Source of the DNA: a virus
Length of the DNA: 64,000 nt
Virus record (IMG/VR): IMGVR_UViG_3300006117_000001
Span: 1-64,000 of that record
Strand: one strand, 5' to 3'
The notes under the pieces are model-generated. The model made no database searches. It had not been told where the DNA came from and worked only from the letters and a program-made list of their open reading frames with translations. Made by a program: the position numbers and the translations under genes. Below, one piece after another: positions 1 through 64,000 of the stretch (the first letter of the stretch is position 1; each line of letters starts with the position of its first letter).

Positions 1-63
1 CATTTGCTCGGCAAGAGCAAACAATTCATCAAATCTATCCGGTGTAAATTCAAGAATTTGCAC
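1..63 (-). CDS. Partial gene cut by the window start, N-terminal 21 residues only
   Basis: A reading frame opens with GTG at 63-61, overlaps the end of the upstream gene and stays open to base 1. The visible start (MQILEFTPDRFDELFALAEQ) looks like a real soluble protein and resembles the beginning of GNAT-type acetyltransferases, but 21 residues do not prove it. No strong Shine-Dalgarno is visible, so the start is tentative. Confidence 0.4.
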   Translation of the reverse strand, partial: MQILEFTPDRFDELFALAEQM

Positions 64-490
64 TGGATAGATCTACAGTAATTTGGTATTGTTGGCGTAA
101 TTTTCCAATTGTTTTACCAAATCTTTCAATCACCACAGGAAAGCCCATTTGCTTAACTGCGTGGATTGTTTCTGTGTCATCAGTAACGCCAACAACTTTT
201 GTGTAATTTGATTTAATTAAAGCTTGAGCTAACTCTTTAAGATTATTTAAAAGCTCTTTATATTTATCAGCACTAAACACAAAAAGTTCACCAACCCCTG
301 GTTGCAAAATCTTCAATAAAAACAAGGTGTTACCTGTCCTAAAAGAACGGTATTCATTGCCTTGTAAAAGGTGGTGGATAGCAGCGTATACATGCTTCCA
401 ATCTCTACCAAACAAAGCCGTTGTTGGGCTACGTCTAATAATTTCTTGGACAGATAGTCTGCCGTCAGGGTCTTTTTTACTGTATTCCAT
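50..490 (-). CDS. Hypothetical protein, predicted leaderless
   Basis: 146 residues from the ATG at 490-488 (MEYSKKDPDGRL). The frame also runs upstream to a TTG at 508, but those codons are the GCGTATTAGT promoter element itself, so I chose the ATG, which coincides with the predicted transcription start. The protein is alpha/beta-like with no signal peptide or membrane segment; its second half (KVVGVTDD...VIERFGKTIG) is reminiscent of the C-terminal part of acetyltransferase-like phage proteins, which is only an impression. It is the last complete gene of the virion cluster in this window. Confidence 0.75.
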   Translation of the reverse strand: MEYSKKDPDGRLSVQEIIRRSPTTALFGRDWKHVYAAIHHLLQGNEYRSFRTGNTLFLLKILQPGVGELFVFSADKYKELLNNLKELAQALIKSNYTKVVGVTDDTETIHAVKQMGFPVVIERFGKTIGKLRQQYQITVDLSSANS

Positions 491-497
491 ACCTATA

Positions 498-526
498 CTA
501 ATACGCAAAATTCCTAGTTTTTGCCC
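498..526 (-). promoter_or_regulatory. Phage promoter P1: GGGCAA-N17-TATTAGT
   Basis: Minus-strand GCGTATTAGT at 506-497; -10-like TATTAG at 503-498, -35-like GGGCAA at 526-521, spacer exactly 17. The eighth base after TATTAG (490) is the A of the downstream ATG, predicting a leaderless transcript. Confidence 0.75.
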
Positions 527-531
527 TTAAA

Positions 532-783
532 TCAACGACTTGGACCATTAATTATTTCAGTAAATTCCCTTGCCCAATCCTGCCAAGTTCCGTATGTACT
601 AGGGTCTGGAATGGGGTAAACAGCAAAAGCCTCAGAATTAAGTAGGTTAAATGCTCCTAATTGCCAATTCTCTTCGGAGGCAAACTCAATGTTCTTTTGA
701 CCGTAGTAAATAGCCAAGTTGCCATTCCAGTCGTCCCAGCTCATATAGTCTGGAAGGCAAGGAAAAAACTGCTGAAAACTCAT
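532..783 (-). CDS. Hypothetical small virion-cluster protein
   Basis: 83 residues rich in Trp and Tyr (DYMSWDDWNG, YGTWQDWAREF), no membrane segment. The stop is 6 bases from the -35 element of P1 and the start follows the stop of the gp10-like gene directly, so it is translated as part of that operon. Aromatic-rich small proteins at this place are common in phages with adaptor/hub clusters; function unknown. Confidence 0.75.
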   Translation of the reverse strand: MSFQQFFPCLPDYMSWDDWNGNLAIYYGQKNIEFASEENWQLGAFNLLNSEAFAVYPIPDPSTYGTWQDWAREFTEIINGPSR

Positions 784-2934
784 TTAAGGTCTTTCGTCCC
801 CAAACTCAGCCGTAATCATATTTCGACCCATTTCAAAATTACCATCAATTTCGTTAGACTCAAACTTTAAACGAATTAAACGGTGCTCAACACGCAGGTC
901 GATTTTACCAGTATCTTGGGTAAAATAGTATGGTCCAGAGTTTTCTTCGTTTTGCCCACCAGCAAACTTACGACCCAAAATGGTTAGTGCCATTGTACCA
1001 GATTGTAAAAAGTTTGGCTCAATACGGCGTAGATGCATGCGGCGGTTTACACCCACCAAATTATCACCCGACGGACTACCAGTTAACCAGCTTATATCAC
1101 TAGTTGTAATAGTAGAATAGATAGCCTCTTCAGTATTTAAAGTGATCATATTAAGACCAAATTCATGCTGCCAAATTGAATAGCCGCCAGTTACGCTATA
1201 CACTGTTGCGCCAGCAATAGGGCTTGGAGAAATTGTTTTATTAACGGTAACTAATGTAACACCTGGCGTTCCAATGGTGGTGTTAAAAATGTTTTGGCTA
1301 GTTACAACTCGATAAATAGCAGATTGTGGATTGGTATCAGATGACACATAGCTACCAGGGCTAAACACCGGTGTCAAATCGCCAGCAACGTAAAATTGAT
1401 TAATAGCCGGTGCTGGTAAACTAGCGGGGTGGTTAATAACATAATGTGCTTGGTTATACTGCGGATTATATTCCCAACCAGCCCAAATAGGTGTTGGGAA
1501 TAGCTCGGTAGTATATCCACAAGAACGACGCGCACCTACTGCAGAACCAGCATCGTACCAAAGTTGATCTTTGACGTTGTAGATAATAGCATCAGTACAT
1601 TCTGTTGCTGTACCGCGGGGATAAAAAAACCAAATCTCGTTGTACCTTGGAACCTTAGTAGCCCAAACTTTTTGTCGTTGTTCGTAATTAAGGTTGTTAA
1701 ATAGCCAGTTTACGTTTTTATCGTTTGGTAATACTTTGACGTTACCATTGTATAAATAGAAACGGTCAACACCCATCCAGAAAAAGATACCGTCCATCTC
1801 CACAACTGCATTAGAAGACATGATGGAGATTTGGCTTGAAACAATATCGTAATTCCAATAAAACTGAGTTGCTTGTGAATTAAAGGAAACACGAATAAGA
1901 GAGTCCGTAGCCCAGAACAAGCCAGATGGCGAGGCAGTACCTCCACGCATTGGCAAACCCTTGACGATTTTAGAGCTTGCCACGTTGACTTGGTTTGCTA
2001 ATGGACCGTTCCAATCATAAAAGTTTTGATTGGTATACGTAGAATCTACGTTGTTATTTGCAATGAAGCCATGTGAGCCATATACAAAAATAAATGGATA
2101 CAATACGCACACACCACCATCAACGCTAATGGGTTTGTAGGTGGGGTTTTGGCCCTCACTATCACAAAGGCCAGTGAAATAATAATCATTATCATTATCT
2201 GGCAACACATTACCAACCAATACCTGAGTGGCCACACCATTGTCAATATTAACTAGGTTTAAACCTGGGTGGGCAAAACACGCTAGATTACCGCCTTGTG
2301 GACTAAACTGTGCGTCAAACTGCCAATCATTACGATATGGGCCGTTTTGTGGATCGGGTGTAAAAATGCTGCTGTTTAACCAGATTTTACTAATTGTTCC
2401 CGCTGGTGCTGCAGGGGTAAATGTAATGGTAGTAGTATTTGTTGGACTACCTGTGTAAACCGAAGTACTAATTGTGTAGACTGTTGGTGTACCAGTTTGG
2501 CTGATAATAAAAGTCTTAGTTGGTGCAAAAGTAGTTGTTGCATTACCGGGGACAACTACTTGAGTTGTTGTATTTGATGTTACATTGGCAAATACAGAAC
2601 CAGGCAAAAAGTTAACAACAAATGGACCACTACCTGCACCATAAGATGTGCCAGTAGTAAAAACATCTAAAGTTTCTGCGTTACCAGCAAAAATATAGTT
2701 AACACCATTATATGGAATGGCAATCATGCCACGGTAGATACCGTTAAATGCTGTAAAAATGGCTTTGTAGCCACCAATCTTTTTGGGGTCACCACGCTGA
2801 AAACGACACCATACACCATCAGTATATTGGTCGTTTTGAAATACTGTACCGTCGCGTTTAATCCCAGCCGGTATTGCTAGGCTGTAAATTGATGTATATT
2901 GCGAGGTATCTTGTTGCTGATTATCAGCCGGCAT
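784..2934 (-). CDS. Tail hub / packaged-DNA stabilisation protein, gp10-like
   Basis: 716 residues. The N-terminus (about 40-56, GVWCRFQRGDPKKIGGY) and the repeated blade-like segments (MDGIFFWMGVDRFYLYNG, NEIWFFYPRG, IYNVKDQLWYD) are what one sees in P22 gp10-type beta-propeller tail hubs; the C-terminus has a beta-rich domain ending in ITAEFGDERP. P22 gp10 is about 470 residues, so this is longer, with a Thr/Asn-rich insertion at about 105-190. It abuts its neighbours (stop/start touching at 783/784 and 2934/2935). Likely the lower collar of a short tail. Assignment is by pattern and context, not alignment. Confidence 0.65.
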   Translation of the reverse strand: MPADNQQQDTSQYTSIYSLAIPAGIKRDGTVFQNDQYTDGVWCRFQRGDPKKIGGYKAIFTAFNGIYRGMIAIPYNGVNYIFAGNAETLDVFTTGTSYGAGSGPFVVNFLPGSVFANVTSNTTTQVVVPGNATTTFAPTKTFIISQTGTPTVYTISTSVYTGSPTNTTTITFTPAAPAGTISKIWLNSSIFTPDPQNGPYRNDWQFDAQFSPQGGNLACFAHPGLNLVNIDNGVATQVLVGNVLPDNDNDYYFTGLCDSEGQNPTYKPISVDGGVCVLYPFIFVYGSHGFIANNNVDSTYTNQNFYDWNGPLANQVNVASSKIVKGLPMRGGTASPSGLFWATDSLIRVSFNSQATQFYWNYDIVSSQISIMSSNAVVEMDGIFFWMGVDRFYLYNGNVKVLPNDKNVNWLFNNLNYEQRQKVWATKVPRYNEIWFFYPRGTATECTDAIIYNVKDQLWYDAGSAVGARRSCGYTTELFPTPIWAGWEYNPQYNQAHYVINHPASLPAPAINQFYVAGDLTPVFSPGSYVSSDTNPQSAIYRVVTSQNIFNTTIGTPGVTLVTVNKTISPSPIAGATVYSVTGGYSIWQHEFGLNMITLNTEEAIYSTITTSDISWLTGSPSGDNLVGVNRRMHLRRIEPNFLQSGTMALTILGRKFAGGQNEENSGPYYFTQDTGKIDLRVEHRLIRLKFESNEIDGNFEMGRNMITAEFGDERP

Positions 2935-4197
2935 TTAGAACGTTCCGCCGTCAATTAGTTGCGCTACAAGTCTTGCGTTTACTGTGACCAATGGCTGTAA
3001 TATATTGGAGTTATCAATGTTAATGATCTCCGTGCTATTTGCAGATAAGCCAAGCACACTAGTACCAGCAAGGTACATGCCTGTGTGGGTGTCATTGTTA
3101 AATGAGAAAGATGGTAACGCTGCAGTACCATTGGCAGCATAGTAAATGCCAGTTGAGCTTTGAGTTAGTACGTAAAGATTTAAGCCATCACTTAATACAA
3201 CTACAATAGCCCCAGCAGCTAATACTAAAGGTGGTTGTGAGCTACCAGAAACAGTAAAGTTAACGTTATAGCCAGTTTGATTGGTGTTGTTAACCAAAAC
3301 ATAAAGCTGGGTAATCGCTGGTAAAGTAACCGTTAATGTGGTTGTACGTGAACCTGTTTGCGCAATATAGGTTTGGATGATTGGCGCAAAAGATACCAGA
3401 CTTAATGATGACCCAGGGATATTATCAACGTCGTATGTTGCTGAAGTAAAGGTAAGGTTTGATGGGGAGGTGTATCCAACCGTAATAAAGTTACCGGTAT
3501 TGCTGTCGTAAATGACGTACCCAGAATCACCTGGGTTAGCTGTAATGGCAGCTTGTCCGTTAATTAATGCTGGGGAAACTGGAGTAATGGATAGCGCACC
3601 ACCACCACTATTTCTAAAACCAATATACCAACCAGTTGAAAGGGTACTTGGTACTGGTAGGTTTATTACACCAGCACCAGCGTTCCAGTTAAATGTAGAA
3701 GCGCGGCTAAGGTCGTTTAGTGTTGGTGTAGCTGTAATGTCAACAACGTTTTGTGTAGTTGCTAGCTGACCAGATACGGTAGTCAAGCCGGCACCCTGCA
3801 ATGTTACTGCATCAGCGTATGATGTACCAACTCCAAACGCTATATTTGACCAAGTACCACCCAGAGTAGTATTATTAGTAAGATATACGTACTTAGCAGC
3901 ACCAACAGCAACAGTGATTGACTCAGCACCAGCAGCATCGGTAACAGTAAAGGCATGTGCTCCCAAATTGCGGAAAAGAATGTCTGAACCAACGGCGCCT
4001 TGTGTCGCATCAGGTAATAAAATGATAAGACCATCAACACTAGCAACACAGTCCATAATACGGGCTGCAGGAACCTGTGTAGGGTTAACAACAGTAGGCC
4101 AGTAGAGCTGAGTGTTGGAGCTAAAGTTGAGAGCATAGTATGAAACGTCGGTGGGCTGAACGACATTACCAGTGAAGGGGGAAGTAAATGTTGTCAT
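2935..4197 (-). CDS. Fibre-like structural protein ending in GGTF
   Basis: 420 residues, beta-rich, Thr/Ser/Gly-heavy, low in charge. It begins MTTFTSPFTGNVVQPTDVSYY and ends AQLIDGGTF, the same terminal GG(T/S)F seen in the proteins at 12637 and 17815. A near-C-terminal SFNNDTHTGMYLAGTSVLGL segment resembles phage fibre motifs (F..D..TG.Y) common in environmental phages. It sits between the adaptor-type genes and the gp10-like hub, so a tail-attached fibre or head fibre is likely. Starts 3 bp after the stop of the adaptor gene. Confidence 0.65.
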   Translation of the reverse strand: MTTFTSPFTGNVVQPTDVSYYALNFSSNTQLYWPTVVNPTQVPAARIMDCVASVDGLIILLPDATQGAVGSDILFRNLGAHAFTVTDAAGAESITVAVGAAKYVYLTNNTTLGGTWSNIAFGVGTSYADAVTLQGAGLTTVSGQLATTQNVVDITATPTLNDLSRASTFNWNAGAGVINLPVPSTLSTGWYIGFRNSGGGALSITPVSPALINGQAAITANPGDSGYVIYDSNTGNFITVGYTSPSNLTFTSATYDVDNIPGSSLSLVSFAPIIQTYIAQTGSRTTTLTVTLPAITQLYVLVNNTNQTGYNVNFTVSGSSQPPLVLAAGAIVVVLSDGLNLYVLTQSSTGIYYAANGTAALPSFSFNNDTHTGMYLAGTSVLGLSANSTEIINIDNSNILQPLVTVNARLVAQLIDGGTF

Positions 4198-4200
4198 ATA

Positions 4201-4821
4201 TTATGGCTCTTGGACGGTAGTATTTCTATCCACACGACGAGCATTGTCCTCTTTCTTAAGAGCAGCTAGTGCATCTGTGTAATAAGATTTCCACACAGGC
4301 AGCTTGTCAAGAGCCTTTAAGTAGCCCTGTGCTTGGAGTAATGTTCCAAATAACATCGCCTGCGGCGCTTCTCTAGTAAATAGATTTTGCTGATTGGTTG
4401 TATCCAACGGTTGGATTTCGCTGTAGTAAATTATTTCCACTGGAGTTGCTGCAGCGGAAGCTGGTGCAATTGCCCAGTTGTTGTAGTCGTATTCTGCGTA
4501 GTAAAGAGGAACGGCCGGTGTAGACTCAGATTGGTACTGCGCTACATAATCTTGTGAGCGCATTAAAATAGGTTTGCCATTTGACTTTAACGAAACAGTT
4601 TTTCTCCAACGTGCTGGCTTAGCAACAATAACTTGGTTTTGTGCTAGTGTTGTTTCAACAACGGTCAACTGCAAGTAAGTTTTAAGTTCAGCAGCAATAG
4701 CAGATTCAGCCAAGCCAATCAAGCTAGGAATCTGAGCGACAAATTGCGCGTCATTACGTTCCATGTAATTTTGCACATCGGATACCAAATTGTCGTACGT
4801 CATTACGTATGCGTTGGTCAT
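4201..4821 (-). CDS. Head-tail adaptor-like protein
   Basis: 206 residues. Helical N-terminus (YDNLVSDVQNYMERND), a beta segment around residue 55-100 and a helical C-terminus. This is the pattern of adaptor proteins that dock under the portal in SU10-type short-tailed phages. Overlaps the next upstream gene by 4 bp (ATGA), so the two are translationally coupled. Family placement is from memory of the pattern. Confidence 0.6.
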   Translation of the reverse strand: MTNAYVMTYDNLVSDVQNYMERNDAQFVAQIPSLIGLAESAIAAELKTYLQLTVVETTLAQNQVIVAKPARWRKTVSLKSNGKPILMRSQDYVAQYQSESTPAVPLYYAEYDYNNWAIAPASAAATPVEIIYYSEIQPLDTTNQQNLFTREAPQAMLFGTLLQAQGYLKALDKLPVWKSYYTDALAALKKEDNARRVDRNTTVQEP

Positions 4822-5885
4822 CTTGTGTAGTAACTCACGTTAGGGGTCAGCATTATCGGACTTTTGTCTCTTTCCTCGTTGCTCGCTATCATAAAATGTT
4901 TTTCAGCTTGCATCTCTAAATATTGGATACGTGCAAGATCAACGCCGGGTATTTGCATAGACAAGCGATGAGACAATGTAGCTTGCACAGAGTTAATCCA
5001 GCGGTCTGGCACATAGATTTGGTTTGTCAATGAACCAACGTCTTCCATTTGCTTTTCAACAACTAGCTGAAACATCTGAAAATCGTTATTTGCGACAGGC
5101 CAGAGGTACATAGATGGCTCAATGGTTCTATCAAACCAATACTGCAATGAGCGCACTGAGGGAAATTGTTTGTTTGGCAAATTCCAGTAGTCGTCGCGGT
5201 TTAGGCGCGCTAGTGGAATGACCTGTTGGCTCGTAGAAAATACAATCTGACGTATTGAGAACGTGGGCAACACAGTCTCACGCAAACGGTAGTACTGATG
5301 ATTGGGAGTGGTGCTAATATTAAAATAGGCCCACTGGCGATCAGCCAATGTGGTCGCTGGGAATTGTTGGATCAGTGTCCAAGTAATTCCGTCATCACTG
5401 ACCTCATAGGCAAAGTTGTAAGTTGTTGTCGTACCTGGCGCAGCATAACCATTAAAACCAACATAAAACACTGGCTGTGGCTGTGGGTATGTCAGACCAA
5501 AGTAATTCTCGCCAACGGTTGACGTAGCAACTTGGTTTAAATTCTGATCAAATACTGTGGGGGATTGTGGATTGTCAACTGGAAGATAACTAGACGCTGC
5601 GGAGTTAACGATGTAGACCCAGTTTGCTTCTCTGACGTCAATGGTAGTTTTTGGAAGAACTAACTGCTGTTGTGCTGTAACAGCACCGTACAATTGGTTC
5701 TCTAGTAACCAGAGATTGACACCTAAATTGGATAGGTTTTGTAGATTGTAGAAAAGGGCTTGCTTACCAGCGTTAACATATTCTGGCGTTATTTCCTCAG
5801 CGGTTTTACCAGCATCACGAAACGCAAAAGAAATTAGTTGGTCAACATTAATTGTTGTTTGACCAGTCGTCCCAGAGTATGCCAT
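4818..5885 (-). CDS. Head-tail connector or tail nozzle-like structural protein
   Basis: 355 residues. Helical start (VDQLISFAFRDAGKTAEEI...VNAGKQALFYNLQNLSNLG), then a discoidin/beta-sandwich-like centre (YEVSDDGITWTLIQQF, NHQYYRLRET), then a helical end with RLNRDDYWNLPNK. The helical ends recall the adaptor downstream, suggesting an adaptor fold with an inserted beta domain. Starts at 5885, just beyond the small basic gene 5887-6054. Confidence 0.55.
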   Translation of the reverse strand: MAYSGTTGQTTINVDQLISFAFRDAGKTAEEITPEYVNAGKQALFYNLQNLSNLGVNLWLLENQLYGAVTAQQQLVLPKTTIDVREANWVYIVNSAASSYLPVDNPQSPTVFDQNLNQVATSTVGENYFGLTYPQPQPVFYVGFNGYAAPGTTTTYNFAYEVSDDGITWTLIQQFPATTLADRQWAYFNISTTPNHQYYRLRETVLPTFSIRQIVFSTSQQVIPLARLNRDDYWNLPNKQFPSVRSLQYWFDRTIEPSMYLWPVANNDFQMFQLVVEKQMEDVGSLTNQIYVPDRWINSVQATLSHRLSMQIPGVDLARIQYLEMQAEKHFMIASNEERDKSPIMLTPNVSYYTR

Positions 5886-5886
5886 G

Positions 5887-6054
5887 TTATCGTCCGCGAC
5901 CAGCGGCCTTTTTCATTACTGTTTTGGGCAAGTTGGGTTTAGCCTTGCCAGCCTTAATAAACTCTTTACCAACCTTCTTTGGTATGCCGAGAGTTGATTT
6001 GCCGGCAGCTGCGGCGTACATTGCCTTCATTTGCTGTTCGGATTTGATTGGCAT
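5887..6054 (-). CDS. Small basic phage protein
   Basis: 55 residues, [20 protein letters not shown] followed by [13 protein letters not shown] and a Lys/Arg tail ending GRGR. This is a recurrent small protein in environmental phage genomes (pattern K.E.Q..M.AA..GKS..GIP..VGKEF), function unknown. Start ATG 6054-6052 overlaps the stop of the Lys/Gly-rich gene by one base (TAATG). Confidence 0.75.
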
Positions 6055-6743
6055 TATGAGCAAGTCCCGCCAGTGTTCATCTTTTTAGCTTTACCACCCT
6101 TTTTCATTGCAGGTGCGGCTGGCGCAGCAGGAGGCATAGCAGGAGGCATAGCAGCTGGCGCAGCAGCTGGTGCGGGTGCTGGGTTCATACCACCTTGGTT
6201 TACAAACTGAGATTGCTGAGCTGGTCCAAGATACTTCATAGCATTTTTGGCACGTTCCAGCATACGACGACGTTCCATATCATTGGCAGATCCTTGACCA
6301 ATTCCACCAGGTAGGGCATTTTGCATAGCAGCTTGTTGTAAACCTGTGCTACCGCCATCAGCCATTTTCTTAACAGCTTTGCCACCTTTTTGTAATTTAG
6401 TAGCTTTAATATCTTTGGTTTTTTCGATGTTATCTAGATCGCCAGCTTTTTTCTTGGCGCCATAAACATTATCTACTGAACCACCAGTTTTATATTTACG
6501 GACAGTGCCGACTGCCTTTTTGGCACGGCCACCTTTTTTCAAGGTAGACAGATCCGTTTTCTCACCAGGATGCTCTTGTTTATCGTGAATGGCAATCGCC
6601 TTTTTCACTATGGCTTTATCTTGGGCAATGTCAGCAGTATCAGTGACTTTACGATCGCGCTTAGTGTAATTGCTTACCTGCGTCTGAACCAAGCCGCCTT
6701 TTTTAAAACATTGCATTTTTGGTAGTTTTTTAAAATCGTCCAT
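6054..6743 (-). CDS. Lys/Gly-rich protein with KGG repeats, [10 protein letters not shown] start
   Basis: 229 residues, highly basic, with KKGG(R/K)AK or KTGGS repeats about every 25-40 residues and an Ala/Pro-rich stretch near 180-215. The first ten residues ([10 protein letters not shown]) are identical to those of the gene at 48852-49142. Basic, low-complexity composition suggests a DNA- or capsid-associated virion protein, which is inference. The start has an AGGG seven bases upstream and lies 23 nt after the predicted +1 of P2. Confidence 0.65.
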
Positions 6744-6773
6744 TTCTGTCCCTGTAGGTTATTCCTATATCTA

Positions 6774-6802
6774 CTAATACGCTAAATCAAGCGTTTACGC
6801 CC
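6774..6802 (-). promoter_or_regulatory. Phage promoter P2: GGGCGT-N17-TATTAGT
   Basis: GCGTATTAGT at 6782-6773; TATTAG 6779-6774; GGGCGT 6802-6797; spacer 17. The -35 element begins in the stop codon (TAG) of the GIY-YIG gene. Followed by AGATATAGG, the same sequence as after P8 at 48142. Predicted +1 is A at 6766. Confidence 0.75.
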
Positions 6803-7395
6803 TAAATTCCGCTTAAAAATAGCGCTCTTTCACGTTTTCTTCTATTTTTTGTGGCTTTGCTTAAATACTGTTTGCAATTATCAAAATGGTATCTTGTCAT
6901 ATTAGACCCTTTCTTTTTTGTTAATTTGCATTTTGGGCAGGTTATTAATTCAGCATTTTTCTTTGTTTCTGATTGCTTTTTTGCGTATTCTGGATTAAGC
7001 ATTGGGGAAATCCATGAACCATTTAAAACAGCAATTTTTTGTATTGATTTTCTTTTTTGACTATATTCTTTTGTTTGTGTGTGATGAACACCTTTGGTTA
7101 CCCGTTCTTGTTGCCATTTTGGTAGTTTAGCCCCAGAAATTCCCTCACCACCTAACGTTTTATTTACCAAAAATCCAAAAACATTAAAATGTTTAATTAA
7201 ATCAATTTCCTCTTTAAATGCTTCAACTTCTGTTAATTGGTCAGCTAAAATGACAACAGAATACCCATATTTATTAACAACGTTATGCCAGTGTGGATTT
7301 CTTCCCGTTTTTTGATACGCCCTTTTATTGCTACCTTTTCCAATATAAAAAATAGTGCCGTCTGGTTTAGTATGAGCATAAACGTAATGTTGCAT
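6802..7395 (-). CDS. GIY-YIG homing endonuclease with a lysozyme-like C-terminal tail
   Basis: 197 residues from ATG 7395 (MQHYVYAHTKPDGTIFYIGKG); an in-frame GTG at 7407 lies in the end of the lysozyme gene and is less likely. The GIY-YIG signature is YVY...FYIG with following GKGSNKRAY, then a catalytic-type Glu region (EVEAFKEEIDLI). A CPKC zinc-knuckle-like segment lies near residue 155. The last residues (RERALFLSGI) are identical to the end of the lysozyme encoded directly upstream, so the element seems to have entered the lysozyme 3' end and to carry or displace that end. Confidence 0.8.
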   Translation of the reverse strand: MQHYVYAHTKPDGTIFYIGKGSNKRAYQKTGRNPHWHNVVNKYGYSVVILADQLTEVEAFKEEIDLIKHFNVFGFLVNKTLGGEGISGAKLPKWQQERVTKGVHHTQTKEYSQKRKSIQKIAVLNGSWISPMLNPEYAKKQSETKKNAELITCPKCKLTKKKGSNMTRYHFDNCKQYLSKATKNRRKRERALFLSGI

Positions 7396-7396
7396 A

Positions 7397-7918
7397 TTAA
7401 ATACCACTTAAAAACAATGCTCTTTCACGTTCCCTGCGTTTTTGTAATACAGCAGGTTTGTTCCACATTAAAAAAGCGTCTGCAGCTCCTTTTAAGTCAT
7501 TCTCGTTAATTTTTTTAACAACAGTGGATTTTTTAAAATTTGTGGCCCCAAGATTAAAACAAAGGCTGTATAGGGCGTCGTATTGGTTCTGGCTAAGGGA
7601 TACCTTCACCGAGCTCTCTACGGCCTCGCTACACCACTTTAAATCGCTTCTAAGGAGGTCTTCTACCTGCTCGTCAGTAAGAACGGCGTCTTTTAGGTGA
7701 GGCTCGTCTGCCTTGATTAAATGGCCTACACCAATGGTAAGCAGACCCTTAGAGTCTTTATAGGCTTTATTACGGGAGCCTTCTTCTTTGATGATAAAGT
7801 CTAGGGTGGATTTAGCGATTGCCATAATGTTTTCTTCAATCTGGGTAAATCGGTCTGTAAAGTGAATTATTGCAAAACTACCTAACAGCCATAATGCTAC
7901 AGCGACTACTTTTTTCAT
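7397..7918 (-). CDS. Endolysin, GH24 lysozyme with signal-anchor-like N-terminus
   Basis: 173 residues. Cuts the beta-1,4 bond between MurNAc and GlcNAc. The T4-lysozyme-type triad E-x8-D-x5-T is present as Glu46, Asp55 and Thr61 (EEGSRNKAYKDSKGLLTIGV). The first 20 residues (MKKVVAVALWLLGSFAIIHF) form a weakly hydrophobic segment typical of a SAR signal-anchor or uncleaved signal, suggesting Sec export rather than holin-only release. The C-terminus RERALFLSGI is shared with the GIY-YIG protein. The gene has a good AAGGAG site and an apparent host-type promoter. Confidence 0.9.
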   Translation of the reverse strand: MKKVVAVALWLLGSFAIIHFTDRFTQIEENIMAIAKSTLDFIIKEEGSRNKAYKDSKGLLTIGVGHLIKADEPHLKDAVLTDEQVEDLLRSDLKWCSEAVESSVKVSLSQNQYDALYSLCFNLGATNFKKSTVVKKINENDLKGAADAFLMWNKPAVLQKRRERERALFLSGI

Positions 7919-7939
7919 TTTTACTCCTTACTCTGTGCC

Positions 7940-7948
7940 ATTATAACA
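7940..7948 (-). promoter_or_regulatory. Host sigma70-like extended -10 promoter for the lysozyme
   Basis: Minus strand reads TGTTATAATGG: a perfect TATAAT (7945-7940) with the extended TG one base upstream. No clear -35. Predicted +1 falls about 7 bases on, just before AGTAAGGAGTAAAAATG of the lysozyme gene. Unlike the other operons here, it lacks the GCGTATTAGT element. Confidence 0.5.
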
Positions 7949-7964
7949 GGGCTCAAATTGGGGT

Positions 7965-8438
7965 TTATTGTGATTCAAATGCCTGTAGTTGGGTCAATTG
8001 ATCCGCTAGTTTGCGGTATTTTTCGTTGTTTTCGATGGCAATGGAGAGGAGGGTAGCTGTGTCAATGGTGCTGGCGGTACCATCAAGGCTGCTGGGGGCT
8101 GAGGCCTCACCAGTCGCACTGGCGTTGAACACCCGCACAAAGCCGTTGCTAATAGCACACCGATTAGACCCAACAGCCAAAGTGATTTGTTTTTGTAGAT
8201 CGGCATTGTGATTTGATACTTTGGTAATTTGGTCAATATACTGCACAACCAGCTGGTCACCTTTTTGCTCAATGTCATCTTTTTCCTTTAATGCTAGTTC
8301 GTTTGCCTTTTCTATTTTAGCAATGTAATAGTCTGAAGTCCAGCTATAACCCACATAGCCACCTGCCACAATAGACAAGGATGCAATGGTGATGTATAGG
8401 TAGACTCCACTAATACCGCTTAGAAGTATTTTCCACAT
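7965..8438 (-). CDS. Rz: Rz-like inner-membrane spanin
   Basis: 157 residues. One N-terminal membrane segment (about 10-32, VYLYITIASLSIVAGGYVGY), then a charged periplasmic coiled coil (KIEKANELALKEKDDIEQKG). Together with the embedded Rz1 it would bridge inner and outer membranes and disrupt the outer membrane at lysis. Lies in the lysis cassette, overlapping the membrane protein gene at 8438 by one base. Assignment rests on topology, context and the nested Rz1. Confidence 0.75.
   Translation of the reverse strand: MWKILLSGISGVYLYITIASLSIVAGGYVGYSWTSDYYIAKIEKANELALKEKDDIEQKGDQLVVQYIDQITKVSNHNADLQKQITLAVGSNRCAISNGFVRVFNASATGEASAPSSLDGTASTIDTATLLSIAIENNEKYRKLADQLTQLQAFESQ
8006..8206 (-). CDS. 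Rz1: Rz1-like outer-membrane lipoprotein spanin nested in Rz
   Basis: 66 residues in another frame, wholly inside Rz, starting MPIYKNKSLWLLGLIGVLLA. A signal peptide ends in a lipobox-like LCGC; the mature part is short and Pro-rich (RPQPPAALMVPPAPL), as in lambda Rz1. The frame extends upstream to 8278 but the ATG at 8206 gives a proper signal peptide. Nested Rz1 genes are well known and support calling the outer gene Rz. Confidence 0.75.
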   Translation of the reverse strand: MPIYKNKSLWLLGLIGVLLATALCGCSTPVRLVRPQPPAALMVPPAPLTQLPSSPLPSKTTKNTAN

Positions 8439-8989
8439 TATCTAAACCCCGAGATACGTGGTGAGAACACAAAGGTAGCCTGATATGGGCTAGGTTTGGG
8501 GCTCACATTCGGATCAACCAATGCACGAATATTCCAGCCGAGATTAAACATAATACAACGAGTAGTGCTAGGTATATGCCTAATCCAAACAAACTGAAAG
8601 AGTCCGTTAGCGCGGACCAAAAGCCATCCTTCTTTTGCATTGTCATTATCCTTAATTAGATTGTCACCATTAAAGACGGCAGCATTATTGGGAATAAAAT
8701 AGTGTAGTGCAAAACTATACGCCGGATTGCGTAATAGCCATTTTACCTGTGAAAGGTAAGATGGCGGGTTTAACAGGTAAAAAGCTGCATCACCATCTAG
8801 GCTATTATCCGGTGTCATAAACCAAGACAGCCAATTAGGCAATCTAGGCCCCATGCCGTACTGAGAATGATTATCATTCCACCCTTCTTGCTGCGAGGCA
8901 AAGAGGGGCAGTATGGGGGCTAGCAATACGGCTAATAGGGTAACAGCCAGGCTGATGGGTACTAAAATGATGTAAAGAAGGTAGATCAC
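8438..8989 (-). CDS. Membrane-anchored phage protein of the lysis cassette
   Basis: 183 residues. N-terminal membrane segment(s) from 2-30 (LYIILVPISLAVTLLAVLLA), then a soluble domain with WFMTPDNSLDGDAAFY. I recall this TPDNSLDGD pattern in a phage family annotated DUF7338, without certainty. Role unknown. Overlaps the holin candidate by 4 bp (ATGA) and the Rz gene by one base. Confidence 0.7.
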   Translation of the reverse strand: MIYLLYIILVPISLAVTLLAVLLAPILPLFASQQEGWNDNHSQYGMGPRLPNWLSWFMTPDNSLDGDAAFYLLNPPSYLSQVKWLLRNPAYSFALHYFIPNNAAVFNGDNLIKDNDNAKEGWLLVRANGLFQFVWIRHIPSTTRCIMFNLGWNIRALVDPNVSPKPSPYQATFVFSPRISGFR

Positions 8990-9207
8990 TGCGGCTCTGT
9001 CTCTTTTTTGGCCATGATCGAAACACCACTTGCGCCGGACACAATGCCAATAGATTCAGCTAGTTCACGCAAGCTGACATTGCCGTGTATCATTTCGTAA
9101 GCAGCCACGCCGATTACAGCAACCAAACCTATGAGCCAGGCGACACGGCCTAGGTCGTAGGTCTCGTTGTCCTTGCCGGTGAGTAGCTGTTTGATAATGG
9201 TGTTCAT
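8986..9207 (-). CDS. Holin candidate
   Basis: 73 residues with a clear membrane helix (VAWLIGLVAVIGVAAYEMI) and a second weakly hydrophobic stretch (ESIGIVSGASGVSIMA), short charged tail KKETEPQ. Size and place between a second small membrane protein and spanin/lysozyme genes fit a holin. The gene at 9207-9437 is the alternative candidate. Confidence 0.5.
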   Translation of the reverse strand: MNTIIKQLLTGKDNETYDLGRVAWLIGLVAVIGVAAYEMIHGNVSLRELAESIGIVSGASGVSIMAKKETEPQ

Positions 9208-9437
9208 TAGTCTCTTAGGTCGTCTAGCTTGTCCTCAATGCGATGGACAGCTTTTAATACTTCTTCCCAGCGGTCAGAGAAATCGTCTTTGTGGACATAG
9301 TTCTCAGCAATATGGGTGCGAAGGTCGTGTAGGTCAAGTTTAAGAACCTGAACCGCCGTCCATAGCTCTTTACAGAACCAACCACACGCGACACAGATAA
9401 GGGGTAATATAGTGTTGATAAGAGTTTGTAAATCCAC
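9207..9437 (-). CDS. Small membrane protein with coiled coil, lysis cassette
   Basis: 76 residues from GTG 9437. One N-terminal membrane helix (LINTILPLICVACGWFCKEL) followed by a charged helix (HKDDFSDRWEEVLKAVHRI). It resembles small phage membrane proteins found beside holins; it could be a holin partner or antiholin. First gene after the hairpin at 9476-9504. Ribosome site is weak. Confidence 0.6.
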   Translation of the reverse strand: MDLQTLINTILPLICVACGWFCKELWTAVQVLKLDLHDLRTHIAENYVHKDDFSDRWEEVLKAVHRIEDKLDDLRD

Positions 9438-9475
9438 GTTGAGGTCCCGGGTTTATAATTATTATGGGTATGGGA

Positions 9476-9504
9476 AGACAGACAGCGGGTTAGGCTGTCT
9501 GTCT
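9476..9504 (-). terminator. Strong hairpin between fibre genes and lysis cassette
   Basis: Perfect 11-bp stem AGACAGACAGC / GCTGTCTGTCT with a 7-base loop. It lies 24 bp past the stop of the last fibre gene and before the lysis genes. The following U-tract is short (TCTTCC), so it may be a weak terminator or an RNA-processing site. Confidence 0.55.
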
Positions 9505-9527
9505 TATTGCGTCACGGGTGTTGCTAT

Positions 9528-9776
9528 TTAGCCAATCAAAGCAGCTACTTCAGCCTGTGTTAAACCTAGCTTAGCCAGTTTGTCCATAGCAGACTGTTTA
9601 GCAGCTACGGCAGCTTCTTGGGCAGCAGTTTCGGCATCTTGTAATTCTACTAGTTTGGCTTGTGCAGCAGCCATGTCATAAGACACTTCATTTTCGTCTT
9701 TGTCATAAGCAACTTCGCCACGAATAGTAACGATTGCTGGGTCAAGTGCATAAATAGCTGTGTGTAAATTAATCAT
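9528..9776 (-). CDS. Small fibre-associated or assembly protein
   Basis: 82 residues, starting MINLHTAIYALDPAIVTIRG, then an Ala/Gln-rich helix (EAAVAAKQSAMDKLAKLGLT) ending in LTQAEVAALIG. This pairing of a short beta start with a coiled-coil tail is common in small proteins at the end of phage fibre operons. Overlaps the upstream gene by 4 bp. Confidence 0.65.
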   Translation of the reverse strand: MINLHTAIYALDPAIVTIRGEVAYDKDENEVSYDMAAAQAKLVELQDAETAAQEAAVAAKQSAMDKLAKLGLTQAEVAALIG

Positions 9777-10294
9777 CCTGCAATCTCCATTACTGTAATT
9801 ATTGAAGTATCGTTATTTATTTGTACTGATGTAGTACCAGCATTGCCGTTTCTAGCAAAATAAATAGAATATGTAGTTGCTGAAGTAGTTGCTGGAGAAT
9901 CCAAAGCCATAACTGGTGCAGATGTAATACAAGCATTAGATAAATTTAAATAACTTGTATATACGGCATTTTGTTGAATTAATGTTGTATTTCGATAAAC
10001 AGCAAGACCAACGCCTACTCCGCTTCCTTGATTGTTGTATAGACCATTCATGCCAGCAATAACAAGTATTTTGCTAGTGGAAAATTTTGGAGTAATAGAA
10101 ACGCTTAAACCAGTTGTAATATATCCGCTAGTAGTGGAAGCTGGAGTTGATGTTGTTGCTTGAACCACTTGCAATACGCTACCAGTGGGCAATACTGAGT
10201 ATGGTACTGATCCATTTACAACCGCTGCTGTATTCTGAATAGTCCCGTCAGGGAATGTGACTGCGGGGTTTGTCCCGCCTAATGTTATGCTCAT
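9773..10294 (-). CDS. Fibre tip / receptor-binding-type beta protein
   Basis: 173 residues starting MSITLGGTNPAVTFPDGTIQ, a motif common in phage fibre proteins (N...FPDGT.Q). The rest is beta-rich with alternating small and hydrophobic residues (ISITPKFSTSKILVIAGM-like segment), similar in feel to the C1q-like domain protein upstream. No membrane segments. Overlaps the 53-residue gene by 4 bp. Confidence 0.65.
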   Translation of the reverse strand: MSITLGGTNPAVTFPDGTIQNTAAVVNGSVPYSVLPTGSVLQVVQATTSTPASTTSGYITTGLSVSITPKFSTSKILVIAGMNGLYNNQGSGVGVGLAVYRNTTLIQQNAVYTSYLNLSNACITSAPVMALDSPATTSATTYSIYFARNGNAGTTSVQINNDTSIITVMEIAG

Positions 10295-10452
10295 TTAAGT
10301 TGCTCCGCTGTAGGTTTAGCTAGTGTAGGATGTTCCCATTTAGCAATGTAGTCGCCTTTGCCGTCTGAATCGTTTTGAAGTGTGATTACAGTCATAAAAT
10401 CTTTTTGTGTAAGACTAGGATATAAAGCCATAATTTTTTCAAATAATGTCAT
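10291..10452 (-). CDS. Small tail-fibre-operon protein
   Basis: 53 residues (MTLFEKIMALYPSLTQKDFM... ending PTLAKPTAEQLK). The pattern Y-P-L-T..DF...I.LQ...G...I..W.......PT.EQL recurs in small proteins beside phage fibre genes. Coupled to both neighbours: 4-bp overlap downstream and one-base gap upstream. Confidence 0.75.
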   Translation of the reverse strand: MTLFEKIMALYPSLTQKDFMTVITLQNDSDGKGDYIAKWEHPTLAKPTAEQLK

Positions 10453-10453
10453 T

Positions 10454-11002
10454 TTATGCTGTCCTCATTAAAGAACCATTAATCCAAGTATTTGTAGAAG
10501 ATGCGCCTGTATTTTTTGAGCCACCAGTATATTGAGCCGCATATATTTCTACATAATCAGTAGAACCATTAAAATAAACTAAAGAACCGCCTGAAAAAGA
10601 ACCTATGCCACCACCTGTTGTGCTTCCAATGTCTTGTAATCTTTTATATTCAGAACCATTTTTATAAATACTAATATATGTTTCATTAGTCAATCCACCA
10701 GACCAGCCAACACTTGCACTAATATAATAATAGCCAGCAATTAAAGGTGTAAATCTATAATTTGTAGAAGCATCAAAATAAGAATTTGTATCATATTCTT
10801 TAGTTTGAAATTGTAATTTTGTTGCTGTTCCTGTTGAAATAGATTGCAATGTGCTTTGATAAGCACTAAACGCTGGCATATTACCTGACACCATTACAGT
10901 ACCAGTAGCAGCAGGAAGGGTTGCGGTGTTGGAACCAGCTACGGCAGGAACAGTTAAGTTCACTACCCCGCTAGTATCTCCTGAGATTACGATTGAGCTC
11001 AT
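10454..11002 (-). CDS. C1q-like fibre tip protein
   Basis: 182 residues. The first 40 are a fibre linker (SGDTSGVVNLTVPAVAGSNT); the rest fits a C1q/TNF-like jelly roll: FQTKEYDTNSYFDASTNYRF, then F.PLIAGYYYISASV, a standard C1q signature. Such domains trimerise and form receptor-binding tips. Lies in the operon between the S74 chaperone protein and a second beta-rich tip protein. Confidence 0.75.
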   Translation of the reverse strand: MSSIVISGDTSGVVNLTVPAVAGSNTATLPAATGTVMVSGNMPAFSAYQSTLQSISTGTATKLQFQTKEYDTNSYFDASTNYRFTPLIAGYYYISASVGWSGGLTNETYISIYKNGSEYKRLQDIGSTTGGGIGSFSGGSLVYFNGSTDYVEIYAAQYTGGSKNTGASSTNTWINGSLMRTA

Positions 11003-11003
11003 A

Positions 11004-11888
11004 TTATTTAGTTCCTTTTAATGCTGCAACATCGGCTTGTAATTGAGTGATGATGGCTTGTTGTTCTTTAATTGATGCTACAAGAAGTGGAATAACATCG
11101 GTGTATTGAACACCCAATTTATCTGGGTTGCTATCATCCACAGATTCAGGCAATACTTTTTGCAAATCTTGAGCAATTAAAAATGCACGACTTTTGCTTT
11201 CATCATCAGTTTTATAACGACCTGTAACAGAACGTAATGATGCAACTTTTTCTATTGCATTTTCAATAGGTTTCAAATCAGTTTTTAAGCGTTCGTCTGA
11301 ATACGAAATCCATGATGTTCCACCATAACCAATATAAACACCAGTAGCTGAGTCATTAAAAACAACAAAATTTCCAGTATTATCAGGACCAATTTGCCAT
11401 TTTCTAGAAGGTTGTGCTGTGTTTACAAACCCCATACTACCTAAGGCAGTCCCTTGTGAACTAGAAAGGTTAAACTTTGTATTTGATAAAATTTGACTTG
11501 TAGTACCAACCAACAAATTACCACTAGAGTCAATACGCATCCGTTCTGTCGTATATCCACCATTGGCAAATATTAAATTACTTCCAGCAACAATATTGGA
11601 AATCCAAGCATCGCCTGAACTAGCAGTTGGGGAAAAAGATAACCATGCATTTTGTCCTGCACCAGTAGTTGCTATTTTAATTTCAGGTTCATTTGCGGTA
11701 CTAACTTGAAGAACTCTGTTAGAGCCATTTCTTCCTGATGGACTAGCAGTACCAATACCTACATTTTGACTAGCGTCTACTGTGACTGCAGTTGTACCAG
11801 CAGTCTGGATATTTAAGATTCCGCTATTGTCTGCCGAGGTGATGACTCCACCAGCGCCAGAAGTTGAAGCGTTAATTGAAGATGCCAT
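11004..11888 (-). CDS. Fibre protein with S74 intramolecular chaperone domain
   Basis: 294 residues. N-terminal fibre part (NIQTAGTTAVTVDASQNVGI pattern) and from residue 197 an S74 endosialidase-type chaperone: SDERLKTDLKPI, then FLIAQDLQKVLPE and a C-terminal coiled coil. These domains trimerise the fibre and usually cleave themselves before the Ser of SDE(R/K). The Ser and the DERLK block are intact, so self-cleavage is plausible. One-base gap to the C1q-like gene. Confidence 0.9.
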   Translation of the reverse strand: MASSINASTSGAGGVITSADNSGILNIQTAGTTAVTVDASQNVGIGTASPSGRNGSNRVLQVSTANEPEIKIATTGAGQNAWLSFSPTASSGDAWISNIVAGSNLIFANGGYTTERMRIDSSGNLLVGTTSQILSNTKFNLSSSQGTALGSMGFVNTAQPSRKWQIGPDNTGNFVVFNDSATGVYIGYGGTSWISYSDERLKTDLKPIENAIEKVASLRSVTGRYKTDDESKSRAFLIAQDLQKVLPESVDDSNPDKLGVQYTDVIPLLVASIKEQQAIITQLQADVAALKGTK

Positions 11889-11897
11889 GTTGATTCC

Positions 11898-12620
11898 TTA
11901 TAAAATAACCCAGCGTTGACCGCTGGAAACTGTGACTGACTGTCCACTCGCTACAGAAACAGGGCCTACGCTCATTGCGTTATTACCAGAAGCGATAGTA
12001 TAGCTAGTTGATACAGTAGCAGAGTTTACTACAATACCGTTGCTAGCAACAACTTGGCTTGCCTGCAAATCGCCTGTAGAAGGCTTGTACAGGTACTTAG
12101 CGTTTGATGTGTAGATTGTTGTAGGAGCGCCAGAAGTAGCATTGGAAAACAATGGATACAGGTTAGAAGCTGTAGTCGTATCGTTGCTAATAGAAGCACC
12201 GCTAGCAGGAGCCGCAGTCCAAGCTGGAACACCAGCAACAACCGACAAAATCTGCCCTGTTGTGCCAATAGGTAGCTTAGATAGTGTGTTGCTTGCAGAA
12301 GCGTAGAGTGTGTCGCCAGTGGTGTATGTGCTAAAACCTGTACCGCCATTAGCTTGCGCCAATGTGCCAGCTAATGTAACAGCGCCAGTGGTTGCTGTGT
12401 TAGGTGTTAATCCAGTCGTGCCGCCTGAGAAGGACGATACGTTGACGCTACCAGCTTTACTAGCGATGACCTGTACGTTGCCGCTTGAGTCTTTATAAAA
12501 GAGCTTACCATCTGCAGTATTTAACGCCAACTCACCAGCAACCAAATTGGCTGCTAAAGGTGCATTAGTGGCGGTTGCACTGTAGTACAAGCTTAACGGA
12601 GTGTATCCCGATTGTGCCAT
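11898..12620 (-). CDS. Fibre protein with GGT/NGGTG repeats
   Basis: 240 residues, beginning MAQSGYTPLSLYYSATATNA and containing AGELALNTADGKLFYKDSSG, a very common phage fibre motif, and LAQANGGTGFSTYTTGDTLY. It ends in SGQRWVIL, another common fibre end. Likely a structural fibre shaft segment; beta-rich, no charge clusters. Confidence 0.8.
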   Translation of the reverse strand: MAQSGYTPLSLYYSATATNAPLAANLVAGELALNTADGKLFYKDSSGNVQVIASKAGSVNVSSFSGGTTGLTPNTATTGAVTLAGTLAQANGGTGFSTYTTGDTLYASASNTLSKLPIGTTGQILSVVAGVPAWTAAPASGASISNDTTTASNLYPLFSNATSGAPTTIYTSNAKYLYKPSTGDLQASQVVASNGIVVNSATVSTSYTIASGNNAMSVGPVSVASGQSVTVSSGQRWVIL

Positions 12621-12636
12621 ATTTATTTCCTTCTAA

Positions 12637-14628
12637 TTAAAATGAACCGCCAGATACAACTGTAATGCCGTATCCAGATAAGGTTGTGGGTTTACTTGTC
12701 AAATCGGCAAAAACTCCGCTAAACAAAGTAGGCTTGCTTGTCAAGTCAGTATACGAGCCGCTAGTTGCTACTGTAGCTAAAGTTGGCTTTCCTGTCAAGT
12801 CAGCATACGCACCTGAGAACAAAGTAGGCTTATTTGTTAAATCGGTATATGAACCGCTAAACAGGGTTGGCTTGTTAATCAGGTCAGTATATGAACCGCT
12901 AGTTGCCACAGTAGCTAATGTGGGTTTGCTTGTCAGATCGGTATATACACCAGAGAACAAACTTGGCTTGTTAGACAAATCATTATAAGAACCGCTAGTT
13001 GCCACTGTTGCCAAGCTACTGCTGTTTGCTTTAAGAGCTAACGCGCTATCAACCGCAGTCTTAGTATAAGCATCAGTAACGCCATAACCAGACAATGTAG
13101 TAGCTTTATCAGCCTTGCCCGATACAGTATTAGTCAAGGCAGCCGCTGCGGACTCATCACTTGCTAACTGAGCATCAATCTTAGCCAATGTGTTCAGAGC
13201 AGCAGGAGCAGCTCCTACAACAGCTTGGATTGCAGAGCTTACATCTGTTGGGCTTGTTGGGGTATACCCTAATGCGTTAGCAATTGATGTAGTTGTTACG
13301 CTTGCATCTGTACCAGCTGGACCTGTAGCACCAGTGTCACCTTTAGGACCCTGAATTCCTTGAGGACCCTGAGCACCTGTGGCACCAGTAGCGCCAGTAT
13401 CACCTTTTAAGCCCTGCGGTCCAGTTGCACCAGTAGCTCCTGTATCACCTTTAGGGCCTTGGATACCCTGAGCACCTGTTGCACCAGTATCGCCAGTTGC
13501 GCCTGTATCACCCTTTAACCCTTGTGGGCCTTGAGGACCAGTAGCGCCTGTTGCGCCGTCCATTCCAGCTGCACCTGTATCGCCTTTAGGACCTTGAGGA
13601 CCAGTTGCTCCTGTGGCACCGGTAGCTCCTGTATCACCCTTCAAGCCTTGAGGGCCCTGTGGTCCAGTTGCGCCGTCCATGCCGTTTGTGCCATTAGTAC
13701 CAGCTGCGCCAGTGTCACCCTTTAAGCCCTGAATACCTTGTGCTCCAGTAGCGCCTGTGGCTCCTGTATCACCCTTAAGTCCTTGGATACCCTGTGGACC
13801 TTGAGCGCCCGTATCACCCTTATCGCCTTGAATTCCTTGAGCGCCGGTTGCACCAGTATCGCCTTTAGCACCATTGGGACCAGCAGGACCTTGTGCTCCT
13901 GTCGAACCAGTGTCACCCTTGTCACCTTTATCGCCTTTGAGCTGAGCAACTACGCCAGCTGGCAATGTGGTGACGTTAGATAAGTCTTTGTTTGCCTTAT
14001 TGGAAACAGTTGTTGTCAAACTGGCAACAGCGGACTCATCGTTTGCTAACTGATCCGCAATTTCTTTTAATGTGTCAAGCGCCATTGGGGCGCCATTTAC
14101 TAAAGCGGCAATAGAAGCATCAATCTGTGGCTGAATGTCTGCGCCAGTTAATACCTGGTTGCCGTGAACTTTAACACCATAGTTATCAATTACAACAGAA
14201 CCATTAGCAACGTCAATAGCTGTTGCGCTAACTTGTGGCACGTCAATCGAATCTGGTGCTACTACAACTACAGTACCAGTAATTGGTTCTGTAAAATATA
14301 GATAGAACGAGTTAATGTCAATGTCTGTCTTACCAGCAGAAACAATGTTTCCGTTGGACTGTCTGATTTGGTACCAGACGTTAGTAGTGCCTAAATTGTG
14401 CTGCACCAACCACATGGAGGCAGCGCCGCCTTGGTTGTGTACGTATGAATTTGTCTTGCTAGCGAACGGATACCATGTTGTTAATCCGCCTAGTTGAATA
14501 TAAGCATAAATAGCTTGATCTTTAATAATGATCGTGCCAATAGCAGGGTTAGCCGGGAAGCCCGACTCGTCTTTCGACATAACCAATGCGCCGTAAAGCG
14601 ATAGGTCATTTAGTACTCTTGTTTCCAT
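12637..14628 (-). CDS. Tail fibre with collagen-like domain and DLTNKPTL repeats, ends GGSF
   Basis: 663 residues. Head part about 1-225, then a long uninterrupted G-X-Y collagen-like domain (about 229-440; triplets GDK, GPQ, GAT, GLK), then repeats of [17 protein letters not shown]-type about every 12-17 residues and the end VVSGGSF. Collagen-like phage fibres form triple helices. The encoding DNA is strongly repetitive, so length variation by slippage is expected. Same GG(T/S)F end as proteins at 2935 and 17815. Confidence 0.85.
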
Positions 14629-14835
14629 TTATAATTCCTTTGGAGGTGTTATGCCACGCATGTACGCCTGACCAGTGGCAACCATTTTCATCACGCTCAG
14701 AGTGTCATAACTCTGCAGTATTCTGTTTAATAGCTCTTCTGTAGTGATGTGACTGCTTGCGTAGTCAGCTCTTAATTTTTTAATATCATCCGCGACACGA
14801 TATAACCACTCTGAAATTCTCTCCGCATCAGTCAT
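14629..14835 (-). CDS. Small helical protein in the fibre operon
   Basis: 68 residues from ATG 14835 (MTDAERISEWLYRVADDIKK). An in-frame TTG at 14844 has AAGGTGA almost touching it, while the ATG has it at a usable distance, so I chose the ATG. Overlaps the upstream gene by 8 bp. Predicted all-helical, probably a chaperone or assembly factor; function unknown. Confidence 0.65.
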   Translation of the reverse strand: MTDAERISEWLYRVADDIKKLRADYASSHITTEELLNRILQSYDTLSVMKMVATGQAYMRGITPPKEL

Positions 14836-15037
14836 GCTGCGCAATCACCTTCTCGGCACGTTCATAATAACGTTTAAGCCAGTCAATGTTTTCCACTAAC
14901 TGCACTTTGTCATCCTCACTAAATTCTTTGGTATTGTCGATAATCTGGGCTAACTGTCTAACCTGAGACTCGATCTTCTTTAATGCTTGAGGTACTGTTG
15001 TTATTGATGAAAAGTTAAAATTGGGTAATTTTTGCAT
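14828..15037 (-). CDS. Small coiled-coil protein in the fibre operon
   Basis: 69 residues, charged helix (QALKKIESQVRQLAQIIDNT, EDDKVQLVENIDWLKRYYER). No membrane segment or known motif. Sits between two large fibre genes together with 14629-14835; this pair may help fold or attach fibres (inference). Confidence 0.65.
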   Translation of the reverse strand: MQKLPNFNFSSITTVPQALKKIESQVRQLAQIIDNTKEFSEDDKVQLVENIDWLKRYYERAEKVIAQHD

Positions 15038-15071
15038 GCTAGTAGAGGGGGATCGCTCCCCCTCTCCTATA

Positions 15072-16928
15072 TTACAATGTTACTGCGTTACGTACAATTG
15101 CCTTAACTTTCAAGGCTGTAGACAAGTATACGCGAACAGTGTTTGCGTCAACTTCTTGAACGGAAACGATGTCGTTGTAGTACAAGCCATCAGCGCGCTG
15201 AACTTTAACAGAAATCTCAGCAAAACTTGTGTTCAAGTTGTGTGAAATTGTGTGAGTTGTAGCAGCTGAAACAGCTTCAAATGTAAAGATTGTTGCATTG
15301 TAGTCGCTACGAATAGCAGCTTCAGCAGCTTCTGCACGTGTTGCTTCAGCAGCTTCAGCAGCTTGAGCGCGTGTAACTTCAGCAGCCAAGTCGCTTGCAA
15401 TAGCAGCTTCTGCAGCAGTAGCACGGAGTGCCTCAGATGCAGTAGCAGCAGCGTTAGCAGCTTCAGCTGTTTGAGCACGTGTTGTCTCAGCAGCGATGTC
15501 GCTTGCCAAACCAGCTTCAGCAGCTTGAGCGCGTGTTGTCTCAGCAGAAACAGCAGCAGCACGAGCAGATGCTTCAGTAGCAATATCACTTGCCAAACCA
15601 GCTTCAGCAGCTTGAGCACGAGTAGCTTCTGCAGCAATAGCAGATGCGTTAGTAGCATCGCCAGCGATACGTGCAGTAGCTTCTGCAGTTACAGCAGCAG
15701 CGCGTGCAGTAGCTTCAGCAGCAATGTCTGATGCCAAACCAGCTTCAGCAGCAGTAGCACGTGTTGTCTCAGCAGCAATATCAGATGCTAAGCCAGCTTC
15801 AACGCCAGTAGCACGATTGTACTCTGCAGTATCTGCAGCAGCGCGTGTAGCAGCTTCAGCAGAAATGTCAGATGCTAAACCAGCTTCAGCTGTTTGTGCA
15901 CGTGACTGCTCAGCAGTAACGGCAGCAGCGCGAGCTGTTGCTTCAGCAGCGATGTCAGAAGACAAGCCAGCTTCAGCAGCTTGAGCACGTGTTGTCTCAG
16001 CAGAGATAGCAGCAGCGTTTGTAGCATCGCCAGCTGCGCGAGCAGTAGCTTCAGCAGAAATGTCAGATGACAAACCAGCTTCAGCAGCTTGAGCACGTGT
16101 TGTTTCAGCAGAAATGTCAGAAGACAGACCAGCTTCAGCAGTTTGTGCACGGCTAACTTCAGCAGAGATCGCAGCAGCGTTAGATACACCGTCAGCCTTA
16201 ACTTCGTCGATAGCAGCAACAATAGTTGACTTATCGTTAGTTGTTAGGTCAGAGAGGTTACCAATCTTACCGTTTGTTTGGCTTTCTAAGCTTGTTACGC
16301 GTGTGTCTAATGCACCTTCAGCAGCAGTTGCACGTGTTGTTTCAGCAGAAATAGCTGAATTCAATGTGTTGTAGTTGCTTGTTGCTGTTGATGTAATAGC
16401 AGCTTCAGCAGCTGTTGCACGGGTTACTTCAGCGTCCAAATTGCTTTGAACTGTGTTAACCATACCTTCGATTACGTTAACGATATTGGGATCGTTTTGT
16501 AATGCAGAAGCTAATTTGGTGATTGTGTCAAGAACTGAAGGAGGAATACCGCCCAACAATTCAGCTTTAGCAGCGTCTGTGTAAGCCTTAGCTGTAACTA
16601 AAGCAGCGTCGGTGTAAACACCAGCAGAAGCCAAAGTAGCAGCATCGCCAGCTTGACGAGCAGAAGCTTCTGCAGAGATGTCAGATGCTAAAGAAGCACG
16701 AACAGTCTCAAGAGCAGCAGCAGCAGAGTCAACATCGCTGATTGTCTTAACTACAACAGCACCAGTGCTATCAAGTGCAGAATACTTTACAACTTTCTCA
16801 ACTGAATTGAACCAAACACGACCAGCAGCAACCGGTGTTGGGTCTGTTGAGAGGATTTCGAGATTCAAGTTCTCGACATAGGCATTGGCCGCTAAGGTTA
16901 TGCCATGAAATACTGGGAAATTCGCCAT
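15072..16928 (-). CDS. Coiled-coil fibre shaft protein with ~18-residue repeats
   Basis: 618 residues. The core (about 90-540) consists of repeats like AEAGLASDIAAETTRAQ, a long Ala-rich parallel coiled coil as in trimeric adhesins and phage fibres. The N-terminus carries the common RVWFNSVEKVVKYSALDSTG motif; the C-terminus (from about 550) has a beta domain THTISHNLNTSFAEISVKVQ, also seen at 17206 and 12637 (HNLNTT, HNLGTT) as a recurring distal or joining module. DNA repeats of about 54 bp suggest copy-number variation. Confidence 0.85.
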   Translation of the reverse strand: MANFPVFHGITLAANAYVENLNLEILSTDPTPVAAGRVWFNSVEKVVKYSALDSTGAVVVKTISDVDSAAAALETVRASLASDISAEASARQAGDAATLASAGVYTDAALVTAKAYTDAAKAELLGGIPPSVLDTITKLASALQNDPNIVNVIEGMVNTVQSNLDAEVTRATAAEAAITSTATSNYNTLNSAISAETTRATAAEGALDTRVTSLESQTNGKIGNLSDLTTNDKSTIVAAIDEVKADGVSNAAAISAEVSRAQTAEAGLSSDISAETTRAQAAEAGLSSDISAEATARAAGDATNAAAISAETTRAQAAEAGLSSDIAAEATARAAAVTAEQSRAQTAEAGLASDISAEAATRAAADTAEYNRATGVEAGLASDIAAETTRATAAEAGLASDIAAEATARAAAVTAEATARIAGDATNASAIAAEATRAQAAEAGLASDIATEASARAAAVSAETTRAQAAEAGLASDIAAETTRAQTAEAANAAATASEALRATAAEAAIASDLAAEVTRAQAAEAAEATRAEAAEAAIRSDYNATIFTFEAVSAATTHTISHNLNTSFAEISVKVQRADGLYYNDIVSVQEVDANTVRVYLSTALKVKAIVRNAVTL

Positions 16929-16981
16929 GAGTCATTACTCCAAATAATTGTTATAGATTTATCTCGACACGACCCAATTAA

Positions 16982-17188
16982 TTAAACTACAAAACGTCTC
17001 AACACTAGTAGTTCCTGATCAACTCTTAATGCATCAGAACTAGCATGTTTTACTCGCCAATCTACCTCCGGTGTATCGCTGAGGAAATGGAACATATTGT
17101 CCTTGTATCCTATTAGCTCGCCACCATTCGCTTTAATATAAGCAGCGAAATGCATCTCGCGCTTATGAACTGCAATCTTAAATTCCAT
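16982..17188 (-). CDS. Small phage protein, DUF5659-like
   Basis: 68 residues (AAYIKANGGELIGYKDNMFH then FHFLSDTPEVDW). The pattern of a short helix, G-rich turn and F-F beta strand recalls DUF5659 proteins of phages, a tentative match. Between fibre genes. Confidence 0.6.
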   Translation of the reverse strand: MEFKIAVHKREMHFAAYIKANGGELIGYKDNMFHFLSDTPEVDWRVKHASSDALRVDQELLVLRRFVV

Positions 17189-17205
17189 AAAGTGTCATTC
17201 AATTG

Positions 17206-17481
17206 TTATACAATGAAGATCACGTTAGCGCGACCAGACATTGCCTCGGTTAAATTAATGACGATTTCACTCTCCGACGTAGCTTGAGTAGAAGCAAAAA
17301 ACTTTTTATTGTTAGTGTCAAACAGATCTAACATATAACGAGTAGTGTTTAAATTATGCTCTATAACCCAAGTGTTATTGGGAACTGAAAATTCGTATGA
17401 TTCTGCAACAGCTGTAAACCCTGATGCTGTGGGTGTACCATAGACTGAGCCGTAAACTCTGGCAAAATATTGTTGAGCCAT
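17206..17481 (-). CDS. Small fibre module protein with HNLNT motif
   Basis: 91 residues; the second half (NNTWVIEHNLNTTRYMLDLF) is a beta module also found at the C-terminus of the 618-residue shaft protein and near the N-terminus of the 663-residue fibre. Probably a joining or tip domain expressed as a separate polypeptide. Gap of 3 bp to the upstream gene. Confidence 0.65.
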   Translation of the reverse strand: MAQQYFARVYGSVYGTPTASGFTAVAESYEFSVPNNTWVIEHNLNTTRYMLDLFDTNNKKFFASTQATSESEIVINLTEAMSGRANVIFIV

Positions 17482-17484
17482 TTG

Positions 17485-17805
17485 TTAGATACCAGCTTGA
17501 ACTACACGTAATGTTGCCGTCCCCGTTGTATATGCTGTAATTCTAAATCGAACCGCCACGACAGGATACGCATAAAATCCGTCAGCAGATGTTTGCACGT
17601 TTGACAAAAATGGAAACCATGTTGCTGCGTCAATAGATGCTTGGTCTGTGATCTTGTTGTATGTGTGCTCCACGGTGTATGTCATTACTGCACCGGGTGT
17701 TAAAGTTACTGCTAAACCGACGTTAATCGGGGTAATATTTAAGTCCAGCGGAACGACTGCACTGATTCCTGCTGCACTTAGGGAAGTTGTCATTGGCGTT
17801 GCCAT
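17485..17805 (-). CDS. Small beta-rich virion protein
   Basis: 106 residues, start MATPMTTSLSAAGISAVVPL, beta-strand-rich with YTVEHTYNKITDQA and ending TATLRVVQAGI. Resembles the 101-residue protein at 20812 in its end (DTLTVIQSGGI). Likely a small structural protein of the tail or fibre network; no known family recognised. Confidence 0.6.
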   Translation of the reverse strand: MATPMTTSLSAAGISAVVPLDLNITPINVGLAVTLTPGAVMTYTVEHTYNKITDQASIDAATWFPFLSNVQTSADGFYAYPVVAVRFRITAYTTGTATLRVVQAGI

Positions 17806-17814
17806 AATATCCTC

Positions 17815-20466
17815 TTAGAAAGTTCCGCCAAAAATACCGGTAGTTGCAGTCACTGTGGCCACGGAAACTGTTCCGCCTGTGATGTTCACGTTGTTCGCAT
17901 TTTGCGTTGACATCGTGCCAAGTCCAGTGATTGCCGTATTTGGTATTGTTGTATTGGCACTCATTGGCGACGTGCCGTTACCATAAACATAACCTGTTAA
18001 GGTTGATGCTCCTGTACCACCGTTAATAACAGGTAATATTCCTGTAACGCCAGTTGTTAATGGCAGGCCTGTTGCATTTGTTAATGTTACTGCCGTTGGC
18101 GTATCAAGGTTTGGCGCTGTTAATACTGGGTTTGATGCTCTTACAAAAACGCCACTTCCTGTGCCTGTATACTCTGCATTTGATAAATGGTAATACTCAT
18201 TTGCAGATCCACCCTGTAAACCACCAAGGCCATCATGCAAAGTTACTAATGGCGTTAATACATTAGATGAATACTGTGTGCCGTTATATGCAGCTGTTAC
18301 TACTGTATTTGCTGTTGAAGTGGTAAATCCAATACCGCCTAAAGAGTCAGTTGCGTTAATTGTAAACGCTGGCTGTGTAGTTTGTACTACATACAGACCA
18401 TAGTTAGGCGTAATATTAGTAATATTTGGTGATGTTATTCCAAACAAATTATGCCAAAGACTACCATTTACAGATGTCTCGTTTACGTAAGTAATCGGTA
18501 CGGCGATAGTAACAACTGTGTTAGAAGTCTTAGCCGTAATCTGGTAAAGACCCTGTGGTGTTTCTAAGTAATCTGCTACAGTGTTAGTGGCAGATGCTAC
18601 AGCTGTGCTGAAGAAAGAGGCAGATGCCGTTACTGTTCTAGAAGTTCCCGCGCCGCTTGTTGTTAATGTTACACCTGTTGCAGACGATGGTGTAATTTGA
18701 TATGTATTTCTAGTAAAGGTGGTGGTTCTTCCACCTGCGGTAGAGTTAACACCAATGTAAATATCAAACGTCCATTGACCTGCATCTAATACTGTTCTTC
18801 CTAATGGTGCAGATTGTAAACCAATTGCAGCAACAGTATTTGCATTAGGATTGGACGACGCTGTCTGTGTACCACCTGCGGTTACTGGAGTTGTTGCTAA
18901 TGTAATGATTGGTAGGGTATTATTTGTTCCCGTACCAGTTATCAGTGGTGTAGCATTCCAAAAACTAATGCCTTGACCAGCACTACCACTTGGATTATTT
19001 GATACGTTTACCCAGTTAGATCCATTCCACCCTAATAGCTGACCCAACACGGGTCCGCTTACGTTTACATCAGTTAGGTTTGTTAACGGGAATGATCCAG
19101 ATCCGCCCAAACTGATTGACGTGCCACCAACAGTGATAGCGCTGTTTGTCAATCCACTATTTGGGATAGTTGTGTTAATTGCACTAGCAGGAATGCTAAT
19201 TGTGTCGTTTACTATTGAAGTAATCTGACCCTGTGCATTTACAGTAATCTGTGGAGTTTGGCTTGGTGATCCGTACGCTCCAGGGGTTACTGCGGTATTT
19301 GCTAACGCTATTGTAACTGGTGTAGAACCGTTGTAGCTTGTGCCAGACAGTCCTGTACCAATTGTTAATGCGTTTGTTGCTGTGGCTGTAACTGTTGTCG
19401 AGCCGCCCAAACTGACACTATTACCGTTAATAGTGATCGAACTGTTTGAAAGTTGGCTATTACTGATATTGCTTAATGTGCCGCCTAATGTTAGGCTGCC
19501 TGTAGTTGTTACTGTGCCAGTAAGCGTGATACCGTTTACTGAGCCAGTTCCGGATACTGATGTTACAGAACCGCTACCCTTATTGTTAAAGGTGTTCCAA
19601 TCTGTGCTTGTCAAATAGCCGTTGACAGAAGCACTTGCAGCGGCCATACTAATTGTCGGCGTTGCGCCGCCAGATGAAACAACTGGCGCTGTACCAGATA
19701 CGCTTGTCACTGTACCAACGTTGATCGAGCCGCCTAGGCTGGTTGGTGTGCCATTAATTGTGATAGCACTGTTCGCCAACTGGGCATTTGAAATGGTGCC
19801 ACTGAGATCCGTTGTGGGGATCGTAGCCGAACCAGTAATTGCGCTGGTTCCATTACCTTTCAAATAACCGGTTAGGGTTACAGCTCCCGTCCCGCCGCTT
19901 GCCACACCCAACGTACCAGCCAGGGTTACTGCGCCAGTGGTTGAGGTAGACGGTGTTAGTCCAGATAAAGATGTTTGAAAAGATGTTACGCCAATTACTG
20001 GTACATTTTCCCAGCTGGTGTCGTAATCTGCATTACTTACTTTATACAGAATTTGGCCAGTTGTTCCACCAATCGGTACACCAGCTCCGGGAATACCTTG
20101 AGGGCCTTGTGGGCCTGTAGCACCAGTTGCGCCGGTAGCGCCGGTAGCGCCTGTTGCACCTTGGATGCCCTGATCGCCGCGTGGAATGACAAACTCTAAG
20201 TAGGCGTCGTTAATCGAGCCTGCGTTGGTGACACTCGCATTCGTCCCGGGTAGGCCTGTTGTGGTCGAGTAGACCTGAATTGTGGCTGCATAGCCACGTG
20301 GGCCTTGGGGGCCAATCGGACCTTGTGGGCCTGCTGGACCGCCTAGATTGGCAATAGCTTGCAGTTGAGTCTGTTTAGTGACCCCATTTTGCACGATAAC
20401 CGATAGCTCATTGCCAGTGAGTGGCCCTGTTGCTACTGGTAGTTGTGATATGCTCTGATTGGCCAT
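17815..20466 (-). CDS. Large tail fibre with two short collagen-like stretches, ends GGTF
   Basis: 883 residues. N-terminal anchor SISQLPVATGPLTGNELSVI (a common attachment motif), collagen-like GPAGPQGPIGPQGPRG at about 44 and another at about 103-130, then NGGTG/ISNAQLANSAITINGTP repeats every 60-70 residues forming a long shaft, and the end IFGGTF. No enzymatic domain seen. Largest fibre gene, upstream of the smaller fibre genes in the operon. Confidence 0.85.
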   Translation of the reverse strand: MANQSISQLPVATGPLTGNELSVIVQNGVTKQTQLQAIANLGGPAGPQGPIGPQGPRGYAATIQVYSTTTGLPGTNASVTNAGSINDAYLEFVIPRGDQGIQGATGATGATGATGATGPQGPQGIPGAGVPIGGTTGQILYKVSNADYDTSWENVPVIGVTSFQTSLSGLTPSTSTTGAVTLAGTLGVASGGTGAVTLTGYLKGNGTSAITGSATIPTTDLSGTISNAQLANSAITINGTPTSLGGSINVGTVTSVSGTAPVVSSGGATPTISMAAASASVNGYLTSTDWNTFNNKGSGSVTSVSGTGSVNGITLTGTVTTTGSLTLGGTLSNISNSQLSNSSITINGNSVSLGGSTTVTATATNALTIGTGLSGTSYNGSTPVTIALANTAVTPGAYGSPSQTPQITVNAQGQITSIVNDTISIPASAINTTIPNSGLTNSAITVGGTSISLGGSGSFPLTNLTDVNVSGPVLGQLLGWNGSNWVNVSNNPSGSAGQGISFWNATPLITGTGTNNTLPIITLATTPVTAGGTQTASSNPNANTVAAIGLQSAPLGRTVLDAGQWTFDIYIGVNSTAGGRTTTFTRNTYQITPSSATGVTLTTSGAGTSRTVTASASFFSTAVASATNTVADYLETPQGLYQITAKTSNTVVTIAVPITYVNETSVNGSLWHNLFGITSPNITNITPNYGLYVVQTTQPAFTINATDSLGGIGFTTSTANTVVTAAYNGTQYSSNVLTPLVTLHDGLGGLQGGSANEYYHLSNAEYTGTGSGVFVRASNPVLTAPNLDTPTAVTLTNATGLPLTTGVTGILPVINGGTGASTLTGYVYGNGTSPMSANTTIPNTAITGLGTMSTQNANNVNITGGTVSVATVTATTGIFGGTF

Positions 20467-20470
20467 TTTA

Positions 20471-20812
20471 TTATTCTGTTATGTTGCCTGATTCACCAGC
20501 GGTTGTGGCCTGCTCTGGAGTCTGAGTAACAAAAAACTCATTACCGTTCAACGGTCCTGTGTTTAGTAAGTTACCACCAATTGGGCCTGTTGCAACCGAT
20601 ACATCTGGGCGGGGGAAACGCAACGCAATATTCTCTGTTTGACGCGCTGGCAAACGCCAAGGGTCAAAATTATCCTTATCGTCCTTACAAACCCGCATAC
20701 CGGGAAAGTTTGGATCGGGCATTAATTCTGTATAGGCAAACTTACGGGAGCATCTGTCGCATATTGCTACAGATAATACGCTGTTACCCCGAGTATCGAG
20801 GTATACTGGCAT
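20471..20812 (-). CDS. Zinc-ribbon-like protein with fibre anchor motif
   Basis: 113 residues. CDRC at 18-21 and a later Cys (RVCKDDKD) suggest a partial metal site; then NFDPWRLPARQTENIALRFP, a motif common in environmental phage proteins. Its C-terminal TGPLNGNEFFVTQTP repeats the TGPLTGNELSVI motif at the N-terminus of the next fibre, suggesting shared docking. Overlaps upstream gene by one base. Confidence 0.7.
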   Translation of the reverse strand: MPVYLDTRGNSVLSVAICDRCSRKFAYTELMPDPNFPGMRVCKDDKDNFDPWRLPARQTENIALRFPRPDVSVATGPIGGNLLNTGPLNGNEFFVTQTPEQATTAGESGNITE

Positions 20813-21117
20813 TATATGCCTCCGGATTGGATTACTGTAAGCGTATCACCCTGTGTAGCACCAGACAGACGAATAGCACGATATGGCTGTGTTAAATATG
20901 TTGCTGTGTTTGGTGCTGATGCTGGAGCTGAAATCCAGTTAAACGATGGGGCAATATACTGACCCGTTGTGCTAACTGGAAATGGATTGGTTGTGGTAAC
21001 CTGAACAGTTCCAGAACCCGAGTTTGCATAGTTTACCTGAAACGGGGAAATATATTGGTCGAGCACAACTGGGGGTGTTGCCCCAGTGTTATCGGCCGTT
21101 ACAATTATTTCACGCAT
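20812..21117 (-). CDS. Small beta-rich structural protein
   Basis: 101 residues (MREIIVTADNTGATPPVVLD). All-beta, no charged clusters; ends DTLTVIQSGGI like the 17485 protein. Probably part of the virion; the family is not recognised. Confidence 0.6.
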   Translation of the reverse strand: MREIIVTADNTGATPPVVLDQYISPFQVNYANSGSGTVQVTTTNPFPVSTTGQYIAPSFNWISAPASAPNTATYLTQPYRAIRLSGATQGDTLTVIQSGGI

Positions 21118-21138
21118 GGTTACTCCCTAAGAGTTAAA

Positions 21139-21591
21139 TTAGGAGTTTGTTAAACCAGAACCGTATGGAGTAATTGTGCCGTTGATGTTACGTGGTGTGT
21201 AAGTTACGCTAAATGTACCAACTGCGCTTGCGCCAGCTGTATAGCTAACTGCTACGTCAGATGTACCAACGTTTGCCAAAAGGGCAACTGCAGCAGAACC
21301 TGAAGCAAAAGTGATTGTGTTTACACCAGCAGCGTCGGACAATGTGCCAACTGCTGTACCAGCAACGGTAACGTTTGTTGCACTAGGTGTGCCAGCCGCT
21401 GTAGTAACATAGTCACGTACGTTAGCGATGATTGAACCAGCTGGTAGTACAACAACTGTAGCTACGCCACCAACGATAGGGGCTTGTACTGTGCATTCTG
21501 CTGCGCCAGTGTTGTCTGGGGCGATTACGCCATTGTTTGTTGGGTTATTGCGCTTGTTGATGCGAATGGGCGCGGTAAATGTGGTTGACAT
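21139..21591 (-). CDS. Small beta-rich virion protein, first gene of the P3 operon
   Basis: 150 residues, Ala/Thr/Val-rich beta protein (VVLPAGSIIANVRDYVTTAA). The motif LPAGSII..V occurs in head decoration-type and stopper-like phage proteins. First gene after promoter P3 with a 92-nt leader, ahead of the fibre genes. Confidence 0.6.
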   Translation of the reverse strand: MSTTFTAPIRINKRNNPTNNGVIAPDNTGAAECTVQAPIVGGVATVVVLPAGSIIANVRDYVTTAAGTPSATNVTVAGTAVGTLSDAAGVNTITFASGSAAVALLANVGTSDVAVSYTAGASAVGTFSVTYTPRNINGTITPYGSGLTNS

Positions 21592-21691
21592 GTTCTGTTC
21601 CTTGGTCTCAGTGGGTATCCCAAGCTGTCTCTGAGTGCGTCCTGCCGGGAAGGGTCGGCGGTCAGAATGGGATTATTCTTCCTCATACTTA

Positions 21692-21720
21692 CTAATACGC
21701 AACGGGCAAAAAATCCGCCC
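21692..21720 (-). promoter_or_regulatory. Phage promoter P3: GGGCGG-N17-TATTAGT
   Basis: GCGTATTAGT at 21700-21691; TATTAG 21697-21692; GGGCGG 21720-21715; spacer 17. The -35 overlaps the stop codon of the HNH gene. Predicted +1 is G at 21684, leaving a leader of about 92 nt with small inverted repeats (CTCAG/CTGAG) before the gene at 21591. Confidence 0.75.
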
Positions 21721-22196
21721 TAAATTTGGTAGCTATTTGACTTTTTTACGTTATCTGTGCCAGGGATGACCCGCAGATTAGAAAACACATGTAAACCGGA
21801 CACTTTTTTGCCTTGTAGGGGAATAATGTGGTCAACATGGTGAATAATGCCAGTCTCGCGCGTGAGCATGGCTGCTAAAGAGTATTTGGCTTCGATCATA
21901 CGAAGCTCAGATTCTGTTAGCCATTTTGGAACTCTTTGTAATAATGCAGCTTGACGCTTACGAGTACGGGCTACTTTTTTATGTGGATTTGCTTTATCGT
22001 GTTTATTTAATCTGTTTAAATCTAAAGCTTTTACATCTGGTCTTTGTGATCTTTCATGTTTTTTAATTAATAAACATTCAACACAAGTTCTATTGCTTAA
22101 TAATTTTTCTGCAACATGGCCGTGTTTGCATGGTTCACCAGTGTAATATCTGGTTAACTTTTGCTCAATTGCCTGTTGTCGTGAAATTAATTTCAT
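21720..22196 (-). CDS. HNH homing endonuclease
   Basis: 158 residues from ATG 22196 (MKLISRQQAIEQKLTRYYTG); a longer frame to 22223 would start inside the capsid terminator. N-terminal zinc-binding CKHGH...CVEC motif, basic middle, then the HNH core HHVDHIIPLQGKKVSGLHVF with NLRVIPGTDNVKKSN. Typical free-standing homing endonuclease, inserted between the capsid gene and P3. TATAAT lies directly upstream of the ATG, so it may have its own promoter. Confidence 0.85.
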   Translation of the reverse strand: MKLISRQQAIEQKLTRYYTGEPCKHGHVAEKLLSNRTCVECLLIKKHERSQRPDVKALDLNRLNKHDKANPHKKVARTRKRQAALLQRVPKWLTESELRMIEAKYSLAAMLTRETGIIHHVDHIIPLQGKKVSGLHVFSNLRVIPGTDNVKKSNSYQI

Positions 22197-22212
22197 ACCA
22201 ATATTATACATG

Positions 22213-22243
22213 AAAACAGCCACTCTTGTGAAGTGGCTGTTTT
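22213..22243 (-). terminator. Rho-independent terminator after the major capsid gene
   Basis: Perfect 12-bp stem AAAACAGCCACT / AGTGGCTGTTTT with 7-base loop, ending in TTTT on the minus strand, 29 bp after the capsid stop. The A-run on the left makes it potentially bidirectional. Confidence 0.9.
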
Positions 22244-22271
22244 ACTATTTTACAACATTACTGGATTTGGA

Positions 22272-23189
22272 TTACAAGCCAGCTGTGCCGTAGATGTTGC
22301 GTGGATCGTGCCAACCTGTGCTGTAACGCTCAGTTGCTTTGTAGCGCATGCTATCTGTCTCAAAATCCCCCTCCATACTTTTTTCCATAGGACGACGCAT
22401 TACGAGCATCAAGCCATTTTCAGCATCAGTCTGAACCCACCAAGCTTTGCTAGAGGACAAACGTGTAACCACGTGCGTTCCTTTAGGCAACATGCCTGTT
22501 GATTTGATTGGGTTCAAATCATTGTCAGCTGTACCAGAACGGAGAACAGACTTCAGAATTACTTCTGACTGGAACTCGAGTGCTGGTGGAACAACTAACT
22601 GCTCAGCCTTCAAACGGATACGCTTACCGTTGTTGTCAACTGCTGAACGGATCTGAATGAGCATTTGCTCAACAGAAGTTTGGCTTAAAGCTGCAGCTGT
22701 TGAGAGCTGGTTGCTGTAAGTTGCGCCGTTAGCGATTGGGTGTGCTGTGTTGATCAATGTAACACCATCGCCACCTGTGTAGCCAGCTGTGAACGCAAAG
22801 TTCAACAAGTTAGCGCACAATGTTTCTTTGGTTTCAATCATAGATTGAGCCAAGTGCTTAGCGAATGTGCTACCGATACGGATGTGATCGCCGTCTTCCA
22901 TCAAAACTTTGGTCAAAGCGTATGCCAAGCCATAGATTTGGTAGATGAAACGGGTGATGTACAAAGTACCACCTTGATCGTAGCTAACTGGAGTGCCATC
23001 GGGCATTGCAGGAGCTGCGTTCATACCGAAGAGCATTACTTCTTCATGGTAGTTACGTGGGATACCTTGGATCTGTTCTACGAAACCTTTCCACTCGTCA
23101 GAGCGCTGTTCGTATACACCATCAAAGACTTCGTTGATAATCGGTTCGACTACCGCACGAAAGTCGGTACTGCGCATTGGGGTTGCCAT
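22272..23189 (-). CDS. Major capsid protein
   Basis: 305 residues, MATPMRSTDFRAVVEPIINE. N-terminal arm, then DEWKGFVEQIQGI, a Mu gpT-like capsid pattern (Mu-like major head subunit), ALTKVLMEDGDHIRIGSTFAKHL and LINTAHPIANGATYSN, a conserved capsid-type loop, then PPALEFQSEVILKS. No prohead protease target is visible. Followed by a strong terminator, expected for the most abundant virion protein; preceded by decoration-like and scaffold genes. Confidence 0.85.
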   Translation of the reverse strand: MATPMRSTDFRAVVEPIINEVFDGVYEQRSDEWKGFVEQIQGIPRNYHEEVMLFGMNAAPAMPDGTPVSYDQGGTLYITRFIYQIYGLAYALTKVLMEDGDHIRIGSTFAKHLAQSMIETKETLCANLLNFAFTAGYTGGDGVTLINTAHPIANGATYSNQLSTAAALSQTSVEQMLIQIRSAVDNNGKRIRLKAEQLVVPPALEFQSEVILKSVLRSGTADNDLNPIKSTGMLPKGTHVVTRLSSSKAWWVQTDAENGLMLVMRRPMEKSMEGDFETDSMRYKATERYSTGWHDPRNIYGTAGL

Positions 23190-23212
23190 GTTTTAGTCCT
23201 TTCTTTCGTTAA

Positions 23213-23875
23213 TTAAACCGAGATCGACGGAGCGACGATTTGGCTGTTAGCAATTTGAACTTGAACGATTGTGTAAGTGTCGCCCCAGGCATTTGTTTGA
23301 CCTGTTGGGTAAGCTACTTCACGTCCGAGTCCAACCACTTTAACTTGACCTTGAGCGCCGAGAGCTACAGATGTAGCTGCCAATGCTGTTGTCGAGAAAC
23401 CTGCGCCGCCGTTGCCGATTGAATAACCGGTTGTAGCATTGTTGGTTGCGTCAAAGTTATACTCTTGACCGATTGCTGTTGGGAGAACAGAACCGTTTAC
23501 TTGAGCTTCATAAACCATAGCTGGATCTGTGAAGAGCCAGAAAATGATTTGTGTAGAAGCATCTAATGTTGCTTTAGAAGCCCATTTAGCTACAGAGCGA
23601 CGACCTTGTGAGTCTGTGAACTCAACGCCATCAAATACGCCGAACATGCGGCCTGTTGCTGCTAAAGTAGGAGCTGGAATTAACTGACCAGAAGTGTTAA
23701 TTGCTACTGGTTGGTATTGGTAAAAAGCCTGACCTGTTGTAAGACCGTATGGTGCATTGTATGTGTTGTCAGTAGCAGCTTGGAAGCTGTTTGTGCCAAC
23801 AAATTGGGTTGCACGATCTAAACCACTTGGGTGGTAAGCTGGCTTCAGACCAAAAGGTTGGAATGTCGTAGACAT
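23213..23875 (-). CDS. Head decoration or capsid-associated protein
   Basis: 220 residues (MSTTFQPFGLKPAYHPSGLD). Contains GRMFGVFDGVEFTDSQGRRS and many small residues. This FGL.P.YHPSG start and the place between scaffold-side genes and capsid match head proteins of other environmental phages; a decoration or minor head role is inferred. Confidence 0.7.
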   Translation of the reverse strand: MSTTFQPFGLKPAYHPSGLDRATQFVGTNSFQAATDNTYNAPYGLTTGQAFYQYQPVAINTSGQLIPAPTLAATGRMFGVFDGVEFTDSQGRRSVAKWASKATLDASTQIIFWLFTDPAMVYEAQVNGSVLPTAIGQEYNFDATNNATTGYSIGNGGAGFSTTALAATSVALGAQGQVKVVGLGREVAYPTGQTNAWGDTYTIVQVQIANSQIVAPSISV

Positions 23876-23904
23876 CTATTTTATCCTTTGTGTTTTGAAG
23901 AATG

Positions 23905-24468
23905 TTAAGAGAAACGAATGTTTTTGTTATTCGCTTTTGCGGTTTCCTTTTCCATCTCCAAAAGCCCGCCTTCCAAGACTGAACGTCCGCCCTTATTACC
24001 CTGCGCAGTATCACGAACTTGTGACGTAATATTGCGTTGGTGCTCGAGAGGATCCTCGAGATGGAGCATGCGCATCACTTCTTGGTAAACGTCCTCTGGT
24101 AATTTGAAGAGAACCATTTCGTTACAACTAACACAGCCTTCAAACTTGCCCGAGCTCATCTTGCCTAGTCCTTCAAAGCCTATTCCTAATTCTGAGGCTT
24201 TAACTGGCTCATAACCCAATGCCATACGTTTGTCGATACTGTCGTAAGTATTGGTTGTTGACAACCAACATAAATGGAATCCAGGGATAATCCCGTTTTC
24301 CAATTCGGGCAACGCACTATTTGCCCACTTGTCTCTAAACGCTTCAAGGCGTTCACGACGTGCGATATCATCGGGAGCTGCAGTTAATGCTCGCTCCATT
24401 ACTTCTTGTGCTCGATCGGCTAAGCGATCATCTAAGTCACGTTTAATTCTTGTATTTGCCATTTTCAT
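23905..24468 (-). CDS. Conserved head-cluster protein of unknown function
   Basis: 187 residues. N-terminal charged helix (LDDRLADRAQEVMERAL), a centre with FHLCWLSTTNTYDSIDKRMA and GCVSCNEMVLFKLPEDVYQE, then a basic tail. Probably a head assembly or capsid-linked factor from position only. The first ATG (24468) is 3 bases after AAAGG and the second (24462) is 9 bases after, so translation may begin at MANTRIKR. Confidence 0.65.
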   Translation of the reverse strand: MKMANTRIKRDLDDRLADRAQEVMERALTAAPDDIARRERLEAFRDKWANSALPELENGIIPGFHLCWLSTTNTYDSIDKRMALGYEPVKASELGIGFEGLGKMSSGKFEGCVSCNEMVLFKLPEDVYQEVMRMLHLEDPLEHQRNITSQVRDTAQGNKGGRSVLEGGLLEMEKETAKANNKNIRFS

Positions 24469-25472
24469 TAACCTTTATTAGCACGATCGTACGATTGATA
24501 CGCACGAATCATTTTGTTTCGTTTTTCTACATCATCCCAAGCTCCAGCATCTTTAATTGCTTGAACACGATCACGACTTAACGTAATGGTGCCAGGCTTT
24601 GATGCTGATGCATTTGCCACACGGCTAGAAGCCGATGGGTTTGCACGTTTGCTTGAAGACCCTTTTGATGTATACCGATGTGGTAAACGAGTCGTTAAAC
24701 GACTATCTAGCTCATCCCAATACTCAGGATCAGAAGGATCCCAACCATCGGCTGCTAGTTCTTGGTCAACTACTTTGGCAATTCTACTATCTGTATCTCG
24801 AGCCTGCGGGTCATACCAAGAATTACGTTTTAGCCATTTTGTGGCATTTTGTTGAACCTCTGTTGTAACAGGATTCGGAACGTTTTGCTTAGGTGACTGT
24901 GCAGTCTCAACTTGTTGTTTCTTGTAATGCTGAACTTGTTGCAAACGCTGTTTAGCGTCTGTCAACTGCTCTAAATACTCTATTTGCGCTGCTGCGTCAT
25001 TAGCCTGAGCTGCTTTTAGCATCATCATTTTTGCATACTCAACTTTGGTGGCCTCGTCTTCGATGGCTTTATCAAGTTGTGCAAATTGGTAAGATGAAGC
25101 TGTATTTTCTACCGCAGCTAATCGTCTTGCTAATTCTTCATTACGTCGCTCAAGAGCACTAATTTTGTTTTTTGCAGAAATCTCACGCTGTCTCTTTAAT
25201 TCTTTTTTGAGTTTGCGTTCTTCTCTGCGGGCTTCACGGATTTGCTCTCGCTCTTCTTCCGTTTCGCCTTCGTTTGGCTCATCATCTTGCTCATTGCCGT
25301 GTTCATCATCATGATCTTCATCATGGGACTCTACATCGTCTTTAACTTTTTTCTTTTTGCCGCCGTCTGTTTCTTCATCAGCATCAGCAAGAGGATCTGG
25401 TACCATTTCAAGTGCTACCAGCGCACTTCCATCTTCTAGTTCCTTGACAGGAACATCTTTATTTTCTACCAT
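24468..25472 (-). CDS. Scaffolding protein candidate
   Basis: 334 residues. Very acidic N-terminus with Asp/Glu/His runs (ESHDEDHDDEHGNEQDD), a long central coiled coil (EREQIREARREERKLKKELK, then AQLDKAIEDEATKVEYAKMM), and a basic Ser-rich C-terminus. Acidic and coiled with a basic C-terminal capsid-binding end fits scaffolding proteins, as does its place between portal and capsid genes. Confidence 0.7.
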   Translation of the reverse strand: MVENKDVPVKELEDGSALVALEMVPDPLADADEETDGGKKKKVKDDVESHDEDHDDEHGNEQDDEPNEGETEEEREQIREARREERKLKKELKRQREISAKNKISALERRNEELARRLAAVENTASSYQFAQLDKAIEDEATKVEYAKMMMLKAAQANDAAAQIEYLEQLTDAKQRLQQVQHYKKQQVETAQSPKQNVPNPVTTEVQQNATKWLKRNSWYDPQARDTDSRIAKVVDQELAADGWDPSDPEYWDELDSRLTTRLPHRYTSKGSSSKRANPSASSRVANASASKPGTITLSRDRVQAIKDAGAWDDVEKRNKMIRAYQSYDRANKG

Positions 25473-25489
25473 ATTTACTTTCTACAAAG

Positions 25490-25930
25490 TTAGTCTACAA
25501 ACGCTTTCATTTTCTGCGCAGCCTCAAAAGACTTAATGCGAGAAATGACTTCACGTGCTTGGATTGTGATAAACACCACAGGGGCGCCTTCATCATCCGG
25601 ATTAACAACAAAACGATCACCACCGTACTTAATTGTTCTAACCAAATCGCCTTCTTTACACCACGGGCCTTCAATCCAAGGCTCAAGGTTATCTGGCGAC
25701 TTATATGCTAGAGGGCCAATTTGGCGTACTTTAGCTACAGTCTCATTGAAACGTAACGTTTGTTTGGTTTCATCTACTAGTATGATGCCACCTTTGCTAG
25801 TGTTCTTTTCTCGGCGTAACTGCACCAATACTCGGTCCCCAGCAACATCAATTCCAGGGTCAATCTCAGGAAAACATTCTAGTTCTGATCTTGTATCTGG
25901 CTCGTCCCTACTACTTAAATCAAATGCCAT
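25490..25930 (-). CDS. GroES-like co-chaperonin (Cpn10 / T4 gp31-like)
   Basis: 146 residues. After a 28-residue lead it matches Cpn10: GDRVLVQLRREKNTSKGGII (compare GDRV.VK..E.E..T.GGI.L), then AKVRQIGPLAY, a KEGDLVRTIKYGG segment and a beta end. GGIILVDETK corresponds to the mobile loop region that binds GroEL. Located in the head-assembly cluster, so it may help the host chaperonin fold the capsid protein, as gp31 does in T4. Family likeness is clear; function is inferred. Confidence 0.75.
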   Translation of the reverse strand: MAFDLSSRDEPDTRSELECFPEIDPGIDVAGDRVLVQLRREKNTSKGGIILVDETKQTLRFNETVAKVRQIGPLAYKSPDNLEPWIEGPWCKEGDLVRTIKYGGDRFVVNPDDEGAPVVFITIQAREVISRIKSFEAAQKMKAFVD

Positions 25931-25950
25931 CCGGCAATCTCCTATGATCT

Positions 25951-26142
25951 TTACAGATCTTCTTCGTCTTCCCTCAAAATTTCGTCAATAATGCCTAATA
26001 CTTCTTTAAAACCTTCAAATCGACCAACTAAACGCTGGTAATCATCAAAAGAGTTGACATTATTTCCAGCGGTGAGGGTTTCCGCCAATTTTGCCTGCTC
26101 ATCGCGCGTTCGCGCAATAATTTCAGAAATAAAGTCCTTCAT
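25951..26142 (-). CDS. Small helical protein, predicted leaderless
   Basis: 63 residues (MKDFISEIIARTRDEQAKLA...EDEEDL), a charged helical hairpin of a type common beside phage head genes. The ATG (26142) is exactly 7 bases past the TATTAG of P4, coinciding with the predicted transcription start, and no Shine-Dalgarno fits in between. Confidence 0.75.
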   Translation of the reverse strand: MKDFISEIIARTRDEQAKLAETLTAGNNVNSFDDYQRLVGRFEGFKEVLGIIDEILREDEEDL

Positions 26143-26149
26143 GTTTTCA

Positions 26150-26178
26150 CTAATACGCTAGCAGAAGAAAATCCGCCC
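26150..26178 (-). promoter_or_regulatory. Phage promoter P4: GGGCGG-N17-TATTAGT
   Basis: GCGTATTAGT at 26158-26149; TATTAG 26155-26150; GGGCGG 26178-26173; spacer 17. Predicted +1 at 26142 is the A of the ATG of the next gene. Confidence 0.8.
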
Positions 26179-26183
26179 TAAAA

Positions 26184-26408
26184 TTAGTAGAAATTTCCGC
26201 CGCCGATGTCATTTAAGTTCTTATCTGGTCCAACTTTAGAAGATTTAACCTTGTTTTGGTTTAAAACTGCGTTATTTGAACGCTTGCTGCCAGATGTTCC
26301 TTGGTCAATTGTTTTTTCGCCAGGTCCGCCAGCATTTCCTGGTGTTCCAGTCATTTTGTATGTCTTACGGAAACCTAATTCGCCGCCGTCTTGTGGGTTT
26401 TTTGCCAT
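26184..26408 (-). CDS. Small Gly/Lys-rich protein
   Basis: 74 residues (MAKNPQDGGELGFRKTYKMT), apparently disordered, ends DIGGGNFY. Overlaps the portal stop by one base. No family recognised; position suggests a small head or connector part. Confidence 0.65.
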   Translation of the reverse strand: MAKNPQDGGELGFRKTYKMTGTPGNAGGPGEKTIDQGTSGSKRSNNAVLNQNKVKSSKVGPDKNLNDIGGGNFY

Positions 26409-29251
26409 TATTGTGCTCCTGTAGGGGGTGTTTGTTGTGATTCTGGTTGTTGAGTTGCTTGGTTTTGTTCTTGAAACGATTGTTGCTGCATTTGTTGTTC
26501 GTGTTGTTGTTGAGCTAGAGCAGCATCATGTTGTTGCTGAGCTTGTTGCGCCACTTGATCTGCTTGAGCCTTAAATGTGGCTTGTTGCAACGCAATACCA
26601 TGCTGGCGGATATCTTGATCGGCTGCTTGAACCGCATCAATTGCAGACAAATTCTGTTCATGCTCAAGCTGGGCTTGTTGCTGATCCATTTGCGCGCCAG
26701 CTGTAATCATAGCCACACGCTCTTTTGCTGCGTTGTTGATATTGGCCATAGCAATATCGGTAGCATTACGTTGGTTGTCAATGCTGGTTTGTGTTGTGTA
26801 TTTAGCCTGTAGTTCTGCAACTTTTTGCTGTAATTCTGCAACTTTAAGTTGATAGTTTTGTTGAGCTTGTTGCAATTCTGCTTGTAATTTAGCTTGGGCT
26901 TCTTGTGTTTTGCGTTGTGTTTCGGCCATTTGCGTTTTAATAATTGCAGCAGAGGTTGGATCGGCCAATGCGGCATTTTGTTGCTGTTGCTGTTGAGCTT
27001 GAGCAACTTTTTGTGCCAACGCTTGAATTTGTTGTACATATGGGCCAAGATCTTGTTGTGAGTCTTGGTTTACCATTTGGGATGCCAAAGCCAAAGCTTG
27101 TTGGGCCGCTTGATCCAATGGTTTTTCTTGATGCAATTCCAATGTATCGCGCCCACCAGCTGCTTGCGCAACATACCCGCGCATAGATTGCAAGTAATGC
27201 AGTGTTAAATGTTGTTTAAGGTGTTCTAAAGCATGAGGAGCAAAAGTAGGCCCAATAACAGGGTTGCCACCATAAGCTGGGTTATTTGCATATTCGAGGT
27301 GAATTTTAATGTGGGCAATATGGTCTTGATCTGGATATGCTGCGGCGGGTCTACCCATGGTCATAGAAACGTTTTCTAATGCTGGGTTAGACTCATTAGC
27401 ACCTAACGGATTTGGCAATATTTCTTCTGCGTCTGGAACTTTAAGTTGTTTTAAAACACGTTTGTAAACTGCTTGAACGTTAAACATCCCTGGAGGCGCG
27501 GATGTTGCCATTTGTAACAAGGCTTGGTTTTGAGCAAGACGTTGTGTTTCAGAAAAAATGTTAGGATCTGATACAGGTCGAATGTCATTGTTATAAGCAA
27601 AGTCACGAACTTCAATTTCTTCGCCGGACTGATTGTCCATTTCCTGCAAATACCAATGATTGAGTCGCGAAATAATTTTAAGCGACATTGCTTGACTGCG
27701 GTGCAGGCGAGCATGAATACTAGAAAATACTTTAGCACCTTGTTCAATAAGGGCTTGGGTTGTGCCAACAGGCATTTGGCTGTTAGCTTCAGAAATCTTT
27801 TCTTCTGCAGTAGTAACAACGCCTTTAGCTGCGTTTGTCAACCAACCAAGCAAATCAAACAATACTGATGATGGAGGATTGAACGGCATTGGCATTGCAA
27901 TCTTGCGAACATCATCGACCCCCGGACCGGCTTCAACTTCGACTACTTGAGTTGGTTCGATCCTGTCAGATTGCCCACTAACTCGTCCAGTTTTGAGTTT
28001 AAGTAATGTCTGAGAGTTGTTGATATGAGCAGCATCAAGCAAAGCACGTAGAGCGCCAGTGAGAGCAGCAGAGAGACCGCCAATAAGATGGGGCAAGCCA
28101 ATAGCATAAGCACCGCGCCAAGGAATGAATTTGAATTCAACATACCAATCCAGTTTTTCGAGTTTCTCATCATTCGCTTCCCAGTTACGATACAAGGCCA
28201 ACACTTTGTTGCTGGTCTCATCAATAATTAAAATATACGGCGCACGTTTTCCATCGGTAAGGTCATCATCTTCTAAACGTAAAAAGCAAGTGATTTCGTA
28301 AATTCTACGCAAACCGTCAATATTTTTAGAAGGCTCTTCTTTGCCTTCAATTTTTGCGTTGGCTTTTTCAGATTGTGTTTGGTCTGTTAAAGGAGCATCT
28401 GAAGTATATGCTGCGTTTTCCAAATCACGGTAAAATCCAGAATCAATACGTTGTTGATACGTATCTTCTGTAATGTCTTGTTGCTCAGCTACTCGCTGAG
28501 ATGTGTAAAAGTTTGTTGTGGAATACGGCAGGATAATATTATCAATTGGTACCCATTCACAAGTTGGCCTACGCTGTTCGTCATCATAGCGCCATTTTAA
28601 AAATTGTGATCCGCCAAGGGGAAGCTGTGTTAACAACTGTTCCATTTCATCGCGGTATTCTGGAACTTGTTCTGTCAATTGCCAATTTAAGAAATTAACT
28701 TTACGGTTAGAAACTTCTAACTTGCTTAAATTGTCATTACCTTTAATATTTGATTTGACAATGCCATCTGATGGCAATAATTCTTTGGTAGAACTTGCGG
28801 CAAAATCAACACAAGCTTCTGCCATAACAGGGTGTACTACTTTTGATGCACCGTCAAATGTTGCGCCACCAGGGGCGTCTTTTCCAAGTCCTGTACGGCG
28901 CAGTCCTTCTTCGTACTGTTTGTCACGCTGACTACGTGCTTCTTTATCAACGTCGATGTAATCTAAATATTCATTTGCCAAAGAGTCTAAAGTAGATTCG
29001 TCTAGCTCTTCTGCCAAATTGGAATAAAATTCTGGATTTTTAAGCGGGCTTTGTTTTTCTTGGAAATTGACAATTACTGAACCATCTTCAAGTTCAATAA
29101 CTTCTTGCTCGACATCTTCAGGATCTAACCCTAGGGCTTCCTCATAGGCATCCATTTCAGCATCTTGCTGTTTAGCCTGGTCGATATCGTCCTCTCGCTC
29201 TAAACCTGGCAGATTTGCGCCGTTTTGGATTGGTAATATTGGATTTGCCAT
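26408..29251 (-). CDS. Portal protein
   Basis: 947 residues, long for a portal. N-terminal acidic region, then the conserved block GATFDGASKVVHPVMAEACV...LPSDGIVK, a central DEQRRPTCEWVPIDNIILPY and NGLRRIYEITC-like wing segments, and FKFIPWRGAYAIGLPHLIGG before a long stem helix. From about 690 a very Gln/Ala-rich coiled coil forms a barrel-like extension. Matches SU10-type portals in pattern. The portal is the dodecameric DNA channel at one capsid vertex. Confidence 0.85.
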   Translation of the reverse strand: MANPILPIQNGANLPGLEREDDIDQAKQQDAEMDAYEEALGLDPEDVEQEVIELEDGSVIVNFQEKQSPLKNPEFYSNLAEELDESTLDSLANEYLDYIDVDKEARSQRDKQYEEGLRRTGLGKDAPGGATFDGASKVVHPVMAEACVDFAASSTKELLPSDGIVKSNIKGNDNLSKLEVSNRKVNFLNWQLTEQVPEYRDEMEQLLTQLPLGGSQFLKWRYDDEQRRPTCEWVPIDNIILPYSTTNFYTSQRVAEQQDITEDTYQQRIDSGFYRDLENAAYTSDAPLTDQTQSEKANAKIEGKEEPSKNIDGLRRIYEITCFLRLEDDDLTDGKRAPYILIIDETSNKVLALYRNWEANDEKLEKLDWYVEFKFIPWRGAYAIGLPHLIGGLSAALTGALRALLDAAHINNSQTLLKLKTGRVSGQSDRIEPTQVVEVEAGPGVDDVRKIAMPMPFNPPSSVLFDLLGWLTNAAKGVVTTAEEKISEANSQMPVGTTQALIEQGAKVFSSIHARLHRSQAMSLKIISRLNHWYLQEMDNQSGEEIEVRDFAYNNDIRPVSDPNIFSETQRLAQNQALLQMATSAPPGMFNVQAVYKRVLKQLKVPDAEEILPNPLGANESNPALENVSMTMGRPAAAYPDQDHIAHIKIHLEYANNPAYGGNPVIGPTFAPHALEHLKQHLTLHYLQSMRGYVAQAAGGRDTLELHQEKPLDQAAQQALALASQMVNQDSQQDLGPYVQQIQALAQKVAQAQQQQQQNAALADPTSAAIIKTQMAETQRKTQEAQAKLQAELQQAQQNYQLKVAELQQKVAELQAKYTTQTSIDNQRNATDIAMANINNAAKERVAMITAGAQMDQQQAQLEHEQNLSAIDAVQAADQDIRQHGIALQQATFKAQADQVAQQAQQQHDAALAQQQHEQQMQQQSFQEQNQATQQPESQQTPPTGAQ

Positions 29252-29291
29252 AAATGAGATTAAATAAAAATTGAAAAGGCCCTTATTCTAA

Positions 29292-29320
29292 CTAATACGC
29301 TAAAAAGGGATATTCCGCCC
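29292..29320 (-). promoter_or_regulatory. Phage promoter P5: GGGCGG-N17-TATTAGT
   Basis: GCGTATTAGT at 29300-29291; TATTAG 29297-29292; GGGCGG 29320-29315; spacer 17. Predicted +1 is A at 29284; a leader of about 33 nt precedes the portal ATG at 29251. Confidence 0.8.
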
Positions 29321-29330
29321 TAATAATTTT

Positions 29331-30776
29331 TTATTGGGCGTAAGGATTTGCAAAACGTTTACGGGAATCATCATCTGCGTAGTCATAATCCCTTGCTGGC
29401 AGGGGGTCAAGTTGTAACCAGCCAGCATCTCTGAGATACCTTAAACCCTGAGAAAGGGCGTCCACATAGTCATCATGCCCTCCAGCTTCGGGAAAAGAGC
29501 ACACTTGGCGCAAAAAGCGTTTTGTCCAGCTAGCAAACTCCCCTTTTTGGTTTGGGTCTTCTGGGATAAACACTTTGCCCTTGGCAACAAGCGGGGCCAC
29601 AATGTTTAAGCGCTGCACCTTGTCAGCTCTGCCAGGGTTGTATCCTTGGACAGGAACTCCAGCTCCTCTAAGTTCTTGAATAAGAGAAATACCAGCTGAT
29701 TTATCTTCCATTAAAATTAAATCAGCTTTTCGCCCCTTGCCAAATTCGTTATCTGCTCCGTAAACAACTTCTTTAAAGTCGTCAATTACTTTTCGGCGCA
29801 ATTCTGGATAAGAAAGATGTTCATCCCAGCAATCTAACAAGATGGCGCAGACACCGCCGTCAATTTGTTCAAAAATTCCCCAAACTTCGCAAGCAGTGGG
29901 GTCGTTTATAGTTTTTTCGCTAGTGGCCGGATCATAGGAAGCCAATACATATTCCAAAGTAGGAGTTGGCTTGTTGGCTGGCCACATCTTAAACATTTTG
30001 CGTTTGATAATACCCGCAGCTTCTGGGTCAAGGATCTCACCATAAATCTCTTGGCGGCCAATATCGGTGCCATCGTAGGTTTCTAGCTGTTTAAAAAATG
30101 TTTCGGAGAGGTTCGCCCGATTGTCATACGAGGACGCGTTGGCGACAAAGACGTCTCCACCGACTTTGCCTTCGTTAAGGTCAACGATAAGCTCTTTTGG
30201 CTTTGGCGTGGTGGTAATGATTTGCTGGACTCGTGGAATCCTAGGATCGCGCAAACGGAGGGTAAACTGTACTCCATCGTATGCTTCGTCAATATACTCA
30301 AAGGCGCACAGCTCGTCAAACCAGGCTCCATGATATTGCTTACCACGATAACGTTCTGGCTCGGAGGCGGGGATTCCTTGAATAAGGGATCCATTGGTAA
30401 GGGTAATCTCAAAGAGGGACTTGTTGTAATCTCTGATAAGGCTTTTGGGTATGATATTGAGAAGGCCGGAGTCTCCTTCGAAACAAGTTGCACGGATATC
30501 ATTAGAGGTTGGGGCGGTAACAAGCCAGCGAGTGCGGTCAAAGGTAGCAGCCCGAATGCCAATCCAATGGCTAGCAGTGTGTGTTTTGCCTGATCCACGA
30601 CCGGCAAGCATAAGAAACGTATCATACTCCCCATCTTCGGGTTCTTTTTGGTGGTCAAGTGCTTGGGCTTTCCATTTAGCCATCCAAGCCATTAGTTCAA
30701 ATTTTTCTTTAGGCCAATGTTTACGTTGCTCTAAATACTTCTGTAAAAGTTTGTGTTTTTCTTGATCTAAAGACAC
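29331..30776 (-). CDS. terL: Terminase large subunit
   Basis: 481 residues from GTG 30776. ATPase: Walker A GRGSGKT at 59-65, Walker B region GAWFDELCAF. Nuclease: SYDPATSEK (Asp of motif I), LILMEDKSAGISLIQEL (motif II), HDDYVDALSQGLRYL (motif III). Packages DNA into the prohead using the portal. AAGGA lies 9 bases before the GTG. Overlaps the Hint gene by 10 bp in another frame. Its likely small-subunit partner is 19 kb away on the opposite strand. Confidence 0.95.
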   Translation of the reverse strand: MSLDQEKHKLLQKYLEQRKHWPKEKFELMAWMAKWKAQALDHQKEPEDGEYDTFLMLAGRGSGKTHTASHWIGIRAATFDRTRWLVTAPTSNDIRATCFEGDSGLLNIIPKSLIRDYNKSLFEITLTNGSLIQGIPASEPERYRGKQYHGAWFDELCAFEYIDEAYDGVQFTLRLRDPRIPRVQQIITTTPKPKELIVDLNEGKVGGDVFVANASSYDNRANLSETFFKQLETYDGTDIGRQEIYGEILDPEAAGIIKRKMFKMWPANKPTPTLEYVLASYDPATSEKTINDPTACEVWGIFEQIDGGVCAILLDCWDEHLSYPELRRKVIDDFKEVVYGADNEFGKGRKADLILMEDKSAGISLIQELRGAGVPVQGYNPGRADKVQRLNIVAPLVAKGKVFIPEDPNQKGEFASWTKRFLRQVCSFPEAGGHDDYVDALSQGLRYLRDAGWLQLDPLPARDYDYADDDSRKRFANPYAQ

Positions 30777-31738
30777 GGAATAAATCCTTCCCCGACTAAA
30801 ATTGTGTTGTCTTCGCCATCTGTTTCGATGTGAACACAGTTTTGTGGTTCAATTTCATAAATTTCCCGAACTAGTCTCCAAGTTTGTCTAACCTTAATAG
30901 GTTCGGGGGTTTGTTCTTGCGTTAATTGTAACTTAGTTTTGATAAACAACGTGTAATACTTTTTTGTTCTGTCGTATAACATTTTAGTTTTGCAACCCAA
31001 AGACTCAGCTAGGTTTTGAACTTGGGTGACGCTGTGTTTAGTCTTCCAAGTAAACCTAAAAATTTGGTTTTTCTTATTAAACTGCTTGGCTTTACTATGC
31101 AAAATCCCACTTAGCAGTTCTTGACGCTGCTCTGGATCAGAAAACAAATAGTTATTGGGTATTTTTGTTGGAACCAAAGGGATTAAATGTGAAACTACTG
31201 TGGGCGTTGTGGTAAACGCCGCTTTTTTATTGGGGATATACCCATGGCTTTTAAACTTTTCCCTTACAAATTCATCAAAAATTACAGGCGGTTTCAAAGT
31301 CCCGTCTTTTTTGCGATTAAAAAACCAAAATCCAAAAATGAAAGGAGGTACTGGTAAGGTCTGATGGGGAAATTGAATGGCCCCCGTAGTGGGCACCGAG
31401 TACACCATGCGATTGTTTCGGTGGGTGAGGGGCGAGTTTACCAATTCTGAGATTGGTGTGGGTCGTAATGGTCTTCTAAATTTCCTAACTCCCTTGTATT
31501 GCCGAACCCTTGCTCGGTATTTTGGAGTTTCTAATGGAAGCTTTAAATGTATATCACCCGCTACGGTAAGGTGGTCGTGAAACTGCACCTCGTAACAATT
31601 TTTGGCTCGGTATTGTTGAGCCAATTTAACTTTAACTGGTTTTCCAGTTCTATCAAAAACTATGTCTCCTGCACGAACATCGCAAGCTAGTTTCCAATAA
31701 TCAAGGGTTAATACCTTCTCTGTTGCCAAAATTGCCAT
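30767..31738 (-). CDS. Stand-alone Hint protein with decayed LAGLIDADG domain (intein relative)
   Basis: 323 residues. The start is an intein block A/B equivalent: KVLTLDYWKLACDVRAGDIV FDRTG, then CYEVQFHDHLTVAGDIHLKL with the block B His. A LAGLIDADG-like middle follows (FIFGFWFFNRKKDGT and ELLSGILHSKAKQ) in which the catalytic acidic residues are missing. The end is a block F/G equivalent, NTILVGEGFIPCL, where the usual His-Asn is Pro-Cys. Residue 2 is Ala instead of the nucleophilic Cys. It should be unable to splice. Adjacent to terL, a frequent intein host gene; function unknown. Confidence 0.75.
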   Translation of the reverse strand: MAILATEKVLTLDYWKLACDVRAGDIVFDRTGKPVKVKLAQQYRAKNCYEVQFHDHLTVAGDIHLKLPLETPKYRARVRQYKGVRKFRRPLRPTPISELVNSPLTHRNNRMVYSVPTTGAIQFPHQTLPVPPFIFGFWFFNRKKDGTLKPPVIFDEFVREKFKSHGYIPNKKAAFTTTPTVVSHLIPLVPTKIPNNYLFSDPEQRQELLSGILHSKAKQFNKKNQIFRFTWKTKHSVTQVQNLAESLGCKTKMLYDRTKKYYTLFIKTKLQLTQEQTPEPIKVRQTWRLVREIYEIEPQNCVHIETDGEDNTILVGEGFIPCL

Positions 31739-32009
31739 AAAAGTTTTTTAGGACCCAATAGTCCAGCCATTTCCCTAACGGAACGCGTATTTTGTTTTGG
31801 ATACCCGCTGGTAAATTTTGAATATTGATGGTGTCTTCTGTAAGCTGCAAACGAAACTGCAAAAACTTACAAGTGTCTTTATCTAATATTTCAGCGGGAA
31901 CATCTACTATTTCCAGATTGTTTAAGTCGCATACCACAACCCGCAAGCCTTTAAACTCACCGATGGCGTTTTCCAACGCACCTTGGATTTGGTATACATA
32001 ATCATTCAT
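31701..32009 (-). CDS. Small hypothetical protein, predicted leaderless
   Basis: 102 residues from ATG 32009 (MNDYVYQIQGALENAIGEFK). The frame also opens with GTG at 32027, but those codons are the promoter element. ATG coincides with the predicted +1 of P6. The C-terminus (PLGKWLDYWVLKNFYGNFGN) overlaps the Hint gene by 38 bp. First gene of the leftward cluster; no family recognised. Confidence 0.7.
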   Translation of the reverse strand: MNDYVYQIQGALENAIGEFKGLRVVVCDLNNLEIVDVPAEILDKDTCKFLQFRLQLTEDTINIQNLPAGIQNKIRVPLGKWLDYWVLKNFYGNFGNREGINP

Positions 32010-32015
32010 ACATTC

Positions 32016-32025
32016 ACTAATACGC
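32016..32025 (-). promoter_or_regulatory. Phage promoter P6: TATTAGT without GGGCGG
   Basis: GCGTATTAGT at 32025-32016; TATTAG 32022-32017. At the -35 distance there is only a T-run. Predicted +1 at 32009 is the A of the ATG. Drives the leftward packaging cluster away from the control region. Confidence 0.65.
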
Positions 32026-32050
32026 ACAATTTTTCAAAAAAAAAAATTTT

Positions 32051-32363
32051 TGCCACACTTTGCCACACTTCTGCCACACTTTAAATCGCATTTTTGGGCA
32101 AAGTGTGGCAGTAAAAAACCAGTTTAAAATCAAAAGGTTACAAGCGTTTTGCTTAAAAATTAAGCACAAATTGCCACACTTTGTTTCGTTTTTTCCAAGT
32201 CGATACTCTACTATTCTTTTTTCTTTTTTAAAAAATAAAAATAAAAATAGAAAATAAGTGTGGAAGTGTGGCAATTAGGGGTTAAGTCTTTGATATATAA
32301 GGCTTATTGCATTGCAGCAAAGTGTGGAAGAAGTGTGGCAGAAGTGTGGCAATTGCCACACTT
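32051..32363. repeat. Iteron element copy 1 (TGTGGCA array, AT-rich core)
   Basis: Opens with three TGCCACACTT, then an inverted AAAGTGTGGCA, further inverted and direct copies inside, an AT-rich core (about 32213-32257), the block TGATATATAAGG then TTATTGCA, three AAGTGTGG(C/A)A copies in a row and a closing 22-bp perfect palindrome centred on CAATTG. About ten iterons. A near-identical layout is repeated at 38092-38407. Architecture resembles iteron-type replication origins or an operator array. Confidence 0.85.
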
Positions 32364-32528
32364 TCCACATTGTGAAAAAAAAATACACAAACTCATGGTT
32401 GCTCAGGGGCCCGGCCGGCAGGGTAGGGGGTACTTTATTTAGGGGTATCGGTTTTTAGAAAACCCCCCTATAAGCTAAAAAGGAGGGCCATAGCAAATTA
32501 CCGACCCAGCAACCTGGCAGCCAGCCAT

Positions 32529-32722
32529 AGTGAGTACTCACTAACATAGCCAGCCCAGCCACTTAGCCATAGTGAGTACTCACTAACATAGCTAAGCGCT
32601 GCACTCTAGTGAGTAAGCACTCACCTACTTAGGCCAACGTGGCAGCGTGGTGATGTGAGTACTTACTAACATAGGCCAGACTATCGCGCTGCCATTGTGG
32701 TAAGTAAGTGCCTACTAACATA
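32529..32722. repeat. Five spaced palindromic repeats of GTGAGTACTCAC type
   Basis: Repeats at about 32529, 32571, 32608, 32654 and 32699, spaced 37-46 bp (average about 42, four helical turns). The first two are exact: AGTGAGTACTCACTAACATAG-like 21-mers with the perfect palindrome GTGAGTACTCAC. The others are degenerate but mostly keep the CTAACATA tail. Spacers carry GGCAGCGTGG-type words. Probably binding sites for a dimeric regulator or initiator. Confidence 0.8.
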
Positions 32723-33033
32723 ATGGCAGCGTGGCCAGGTTAGAGTGTTGGCTGCGTGCCCTCGTTTGGTGCACTGGCTGAGTGGCAGTTAAGAAGGGCA
32801 CTGATTTGGTGCACTGGCTGCGTGGTGATCTAGGCGCGCGTGAGAAGCCTAGGTGCAAGGTGCACTTGAATAAACAGATTACCCGATTACCTGGCAACCT
32901 ATTAGGGTTTACCCTATTAGGGTTTTTAGTTTGCAAACCTAGGGTTTATACCTATGTATCTATATAGTATTACCCCGTTATATTGTACACATGGCAGCAA
33001 TTAAGCGGCCATTATATGAGAGGAATTACCATC

Positions 33034-33684
33034 ATGACTATTAAACTAAGTAAGACAAGCAAACTAGACGGCATTATGTCTTGGTCTTTACAGGCCTTAG
33101 ATACATGCCCTGGCAGCAAGGCCAAGGACGGCGGCTTAGTAGACGCGTGTCGCGGCTGCTATGCCACAACCGGCAATTATCGTTTTAAGAATGTCAAAGC
33201 GCCGCGCGAATTTAATCGTGAAGACTGGCAGCGTGGCGAATGGGTTAGTGACATGATCCAGGCCTTAGACTCATCGCGCTATTTTAGATGGTTTGATAGC
33301 GGCGACATGTATTCGATTGATTTGGCTAAGAAAATGTTGCAAGTGATGGAGGCAACACCATGGGTAAAACATTGGATGCCTACTAGAATGCATAAGTTTG
33401 CTAAATTCGCGCCAGTCATTGCCAAAATGGAGGCGCTGCCGAATGTAGTCGTTCGCCGCTCTTCAGATAGTATAAGCGGCCAAGTAATACCTGGCGCGAC
33501 ATCGTCCACAATCATAAGCGGCCAGGATCAATTGCCAGCCGGCGCGACATTGTGCCGCGCTTATGAGCATGGCGGCACTTGTAACGGCTGCCGCGCATGT
33601 TATGACAAAGCCGCGACAGTCATCGCCTATATGGCGCATGGCAAGAGCATGGCCAAGGTAATCCGCATAATGGAGGCCGCATAA
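33034..33684 (+). CDS. GP88-like phage protein
   Basis: 216 residues from ATG 33034 (MTIKLSKTSKLDGIMSWSLQ), with GAGAGGAA upstream; an in-frame ATG at 32983 is less likely. Cys-rich: CPGSKAKDGGLVDACRGCYA near the start and CRAYEHGGTCNGCRACYDK near the end, plus FRWFDSGDMYS. Matches my recollection of the phage gene product 88 family, whose biochemistry is unknown to me. The clustered Cys suggest metal or iron-sulfur binding. First gene of the rightward early block; GC-rich codon use unlike later genes. Confidence 0.8.
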   Translation: MTIKLSKTSKLDGIMSWSLQALDTCPGSKAKDGGLVDACRGCYATTGNYRFKNVKAPREFNREDWQRGEWVSDMIQALDSSRYFRWFDSGDMYSIDLAKKMLQVMEATPWVKHWMPTRMHKFAKFAPVIAKMEALPNVVVRRSSDSISGQVIPGATSSTIISGQDQLPAGATLCRAYEHGGTCNGCRACYDKAATVIAYMAHGKSMAKVIRIMEAA

Positions 33685-33821
33685 TGTTTATTGTCTTTTA
33701 TCGTTATCGCGGCGAAGAGTTAAACGCGACATTTAAAACAATACGCAAGGCGAAGCAATTCGCCAGGGTTACCGGCGGCAAAATTGAAAGCCGCCTAACT
33801 AGTCATATTTGGGGGGTTTAA
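33684..33821 (+). CDS. Tiny early protein
   Basis: 45 residues (MFIVFYRYRGEELNATFKTI). Basic alpha/beta; the pattern FYRYRGE...F...RKAKQFA resembles small phage proteins with an A-K-x-x-A helix. Start overlaps the GP88 stop (TAATG). Confidence 0.6.
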   Translation: MFIVFYRYRGEELNATFKTIRKAKQFARVTGGKIESRLTSHIWGV

Positions 33822-33823
33822 TT

Positions 33824-34117
33824 ATGAGTACATTGCACAAGATCGCTGCCATTCAATTAAATAGTAAGCGGCCGCCGTCTCATGCGCTTATTATGAGAAT
33901 GGCCGGGGTTTACCTGGCAGCCGGGCATAAGGCCATGGATATATCTTGGCGCGGCCAGTCAATAGAATTAACTTATCATGACGCGCGCGGCCAATGGTAC
34001 GGCCAGGGCATTATTAATAATGAGTACGGCGACAATATTGCAGATGAATTAAACCATATTAAACAATTTGTCCTAGATCATTTTCAGATTGTCACTATGG
34101 GGGCAAACCATGCTTAA
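33824..34117 (+). CDS. Hypothetical early protein
   Basis: 97 residues from ATG 33824 (MSTLHKIAAIQLNSKRPPSH), GGGGGG-type ribosome site upstream. Mixed alpha/beta, no known motif. Contains GGCCAGG and GCGCGCG-rich coding DNA typical of this segment. Confidence 0.65.
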   Translation: MSTLHKIAAIQLNSKRPPSHALIMRMAGVYLAAGHKAMDISWRGQSIELTYHDARGQWYGQGIINNEYGDNIADELNHIKQFVLDHFQIVTMGANHA

Positions 34118-34211
34118 AATTTTATTGTCATACATTGTGGATCTATTAGGGTATATCCTAATTGCGCTCATATGGTGCGGCGTTATTCTTGCACTATTCG
34201 ATTGTTTATAG
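34110..34211 (+). CDS. Tiny single-pass membrane protein
   Basis: 33 residues, nearly all one hydrophobic helix (IVDLLGYILIALIWCGVILA). Overlaps the upstream stop by 8 bp. Possible host-membrane effector; unknown. Confidence 0.55.
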   Translation: MLKILLSYIVDLLGYILIALIWCGVILALFDCL

Positions 34212-34222
34212 GAGGTTTGATT

Positions 34223-34369
34223 ATGTACTATTGCAACGGGCATTATTTTGACCAGTACCAAGAGGCGCGCCGGTATGCTGATTTTCTGTTACGTCATGCC
34301 GGCATATATCGCGCTATTTTTACCCGCGCTGAAATAGAGGCGCATAATTTAGAGGGAGCATTATTATGA
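34223..34369 (+). CDS. Tiny early protein
   Basis: 48 residues from ATG 34223 (MYYCNGHYFDQYQEARRYAD) with an excellent ATAGGAGG site, which decides this start over an upstream one. Acidic end EIEAHNLEGALL. Overlaps the next gene by 4 bp. Confidence 0.65.
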   Translation: MYYCNGHYFDQYQEARRYADFLLRHAGIYRAIFTRAEIEAHNLEGALL

Positions 34370-34683
34370 CTAGATCTATCCAATCAATAGCCGCTCAGGC
34401 GCGGCGCGAGGCGCTCAGCGCCGGCTTACCATGCGGCCAATATACCTATTCTGATCCGCTCAAGATCGAAAATAGATATCAGAGCGAAGGCGGAGCAATA
34501 CGCGAGCAATATGGATCTATTGCCAATTGGAATGCATGGGAGCGCGTACATGTAAGAGAGCGCGCAACAGGCCGAACTGTATTTGATAACGAAGTGGCCA
34601 AGATTACCGGCATGACATTACACGCAACACCGGCCGAGGTATTGGCCGTTTTAGATCAATCTATTTATGAGGTGAAAGCATGA
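34366..34683 (+). CDS. Hypothetical early protein
   Basis: 105 residues (MTRSIQSIAAQARREALSAG). Contains WERVHVRERATGRTVFDNEV and a C-terminal helix. No family recognised. ATGA coupling on both sides. Confidence 0.65.
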   Translation: MTRSIQSIAAQARREALSAGLPCGQYTYSDPLKIENRYQSEGGAIREQYGSIANWNAWERVHVRERATGRTVFDNEVAKITGMTLHATPAEVLAVLDQSIYEVKA

Positions 34684-34985
34684 TTACATTAGACGAAATG
34701 CATATTATTGAAGGCGATACAACGGCCACAACCCAGCAATATTATGAGGCCATACAGAAAGCTATTAATACTGGTTTATGGGGTATGCAGGGATCATACG
34801 GCCGTACAATGATGGCCGCGATTAACGAGGGTTATTGCATGCTCGGTCAAAATGACGCGCGCGACTATTGGGGTAATTATATACCATCACGCGACCAGGT
34901 ACAGGCCGGTACAAAGGGATCATTCGATTTTGTTGCGAAGCAATGCGGCGAAGGATGGGCAGAATATATGAGCGAGGTGAAATAA
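34680..34985 (+). CDS. Hypothetical early protein
   Basis: 101 residues (MITLDEMHIIEGDTTATTQQ). Contains LWGMQGSYGRTMMAAINEGY and LGQNDARDYWGNYIPSRDQV; a Gly/Tyr-rich centre. Not recognised. Coupled by 4-bp overlap upstream and TAATG-type overlap downstream. Confidence 0.65.
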   Translation: MITLDEMHIIEGDTTATTQQYYEAIQKAINTGLWGMQGSYGRTMMAAINEGYCMLGQNDARDYWGNYIPSRDQVQAGTKGSFDFVAKQCGEGWAEYMSEVK

Positions 34986-35158
34986 TGAACGCAGATAAAA
35001 TTAAAGCAATGGTATCGGATCTTAATTATCAGTACTCTAATTTAGTGGAGGCCTCAGTAGAAGAGGCTTTAGATGAGCGGCCTAATTATGAATGCGACAC
35101 CATGTTTGCAGAAATTCAAACATTAGTTAAATTGATATATAAAGAATTGGAGGCATGA
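34985..35158 (+). CDS. Tiny acidic helical protein
   Basis: 57 residues from ATG 34985 (MNADKIKAMVSDLNYQYSNL). Acidic, helical, one Cys. GAGGTGA precedes the start. Not recognised. Confidence 0.6.
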   Translation: MNADKIKAMVSDLNYQYSNLVEASVEEALDERPNYECDTMFAEIQTLVKLIYKELEA

Positions 35159-35370
35159 TGAAAACTAATTATTCACATTTAGAAATTGCAATAGAGTGCG
35201 CATGGCAAATTGGAGATTCCCTTAAAAATTTACCGCGCGCTGAAAGCCGGTGGCTAGTGGCCGACATTACCAATCGCATTATTGAGGACGGCCTTATTAC
35301 ACCGGAGAGCGAAGATATAGACGAATTAATTGCAGCATGGATTGAGACTAATCTTAAGGAGACAGTATGA
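35155..35370 (+). CDS. Small acidic helical protein
   Basis: 71 residues (ATG ATG start; MKTNYSHLEIAIECAWQIGD). Helical and acidic with two Trp near the end. Overlaps both neighbours by 4 bp. Unknown role; may be a host-takeover protein. Confidence 0.6.
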   Translation: MMKTNYSHLEIAIECAWQIGDSLKNLPRAESRWLVADITNRIIEDGLITPESEDIDELIAAWIETNLKETV

Positions 35371-35447
35371 TGACTAGGTTAGACGCATTTTGGATTTTAT
35401 TGGCATTACTTATTACAACGCAGCTAGTATGGTATTTCACTAAATAG
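35367..35447 (+). CDS. Tiny single-pass membrane protein
   Basis: 26 residues, one hydrophobic helix (FWILLALLITTQLVWYF). Starts 4 bp before the upstream stop after AAGGAGA. Too short for certainty. Confidence 0.45.
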   Translation: MMTRLDAFWILLALLITTQLVWYFTK

Positions 35448-35457
35448 GGAGAATAGC

Positions 35458-35664
35458 ATGAGAAAATTTAGCAGACAGACAATTGACTTAATGGGAGCAT
35501 ATGCCAGTGGTTATTCATACGGACGTGCTGGCCTGGAATTAAACCAATTATGGGACGAAGACGAAGAAGGGCATATGTGGGAAGTACTAGGGCATAGCTA
35601 TGGCATAGAGGATCTTAAAATGTTTGGAAAACTAGAGGGAAAAGTATATGACGCACACCATTAA
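35458..35664 (+). CDS. Small acidic protein
   Basis: 68 residues (MRKFSRQTIDLMGAYASGYS). Contains YSYGRAGLELNQLWDEDEEG; acidic. GGGAGAA upstream. From here codon use shifts from GC-rich to AT-rich. Confidence 0.6.
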   Translation: MRKFSRQTIDLMGAYASGYSYGRAGLELNQLWDEDEEGHMWEVLGHSYGIEDLKMFGKLEGKVYDAHH

Positions 35665-35755
35665 ATTTAACTCAATCCATGAGATGCTATTGTGGATTGT
35701 TGAAAACAATATTTATGATGTACCTGTAGATCTAACCTTAAAATTAGGAGAATGA
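35648..35755 (+). CDS. Tiny protein overlapping the upstream gene
   Basis: 35 residues (MTHTIKFNSIHEMLLWIVEN ending LTLKLGE). Overlaps the upstream gene by 17 bp. Moderately supported by the packed arrangement of starts and stops. Confidence 0.5.
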   Translation: MTHTIKFNSIHEMLLWIVENNIYDVPVDLTLKLGE

Positions 35756-35758
35756 ACC

Positions 35759-36070
35759 ATGCTGCAAGAAATCACTATGCGTCAAATTGACGATTACTTT
35801 CAAAAATCAGGTATTAGTGACATTGACGAACTAGGAGCAGTAGATCGTCAGATCAAAGACCTAGAAGCTATCAAGGCCAAGTTAAAAGCTAGGATACTAT
35901 CTAGAGGTACAGGCTTTCACAAGGGCTCAGAATTTATTGCGGAGGTTCAGGAATACGATAGAGCAACGATTAGTCCTATCTTGGTTAAAGAGTTTGGTAC
36001 TACTGATTTTGTGCAGCAAGTAACTCAGGTGCAACATATTAAAGCAGTATTGGTAAAACGAATTGACTAA
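35759..36070 (+). CDS. Hypothetical protein with N-terminal coiled coil
   Basis: 103 residues (MLQEITMRQIDDYFQKSGIS). Helix IDELGAVDRQIKDLEAIKAK then a beta part with EFIAEVQEYDRATISP. The pattern of a coiled coil followed by G...F.A.V...ERA.....V resembles phage DNA-metabolism accessory proteins, uncertain. Good AGGAG site at 35746. Confidence 0.65.
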   Translation: MLQEITMRQIDDYFQKSGISDIDELGAVDRQIKDLEAIKAKLKARILSRGTGFHKGSEFIAEVQEYDRATISPILVKEFGTTDFVQQVTQVQHIKAVLVKRID

Positions 36071-36242
36071 TTATCGCTATGCCGTAGTAGATGAGTTTGG
36101 TGGGGTAATGCGTAAGTTTGCTAGTAAGATCGAGGCGCAGCCCTACTTAACCCATGGTACTAAGCTTATTGCTTTACCTAAGCAACCAAAAACGCAGCCG
36201 TATGAAATAGTAGTGCTTACTTTACCCGAGGCCTTAATATGA
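36063..36242 (+). CDS. Small protein with TTG start
   Basis: 59 residues from TTG 36063 (MTNYRYAVVDEFGGVMRKFA). The motif N-Y-R-Y-A-V-V-D..G...R.F.SK.EA..Y is widespread in small phage proteins. Overlaps both neighbours. Confidence 0.65.
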   Translation: MTNYRYAVVDEFGGVMRKFASKIEAQPYLTHGTKLIALPKQPKTQPYEIVVLTLPEALI

Positions 36243-36421
36243 AATTGATTGGTGGATTGATTTGTTTTTTAGCGATGTACGGATTTAGTGTACAGGTTAC
36301 CTTAACTGGTATACTATGGATGTTGTTTGGTATAGTTTTAATTACCATTCCGGCAGTATTGGAAGGTTTTATGCGCACTGAACGATTCATTCATAGGAGC
36401 AATAAAAGGAATGTCAAGTAA
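36239..36421 (+). CDS. Small membrane protein
   Basis: 60 residues with two hydrophobic helices (LIGGLICFLAMYGFSVQV and LWMLFGIVLITIPAVL) and a basic tail. ATGA overlap upstream; ends inside the sigma gene start. Confidence 0.65.
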   Translation: MKLIGGLICFLAMYGFSVQVTLTGILWMLFGIVLITIPAVLEGFMRTERFIHRSNKRNVK

Positions 36422-36980
36422 CGATTTTTTAACAGACTATCTCAAATCCCTCTATGGCATACCAGTTCTTGACTCTAAAGACGAGTACCTTTTAGCACAA
36501 CGTATCGCACAAGGCGATGATGAAGCACTAGAAACCCTAGTTCGCCATAATCTGCGCTTTGTGGTCTTTACTGTTCGCAAACTGACTGCCTGGAATCATT
36601 CTCGAGTACCACAAGAAGATCTGATTGGAATGGGCAACGTTGCATTACTCAAGGCCGCATCACAATGGCAACCAACGAACGGAGCGAAGTTCGCAACGTA
36701 CGCAAAAGGTTTTATATTGCGTGGTATTGAGCGCGGCCTAGATAATACCGAAAACCTGATCCGTATTCCAATAAAAACGAGAGAAGAAATTCGCAAGATG
36801 ACTTATACTGAAAGAGCACTTACTCAAGCTTTAGGAAGAGTGCCAACAGTAAACGAATTGGCCTCGCTGCTAGGCAAAACGACTAAGAGAATAAACCAGC
36901 TTAAGTTCTTTTTGCACCAAGAGCCGACCAGTTTAGACGCAATGCAGTTAGACAAAATGGAAGAGAACGAGGATGATTGA
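36411..36980 (+). CDS. Phage sigma-like factor, regions 1.2-2-3, no region 4
   Basis: 189 residues (MSSNDFLTDYLKSLYGIPVL). Region 1.2: LLAQRIAQGDDEALETLVRH. Region 2: NLRFVVFTVRKLT, then EDLIGMGNVALLKAASQWQP and FATYAKGFILRGIERGL (the -10 binding helix). Region 3: TEREEIRKMTY-like stretch with GRVPTVNELASLLGKTTKRI. It stops soon after (KMEENEDD), where region 4 should follow. A sigma lacking region 4 is like T4 gp55 and sporulation-type truncated factors. It is the best candidate reader of the TATTAGT element; a region-4-like protein is encoded separately at 46015. Confidence 0.85.
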   Translation: MSSNDFLTDYLKSLYGIPVLDSKDEYLLAQRIAQGDDEALETLVRHNLRFVVFTVRKLTAWNHSRVPQEDLIGMGNVALLKAASQWQPTNGAKFATYAKGFILRGIERGLDNTENLIRIPIKTREEIRKMTYTERALTQALGRVPTVNELASLLGKTTKRINQLKFFLHQEPTSLDAMQLDKMEENEDD

Positions 36981-37296
36981 TTTAACCGATGAGCAGAAAA
37001 AAGCATATCAAAGATTCATTATTGCAAGAGATCGGGTTCGTATTGGTTCGTACGGCAAAGGTAAAAAGGGAGAGCGAATTCCCCAATCTGACGTAGTGTG
37101 TACTGTAGATTTGGCAGGGATGAACCACCCAGTATTTGAACAAAATGATGAATGGCTAGAATACAAGGCAGCATCATTGGCCTGGTGGGCAATTGAGCCA
37201 GATTTTAGAAAGACAGAACGGATGAGTATGATCCGAGGCGATTATGACGACTCAGACCAATGGAAAGACAAACAGACCGGTGTTAAGGAGATATAG
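36973..37296 (+). CDS. Hypothetical protein
   Basis: 107 residues (MIDLTDEQKKAYQRFIIARD). Helical start, a Gly/Lys loop (GSYGKGKKGERIP) and aromatic C-half (EYKAASLAWWAIEPDFRKTE). Overlaps the sigma gene by 8 bp, so probably co-translated. Not recognised. Confidence 0.65.
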   Translation: MIDLTDEQKKAYQRFIIARDRVRIGSYGKGKKGERIPQSDVVCTVDLAGMNHPVFEQNDEWLEYKAASLAWWAIEPDFRKTERMSMIRGDYDDSDQWKDKQTGVKEI

Positions 37297-37893
37297 ATGC
37301 GTGTATTAGTAGCGTGTGAATTTAGTGGTACTGTGCGCGATGCTTTTATTAAGGCTGGGCACGATGCCATGAGCTGTGATTTAGAGCCAACAGATCAGCC
37401 AGGGCCTCATTACCAAGGTGATGTATTTGATATTATTGATGATGGGTGGGATTTGATGATTGCGCACCCACCATGCACCCACCTTGCCGTATCTGGTGCG
37501 GCCCATTTTGCCAAGAAACGAGCAGATGGGAGGCAGCAGCAAGGTATTGATTTTTTTATGGCGCTTGCTAACTGCAACATACCAAAATATGCTATTGAAA
37601 ACCCAATTGGGATTATGAGTAGTAATTGGCGCAAACCAAATCAAATCATACAACCTTGGCAGTACGGCCACCGCACTACTAAAGCAACCTGTCTTTGGTT
37701 AAAAAATTTGCCTTTACTTCAACCCACTAATATTGTAGATAAAGGGGAAGTATGGGTGGCTAAAAGCGGAAAAAGAATGTCTAAATGGTTTTATGAATCA
37801 TCTTGCTTGCCGCCGAGAGAGAGAGAGAGAATGCGTAACAAAACATTTCAAGGCATAGCAGACGCTATGGCAGATCAATGGGGAAAATTATGA
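37297..37893 (+). CDS. DNA cytosine methyltransferase-like protein
   Basis: 198 residues (MRVLVACEFSGTVRDAFIKA). SAM-binding start VACEFSG, GHDAMSCDLEPTD, motif IV-like HPPCTHLAVSG (the PPC catalytic Cys) and AIENPIGIM (ENP motif), as in C5 methylases, but it is shorter and lacks an obvious target-recognition domain. Such genes are common in phages. Could methylate phage DNA against restriction, or act on free nucleotides. Confidence 0.75.
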   Translation: MRVLVACEFSGTVRDAFIKAGHDAMSCDLEPTDQPGPHYQGDVFDIIDDGWDLMIAHPPCTHLAVSGAAHFAKKRADGRQQQGIDFFMALANCNIPKYAIENPIGIMSSNWRKPNQIIQPWQYGHRTTKATCLWLKNLPLLQPTNIVDKGEVWVAKSGKRMSKWFYESSCLPPRERERMRNKTFQGIADAMADQWGKL

Positions 37894-38090
37894 AAAGAGT
37901 GGTTCCAACCGATGTATATGACAAAGACGGCAATATGACCAAGATTGAGGTGACTGATACCTCAGGTAACCACATAGCCGATTTTTTGTGGGATGAACGT
38001 GATGAGCAGACCAGTGAGAATAGAGTTAAGTTCCGAGAGTGGTGCTATGACTTTTTGCAGCGCAACAAGCAATTTGAGGTGGCAAGGTAA
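37890..38090 (+). CDS. Small hypothetical protein before iteron copy 2
   Basis: 66 residues from ATG 37890 (MKRVVPTDVYDKDGNMTKIE). Acidic, helical C-terminus. ATGA overlap with the methylase. Its stop is one base before the second iteron element. Confidence 0.65.
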   Translation: MKRVVPTDVYDKDGNMTKIEVTDTSGNHIADFLWDERDEQTSENRVKFREWCYDFLQRNKQFEVAR

Positions 38091-38091
38091 C

Positions 38092-38407
38092 TGCCACACT
38101 TTGCCACACTTCTGCCACACTTTAAACCGCATTTTTGGGCAAAGTGTGGCAGTGACAAAAAGCTTTTAGAATCAAAGAGTTACAGAGGTTTTTTGGTCAT
38201 TTTGGGTCGAAATTGCCACACTTCCAGTGAAAAAACGCAAGTCGCTATGCCACTCTATCTTTTTATTTTTTTTTATTTTTAAAACTAAAATAAGAAAAGA
38301 GTGTGGAAGGTGTGGCAATAGTACCCTAAGTGCTTGATATATAAGGATTATTGCACTGCAGCAAAGTGTGGCAGAAGTGTGGCAGAAGTGTGGCAATTGC
38401 CACACTT
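38092..38407. repeat. Iteron element copy 2 (TGTGGCA array, AT-rich core)
   Basis: Same layout and orientation as 32051-32363: three TGCCACACTT, the shared block CGCATTTTTGGGCAAAGTGT, an AT-rich core (38250-38300), TGATATATAAGG then ATTATTGCA, three AAGTGTGGCA in tandem and the same 22-bp palindrome. The ends and centre motifs are conserved while the linkers have drifted, suggesting selection on the motifs. With the following 65 bp it is the only non-coding stretch before the primase gene. Confidence 0.85.
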
Positions 38408-38472
38408 GTAGGACAAATACCTACAAGCCGCTAAAAGTATCTTGTAATATGAAATTGGTGTATTACCGAACT

Positions 38473-38482
38473 GCGTATCAGT
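38473..38482 (+). promoter_or_regulatory. Phage promoter P10: variant TATCAGT
   Basis: GCGTATCAGT, one mismatch from the common element; no GGGCGG at the -35 distance. Predicted +1 is A at 38489, giving a 17-nt leader with AGAGGAAG before the primase ATG. Confidence 0.6.
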
Positions 38483-38505
38483 TCAGGTAAGCAAAGAGGA
38501 AGAAG

Positions 38506-40830
38506 ATGTTAGAAAAACCAGCAGCACTACCAGTTAGTTTTGAGAATATCCCGGTAGATCTAAAGATGATCCCCAGGTTCTGCCTATGGAAATACACCCT
38601 TGTTGGTGAGGGAGACACACAGAAATGGTCTAAACTACCAGTCCAGCCTAGTGGTAAAGCAGCAAAATCAACCGATCCAGCAACCTGGACAGACTTTTTT
38701 ACAGCCCAAAAGGCCTATGAGAATGGCAACTTCTCAGGCATAGGCTTTGTCTTTACTGGCGATGATGACCTCATTGGCGTAGACATTGACGATTGCAGAG
38801 ACCCTATTAGCGGAGATCTGAATGAGCTAGCTACCAACATCATAGCCAACGTCAAGGGATATTGCGAAATCAGTCCCTCAGGTACTGGTGTCAAGATATT
38901 TACCAGAGCAAACCTGCAAAATGCCCACGTAGACCACGAAATTGGGTTAGAAGTCTACGCAAAATCTCGGTATTTTACCCTCACAGGCCATAAAATAGGC
39001 GGTGATCTGCCCAGTGAGCCACAAGACCTCACTGCCCATGTGCCCGCCCGCACACTTATCCGTACAAGTTCAGATGATGAGTTTGCTAACTACACACCGC
39101 CAGTTGAAGGTTGGGATCTAGCTCGCGTTGACAATGAGCTTTTAAGCCAATTAGACCCCTCTTGTGGCTACGATGACTGGCTAGCTGTGGGGATGGCCTT
39201 ATCGCACCAATTTGGAGGCGATATAGAGGCTCTGGAGGCTTGGGATAGCTGGTCTTGTGAGCATGGGCAGAACCCAAAATACGTAGCTAGCGGAATGAAC
39301 TCTTGCGCTGCAAAATGGCGCACATTTAAAGGCGGAGGCACCACACTGCGCTCACTGATCTTCAAGGTGAATCAAAAAAAGCTCAAAGCTGCCCTTGATG
39401 CTGGTGAAATTGTGCTCGACATCTCCAATCCACTAGATCATGCCCGCAAATTTCTACAATCCTTGTATGCGATTGAGGGTGGCTTTAAATTAGTACACCA
39501 TGCCCAAGAGTTTTTTGTCTACACTGGGACACATTACAGCTTTATTGAAGAGGCCACAGTGCGCTCCCAGGTGTATAAGTTTTTGGATCGCTGCCAAAAA
39601 CAAGACAAAAAGGGCAATTTAGTCCCATTTAACGCAAATCCTGCGGTGGTTAATGCCGTAATCGACGCATTAAAGTCGATTGTCCACCTTGCTAATGACC
39701 CCAACGGAAGGCCACCAGTTTGGCTAGATGGGTATGCTCAAAACAACCCGCCTGCCAACCAGCTTATCAGTATGACTAATGGATTGTTTCAGATGGATCA
39801 GTTGGTGCTTTATCCGCACTCACTAGGCTTTTTTACTTACAACTCTCTGCCATTTGAATACGACCCACAGGCACAGTGTCCTCACTGGCTCGCTTTCTTA
39901 GATGATGTGTGGGGTAATGACATCGAGTCTAAAGAGTTGCTGCAAGAGTATTTTGGATACATTTTGTCCGGCGATACAGCCCAGCAGAAATTTTTGAACG
40001 TGATTGGTCCGCGTCGTAGCGGCAAGGGCACTATCAACAAAGTGCTCACCGAACTGCTTGGTCAGCACAATGTGGTCTCGCCTCAGATGGAAGAGCTTTG
40101 CGACACGTTTGGTTTGCAACCTTGGATAGGCAAACAGCTAGCATCATTTACAGATGCGCGGGTAACAACCAAGAATGGCGCTGGTGTTGTGTCTCAGTTG
40201 TTACGCATTGTGGGTGGCGACACAGTGACAGTAAACCGCAAGAACAAAGAGGCTTGGAGTGGTTACCTACCAACCAGGATCATTGTGTACTCCAATGAGA
40301 TGTTGCGGCTATCAGAAAACAGTAATGCACTCACAGGCAGGATGTTGGTGCTCACCATGACAAACAGCTTTTATGGCAAAGAGGACGTTGGCCTTGCAGA
40401 CCGCCTGATTGCTGAACTAGCTGGCATTTTTAACTGGGCGTTGCAAGGACATAGCCGCCGCACCAGTAGAGTGGGTCAGCGTTTTGTGCAGCCAGAGTCT
40501 AGCAAGAGCATGGTAGAAGAGATGACTAAGCTGTCTAATCCATTGGCAGAGTTTATTGAAGACGCCGTTGAGTTTGTAGAGGATCATGAAGTCAATAAGG
40601 ACGATGTGTTTGCTTGTTATAAACATTGGGCGATTAAAAAGAATCTACACCCTGGCACAGAGATGTCCTTTAAAACCCGCTTTACTTCTACAACGCAAGA
40701 GTTTAAAGTAAAGACTAACCGCAGACGTACTGCCAATGGATCAGAGTGGACTTATGTGGGAATTAGGCTCAAAGATAAAGCGCAGGCCTTTGTGGATTCA
40801 ATCAGTGAGTTTGAGCGTGAAATCTTTTAA
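38506..40830 (+). CDS. Primase-helicase, P4/D5 type
   Basis: 774 residues. N-terminal prim-pol domain: IGVDIDDCRDPI (metal-binding Asp pair) and SPSGTGVKIF (basic/Gly motif), then a PriCT-like helical part (CGYDDWLAVGMAL...ALEAWDSWS), then an SF3 helicase: Walker A GPRRSGKGT at about 502-510, followed by TDARVTTKNGAG and PTRIIVYSNEMLRL. Synthesises primers and unwinds DNA at the fork. Its gene lies directly after iteron copy 2, as initiator or primase genes often do beside their origin. Confidence 0.9.
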   Translation: MLEKPAALPVSFENIPVDLKMIPRFCLWKYTLVGEGDTQKWSKLPVQPSGKAAKSTDPATWTDFFTAQKAYENGNFSGIGFVFTGDDDLIGVDIDDCRDPISGDLNELATNIIANVKGYCEISPSGTGVKIFTRANLQNAHVDHEIGLEVYAKSRYFTLTGHKIGGDLPSEPQDLTAHVPARTLIRTSSDDEFANYTPPVEGWDLARVDNELLSQLDPSCGYDDWLAVGMALSHQFGGDIEALEAWDSWSCEHGQNPKYVASGMNSCAAKWRTFKGGGTTLRSLIFKVNQKKLKAALDAGEIVLDISNPLDHARKFLQSLYAIEGGFKLVHHAQEFFVYTGTHYSFIEEATVRSQVYKFLDRCQKQDKKGNLVPFNANPAVVNAVIDALKSIVHLANDPNGRPPVWLDGYAQNNPPANQLISMTNGLFQMDQLVLYPHSLGFFTYNSLPFEYDPQAQCPHWLAFLDDVWGNDIESKELLQEYFGYILSGDTAQQKFLNVIGPRRSGKGTINKVLTELLGQHNVVSPQMEELCDTFGLQPWIGKQLASFTDARVTTKNGAGVVSQLLRIVGGDTVTVNRKNKEAWSGYLPTRIIVYSNEMLRLSENSNALTGRMLVLTMTNSFYGKEDVGLADRLIAELAGIFNWALQGHSRRTSRVGQRFVQPESSKSMVEEMTKLSNPLAEFIEDAVEFVEDHEVNKDDVFACYKHWAIKKNLHPGTEMSFKTRFTSTTQEFKVKTNRRRTANGSEWTYVGIRLKDKAQAFVDSISEFEREIF

Positions 40831-41059
40831 CTTTCGTAAACGCATCAAGCGCAACCACTTTACTGTTGTTTTTAAGACAGTAGGTAAGCGCAAAGTTATT
40901 ATACAAAACGAAAAGTGTATAATAACTTTTCGTTTTAAAATGCAAAAGATCAGAAGAGCGCATCAAGGTCATCGCAATAAGGTATTTGGTAGTCTTACCC
41001 AATTGAGAATGAGACGCATTTACGGAATTAGGCCGACAGTACCGCAGTTAAGGAGATAG
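40817..41059 (+). CDS. Small very basic protein containing nested inverted repeats
   Basis: 80 residues if started at GTG 40817 (MKSFNFRKRIKRNHFTVVFK); other starts are possible, and no good ribosome site is seen. Arg/Lys-rich end MRRIYGIRPTVPQLRR. Supported by its stop lying just before the next gene's AGGAG/ATG, but the inverted repeats at 40892-40936 lie inside it, so the segment could instead be a regulatory RNA region. Confidence 0.4.
   Translation: MKSFNFRKRIKRNHFTVVFKTVGKRKVIIQNEKCIITFRFKMQKIRRAHQGHRNKVFGSLTQLRMRRIYGIRPTVPQLRR
40892..40936 (+). repeat. Two mutually exclusive perfect hairpins
   Basis: AAAGTTATTATACA (40892-40905) pairs perfectly with 40916-40929 (14 bp, 10-nt loop). 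AAAACGAAAAG (40905-40915), which is the loop of the first hairpin, pairs perfectly with 40926-40936 (11 bp). The right arms overlap by 4 bases, so only one hairpin can form fully, a switch-like layout. Located 62 bp after the primase stop. Confidence 0.75.
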
Positions 41060-41060
41060 T

Positions 41061-41234
41061 ATGGAGTACAAAGACTTAGCAATAAATGGGTTTACATTTA
41101 GGTTTATTAAAGAAGATAATGAGTGGGTGTGCAAGATGCCAACGTGGTTGATTACTGCCGCAGAGGATATGCTTAGTGCAAATTACAAGAGAGAACAACG
41201 GCTGCAACAGCTATTAGATGAGGACAGAGAATGA
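41061..41234 (+). CDS. Small hypothetical protein
   Basis: 57 residues (MEYKDLAINGFTFRFIKEDN). Ends in a charged helix (YKREQRLQQLLDEDRE). Strong AAGGAGATAGT site. Overlaps the next gene by 4 bp; start of a run of ten tiny coupled genes. Confidence 0.65.
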   Translation: MEYKDLAINGFTFRFIKEDNEWVCKMPTWLITAAEDMLSANYKREQRLQQLLDEDRE

Positions 41235-41398
41235 CTAACGAGAACCAAAAGCCAGTGACCGATGATTATCGCAACAACTGGGAACAAGTGTTTAAGAAGA
41301 GCAACACAACCAAAACAACTGAGCTTGAAGACTACCAAAAACTCGCACAAGAGATTTGGTTCAAGGACGGCTCATGCACAGGAGGAAAAGCAGAATGA
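41231..41398 (+). CDS. Small hypothetical protein
   Basis: 55 residues (MTNENQKPVTDDYRNNWEQV). Charged, probably helical; single Cys near the end. ATGA overlaps on both sides. Confidence 0.6.
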   Translation: MTNENQKPVTDDYRNNWEQVFKKSNTTKTTELEDYQKLAQEIWFKDGSCTGGKAE

Positions 41399-41643
41399 AC
41401 AATGAACCAGTAGCGTGGATGGATAAAGAAAGCAATATCACCATGATTGGTGGTATTTACCCAAAAAAGCTAGAGCAATATTTAAGCGTATTAGAATCTA
41501 GGATTATTGCTTTGGAATCCCATCCAGCAAAGACACTAACAGATGAGGAAATAGAGCAAGTGTGGACTGAGGTAACTTGTCAAGAGCTAAATGTTCCGTA
41601 CAGTTTTGCTAGAGCAATACTAAGAAAGGCAAGCGAGAAATGA
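41395..41643 (+). CDS. Small hypothetical protein
   Basis: 82 residues from ATG 41395 (MNNEPVAWMDKESNITMIGG) preceded by GGAGGAAAA; the frame opens earlier at 41356 but the site decides for this ATG. NEPVAWM is a common start of small phage proteins. Coiled helix in the middle, then a LTDEEIEQVWTEV segment also common in that family. Unknown role. Confidence 0.7.
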   Translation: MNNEPVAWMDKESNITMIGGIYPKKLEQYLSVLESRIIALESHPAKTLTDEEIEQVWTEVTCQELNVPYSFARAILRKASEK

Positions 41644-41813
41644 ACGCACATGAACTAGCAGACCTTATTGATACTGGGATATTCCCAGAAGGTACATTGG
41701 CCCTTGCCACCAAAATGTTACGCAATCAGGCCAAGGAGATCGAGAGCCTACAGGAGCACTTTGACAAGGCGCTGGACTTTCTGACACGCCTTAACACTGG
41801 AGGCAAACAGTAA
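41640..41813 (+). CDS. Small coiled-coil protein, paralogue of 42231
   Basis: 57 residues (MNAHELADLIDTGIFPEGTL). The start MNA(H/N)ELAD and the ATKMLR.Q..EIE segment are shared with the gene at 42231-42515 (MNANELADELEK, ATMLRQQQAEIE), so the two are likely duplicates. Coiled-coil end. Confidence 0.65.
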   Translation: MNAHELADLIDTGIFPEGTLALATKMLRNQAKEIESLQEHFDKALDFLTRLNTGGKQ

Positions 41814-41962
41814 TGCTCACTGTCAAGCAGTACTTAGAGATATTTAAGTTCTCAAGCGTTGACAATCTAAAAAACATCAAGCGCGTGTTGTTTATGTCAC
41901 ATAGCACCGAGGACTTAAAGAACCGGTACGACGCAGTAAAGATTGCGCTAGGTGAAGAATGA
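41813..41962 (+). CDS. Tiny hypothetical protein
   Basis: 49 residues (MLTVKQYLEIFKFSSVDNLK), basic alpha-helical. TAATG overlap upstream, ATGA overlap downstream. Not recognised. Confidence 0.6.
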   Translation: MLTVKQYLEIFKFSSVDNLKNIKRVLFMSHSTEDLKNRYDAVKIALGEE

Positions 41963-42234
41963 GCCACGACTACCAAGACATCGAGCAGATCGTCGCATAC
42001 CTGAACAAGCAAAGTGACGGCGTGGCAAACGTCTACGCCAAGACGGCGAGCATGTTAGACTCGTTGTCAAAGGATAGGGCGCGTCTTGAGCAAAGAGTGG
42101 TAGACTTGGAGGAGCGTATCAGCAACATGGAGCAGTGGGAGAGGCGCTACCTTGACGTGATAGAATCACTAAGCCAAGACAGCAAGGCGGCGCTTAAGGA
42201 GTCACTTCGCACTTATGACGGGAGACTAGAATGA
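41959..42234 (+). CDS. Small coiled-coil protein
   Basis: 91 residues (MSHDYQDIEQIVAYLNKQSD), with a long coiled coil (DRARLEQRVVDLEERISNME). ATGA overlaps on both sides. Confidence 0.65.
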   Translation: MSHDYQDIEQIVAYLNKQSDGVANVYAKTASMLDSLSKDRARLEQRVVDLEERISNMEQWERRYLDVIESLSQDSKAALKESLRTYDGRLE

Positions 42235-42515
42235 ACGCAAATGAACTAGCTGATGAGCTGGAAAAATGTATTAGAGATGGTTCAACAGATTTAGTATGCG
42301 TTGACCAAGCAGCCACCATGCTACGCCAGCAACAAGCTGAAATAGAGGCATTAAACCAGCGCATTGAGCGCATGATTGAGAACCAAAGTCATCACGAAGG
42401 TATTGCACACGCTGGTGGGTTTGAACAAGGCCATGAGGTAGGACGTCAACTTGGCATGAAGCAAGAGCGAGCAATGTGGGAACTAGCCGCATCGACACAG
42501 GAGATAATGAAATGA
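42231..42515 (+). CDS. Small coiled-coil protein, paralogue of 41640
   Basis: 94 residues (MNANELADELEKCIRDGSTD). ATMLRQQQAEIEALNQRIER is a coiled coil common in small phage proteins. Shares its start and coil with the 41640 gene and adds a Gly-rich second half (GIAHAGGFEQGHEVGRQLGM). Confidence 0.7.
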   Translation: MNANELADELEKCIRDGSTDLVCVDQAATMLRQQQAEIEALNQRIERMIENQSHHEGIAHAGGFEQGHEVGRQLGMKQERAMWELAASTQEIMK

Positions 42516-42694
42516 CTACATTTACCACACAAGACCGGCAAGATGCAGAGCGCACCCCGCTGAGCGACCAAGAGTTACTTAAAATGGCAGCAGATAAGTT
42601 TCATTACACCGAGTACAAACTAGCAATCGAGTTCGCCCGCGCCATTGAACGAGCCCATGGAATTGGTGATACGTATCACCAGATGGAGGACTAA
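42512..42694 (+). CDS. Small hypothetical protein
   Basis: 60 residues from ATG 42512 (MTTFTTQDRQDAERTPLSDQ), after AGGAGATAATGAA. Pattern LSDQELLKMAADKFHYTEYK and a helical FARAIERAHGI end, widespread in phages. Coupled by overlap on both sides. Confidence 0.65.
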   Translation: MTTFTTQDRQDAERTPLSDQELLKMAADKFHYTEYKLAIEFARAIERAHGIGDTYHQMED

Positions 42695-42813
42695 TGAGCT
42701 TCACCATCTACCAACACAACGGACTCAAAGTCATCCAGTGGTTTGCCACAGTTGATGAGCTGATTGCCAGCATGCTGGCCAACCCTAACGACGCATACCA
42801 TAGGAATGTATGA
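42694..42813 (+). CDS. Tiny hypothetical protein
   Basis: 39 residues (MSFTIYQHNGLKVIQWFATV). TAATG overlap upstream after AGATGGAGG, ATGA overlap downstream. Supported mainly by packing. Confidence 0.5.
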   Translation: MSFTIYQHNGLKVIQWFATVDELIASMLANPNDAYHRNV

Positions 42814-49612: not shown

Positions 49613-50029
49613 ATGAAGCAATGCACTAGTTGCAAAGAAATAAAGCCAAAAGAGCAGTTTTTAAAAGATAACAAAAATAAAGACGGTTTGCGTTATGAAT
49701 GTAAACCATGTCATAATTTGCGAAATAGACTTTGGCATAAAAATAATAAAGAACGCGGAAAAAACAATTATTTAAAACGCTTATATGGCATAACTTTGCA
49801 AGAAAAGTTAAAAATGGCAAAACTTCAAAATAATAAATGCGCTATTTGTAATAAAGAATTTGTTGAAGAAGTTGATATTTGCGTGGACCACAACCATGAT
49901 ACTGGAGTAATAAGACAACTTCTTTGCAATCCATGTAATCGAGGGCTAGGACAATTTCAAGATTCCGCGCAAATATTAAAGTCTGCTATAATGTATTTAA
50001 ACAAACACGCTAAAAAGGAAGCTGCATGA
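49613..50029 (+). CDS. Recombination endonuclease VII
   Basis: 138 residues from ATG 49613 (MKQCTSCKEIKPKEQFLKDN). N-terminal CTSC...CKPC zinc finger, then LYGITLQEKLKMAKLQNNKC, AICNKEF, VDHNHDTGVIRQLLCNPCNR (the Endo VII His/Asn site and second Cys pair) and GLGQFQDSAQILKSAIMYL. Resolves branched DNA in T4; stand-alone copies like this can also act as homing nucleases. Leader has a hairpin GCCAGTG/CACTGGC at 49561-49580. Confidence 0.9.
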   Translation: MKQCTSCKEIKPKEQFLKDNKNKDGLRYECKPCHNLRNRLWHKNNKERGKNNYLKRLYGITLQEKLKMAKLQNNKCAICNKEFVEEVDICVDHNHDTGVIRQLLCNPCNRGLGQFQDSAQILKSAIMYLNKHAKKEAA

Positions 50030-51156
50030 CTTTCCATTCTGTACTATCCCCATCATCTAGTGCCCGTTGGCTAGCCTGCCCCCCTTCAGTACGACTGTGC
50101 GAAAATCTTCCAGATATAGTTAAGCCCGAGGGTTCGTTTGATTATGCCGCTCAAGGTACAGCAGCCCATGAACTTGGAGAAGCAAAATTACGTTTGGTTT
50201 TTAATCAAATAACACAGGAAGAATATGAAGCAGCTTACGAAGAAATCAAAAAGAGTGAGTATTACGACGAAGAACTCGAACACTACACAGACACCTATGT
50301 CAATTACGTTCGTAGTCAAGTGGGTTCAGAAGACACTGTCTACATTGAAACACGTGTGGACTACTCAGATTACGTCCCTGAAGGAACGGGTAGCGCTGAT
50401 TGTATTATCATTGGACCTGCCGAATGTCACGTCCTCGACTACAAGCACGGGATGGTGCCAGTCAGTGCCATCTCTAACAGTCAAATGCGACTCTACGCCG
50501 TTGGAGCAATTAGTAAGTTTGAAGAAAAATACCCAAACATCAAAAACATTAAATACACCATTGTCCAGCCAAGAGCAGAAAACATCAGCTTTGAGGAAAC
50601 CTCGAAAGAAAAGCTCCTCCTCTGGGCAGACACCATTGTCAGAAAAAAAGCCAAGCAAGCGTGGGTCGGTAGTGGCAATTTCCAAGCCGGCGACCATTGC
50701 AAGTACTGCAAAGCCAAAGCCACGTGCAAAACCCGTCAAGAGCAAATTGACGAAATTGCCAAGTTAGATTTTAGAGATCCTCAATTACTTAGCGATGCAG
50801 AAGTGGCAAGTGTTTTAGAAAAAGCAGAGCAATTAAAAACTTGGGTTACGGATGTACAAGAATATCTGTTAGCCAAAGCAATCAATCAGGGTGAAGTCCC
50901 TAACGGTTACAAACTCTCCACCACTGTAACTCACCGCAAGATTAGCGACCATGCTTTGGCTGCTGTAGTGCTCAAAGAAAAGGGTATGAGCGAAGAGGTA
51001 ATCTGGGAGCCACGCAAATTAAAGTCTATAGCTGCCTTGGAGAAGCTAGGACCTAAAGGTCAAATCACCGCTTGGCTAGGTGACTTAGTGTTGCGTCCAG
51101 ATGGCCAGCCTAAATTAGTTAAAGTCAAAGAGACCGCAGAGGATGATTTTAAATGA
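50026..51156 (+). CDS. PD-(D/E)XK exonuclease, DUF2800 type
   Basis: 376 residues. Start LSPSSSARWLACPPSVRLCE, AAQGTAAHELGEAKL (His motif), GTGSADCIIIGPAECHVLDY then KHG (D and DxK catalytic motif), QMRLYAVGA (Gln motif), and a CKYCKAKATC cluster near 230 that may bind iron-sulfur as in Cas4/AddB relatives. Likely a recombination exonuclease acting with the ssDNA-binding-like protein at 51681. ATGA overlap with Endo VII. Confidence 0.85.
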   Translation: MTFHSVLSPSSSARWLACPPSVRLCENLPDIVKPEGSFDYAAQGTAAHELGEAKLRLVFNQITQEEYEAAYEEIKKSEYYDEELEHYTDTYVNYVRSQVGSEDTVYIETRVDYSDYVPEGTGSADCIIIGPAECHVLDYKHGMVPVSAISNSQMRLYAVGAISKFEEKYPNIKNIKYTIVQPRAENISFEETSKEKLLLWADTIVRKKAKQAWVGSGNFQAGDHCKYCKAKATCKTRQEQIDEIAKLDFRDPQLLSDAEVASVLEKAEQLKTWVTDVQEYLLAKAINQGEVPNGYKLSTTVTHRKISDHALAAVVLKEKGMSEEVIWEPRKLKSIAALEKLGPKGQITAWLGDLVLRPDGQPKLVKVKETAEDDFK

Positions 51157-51296
51157 GTACTTGGTTAATAGCAGCAATGGGTGTCGTGTATTTTGTCGTG
51201 GCGATAGATCAATTTATGAAAGGTGGTATTGGTACCGGCATCATGTTCCTTGGTTACGCCATGGGTAATGTTGGACTCGTCATGGTAGCAAAATAA
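51153..51296 (+). CDS. Small two-pass membrane protein
   Basis: 47 residues with hydrophobic stretches WLIAAMGVVYFVVAI and IMFLGYAMGNVGLVMV. Overlaps the DUF2800 gene by 4 bp. Widespread tiny membrane protein pattern; unknown role. Confidence 0.65.
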   Translation: MSTWLIAAMGVVYFVVAIDQFMKGGIGTGIMFLGYAMGNVGLVMVAK

Positions 51297-51311
51297 CAAT
51301 AAGAGGTACCT

Positions 51312-51569
51312 ATGATGGTGCAATGCTATGGTTCGGAATTTGAAATTCCAGACCAGCTTATAGATAAGTATTTTAAAGATTTTGATGGATTACCAGGAAG
51401 TGGATTACGCGAAAACATTTGCCAAATCAGAGATTCTATTTACGAAATTGTAGATATTGTTGAAGAGGATCCGGATGTTTTGCACGAAGCAGAATACCTA
51501 AAAGACTTTATGCAGGCGCTTGCTATGAAACAAGCATTACAAAATCACGGAATTTTATACGACGCATAA
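51312..51569 (+). CDS. Small acidic protein
   Basis: 85 residues (two adjacent ATGs; MVQCYGSEFEIPDQLIDKYF). Acidic and helical (IYEIVDIVEEDPDVLHEAEY). AAGAGG site. Last gene before promoter P9. Confidence 0.65.
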   Translation: MMVQCYGSEFEIPDQLIDKYFKDFDGLPGSGLRENICQIRDSIYEIVDIVEEDPDVLHEAEYLKDFMQALAMKQALQNHGILYDA

Positions 51570-51602
51570 ATCTCACATGGTGGAATAACAAGTAACAAAT
51601 TT

Positions 51603-51612
51603 GCGTATTAGT
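51603..51612 (+). promoter_or_regulatory. Phage promoter P9: TATTAGT without GGGCGG
   Basis: Exact GCGTATTAGT; TATTAG 51606-51611. Predicted +1 is A at 51619. The 62-nt leader contains a hairpin GTACTGG/CCAGTAC (51631-51657) just before AAAAAGG and the ATG. The transcript would end at the terminator 52217-52252, making a one-gene unit. Confidence 0.75.
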
Positions 51613-51680
51613 ACAGTTAGTAAAGGGTAGACGTACTGGCCCCTATTGAAGTCCAGTACTTATGTTAAAAAGGTAATATC

Positions 51681-52199
51681 ATGACTCAAACTACTAAAGT
51701 AAAAATCGTTACTGGTAAAGTACGTTTCTCTTACGCTAACTTGTTTGCCCCAAAAGCTTCTGTAGAAGGCGGCACTCCAAAGTATTCAGTATCCATCATT
51801 ATCCCTAAAACAGACAAAGAGACTATTGCCAAATTGCAAAAAGCATTTGATGATACTAAGACTGCAGCAGCAGCCTACTTTGGTGGTTCTGTTCCAAAAA
51901 ATCTAAAAGGTGGTTTGCGTGACGGTGATCTAGAAAAAGACGATCCAGCATACGCAGGTTGCTATTTCATCAACGCAAACTCAGTGCAAAAGCCTGGTGT
52001 TGTTGATGCAGATCTCAATCCTATTTTAGATCAATCAGAGTTTTACAGCGGTTGCTATGGTCGTGCATCAATCACGTTTTATCCTTACAACGCTCAAGGC
52101 TCAAAAGGTATTGCGTGTGGTTTGAATAATGTCCAAAAAATGGAAGATGGTGAGAAGTTAGGTGGTTCTACTAACGCAGCAGCAGATTTCGCAGTTTAA
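51681..52199 (+). CDS. ssDNA-binding-like protein, DUF2815
   Basis: 172 residues. KIVTGKVRFSYANLFAPKAS, KYSVSIIIPKTDKETIAKLQ, LRDGDLEKDDPAYAGCYFIN, SGCYGRASITFYPYNAQGSK and CGLNNVQKM form the DUF2815 pattern, regarded as an OB-fold ssDNA-binding protein in phages. Own promoter and terminator suggest high expression, as expected for a coating protein. Confidence 0.9.
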   Translation: MTQTTKVKIVTGKVRFSYANLFAPKASVEGGTPKYSVSIIIPKTDKETIAKLQKAFDDTKTAAAAYFGGSVPKNLKGGLRDGDLEKDDPAYAGCYFINANSVQKPGVVDADLNPILDQSEFYSGCYGRASITFYPYNAQGSKGIACGLNNVQKMEDGEKLGGSTNAAADFAV

Positions 52200-52216
52200 T
52201 AGTTTTTAGTAGTACA

Positions 52217-52252
52217 GGGGAGTGTCCGTAGAAACTGCGGCCTCCCTTTTTT
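52217..52252 (+). terminator. Rho-independent terminator after the ssDNA-binding gene
   Basis: Two-part stem GGGAG/CTCCC and CCGTAG/CTGCGG with an AAA loop, followed by TTTTTT (52247-52252). 17 bp after the stop. Confidence 0.9.
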
Positions 52253-52279
52253 GTCAACTCATCATTTAAAGAATAATAA

Positions 52280-52705
52280 ATGGACCAGTATTACGTGTAC
52301 CAGCACATAGATCCCGACACCGGTGAACTGCTTTACATTGGAATGGGAAGTTATGAACGAGCTTGGCTATGCCGAGGTTCTAACAGAAAGAAAAACCACC
52401 AAGAAAGATTGAATGAGTTATTTGCGTTAGGCTATACAATGCAAGATGTTGTAAGCATAATAGCAAGCGGTTTAAATAAAGCTTCAGCGTTAAACTTAGA
52501 GTTGATTAAAATTGAAAAATTTAAACCAAGGTTTAATAATTTAAGTAACCCAGATTGGAAATATCCATCAAAATTTACCGATGAAGTTGTAACAATGGTG
52601 AAAGCGTTAACAAAAATGGGGTATGGATCACAGAACATTGCTTTTTTAATGGGCGGTGATAAAAATAAAAATGCAATGACAATTTGGAGATTAAACAATG
52701 GTTAA
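52280..52705 (+). CDS. GIY-YIG homing endonuclease with helix-turn-helix end
   Basis: 141 residues. YYVYQHIDPDTGELLYIGMG is the GIY-YIG start, SYERAWLCRGSNRKKNHQER carries the catalytic-type Arg, and a Glu-containing helix follows (LNLELIKIEKFKPRFNN). The end KALTKMGYGSQNIAFLMGGD resembles a DNA-binding helix-turn-helix. Overlaps the start of the reductase gene by 8 bp. Confidence 0.85.
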   Translation: MDQYYVYQHIDPDTGELLYIGMGSYERAWLCRGSNRKKNHQERLNELFALGYTMQDVVSIIASGLNKASALNLELIKIEKFKPRFNNLSNPDWKYPSKFTDEVVTMVKALTKMGYGSQNIAFLMGGDKNKNAMTIWRLNNG

Positions 52706-54581
52706 GATGGATCAGTACATGGAATATATCGCGGCAAGTCGTTACGCCCGATTCGTTGACGAAAAAGGTCGTCGTGAAAACTGGAGTGAGACTGTAGATC
52801 GTTACGTTGACTATATTTTTAGCCGTACACCAGCAATACAAGAAAATACCAAATTAAAAACCGAAATTCGTAGTGCCATTTTTAACTTAGAATTGATGCC
52901 TTCCATGCGAGCCATGATGACGGCAGGAAAGAGTGCTGACCGTGATAATACGTGCGTTTATAACTGCAGTTATCTCCCTGTGGACGACCCCAAAAGCTTT
53001 GACGAAAGCATGTTTATTTTGCTCTGCGGAACTGGCGTTGGATTCTCGGTTGAATCCAAGTACATTAACCGTCTGCCCGAAGTGCCAGAAAAGTTGTTTG
53101 ATTCAGAGCACACCATCGTCGTACACGACAGCAAAGAAGGCTGGGCAAAGTCATTGCGTTTACTCCTTGCCCACCTCTGGTCCGGAGAAATCCCCCGATG
53201 GAATGTTGAGTCCGTCCGCCCCGCCGGAGCACGACTCAAAACTTTTGGTGGAAGAGCTTCTGGGCCGCAACCACTAGTAGACCTGTTTGAGTTTGCTGTT
53301 GCTATGTTTAAAGGTGCTAAGGGTCGCAAACTAAACTCCCTAGAGTGCCACGATCTAATGTGCAAAATTGGTGAGGTAGTTGTGGTCGGTGGTGTTCGCC
53401 GTTCTGCTATGATATCATTATCAGACTTAGACGATGAAAGGATTCGATATGCAAAAGCTGGACCATGGTGGGAAACCGCTCCGCACAGAGCTCTTGCGAA
53501 CAACAGTGCGGTGTATTCAGAAACACCTACTGTCGGAAAGTTCATGGAAGAATGGCTATCACTTTACAACTCCCATTCCGGTGAACGAGGCATTTTTAAT
53601 CGGGAGGCTGCTAAAAAGACGGTTGAAAAATACGGGCATCGAGATAGTAATTTTGAATTCGGAACAAATCCGTGCAGTGAGATCATTCTCCGACCATACC
53701 AATTTTGCAATCTTAGTGAATGTGTAGTACGCCATGACGACAACAGAGAAACACTACTGCGCAAAGTGCGCCTCGCCTCTATCTTGGGTACCATCCAGTC
53801 TACCTTCACCAAGTTCCCCTATTTGCGCAAGGTGTGGCAGAGAAATACTGAAGAAGAGCGGTTATTGGGTGTTTCCCTCACCGGAATCTATGATAATCCC
53901 CTTCTCGCAACACAAGGAGACAAATTAAATGAGTTACTTACCGAGCTTCGAGAGGAAGCTAGACGAGCCAACGAAGAGTTTGCAGAGCTGCTTGGAATAC
54001 CTAAGAGTGCTGCAATTACTTGCGTTAAGCCCAGTGGAACCGTCAGCCAACTCGTTGATAGCGCTTCTGGAATCCACCCTAGACACTCTAAATTCTACAT
54101 CCGCAGAGTTAGAGGAGATAAGAAAGACCCTCTCACCCAATTCTTAATCCAACAAGGAATCCCAAATGAAGCCTGCGTTTACAAACCCGATCAGACTGTC
54201 GTATTTAGTTTCCCTCAAAGAGCGCCTGAAGGACTTACTCGGAGTGATGTTACTCCGATTAGCCATCTGGAGCTATGGCTTACTTATCAAAGGCACTGGT
54301 GCCACCATAAACCTAGTGTTACAATCTCCGTCGAAGAAAAAGACTGGCCGAGCGTCGGCGCGTGGACATGGGAAAACTTCAGTGAAATCTCCGGTGTTTC
54401 CTATCTTCCCTATGACGGAGGAACGTATCGCCAGGCGCCGTACGAAGAGTGTAGCGAAGAAGACTACAACAAGCTCAAAGCCAACATCCCGCAAATCAAC
54501 TGGGAAGACTTCAAAGAAAACACCGACAACGTCGAAGGCGCCCAAACTTTAGCTTGTAGCGCCGGAAGTTGCGAAATATAA
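52698..54581 (+). CDS. nrdJ: Class II ribonucleotide reductase, monomeric, B12-dependent
   Basis: 627 residues. Makes deoxyribonucleotides from ribonucleotides using adenosylcobalamin. NTCVYNCSYLPVDD (first redox Cys region), NPCSEIILRPYQFCNLSECV near 323 (NPC-E catalytic residues), VKPSGTVSQLVDSASGIHPR and the C-terminal shuttle Cys pair CSAGSC are all present. No 2-iron subunit or effector ATP cone is seen, consistent with the small monomeric RTPR type. ATG 52698 has GGAG upstream. Confidence 0.9.
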   Translation: MVKMDQYMEYIAASRYARFVDEKGRRENWSETVDRYVDYIFSRTPAIQENTKLKTEIRSAIFNLELMPSMRAMMTAGKSADRDNTCVYNCSYLPVDDPKSFDESMFILLCGTGVGFSVESKYINRLPEVPEKLFDSEHTIVVHDSKEGWAKSLRLLLAHLWSGEIPRWNVESVRPAGARLKTFGGRASGPQPLVDLFEFAVAMFKGAKGRKLNSLECHDLMCKIGEVVVVGGVRRSAMISLSDLDDERIRYAKAGPWWETAPHRALANNSAVYSETPTVGKFMEEWLSLYNSHSGERGIFNREAAKKTVEKYGHRDSNFEFGTNPCSEIILRPYQFCNLSECVVRHDDNRETLLRKVRLASILGTIQSTFTKFPYLRKVWQRNTEEERLLGVSLTGIYDNPLLATQGDKLNELLTELREEARRANEEFAELLGIPKSAAITCVKPSGTVSQLVDSASGIHPRHSKFYIRRVRGDKKDPLTQFLIQQGIPNEACVYKPDQTVVFSFPQRAPEGLTRSDVTPISHLELWLTYQRHWCHHKPSVTISVEEKDWPSVGAWTWENFSEISGVSYLPYDGGTYRQAPYEECSEEDYNKLKANIPQINWEDFKENTDNVEGAQTLACSAGSCEI

Positions 54582-54721
54582 CCTACTAGAATATAATTTG
54601 CACACAAAATGTAGTTTGTTCAGACAGTGCAGTAGTAACAAAGAACACGGAGCGGTTACCCCCGTCTGCATAGGTAACCCCATTTAATTACCGACACGTC
54701 GGTTTGCCATAGGAGCATAGT

Positions 54722-55177
54722 ATGAAAACCTGTAATAAATGCAGTATCTCAAAACCACTAAATTGTTTTTCTATTAGGAAAAGTACATCAGACGGTTTTC
54801 AATGGTGGTGCAAAGAATGTAAAAAACATCACGACGCAAAACGATTTTTAGTTCCTAAAGACAGATCTAAGTTTTTAATAAACTCTGCAAAATCCCGAAC
54901 AAAACGTTGGGGTGGCTCTGTAACAATATCTGCCGAATGGATAGAATCTAAAATTGCTAACGGAGTATGTGAAGTAACTGGCATACCGTTTGATTTAAAT
55001 CCAAGCAACTTTAAAAGGATGAACCCTTTTGCCCCATCGTTAGACAGAATAGACAGCGGAAACCGCGATTATTCTGAAGCAAATACACGCGTAGTTTTAG
55101 CTTCTGTAAACGTCGCATTAGGTGAATGGGGCCTTGAAGTTATGAAACCTATTTTTAAAAAGTTAGGAGAACTTTGA
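54722..55177 (+). CDS. HNH-like homing endonuclease
   Basis: 151 residues. N-terminal zinc finger CNKCSISKPLNCF...WWCKECKK, then a basic linker and NGVCEVTGIPFDL, PFAPSLDRIDSGNRDYSEAN with TRVVLASVNVALGEWGLE, the C..TG..F....APSLDRI....GY pattern of HNH nucleases. Sits between nrdJ and the polymerase, frequent homing targets. The 140-bp leader has a GGTTACC/GGTAACC hairpin (about 54654-54680). Confidence 0.8.
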   Translation: MKTCNKCSISKPLNCFSIRKSTSDGFQWWCKECKKHHDAKRFLVPKDRSKFLINSAKSRTKRWGGSVTISAEWIESKIANGVCEVTGIPFDLNPSNFKRMNPFAPSLDRIDSGNRDYSEANTRVVLASVNVALGEWGLEVMKPIFKKLGEL

Positions 55178-57066
55178 TGCTAGTTAATCTTGACTTTGAA
55201 ACGCGGAGCCATATTGACTTGGCAGAGCAGGGTCTTGATGTTTATGCCGCAGATTCATCAACCGAAGTGCTTTGCATGGCGTACTCTATTGATGGTGGTT
55301 TAGTAAAATTATGGACTCCGACAACGCAATTGCCACAATTTATGTATGACAAAACTACCAAGTTTCAAGGGTGGAATGTCATGTTTGAGTGGCATATTAT
55401 TAAATATGTACTTGGGTTGGATGTAGAAATTGAGCAGTGCATTGACTCTATGGCCATAGCAGCGGCCAATAACATACCCCAGTCTCTTGGTGACGCGTCT
55501 ATCTTTATGGATGCCGAGCACAAAAAAGATACCCGTGGTAGATACCTCATTCAGAAGCTCTGTAAGCCAATGAAAAACGGCACGTTTAATGAAGATCCAG
55601 AACTAATGCGGGAGATGTTTAATTACTGCGCAGACGACGTCCGTGCGGAGATGTCAATTGTAGCCGATTTAAGGCCCCTTACAGCCTCCGAACAGCAAAT
55701 TTGGGAGCTTACCCAGCGCATCAATCTCCTTGGAGTGCCGGTGGATCCAAACGAGCTCCACAATGCCGTCTTAGCAGTTACAAGGGCTCAGGACCAACTA
55801 GACAACGAGTGCCTTGCCCTGACTGGTTGTAAGCCCTCTGAGCGGGCTAAATTACTAGAATGGTTAAATAAGAGAGGCGCTGGATTGGACGATCTGACCG
55901 CCGAGACCGTTACAAAAATGCTGCAGTGCAGCAATTTAGACCTACAGATTAAACGCGCCTTAGAGTTAAGGCAAGAAGGGTCACAGACTTCTGTGGCTAA
56001 ATATCAAAAGATGATGGAGATACAACGTGAAGGAAAGATTAGGAATACACTGGTATATCATGGCGCTAGTACTGGCCGCTGGGCGAGCCGTGGTGGGCTC
56101 AATTTGCAGAATATTGCTCGTCCCACAATCTCGGATGAGGCAATTGAGGCGGCAATACCAAAAGTCTTTGAGATGGGAGTGGGAACAATGTCAGAGCTAT
56201 CCTCTCTCGTCCGCTCCGCCATATTGGCACCTAACGGCAAAACCTTCGTTGACGTGGATTTTAGCTCAATTGAAAACCGAGTTGGGGTTTGGCTCGCAGG
56301 ACAAAACGACAAAGTCGAATTGTTCCGGAAAGGATTAGATGAGTATAAAGTATTCGCTTCAGAAAGCCTGTACCGCATCAGCTATGATGAAGTCACGAAG
56401 GAACAACGCCAGATTAGCAAGTCTGCGGTCCTTGGCGCGATGTTTGGTCAAGGAGCTAAAGGTCTTGTTAAGTATGCTGAGGGGATGGGGGTCAGTCTGA
56501 CTGAGGCTCAGGCAAAGAATGCTGTAGATAATTACCGAGCGTCGTATGCGAAGGTGAAGCTTCTTTGGAGTTTATGCGAGACTGCTGCCATCGACGCAGT
56601 TCAGAATCCCGGAACTGCTTTCGCGGCTGGTCATAAGATAAAGATGAAATCGGTGAAACAGGTTTTATGGATGCAATTACCATCAGGTCGCCTTATCTGC
56701 TGGCAAAGGCCAGAGCTCGAGTTGCTCACCACACCATGGGGGCAAGAGAAGTTGGGTATTACTGTCCACAGCCAAAACACATTCACTCGGCAGTGGACTC
56801 GCAATCAGCTGATTGGTAGCAACATATTTCAATCTGCCGTACAGGGAACGGCACGTGATTTTTTGACAGACGCAACACTCAATATTATGAAAGCCGGGTA
56901 TCAAGTAATCAATTTGATCCATGACGAGTTTCTCCTTTTAGCCGATGAGGCTAATGCAGAACAGACTTTGGAGGATGTACTGAATTTGGTAACTAAACCA
57001 CCAGCTTGGGCGCCAGATATGCCGTTAGCCGCAGAGGGCTGGGTCAGTAAACGCTACAGAAAGTAA
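55177..57066 (+). CDS. DNA polymerase, family A
   Basis: 629 residues from ATG 55177 (MLVNLDFETRSHIDLAEQGL). 3'-5' exonuclease start NLDFETR and CIDSMAIAA; polymerase motif A VDFSSIENRV at about 357, motif B KSAVLGAMFGQGAKG at about 412, motif C LIHDEFLL at about 583. Replicative enzyme; small compared with Pol I (no 5' nuclease). AGGAG site; TGATG overlap with the HNH gene. Its stop abuts the stop of the opposing gene at 57067. Confidence 0.95.
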   Translation: MLVNLDFETRSHIDLAEQGLDVYAADSSTEVLCMAYSIDGGLVKLWTPTTQLPQFMYDKTTKFQGWNVMFEWHIIKYVLGLDVEIEQCIDSMAIAAANNIPQSLGDASIFMDAEHKKDTRGRYLIQKLCKPMKNGTFNEDPELMREMFNYCADDVRAEMSIVADLRPLTASEQQIWELTQRINLLGVPVDPNELHNAVLAVTRAQDQLDNECLALTGCKPSERAKLLEWLNKRGAGLDDLTAETVTKMLQCSNLDLQIKRALELRQEGSQTSVAKYQKMMEIQREGKIRNTLVYHGASTGRWASRGGLNLQNIARPTISDEAIEAAIPKVFEMGVGTMSELSSLVRSAILAPNGKTFVDVDFSSIENRVGVWLAGQNDKVELFRKGLDEYKVFASESLYRISYDEVTKEQRQISKSAVLGAMFGQGAKGLVKYAEGMGVSLTEAQAKNAVDNYRASYAKVKLLWSLCETAAIDAVQNPGTAFAAGHKIKMKSVKQVLWMQLPSGRLICWQRPELELLTTPWGQEKLGITVHSQNTFTRQWTRNQLIGSNIFQSAVQGTARDFLTDATLNIMKAGYQVINLIHDEFLLLADEANAEQTLEDVLNLVTKPPAWAPDMPLAAEGWVSKRYRK

Positions 57067-58221
57067 TTAGCGGTTAAGTGGGCTATCAGGATTAAAAGGA
57101 TTCATTGTGCCTGGAGTAAATCCAGCACCACCGGATGCACCTTTTGACGGCGGTGTATTTTTGACTATTGGGCTGCCAGGTATGCTTGGGTCTCTGCCCA
57201 TATCAATTAAACGTTCTGTATAGGTTCTTGGCTGAGCAGGTTGGTTTTTTTGAGCCCATTCCCTAAGCTGGCGTTGTATCTCTTCAAGTGTAGGGGGTTG
57301 ACCACCTGCAGCAAGATACACTAAACCACCTTGTGCGTAGGCATTGCCCATCGCATCAACGCGGCTATAATCTTCTGGAGCACCATGCTCAATTTGTCCA
57401 CGGGCCATAGCGTCACGATATGCGTTAATAGCCTCAGCAGACAAACCAACACCAGTGCCAATTACTTTAGCAGCAGGGTGTGGTAACAGTGTTGATGCAG
57501 TACCTAACGCACCAACGCCGCTAATTACTGCACCTGGGATATCGCCTTGAACAACACCACGATTATATGCGTCAGTAGCTTGCATTCCAGCACCAGCACC
57601 AACTAAGCCACGACCCAATAAGGATCCAACGCCACCAATAAATGGTAGCTTGTAGTCATATACCCCACGTGCAAAGTTGGCAATGTCTGATAATCCACCA
57701 GGCATTATCTTAGCAGCAATGCGTTGTGCTGCCGTAGCATTTTCTGGTAAAGCTTTTATTGCTGGTTCTGCACCTGCTCTAGTAAATCCAGGGTATTTTT
57801 TATGAAGAGCTGATTCTTGACGAACTTTCTTAGCTGCTTCTAATTGGGCTTCATTGTAATTTCTCCAATTTTCCAAGCTAGACTCAACACTTCGGCCACG
57901 AGGATTAAATGGAGTATGCCCTTCAGGCAACTCACCCACAACAGGTCCGCGACTCAACGGTCCGGCCGCTTGTGTCCGACCTTGTTGCACTGCTTTTATT
58001 CCAGACTCAACCATTGGGCGAGCTATAGCTCCAGCGCTAGCGCCTACAGCAGCAGGTAACACTGGACTAGCTAATTCTCGTGGGTCAAAAGTTTTAATTT
58101 CAGGAAATTCTTGAGGTTTAGCAGATTCAAGATACGAACTTAATTTAGAAACATCTTCTGTTCTGCCTTCTTTATCGGCAACCCTAATAGCTTCGTAAAT
58201 GTCTGAAAAATCTTGTGCCAT
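57067..58221 (-). CDS. Virion-cluster protein of unknown function
   Basis: 384 residues (MAQDFSDIYEAIRVADKEGR). Helical charged start, Pro/Ala/Gly-rich centre with a hydrophobic Gly-rich segment (VLPAAVGASAGAIARPMVES and LPFIGGVGSLLGRGLVGAGA), end NPFNPDSPLNR. Together with the next three genes it looks like a set of ejected or internal virion proteins. Membrane-active Gly-rich helices would fit DNA-ejection proteins; this is inference. Confidence 0.65.
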   Translation of the reverse strand: MAQDFSDIYEAIRVADKEGRTEDVSKLSSYLESAKPQEFPEIKTFDPRELASPVLPAAVGASAGAIARPMVESGIKAVQQGRTQAAGPLSRGPVVGELPEGHTPFNPRGRSVESSLENWRNYNEAQLEAAKKVRQESALHKKYPGFTRAGAEPAIKALPENATAAQRIAAKIMPGGLSDIANFARGVYDYKLPFIGGVGSLLGRGLVGAGAGMQATDAYNRGVVQGDIPGAVISGVGALGTASTLLPHPAAKVIGTGVGLSAEAINAYRDAMARGQIEHGAPEDYSRVDAMGNAYAQGGLVYLAAGGQPPTLEEIQRQLREWAQKNQPAQPRTYTERLIDMGRDPSIPGSPIVKNTPPSKGASGGAGFTPGTMNPFNPDSPLNR

Positions 58222-60209
58222 TATTTAGCCTTGTTTCTGTTAATAATGTCTTGAATATCTTGAGGATGCTGTGTTTGAGAGCTTACCGATGCTTTTTGAC
58301 CGGCAACAGGTCTAGCAAAAGATGGGCTTTCTTTAAGAATATTTTCCAAATCGCCACGGAATTCTTTATGAATTTTTATAAATTGAGGATCATTTTTAAA
58401 TTTACGGAAATCAGTAAAGTCTTCACCAGTCCCATAAACTTTGGCTAGCTCTTCGTTCATCTTAGTTACGCGCTCAAGAACTTTAGCTTTTTTGTAGATT
58501 AACTCAGCTGGATCACTAATACTTGAAGAAGCGCGTTGTAAAATCTCACGTTCTCCTTCAGTAATTTGTCCTTGACCTTTAATGAGTTTAGCAGTCTGCA
58601 ATTCAATCTTAGCTAAATAACTAATTAACTCACTACGCTCACCAAGACTCTTTTGTGTCGTTGTTGGCAATGACTTAAATATAGCGTTTTCTAAATCAGC
58701 AACACCAAAGTTACCAATACCTTTTTGCACTACTCCAGCTACTGCAGCAGCAACTCCGGGTTGGTTGATAACACCAGACAACGTTGGATCTTTTTTAACA
58801 ATATCTTGAATGCGACGCGATGTAGCATAGGAATCATCTAATGTACCTGGGTCGGTATCCGCTTCAAACGCAGTACGCATTGCCTCTCCAGATTTACCTC
58901 TAGCTTCACCAGCTGATGTTAATGCTGTTTCAGAAGCTTTACGTTGCGCTAATATGTTAGCCACATCTGGCATTCCGGTTGAAGCAACTTGAACGCTTGG
59001 TGCGCCTGCAATTTGGCTAGACTTACCTTGCCCTGATTCAAACTCTTTAATCGCTTGAGCAACTGCTGCTCTAGCTTCTGGCGTGCTTGGTATTTTTGCA
59101 GTTGGCTCTATGCCTAATTTAGCTGCAATATAAGATCCATAATTCATTGTGGATTCTGGTGTATTGCCAGCAGCAGTTGATGGAGACCACGCTTCTGCTA
59201 ACATTGCTGGGCTTACAAAACCACCAGTATCTCCAAAACGCTGTTTTAGCGCTGGACTTTGACCAGATATTTTTCCTTGTAAATCATCTTCTAAAGCTTT
59301 TTGTCCTTCTTCTGGTGTTGTAAATACACGCAACTCGCCAGTTTTAGGATCTTTTAAATTTCCAGGGTTATTATTACGAACACTTAATGGTTGCGCTGCC
59401 TCAGCACCCAATACGGTTCCAGTCATTGTCCCCGGCAATTTACCCGCTGGTGCTTCGTAGTATGAAGACGCGTCAAGGATCAAACCTTTTTGTTTTAATT
59501 GCTCGTATTCAAAACGGTTAATATCACGAACCTCAGGTTTTTTAGTATTCGGGTTCATAATTACTGTAGGCTTACGATCCATTGAAGCCGGATTTAAATT
59601 GGCGCTAGCTTCAAGCTCTTGGTTTTTAGCAACAATTTTTTGTAAATATGAATTAGCAGCTTGTGGTCCTTCAAACTTATTGATACGTAAATATTCAGAT
59701 TTAGCTGAAGGAGTCAAAAAGTCATAAGGCCCTTTAGCAACACCAGGGGCACCAGGAGCGCCTACAGCACCGGTAGCAGGGGCAAATATATTTTGATTAG
59801 CTTCTTGCATAGCGGCAGCACGTTCTTGCGCTGTTTTAGCTTGTGATAATTGGCTTTTCATACCAAACAATTCAGCTTGCTGTCTATCACGCTGTTCAGC
59901 TCGACGCGCTAATGCTTCACCAGGGCCAGCAGCACCGCCGGACCACCAAGCTGTAGCGTCTTGTAAAGAAGACATAAGCCCGCTTTGTTCAGCTTCTTTT
60001 TGCTTAACTAATTCTTCCATTTTAGCCAAAAGAGATGGATCATATCCAACTCCCCCAGTGGGAGTAGCTAAAGCATAAGGACCTTTAGCAGGTATGGCTT
60101 TTGCTATTGGGGTTGATGGAAGACCACCAGTTTCTTGCGTATCTGCAGTATCTTCAGCTTGTGAAAAACCACCAGTTTCAAAACTTTTAATATTGTCTAA
60201 GCCTGCCAT
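58221..60209 (-). CDS. Virion protein with lysozyme-like RNNNPGNL domain
   Basis: 662 residues. Middle part (about 275-390): LSVRNNNPGNLKDPKTGELR, EGQKALEDDLQGKI, GFVSPAMLAEAWSPSTAAGN and YIAAKLGIEPTA, the NNPGNL family of phage structural glycan-active domains. N-terminus disordered, C-terminus helical (VADLENAIFKSLPTTTQKSL). Probably an ejected protein that opens peptidoglycan. One-base overlap with the downstream gene. Confidence 0.75.
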   Translation of the reverse strand: MAGLDNIKSFETGGFSQAEDTADTQETGGLPSTPIAKAIPAKGPYALATPTGGVGYDPSLLAKMEELVKQKEAEQSGLMSSLQDATAWWSGGAAGPGEALARRAEQRDRQQAELFGMKSQLSQAKTAQERAAAMQEANQNIFAPATGAVGAPGAPGVAKGPYDFLTPSAKSEYLRINKFEGPQAANSYLQKIVAKNQELEASANLNPASMDRKPTVIMNPNTKKPEVRDINRFEYEQLKQKGLILDASSYYEAPAGKLPGTMTGTVLGAEAAQPLSVRNNNPGNLKDPKTGELRVFTTPEEGQKALEDDLQGKISGQSPALKQRFGDTGGFVSPAMLAEAWSPSTAAGNTPESTMNYGSYIAAKLGIEPTAKIPSTPEARAAVAQAIKEFESGQGKSSQIAGAPSVQVASTGMPDVANILAQRKASETALTSAGEARGKSGEAMRTAFEADTDPGTLDDSYATSRRIQDIVKKDPTLSGVINQPGVAAAVAGVVQKGIGNFGVADLENAIFKSLPTTTQKSLGERSELISYLAKIELQTAKLIKGQGQITEGEREILQRASSSISDPAELIYKKAKVLERVTKMNEELAKVYGTGEDFTDFRKFKNDPQFIKIHKEFRGDLENILKESPSFARPVAGQKASVSSQTQHPQDIQDIINRNKAK

Positions 60210-60211
60210 GA

Positions 60212-61135
60212 TTATTGATCGCTAATAATAGTTGATGGGTCTGGAGCTGTTGGGTTTGGATTAGCAGGAGCCATATTAGCAGCTGTAGTTGCGTCAATAG
60301 CAGCCTGAGTTTGTGCTGGTGTGTAACCACCCAAATTGTCACTACTACCACCAAAAGCACTACCAATACTACTAATTAACCCAGTTAAACCACCAGGGAC
60401 ACCTAATGACCCGAGGATGCCACTTGCACCAGTTTGACCGCCAAGGGCAGATACTAAGCCAGCGATTTGATTTAATGGTGACAATTGAGTTTGATTAGAT
60501 ACAGTAGTAGGTGCTTGAATGCCACCAACGATTTTACCTAAATTAGAAATATTAGTTAATGGCGCAGCTTGTTGATATTGACCAGTTGTCAACAAATTAT
60601 TAATGTTTTCTTGTGCTGTTGTGCCAGCGCCTTGAGCCGCTGCAACACCAGTTTGTTGATTTTGCAATGCAGCTTGCATTTGTTGTGCTTGTAAGCTTGC
60701 AAGGGCATTTGCTTTAGCAGTATCTACTGCAGTTTGACCCCGCAAACTACCAAACTGACCAGTACCAACAGCGCCAGCTTGTTGCGGCGCAATTGTTGTT
60801 GGGAGTACTTGATTTAACTCTTGGTTTTGTGCTTGGAACAAACCACCTAATGCTGTTTGAGTATTAGGTGTAACATTACCAGATGCATCAGTAATCCAAG
60901 GATTAGCAGCGCCGCCAGCAATATTTTGAAGTGTACCAGTAGCTTGTGTGAAAGCGTTTGTTGGTCCAGACAAAGCATTAACTGCTTGCTGACCTACAGT
61001 TTGCTGAGGTGTCGGAGCACCTGATGCAGCTTGTTGTGCTTGGTTAACAATGTTTTGTTGAGCTGCATCATACCAGCTCGGCATCGTAGTGGTTTGCTGC
61101 GATGTATTCGATATGATGTTGTTTAAGCCAGCCAT
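60212..61135 (-). CDS. Ala/Gln-rich virion protein
   Basis: 307 residues (MAGLNNIISNTSQQTTTMPS). Gln/Ala-rich helix-forming middle (ANALASLQAQQMQAALQNQQ), Gly-rich hydrophobic stretch near 230-275 (LVSALGGQTGASGILGSLG). Start MAGL(D/N)NI is shared with the neighbour at 60209, suggesting related targeting. TAATG-type overlap with the upstream gene. Likely internal/ejection protein. Confidence 0.7.
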   Translation of the reverse strand: MAGLNNIISNTSQQTTTMPSWYDAAQQNIVNQAQQAASGAPTPQQTVGQQAVNALSGPTNAFTQATGTLQNIAGGAANPWITDASGNVTPNTQTALGGLFQAQNQELNQVLPTTIAPQQAGAVGTGQFGSLRGQTAVDTAKANALASLQAQQMQAALQNQQTGVAAAQGAGTTAQENINNLLTTGQYQQAAPLTNISNLGKIVGGIQAPTTVSNQTQLSPLNQIAGLVSALGGQTGASGILGSLGVPGGLTGLISSIGSAFGGSSDNLGGYTPAQTQAAIDATTAANMAPANPNPTAPDPSTIISDQ

Positions 61136-64000
61136 TATACTTTCACTTTCTTGTTAGCTTCTAATAAATATCCCAATGGACCTTTACTATCAGGCGGGAG
61201 TTCTTTTGCGTCCGCAGCACGTTTATGTTCACGAATTGTTCTCAAAAATTCATCAAGGATTTTAGCCCCAGCATCACTACTACCATTACCTAAAGATGAT
61301 ACCACATCTGCAGGTATTACAAACTCAGAATGTGCTAACATGGCAGGTACTTCATCTGAGGTGCCATCTCCGTTGCCTTTAACATAACGGTTATCAATAG
61401 AGCCTAAACCACCTTCAGAAAAGAATGTTGGGTTATGTCCTTCAATCTCACCGCCTTCAGCATGACCTGCAGGATTAAGTGCTGGTAATCCAGTCAAAAT
61501 ATAATTTAACTGCGCTTTGGTTAAACCAGGGGTAAGTGTAGAAGAAATACCGCTAGTTGGGGGGTTATCGGGGGCATTTAAATCACTAATGCCTGGAGAG
61601 CCACCTGTGGCAAATTGCGGTATGTTTTGTGATAATAGTTCATTAATCATAGGTTCGCCTGCTAAAGTATAGTTCTGATTTGCTTGTGTTAATCCAGGTG
61701 TTAAATTAGTAATTCCGCCAGTTTGGTTTGCAATATTAGCATTAGGACCATATGTAGAACTCCAAGTGCTGTAACTCATTCTACTCGGGGTTGTGCCAGT
61801 ACCTACTCCACCGATGCCAGTGCCTGTACCTACTCCACCGATGCCAGTGCCATCGCCTACTCCTGTACCTACTCCTGTACCTGTACCTACTCCTGTACCT
61901 ACTCCTGTACCTACTCCTGTACCTGTACCTGTACCTACTCCTGTACCTACTCCTGTACCTACTCCTGTGCCTGTACCTGTACTTACTCCTGTGCTAGCAG
62001 TTGTTGCACCAGTACCTGCAGTGGACGCTATTCCAGTTCCTGTGCCGGTTTTAGTGGGCACAACTGACTTACTAATTAATTGATTTACATAATCTTGTAA
62101 AGTCTGTGTTTGTGCCACATCGCCAGTAATATCTTGGGTTGGCGCTGGTAATGTTGCTTTTGATAAATATTGATCATACTCAGCTTTAGTAATTTCACCT
62201 GCAGCCAAAGCGGTATCTAGCATTGGTTTTGTATATTGTGAAGAAGAACCACTTGCTGTTGAATCTGCGGTTGTTGTAGCTCCGGTATAAGGAGTCATTG
62301 ACATGGTTGGCACACCGTTTTGGTCTGCTGTTTTATCTATGACGTACTTAGAACCAGATGGCCCCGCGGTGTAGTCCCCCGCCAAAAGCGCACCGGTATT
62401 TACAAAACCACCTTTACCATCAGGAATATATTCTCCCCATTTACCTGTTGTAGGATCTTGGCGATATACACTTTCTACTAAATCTTTACCATCTGGTGTT
62501 TTAGTCACAGAAGGTAATTCTCCGGCTTGCGCTGTTCCGCTACCTGTTAATGCACTAATAATATTTTCGGCAACTTTTTGACCGGTAATGGGGTCGATAC
62601 CTTGCGTCACAAAAGCCATTGCTTTATCCGGGGATATACTTGACCCGCCAGCGCCAGACACTAATTCTGTATATGCTTGTTTAGCTTCCGGCGTTGTTAA
62701 CTTAGCTAAATTAGCTGCGTTAACATCTGTTAGTTTAGCGCCAGTGGTATCGCCCAATGCTGCAAATGCTGACATTAAATCAGCACCCTCCGGTGTGTAT
62801 CCTTGCTTAATAGCATTAATTGCTGCTGTTTGTTCTGCAACAGTGTTACCTGCAATGGTCGGTGCAAGATTCATAGCCGCATCAGCAGACAGCCCGTTTG
62901 CTTTAGCATTACTATAACTTAACTGTTGGTCCGGATTTAAACTATTGACCTTATTAGCAAAAGCAATTGCAGCATCAGTTGTTGTATTACCAGTACTTTT
63001 TTGCTCATAAAAAGACTGTAATGCTGTTGTACTCATTTTAGATAAATCTGGTGTGTACTTTAAAGCATCTGTAGTAGACAAACCATTGTCAGTATTAAAC
63101 TGATAAAAATTCTGTTGCTCTGAAGGCAATGTATTAACACCGGCGGCTGTGCTAATCGCAATTTGATTATCGCCATTATTTTGCTTTAACGCTTCATAAT
63201 ATGAGTTTTTAGCAATATCAGAAGCATTGGTTAGCGTCGGCGCTGCGGCTAAAGCATTTGTAGTTGATCCGGTCTTACTGTAAATATCTGAGTAAGTAGT
63301 TTGCTGATTAGGTGTTAAACCATTAACTCCTGTTGCAGTACTAATTGCTGTTGAAATATCCTTATTAGCTGCAAAATCATTATTAAAAGCAGTTTGAGCA
63401 ATAGGTGATAATCCAGCAACTGTTGAAGCTGTGCTAAATGCAGCCACATTGTTTTGTCCAGAATCAACCAGATTATTAAAAGCTTTTTGAGCTTCTGGAT
63501 CCATGTTAGCTACTTGAAGATGAATATCCGTGTTTTGAGCACTTGTAAATGCATCAGCTCTATTAGTGCCGTTAGCTACAGCGTCAGCGTAGGCTTGCTT
63601 AGCTTCAGGCGTAGTTAACTTATCATTATTGGTTTGATCAATAATTTGATTAGTAGCCATCTCAGTTGCTTTTTGTAACTGTTCAGCTGCCGCACTTTGT
63701 TCTGCTTCAGCAGCTTGACCAACTAAATCGCCCAATGTTTGAGAAGTTGTGTCAATTGATTTAGCAACATCTGCTGCTTGATTTTGCAGTGTTGTTAAAT
63801 CTCTTACATAGCCATCATAAGTTGGTTTAGCAGCATTTACAGCATCTAAACTTTTTTGGTAAGTATCAGCAGCAGTTTGATATTGTGATGCTACACTGTT
63901 TGCTTGATTAGCAATATCATTAATCTGAGGTGCTAAAGCAGTTGCTTTGTCTATCAAAGATTGTGGTGTTACTGTTTCGTAATCATTAACTGTATAATAC
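61135..64000 (-). CDS. Large repeat-containing virion protein, 5' end beyond the window
   Basis: At least 955 residues. A TTG at 63957 is a possible start, but the frame runs open to base 64000 (YYTVNDYETVTPQ before it), so the true start is probably outside. Ten or more repeats of about 35 residues (LSPIAQTAFNNDFAANKDIS, LTPNQQTTYSDIYSKTGSTT type), then a GTGVGTGVGTG low-complexity linker, then a conserved end: GDGTSDEVPAMLAHSEFVIP, DVVSSLGNGSSDAGAKILDE, common in large phage virion proteins. Could be a central ejection or tail protein. Confidence 0.8.
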   Translation of the reverse strand, partial: YYTVNDYETVTPQSLIDKATALAPQINDIANQANSVASQYQTAADTYQKSLDAVNAAKPTYDGYVRDLTTLQNQAADVAKSIDTTSQTLGDLVGQAAEAEQSAAAEQLQKATEMATNQIIDQTNNDKLTTPEAKQAYADAVANGTNRADAFTSAQNTDIHLQVANMDPEAQKAFNNLVDSGQNNVAAFSTASTVAGLSPIAQTAFNNDFAANKDISTAISTATGVNGLTPNQQTTYSDIYSKTGSTTNALAAAPTLTNASDIAKNSYYEALKQNNGDNQIAISTAAGVNTLPSEQQNFYQFNTDNGLSTTDALKYTPDLSKMSTTALQSFYEQKSTGNTTTDAAIAFANKVNSLNPDQQLSYSNAKANGLSADAAMNLAPTIAGNTVAEQTAAINAIKQGYTPEGADLMSAFAALGDTTGAKLTDVNAANLAKLTTPEAKQAYTELVSGAGGSSISPDKAMAFVTQGIDPITGQKVAENIISALTGSGTAQAGELPSVTKTPDGKDLVESVYRQDPTTGKWGEYIPDGKGGFVNTGALLAGDYTAGPSGSKYVIDKTADQNGVPTMSMTPYTGATTTADSTASGSSSQYTKPMLDTALAAGEITKAEYDQYLSKATLPAPTQDITGDVAQTQTLQDYVNQLISKSVVPTKTGTGTGIASTAGTGATTASTGVSTGTGTGVGTGVGTGVGTGTGTGVGTGVGTGVGTGTGVGTGVGDGTGIGGVGTGTGIGGVGTGTTPSRMSYSTWSSTYGPNANIANQTGGITNLTPGLTQANQNYTLAGEPMINELLSQNIPQFATGGSPGISDLNAPDNPPTSGISSTLTPGLTKAQLNYILTGLPALNPAGHAEGGEIEGHNPTFFSEGGLGSIDNRYVKGNGDGTSDEVPAMLAHSEFVIPADVVSSLGNGSSDAGAKILDEFLRTIREHKRAADAKELPPDSKGPLGYLLEANKKVKV
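61793..61990 (-). repeat. Short tandem repeat of TACTCCTGTACC type
   Basis: Nearly uninterrupted 6- and 12-bp units (CCTGTA, CCTACT, CCTACTCCTGTA), in frame, coding for Gly-Thr-Gly-Val on the minus strand. Likely unstable in copy number; all units are multiples of 6 or 12, so slippage would keep the frame. Confidence 0.85.

Follow-up and report, generated by a model that had tools for sequence, protein, structure and literature searches.

Promoters of a freshwater phage family appear to be read by a phage sigma factor divided between two proteins

In this study, we analyzed ten promoter-like elements in a 64,000-base stretch of viral DNA (the window; positions 1 to 64,000 of IMGVR_UViG_3300006117_000001, whose whole record is 65,558 bases long), and we consider it probable that they act as promoters for the host's core RNA polymerase when it carries a phage sigma factor made as two gene products. 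The freshwater phage family concerned appears to redirect the host enzyme by means of its own two-protein sigma. Of the two proteins, the one proposed to read an extra upstream box is apparently added later; particle and packaging genes are where this box mostly occurs.

Results

The sequence-only reading of the window had described ten copies of a promoter-like element, always oriented into genes. All ten do point at a gene start (Table 1); nine are exact copies of GCGTATTAGT (six on the minus strand, three on the plus strand), and the one-mismatch copy at 38473-38482 has the sequence GCGTATCAGT. Likewise, GGGCGG, GGGCGT, or GGGCAA lies exactly 17 bp before TATTAG in the six cases originally listed (506, 6782, 21700, 26158, 29300, and 48142), and in all ten copies the hexamer (TATTAG or TATCAG) is followed by T and the eighth base is A or G. 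Under a dinucleotide model of the window, 0.11 copies of GCGTATTAGT would be expected by chance, and the reversed pattern is absent from the record over its full 65,558 bases. A weight matrix built from relatives, with the window excluded, ranked these ten sites first (nine at 21 to 32 bits, the site at 38473 at 14.2, and the next-ranked position at 11.4), although its training set still included contigs nearly identical to the window; removal of 16 such near-copies (≥80% identical), leaving 150 training sites, did not change the ranking (tenth site, 14.2; next, 11.5). The matrix did not place the remaining one-mismatch hits (37301+ and 41486+) among its top 26 positions, and both were rejected. 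Bare TATTAGT was also rejected as the element, since with 23 copies where about 10 are expected it is not specific.

Table 1. Promoters of the window and the two genes proposed to encode their readers
Feature	Strand	Coordinates	-35 box	Core	Inferred +1	Downstream genes or product
Promoter	-	490..526	GGGCAA (526-521)	GCGTATTAGT, 506-497	490 (A of ATG)	Putatively leaderless gene 53-490
Promoter	-	6766..6802	GGGCGT	6782-6773	6766	Gene 6054-6743
Promoter	-	21684..21720	GGGCGG	21700-21691	21684	Leader of ~90 nt; gene 21139-21591
Promoter	-	26142..26178	GGGCGG	26158-26149	26142 (A of ATG)	Putatively leaderless 63-aa ORF, then GroES-like gene 25490-25930
Promoter	-	29284..29320	GGGCGG	29300-29291	29284	Portal gene 26408-29251
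Promoter	-	32009..32025	None	32025-32016	32009 (A of ATG)	Putatively leaderless gene 31704-32009, then 30767-31738 and large terminase 29331-30776
Promoter	+	38473..38489	None	Variant GCGTATCAGT, 38473-38482		Primase gene 38506-40830
Promoter	+	45999..46015	None	45999-46008	46015 (A of ATG)	Putatively leaderless region-4-like gene
Promoter	+	48122..48158	GGGCGG	48142-48151	48158	Gene 48283, two tRNA genes, small terminase 49132
Promoter	+	51603..51619	None	51603-51612	51619	Single-strand binding protein 51681-52199
Phage sigma factor	+	36411..36980				189 aa; sigma-70 regions 1.2, 2, and 3; ends at start of 3.2; no region 4
Region-4-like protein	+	46015..46320				101 aa; sigma region-4-like fold; proposed reader of -35 box

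Conservation in related phages had been suggested as a check. Counting over the window and 98 loci retrieved through protein similarity (1.25 Mb in all), we found 131 nonredundant copies of the element, compared with a mean of 1.15 and a maximum of 4 for 20 permuted 10-mers. By a generous definition of "start," 120 of the 131 copies lie at gene starts, versus 10 of 23 control hits. Across the entire collection, GGGCG-N15-GCGTATTAGT occurs in at least 118 stretches, but we do not treat this count as evidence in itself, since, with a collection of this size, chance alone will also produce hits to 15 fixed bases, as some of those found appear to be.

The -35 box keeps a single distance from the core: in 40 of 40 boxes found within 40 bp upstream, GGGCG precedes the GCG of the core by 20 bp. 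Two boxes at fixed spacing and a purine +1 lying 6 to 9 nt after the -10 are what a two-part sigma promoter would have, and the elements conform to this in box spacing and in the A at the inferred +1, although some of the sites lack the first box. Judged by its distribution over loci, the box goes by gene family and marks gene class. Among the protein-fetched loci of the window's group, GGGC at 20 bp was seen at 0 of 99 sites in the box-less families (region-4-like gene, 27; primase, 22; nuclease, 19; the 31704-32009 family, which is the operon of the large terminase, 19; single-strand binding protein, 12), versus 44 of 44 in the others (the 48283 family, which is the small-terminase operon, 19; portal, 17; six small families, 8). 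The same two classes in the diverged group gave 0/49 versus 30/32, with a search pattern that also picks up some chance matches within genes. The Fisher P values (6e-38 for the window's group and 4e-20 for the diverged group) should not be taken literally, because families and relatives are not independent, and the middle/late grouping was drawn after the distribution of the box over gene families had been seen. Sites kept outside the test comprised, in the window's group, helicase (box in 2/2), DNA polymerase (2/4, a mixed exception to the rule), and "other" (5/12) and, in the diverged group, the 31704-32009 family (3/7), endonuclease VII (0/1), and "other" (6/26). The large-terminase operon is a second exception, with the box in 0/19 sites of the window's group yet in 3/7 of the diverged group. 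Use of the box as a second, separate module that marks gene class had not figured in the sequence-only reading.

The proposed reader of the extended -10 is the 189-residue product of 36411-36980. It matches SigA by hmmsearch (E value, 2.7e-30) over residues 4 to 177, scores above the Pfam gathering threshold for each of regions 1.2, 2, and 3, aligns with host-type sigma without gaps through regions 2.3 to 3.0, and has a predicted fold that agrees with sigma-70 membership. Homology stops at residue 177, and region 4 is absent from the same chain. A sigma-70 promoter scan of the early region did not locate a host promoter for this gene (14 hits, versus 15.6 in shuffles).

The likely reader of the -35 box is the 101-aa protein, which is itself made from a box-less promoter. 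Its assignment to region 4 is of moderate strength and is not secure by sequence. Pfam Sigma70_r4_2 matched 21 of 49 family members (best E value, 4.2e-5) and 16 of 25 in a partly overlapping set (best, 2.1e-4), the window's own protein falling below the gathering score (E value, 0.022); PHROG sigma family 1740 matched 10 of 25 members (best, 6.3e-6) and not the window's own. Neither the A2 profile run against solved structures nor an hhalign comparison with one host region 4 returned a sigma match for this protein. The structure model has a mean pLDDT of 77.7, with residues 43 to 99 well predicted. Foldseek against the PDB gave E values of 0.29 or worse; in VIA, the best 22 rows were sigma factors whose alignment covers region 4 (Z up to 8.6), bearing in mind that VIA merely realigns Foldseek candidates and warns that a Z of about 8 may reflect a common arrangement. 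A close match in BFVD is a 98-aa protein of an uncultured phage (Foldseek E value, 3.7e-7; 40% identity), and tblastn found no match in 50,697 phage records. Of 11 sigma-bearing records searched, 10 contain the protein and the other is a 19-kb fragment; the protein's helix EKxWRxHF is retained in 143 of 146 rows (of the other three, two are cut off and one is a paralogue). Caulobacter phage RW gp060, whose gene follows the helicase gene, was considered as a counterpart but is not that protein.

It is conceivable, though we think it unlikely, that the phage sigma reads these promoters while the -35 box serves as the activator or repressor site of another protein, the 101-aa protein being either unrelated or a factor that works by itself in the manner of MotA. 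The weak sequence similarity to region 4 would fit this, as would the lack of covariation between the protein and GGGCGG. On the latter point, box and helix both hardly vary, so no covariation can link them, and the uniformity of the box in our helix/box tally arises partly by construction, as the tallied boxes were chosen for holding GGG. However, the 17-bp spacer is the usual sigma spacing and the 40 boxes stand at one distance, the phage sigma lacks a region 4 of its own, and the 101-aa protein, besides its region-4-like predicted fold, accompanies that sigma in nearly every record searched.

The sequences show covariation of the core with the phage sigma. In a table of 64 rows, near-copies included, GCGTATTAGT was present in 30 of 30 loci with a close sigma, and TTGCATTA[TG]T was present in none; among viral loci with a diverged sigma, the figures were 0/31 and 29/31, respectively. 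Neither core was found in two diverged viral loci (L039 and L291) and one MAG locus (L263). L042 was omitted as a sister contig equal to L030 in match length and identity, and L265 was set aside as an ordinary full-length bacterial sigma. The core of the diverged genomes was revealed by orthologue alignment and not by k-mer counts. In the swap, the -10 hexamer begins with C instead of T, and its register to the ATG and to the -35 box is unchanged. At the sigma places that align with E. coli Q437 and T440, R/E gives way to mostly K/R in the diverged group, the constant part of the change being E to R at the T440 place (N or Q in two rows); opposite H455, the window's group has K and the diverged group mostly has N. 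According to the part of PMC2613000 that deals with these residues, sigma70 Q437H and T440I suppress exactly a T-to-C change at -12.

The switch falls essentially on a single branch of the tree and so amounts to about one event, to which a mosaic relative (G003) adds a second case. Its 21591 promoter carries TTGCATTATT in place of the window's core, in a 2.35-kb stretch that is 90.5% identical to the window and adjoins 1.97 kb of 95.5% identity. Around this promoter, the leader (86/86) and the upstream part with AGGGCG (54/67) are largely or fully identical, versus 7/15 positions of the spacer and 6/10 of the core. Each of the two cores matches its own sigma. Two features weaken this case, namely that the spacer differs besides the core and that the Q437-like residue in G003 is R, as in the window. 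The two-part sigma promoter with unusual hexamers, and the phage-modified polymerase invoked in the sequence-only reading to explain them, gain support from the presence of a phage-encoded sigma and from its covariation with the core; a putative start 7 to 8 bases after TATTAG would agree with the A that prevails at the inferred +1.

A T7-type single-subunit phage RNA polymerase might be suggested by the long, nearly invariant core and by the conservation around +1, but it is very improbable as the reader: PHROGs identified no such polymerase among the ten ORFs of more than 600 aa (those of 940 and 618 aa had no informative match), and the bipartite layout and the covariation point to a sigma. 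An empty RNA_pol family search in seven records is no evidence here, because the control was empty too. Host sigma factors are often used by phages; nevertheless, we give little credence to a host alternative sigma, given that a change of the phage's sigma is accompanied by a change of core even where neighboring DNA is 90 to 96% identical.

Most probably, the element combines an extended -10 (GCG-TATTAG-T) with an initiator and is read by a phage-encoded sigma factor. Of 159 sites in the window's group, 155 have A at the inferred +1, and T or C precedes that position in all 159. An ATG coincides with the inferred +1 in about a third of the sites, which would accordingly give rise to leaderless mRNAs; this, too, was absent from the sequence-only reading. 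Such a fixed distance to the ATG (56/159 sites) is the one feature in favor of an operator or translation-start signal, a reading that we regard as scarcely credible: outside the four ATG-initiated sites of the window (490-, 26142-, 32009-, and 46015+), the ATG follows some 17 to 125 nt later in the same orientation (the leader of the 48142 promoter being reckoned with the ATG at 48283), in relatives, entire gene families likewise have leaders between element and ATG, leadered and leaderless sites share the +1 YA signature, and the -35 spacing is fixed.

Discussion

If the phage sigma is indeed divided between two proteins, transcription could proceed in three steps. The host's own holoenzyme would first transcribe the early genes, including the sigma gene. 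The 189-aa phage sigma would then displace the host sigma and open promoters through the GCG-TATTAG-T core and YA initiator alone, with the genes lacking a -35 box as its targets (primase, DUF2800 nuclease, single-strand binding protein, the large-terminase operon, and the 101-aa protein itself). Finally, the 101-aa protein would dock at the usual place of region 4 and read GGGCGG 17 bp upstream of the -10, turning on the portal, head, and GroES-like genes, the tail-side genes, and the small terminase. We lean toward the view that the split serves as a clock, in which the -10 protein runs the middle genes, one of which supplies a region-4-like product that adds -35 reading and thereby the late genes; the modules would evolve apart, and many of the mRNAs would be leaderless, among them, in the window's group, the mRNA for the second module. 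It would also seem, as part of this view and held with the same leaning, that in one lineage the -10 and the sigma changed together over all promoters while the -35 box and its putative reader stayed fixed.

Several known systems share parts of this arrangement. In T4 late transcription (gp55, gp33, and the gp45 clamp), as would be the case here, a reduced phage sigma (gp55, region 2-like) reads a -10-like element alone, and a second small phage protein (gp33, the beta-flap coactivator), on which late genes depend, sits at the region-4 position. According to the relevant part of PMC7892883, T4 gp33 is structurally unrelated to region 4 and touches the DNA backbone. Here, unlike in T4, the second protein appears region-4-like, a -35 box exists, and the phage sigma keeps regions 1.2 and 3. 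In SPO1, gp33 is the partner of gp34. Phage sigma factors likewise drive first middle and then late SPO1 genes, but with a separate sigma for each class (gp28 and gp34), as outlined in part of PMC9429907, whereas here there would be one sigma plus an add-on module. Phages phiEco32 and 7-11 also have a phage sigma and a short conserved -10-like motif in middle and late versions; these are long and short forms of one motif, no separate -35 box is mentioned in the sections of PMC4331800 concerned, and the term "region 4" occurs 0 times in its main text. Bacillus SigO-RsoA is one sigma spread over two proteins, and a table in PMC10141391 lists sigma2, sigma3, and sigma4 across the subunits; that system, however, is a cellular stress system, while here we have a phage regulon whose promoters occur with and without the box of the second module. 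E. coli extended -10 promoters can work without a -35, recognition involving H455/E458 of region 3.0 (in the pertinent portion of PMC2613000), but have TGn where GCG or TTG stands here.

Neither core is present in the nearest named phages (MW202545 and Caulobacter phage RW), and a search of these two, run without a positive control, gave no sigma match. In the open-access literature searched, we found no paper on a phage split sigma with region 4 or on a phage sigma lacking region 4. If our reading is true, this family offers a clean natural case in which different proteins, made at different times, take on -10 and -35 recognition and a single genome holds promoters of both kinds; a split sigma of this sort, orthogonal and with its two promoter classes, could also serve in laboratory gene circuits. 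The switch of -10 specificity over a whole regulon, here a natural one, coincides with changes at sigma positions to which suppressor genetics in E. coli had already drawn attention.

Promoter element and its layout

The sequence-only reading had placed ten copies of the promoter element GCGTATTAGT in the window (nine exact, one variant), some with a -35 element (GGGCGG, GGGCGT or GGGCAA; here, the box) 17 bp before TATTAG, and had described T as the next base and A or G as the eighth. A re-check of the sequence bore out the positions, the spacer and the following bases. When a weight matrix was built from relatives, the top-ranked sites in the window were exactly these ten, and they stayed on top when the training set was cleared of 16 near-copies of them. 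A set of loci chosen by protein similarity, independently of the motif, holds 131 copies of the 10-mer, roughly a hundred times the mean of 1.15 for permuted 10-mers; 120 of these copies are at gene starts.

Boxed sites share the layout tAGGGCGgatt-N11-GCGTATTAGT-N5-YAnG. The base inferred as +1 lies eight bases past TATTAG; it is A in 155 of the 159 sites and follows T or C in every one, and +3 is G in 135. At 56 of the 159 this A opens an ATG, and only 4 of those 56 have a Shine-Dalgarno-like string within the 20 bases before it. The simplest reading of these sequences is that such sites would yield leaderless mRNAs. In several relatives, many box-less sites lie immediately 3' of a hairpin and T-run which, judged by eye, is terminator-like.

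Features discussed in the text (window positions unless a locus of a relative is named)
Feature	Record	Position	Strand
Variant copy of GCGTATTAGT	window	38473-38482	+
Sigma gene	window	36411-36980	
Region-4-like gene	window	46015-46320	+
ATG at inferred +1	window	490	-
ATG at inferred +1	window	26142	-
ATG at inferred +1	window	32009	-
ATG at inferred +1	window	46015	+
Dyad TTTCACAnTGTGAAA	window	51571-51585	
Dyad TTTCACAnTGTGAAA	window	32363-32377	
Dyad TTTCACAnTGTGAAA	L258	1374	
Dyad TTTCACAnTGTGAAA	L248	7074	
SSB gene leader	window	51619-51680	+
Box-less site after hairpin	L182	13741	
Box-less site after hairpin	L159	8288	
ORF ahead of large terminase	window	30767-31738	-
Second region-4-like ORF	L024	9033-9275	

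The sigma factor and the -10 core

The phage sigma factor (189 aa) comprises regions 1.2, 2 and 3, with nothing beyond the start of region 3.2. Where measured, identity to it is 75-80% in the relatives with a close sigma (the window's group) and 46-54% in those with a diverged one. In counts that include near-copies, GCGTATTAGT was present in 30/30 close-sigma loci (window counted) and in 0/31 viral diverged-sigma loci, while TTGCATTA[TG]T was present in 0/30 and 29/31, respectively. At orthologous genes the spacing of the new core from both the ATG and GGGCG is unchanged. Because the tree puts the switch on one branch, sigma and core appear to have changed in about one event.

The record G003 is a mosaic case. 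Near gene 21591, its identity to the window is 90.5% across 2.35 kb and 95.5% across a nearby stretch of 1.97 kb. At the promoter of this gene, the leader is identical (86/86) and the stretch up to AGGGCG matches at 54/67 positions, but the spacer matches at 7/15 and the core at 6/10, TTGCATTATT replacing GCGTATTAGT. The G003 sigma is of the diverged type (54% identical); the core therefore tracks the sigma and not the neighbourhood.

In the diverged core the first base of the -10 hexamer has changed from T to C. By alignment, the counterparts of sigma70 Q437/T440 are R104/E107 in the window, mostly K/R in the diverged group and R/R in G003. In E. coli, Q437H and T440I are described in a passage of PMC2613000 as suppressors of a T-to-C change at -12.

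Two promoter classes and the region-4-like protein

In almost every gene family, GGGC at 20 bp is all-or-none. In the window's group, counted over protein-fetched loci, none of 99 sites ahead of primase, single-strand binding protein (SSB), the DUF2800 nuclease, the region-4-like gene and the 31704-32009 family has it, and all 44 sites ahead of portal, the 48283 family (tRNA and small terminase operon) and six smaller families do; the diverged group shows the same split (0/49 versus 30/32). The box is absent before the large terminase operon in the window's group and mixed at DNA polymerase sites, which counts against a simple middle/late reading, a grouping drawn up after the per-family pattern had been seen.

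Of 108 box-less promoters, 17 have the dyad TTTCACAnTGTGAAA, with its start 32-33 bp ahead of GCG and its centre at about -41; in the genomes read it precedes primase and SSB genes and also occurs in the divergent early region. When up to 3 mismatches are allowed, matches are barely commoner than in shuffles. The dyad may be the site of a further regulator. The SSB leader carries GGGTAGAC...CTGGCCCC...TTGAAGTCCAG, conserved in G002, G003, G007 and G010, and may form a structured RNA.

The region-4-like protein has 101 aa; from the 300 viral-contig stretches that encode a relative, a set of 80 was kept. Pfam Sigma70_r4_2 matches the C-terminal part of 21/49 relatives, the window copy falling below the gathering score, and in a second, partly overlapping set 10/25 proteins match a PHROG sigma family, the window copy not among them. 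In structural comparison the best alignments of the predicted fold are to sigma region 4 (Z up to 8.6), with weak Foldseek E-values; a profile search against solved structures gave no sigma match. Among 15 records, some possibly fragments where a gene is missing, sigma occurs in 11, the region-4-like gene in 11 and both in 10. The presumed recognition helix is nearly invariant (143/146 rows), as is the box, which fits a helix-box link and is no test of it. This protein is the likely reader of the -35 box. Among the matches listed, L024 alone has a second region-4-like ORF (81 aa, 30% identical), some 540 bases before the sigma gene.

Comparison with known systems

Our best reading is that the phage promoters are read by a split sigma made of two putative proteins. 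The region 1.2-3 protein would serve extended -10 promoters first, and the region-4-like partner would then add the -35 promoters. T4 gp55 and gp33 share this working principle; however, gp33 is structurally unrelated to region 4, according to a passage of PMC7892883, whereas the phage partner is predicted to be region-4-like. SigO-RsoA is likewise presented as a split sigma in PMC10141391, and for phiEco32 and 7-11 PMC4331800 describes phage sigma promoters that come in a middle and a late form. Our search of open-access literature found no paper on a -10 sigma combined with a separate region-4-like partner.

Genome context

The full phage record has 65,558 bases, of which the window covers 1-64000. 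Long ORFs lie mainly at 50-32274 and 57067-63957 on the minus strand and at 32983-57066 on the plus strand. Identified products include portal, large and small terminase, primase, helicase, PD-(D/E)XK (DUF2800) nuclease, SSB, ribonucleotide reductase, family A DNA polymerase, major head protein, GroES-like protein and endonuclease VII; the window has two tRNAs. The nearest named phages, judged by these two proteins, are MW202545 (terminase 55%, portal 58%) and Caulobacter phage RW (terminase 41%, portal 49%). Two contigs with the diverged sigma are binned with betaproteobacteria, only a hint as to host.

The ORF ahead of the large terminase starts ...LACDVRAGDIVFDRTGKPVKV and ends GEGFIPCL; its N-terminal part matches terminase profiles, and it presumably resembles a Hint/intein-like domain. 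Among diverged phage contigs, the palindrome TGTTTAAACA has about 7 copies in L256-L257 (G010) and about 9 in L262 (G011), and L251-L253 (G007) carry AGGGTGACAAGGGTGACAA-type repeated strings and nine copies of the 10-mer AGGGTGACAA.
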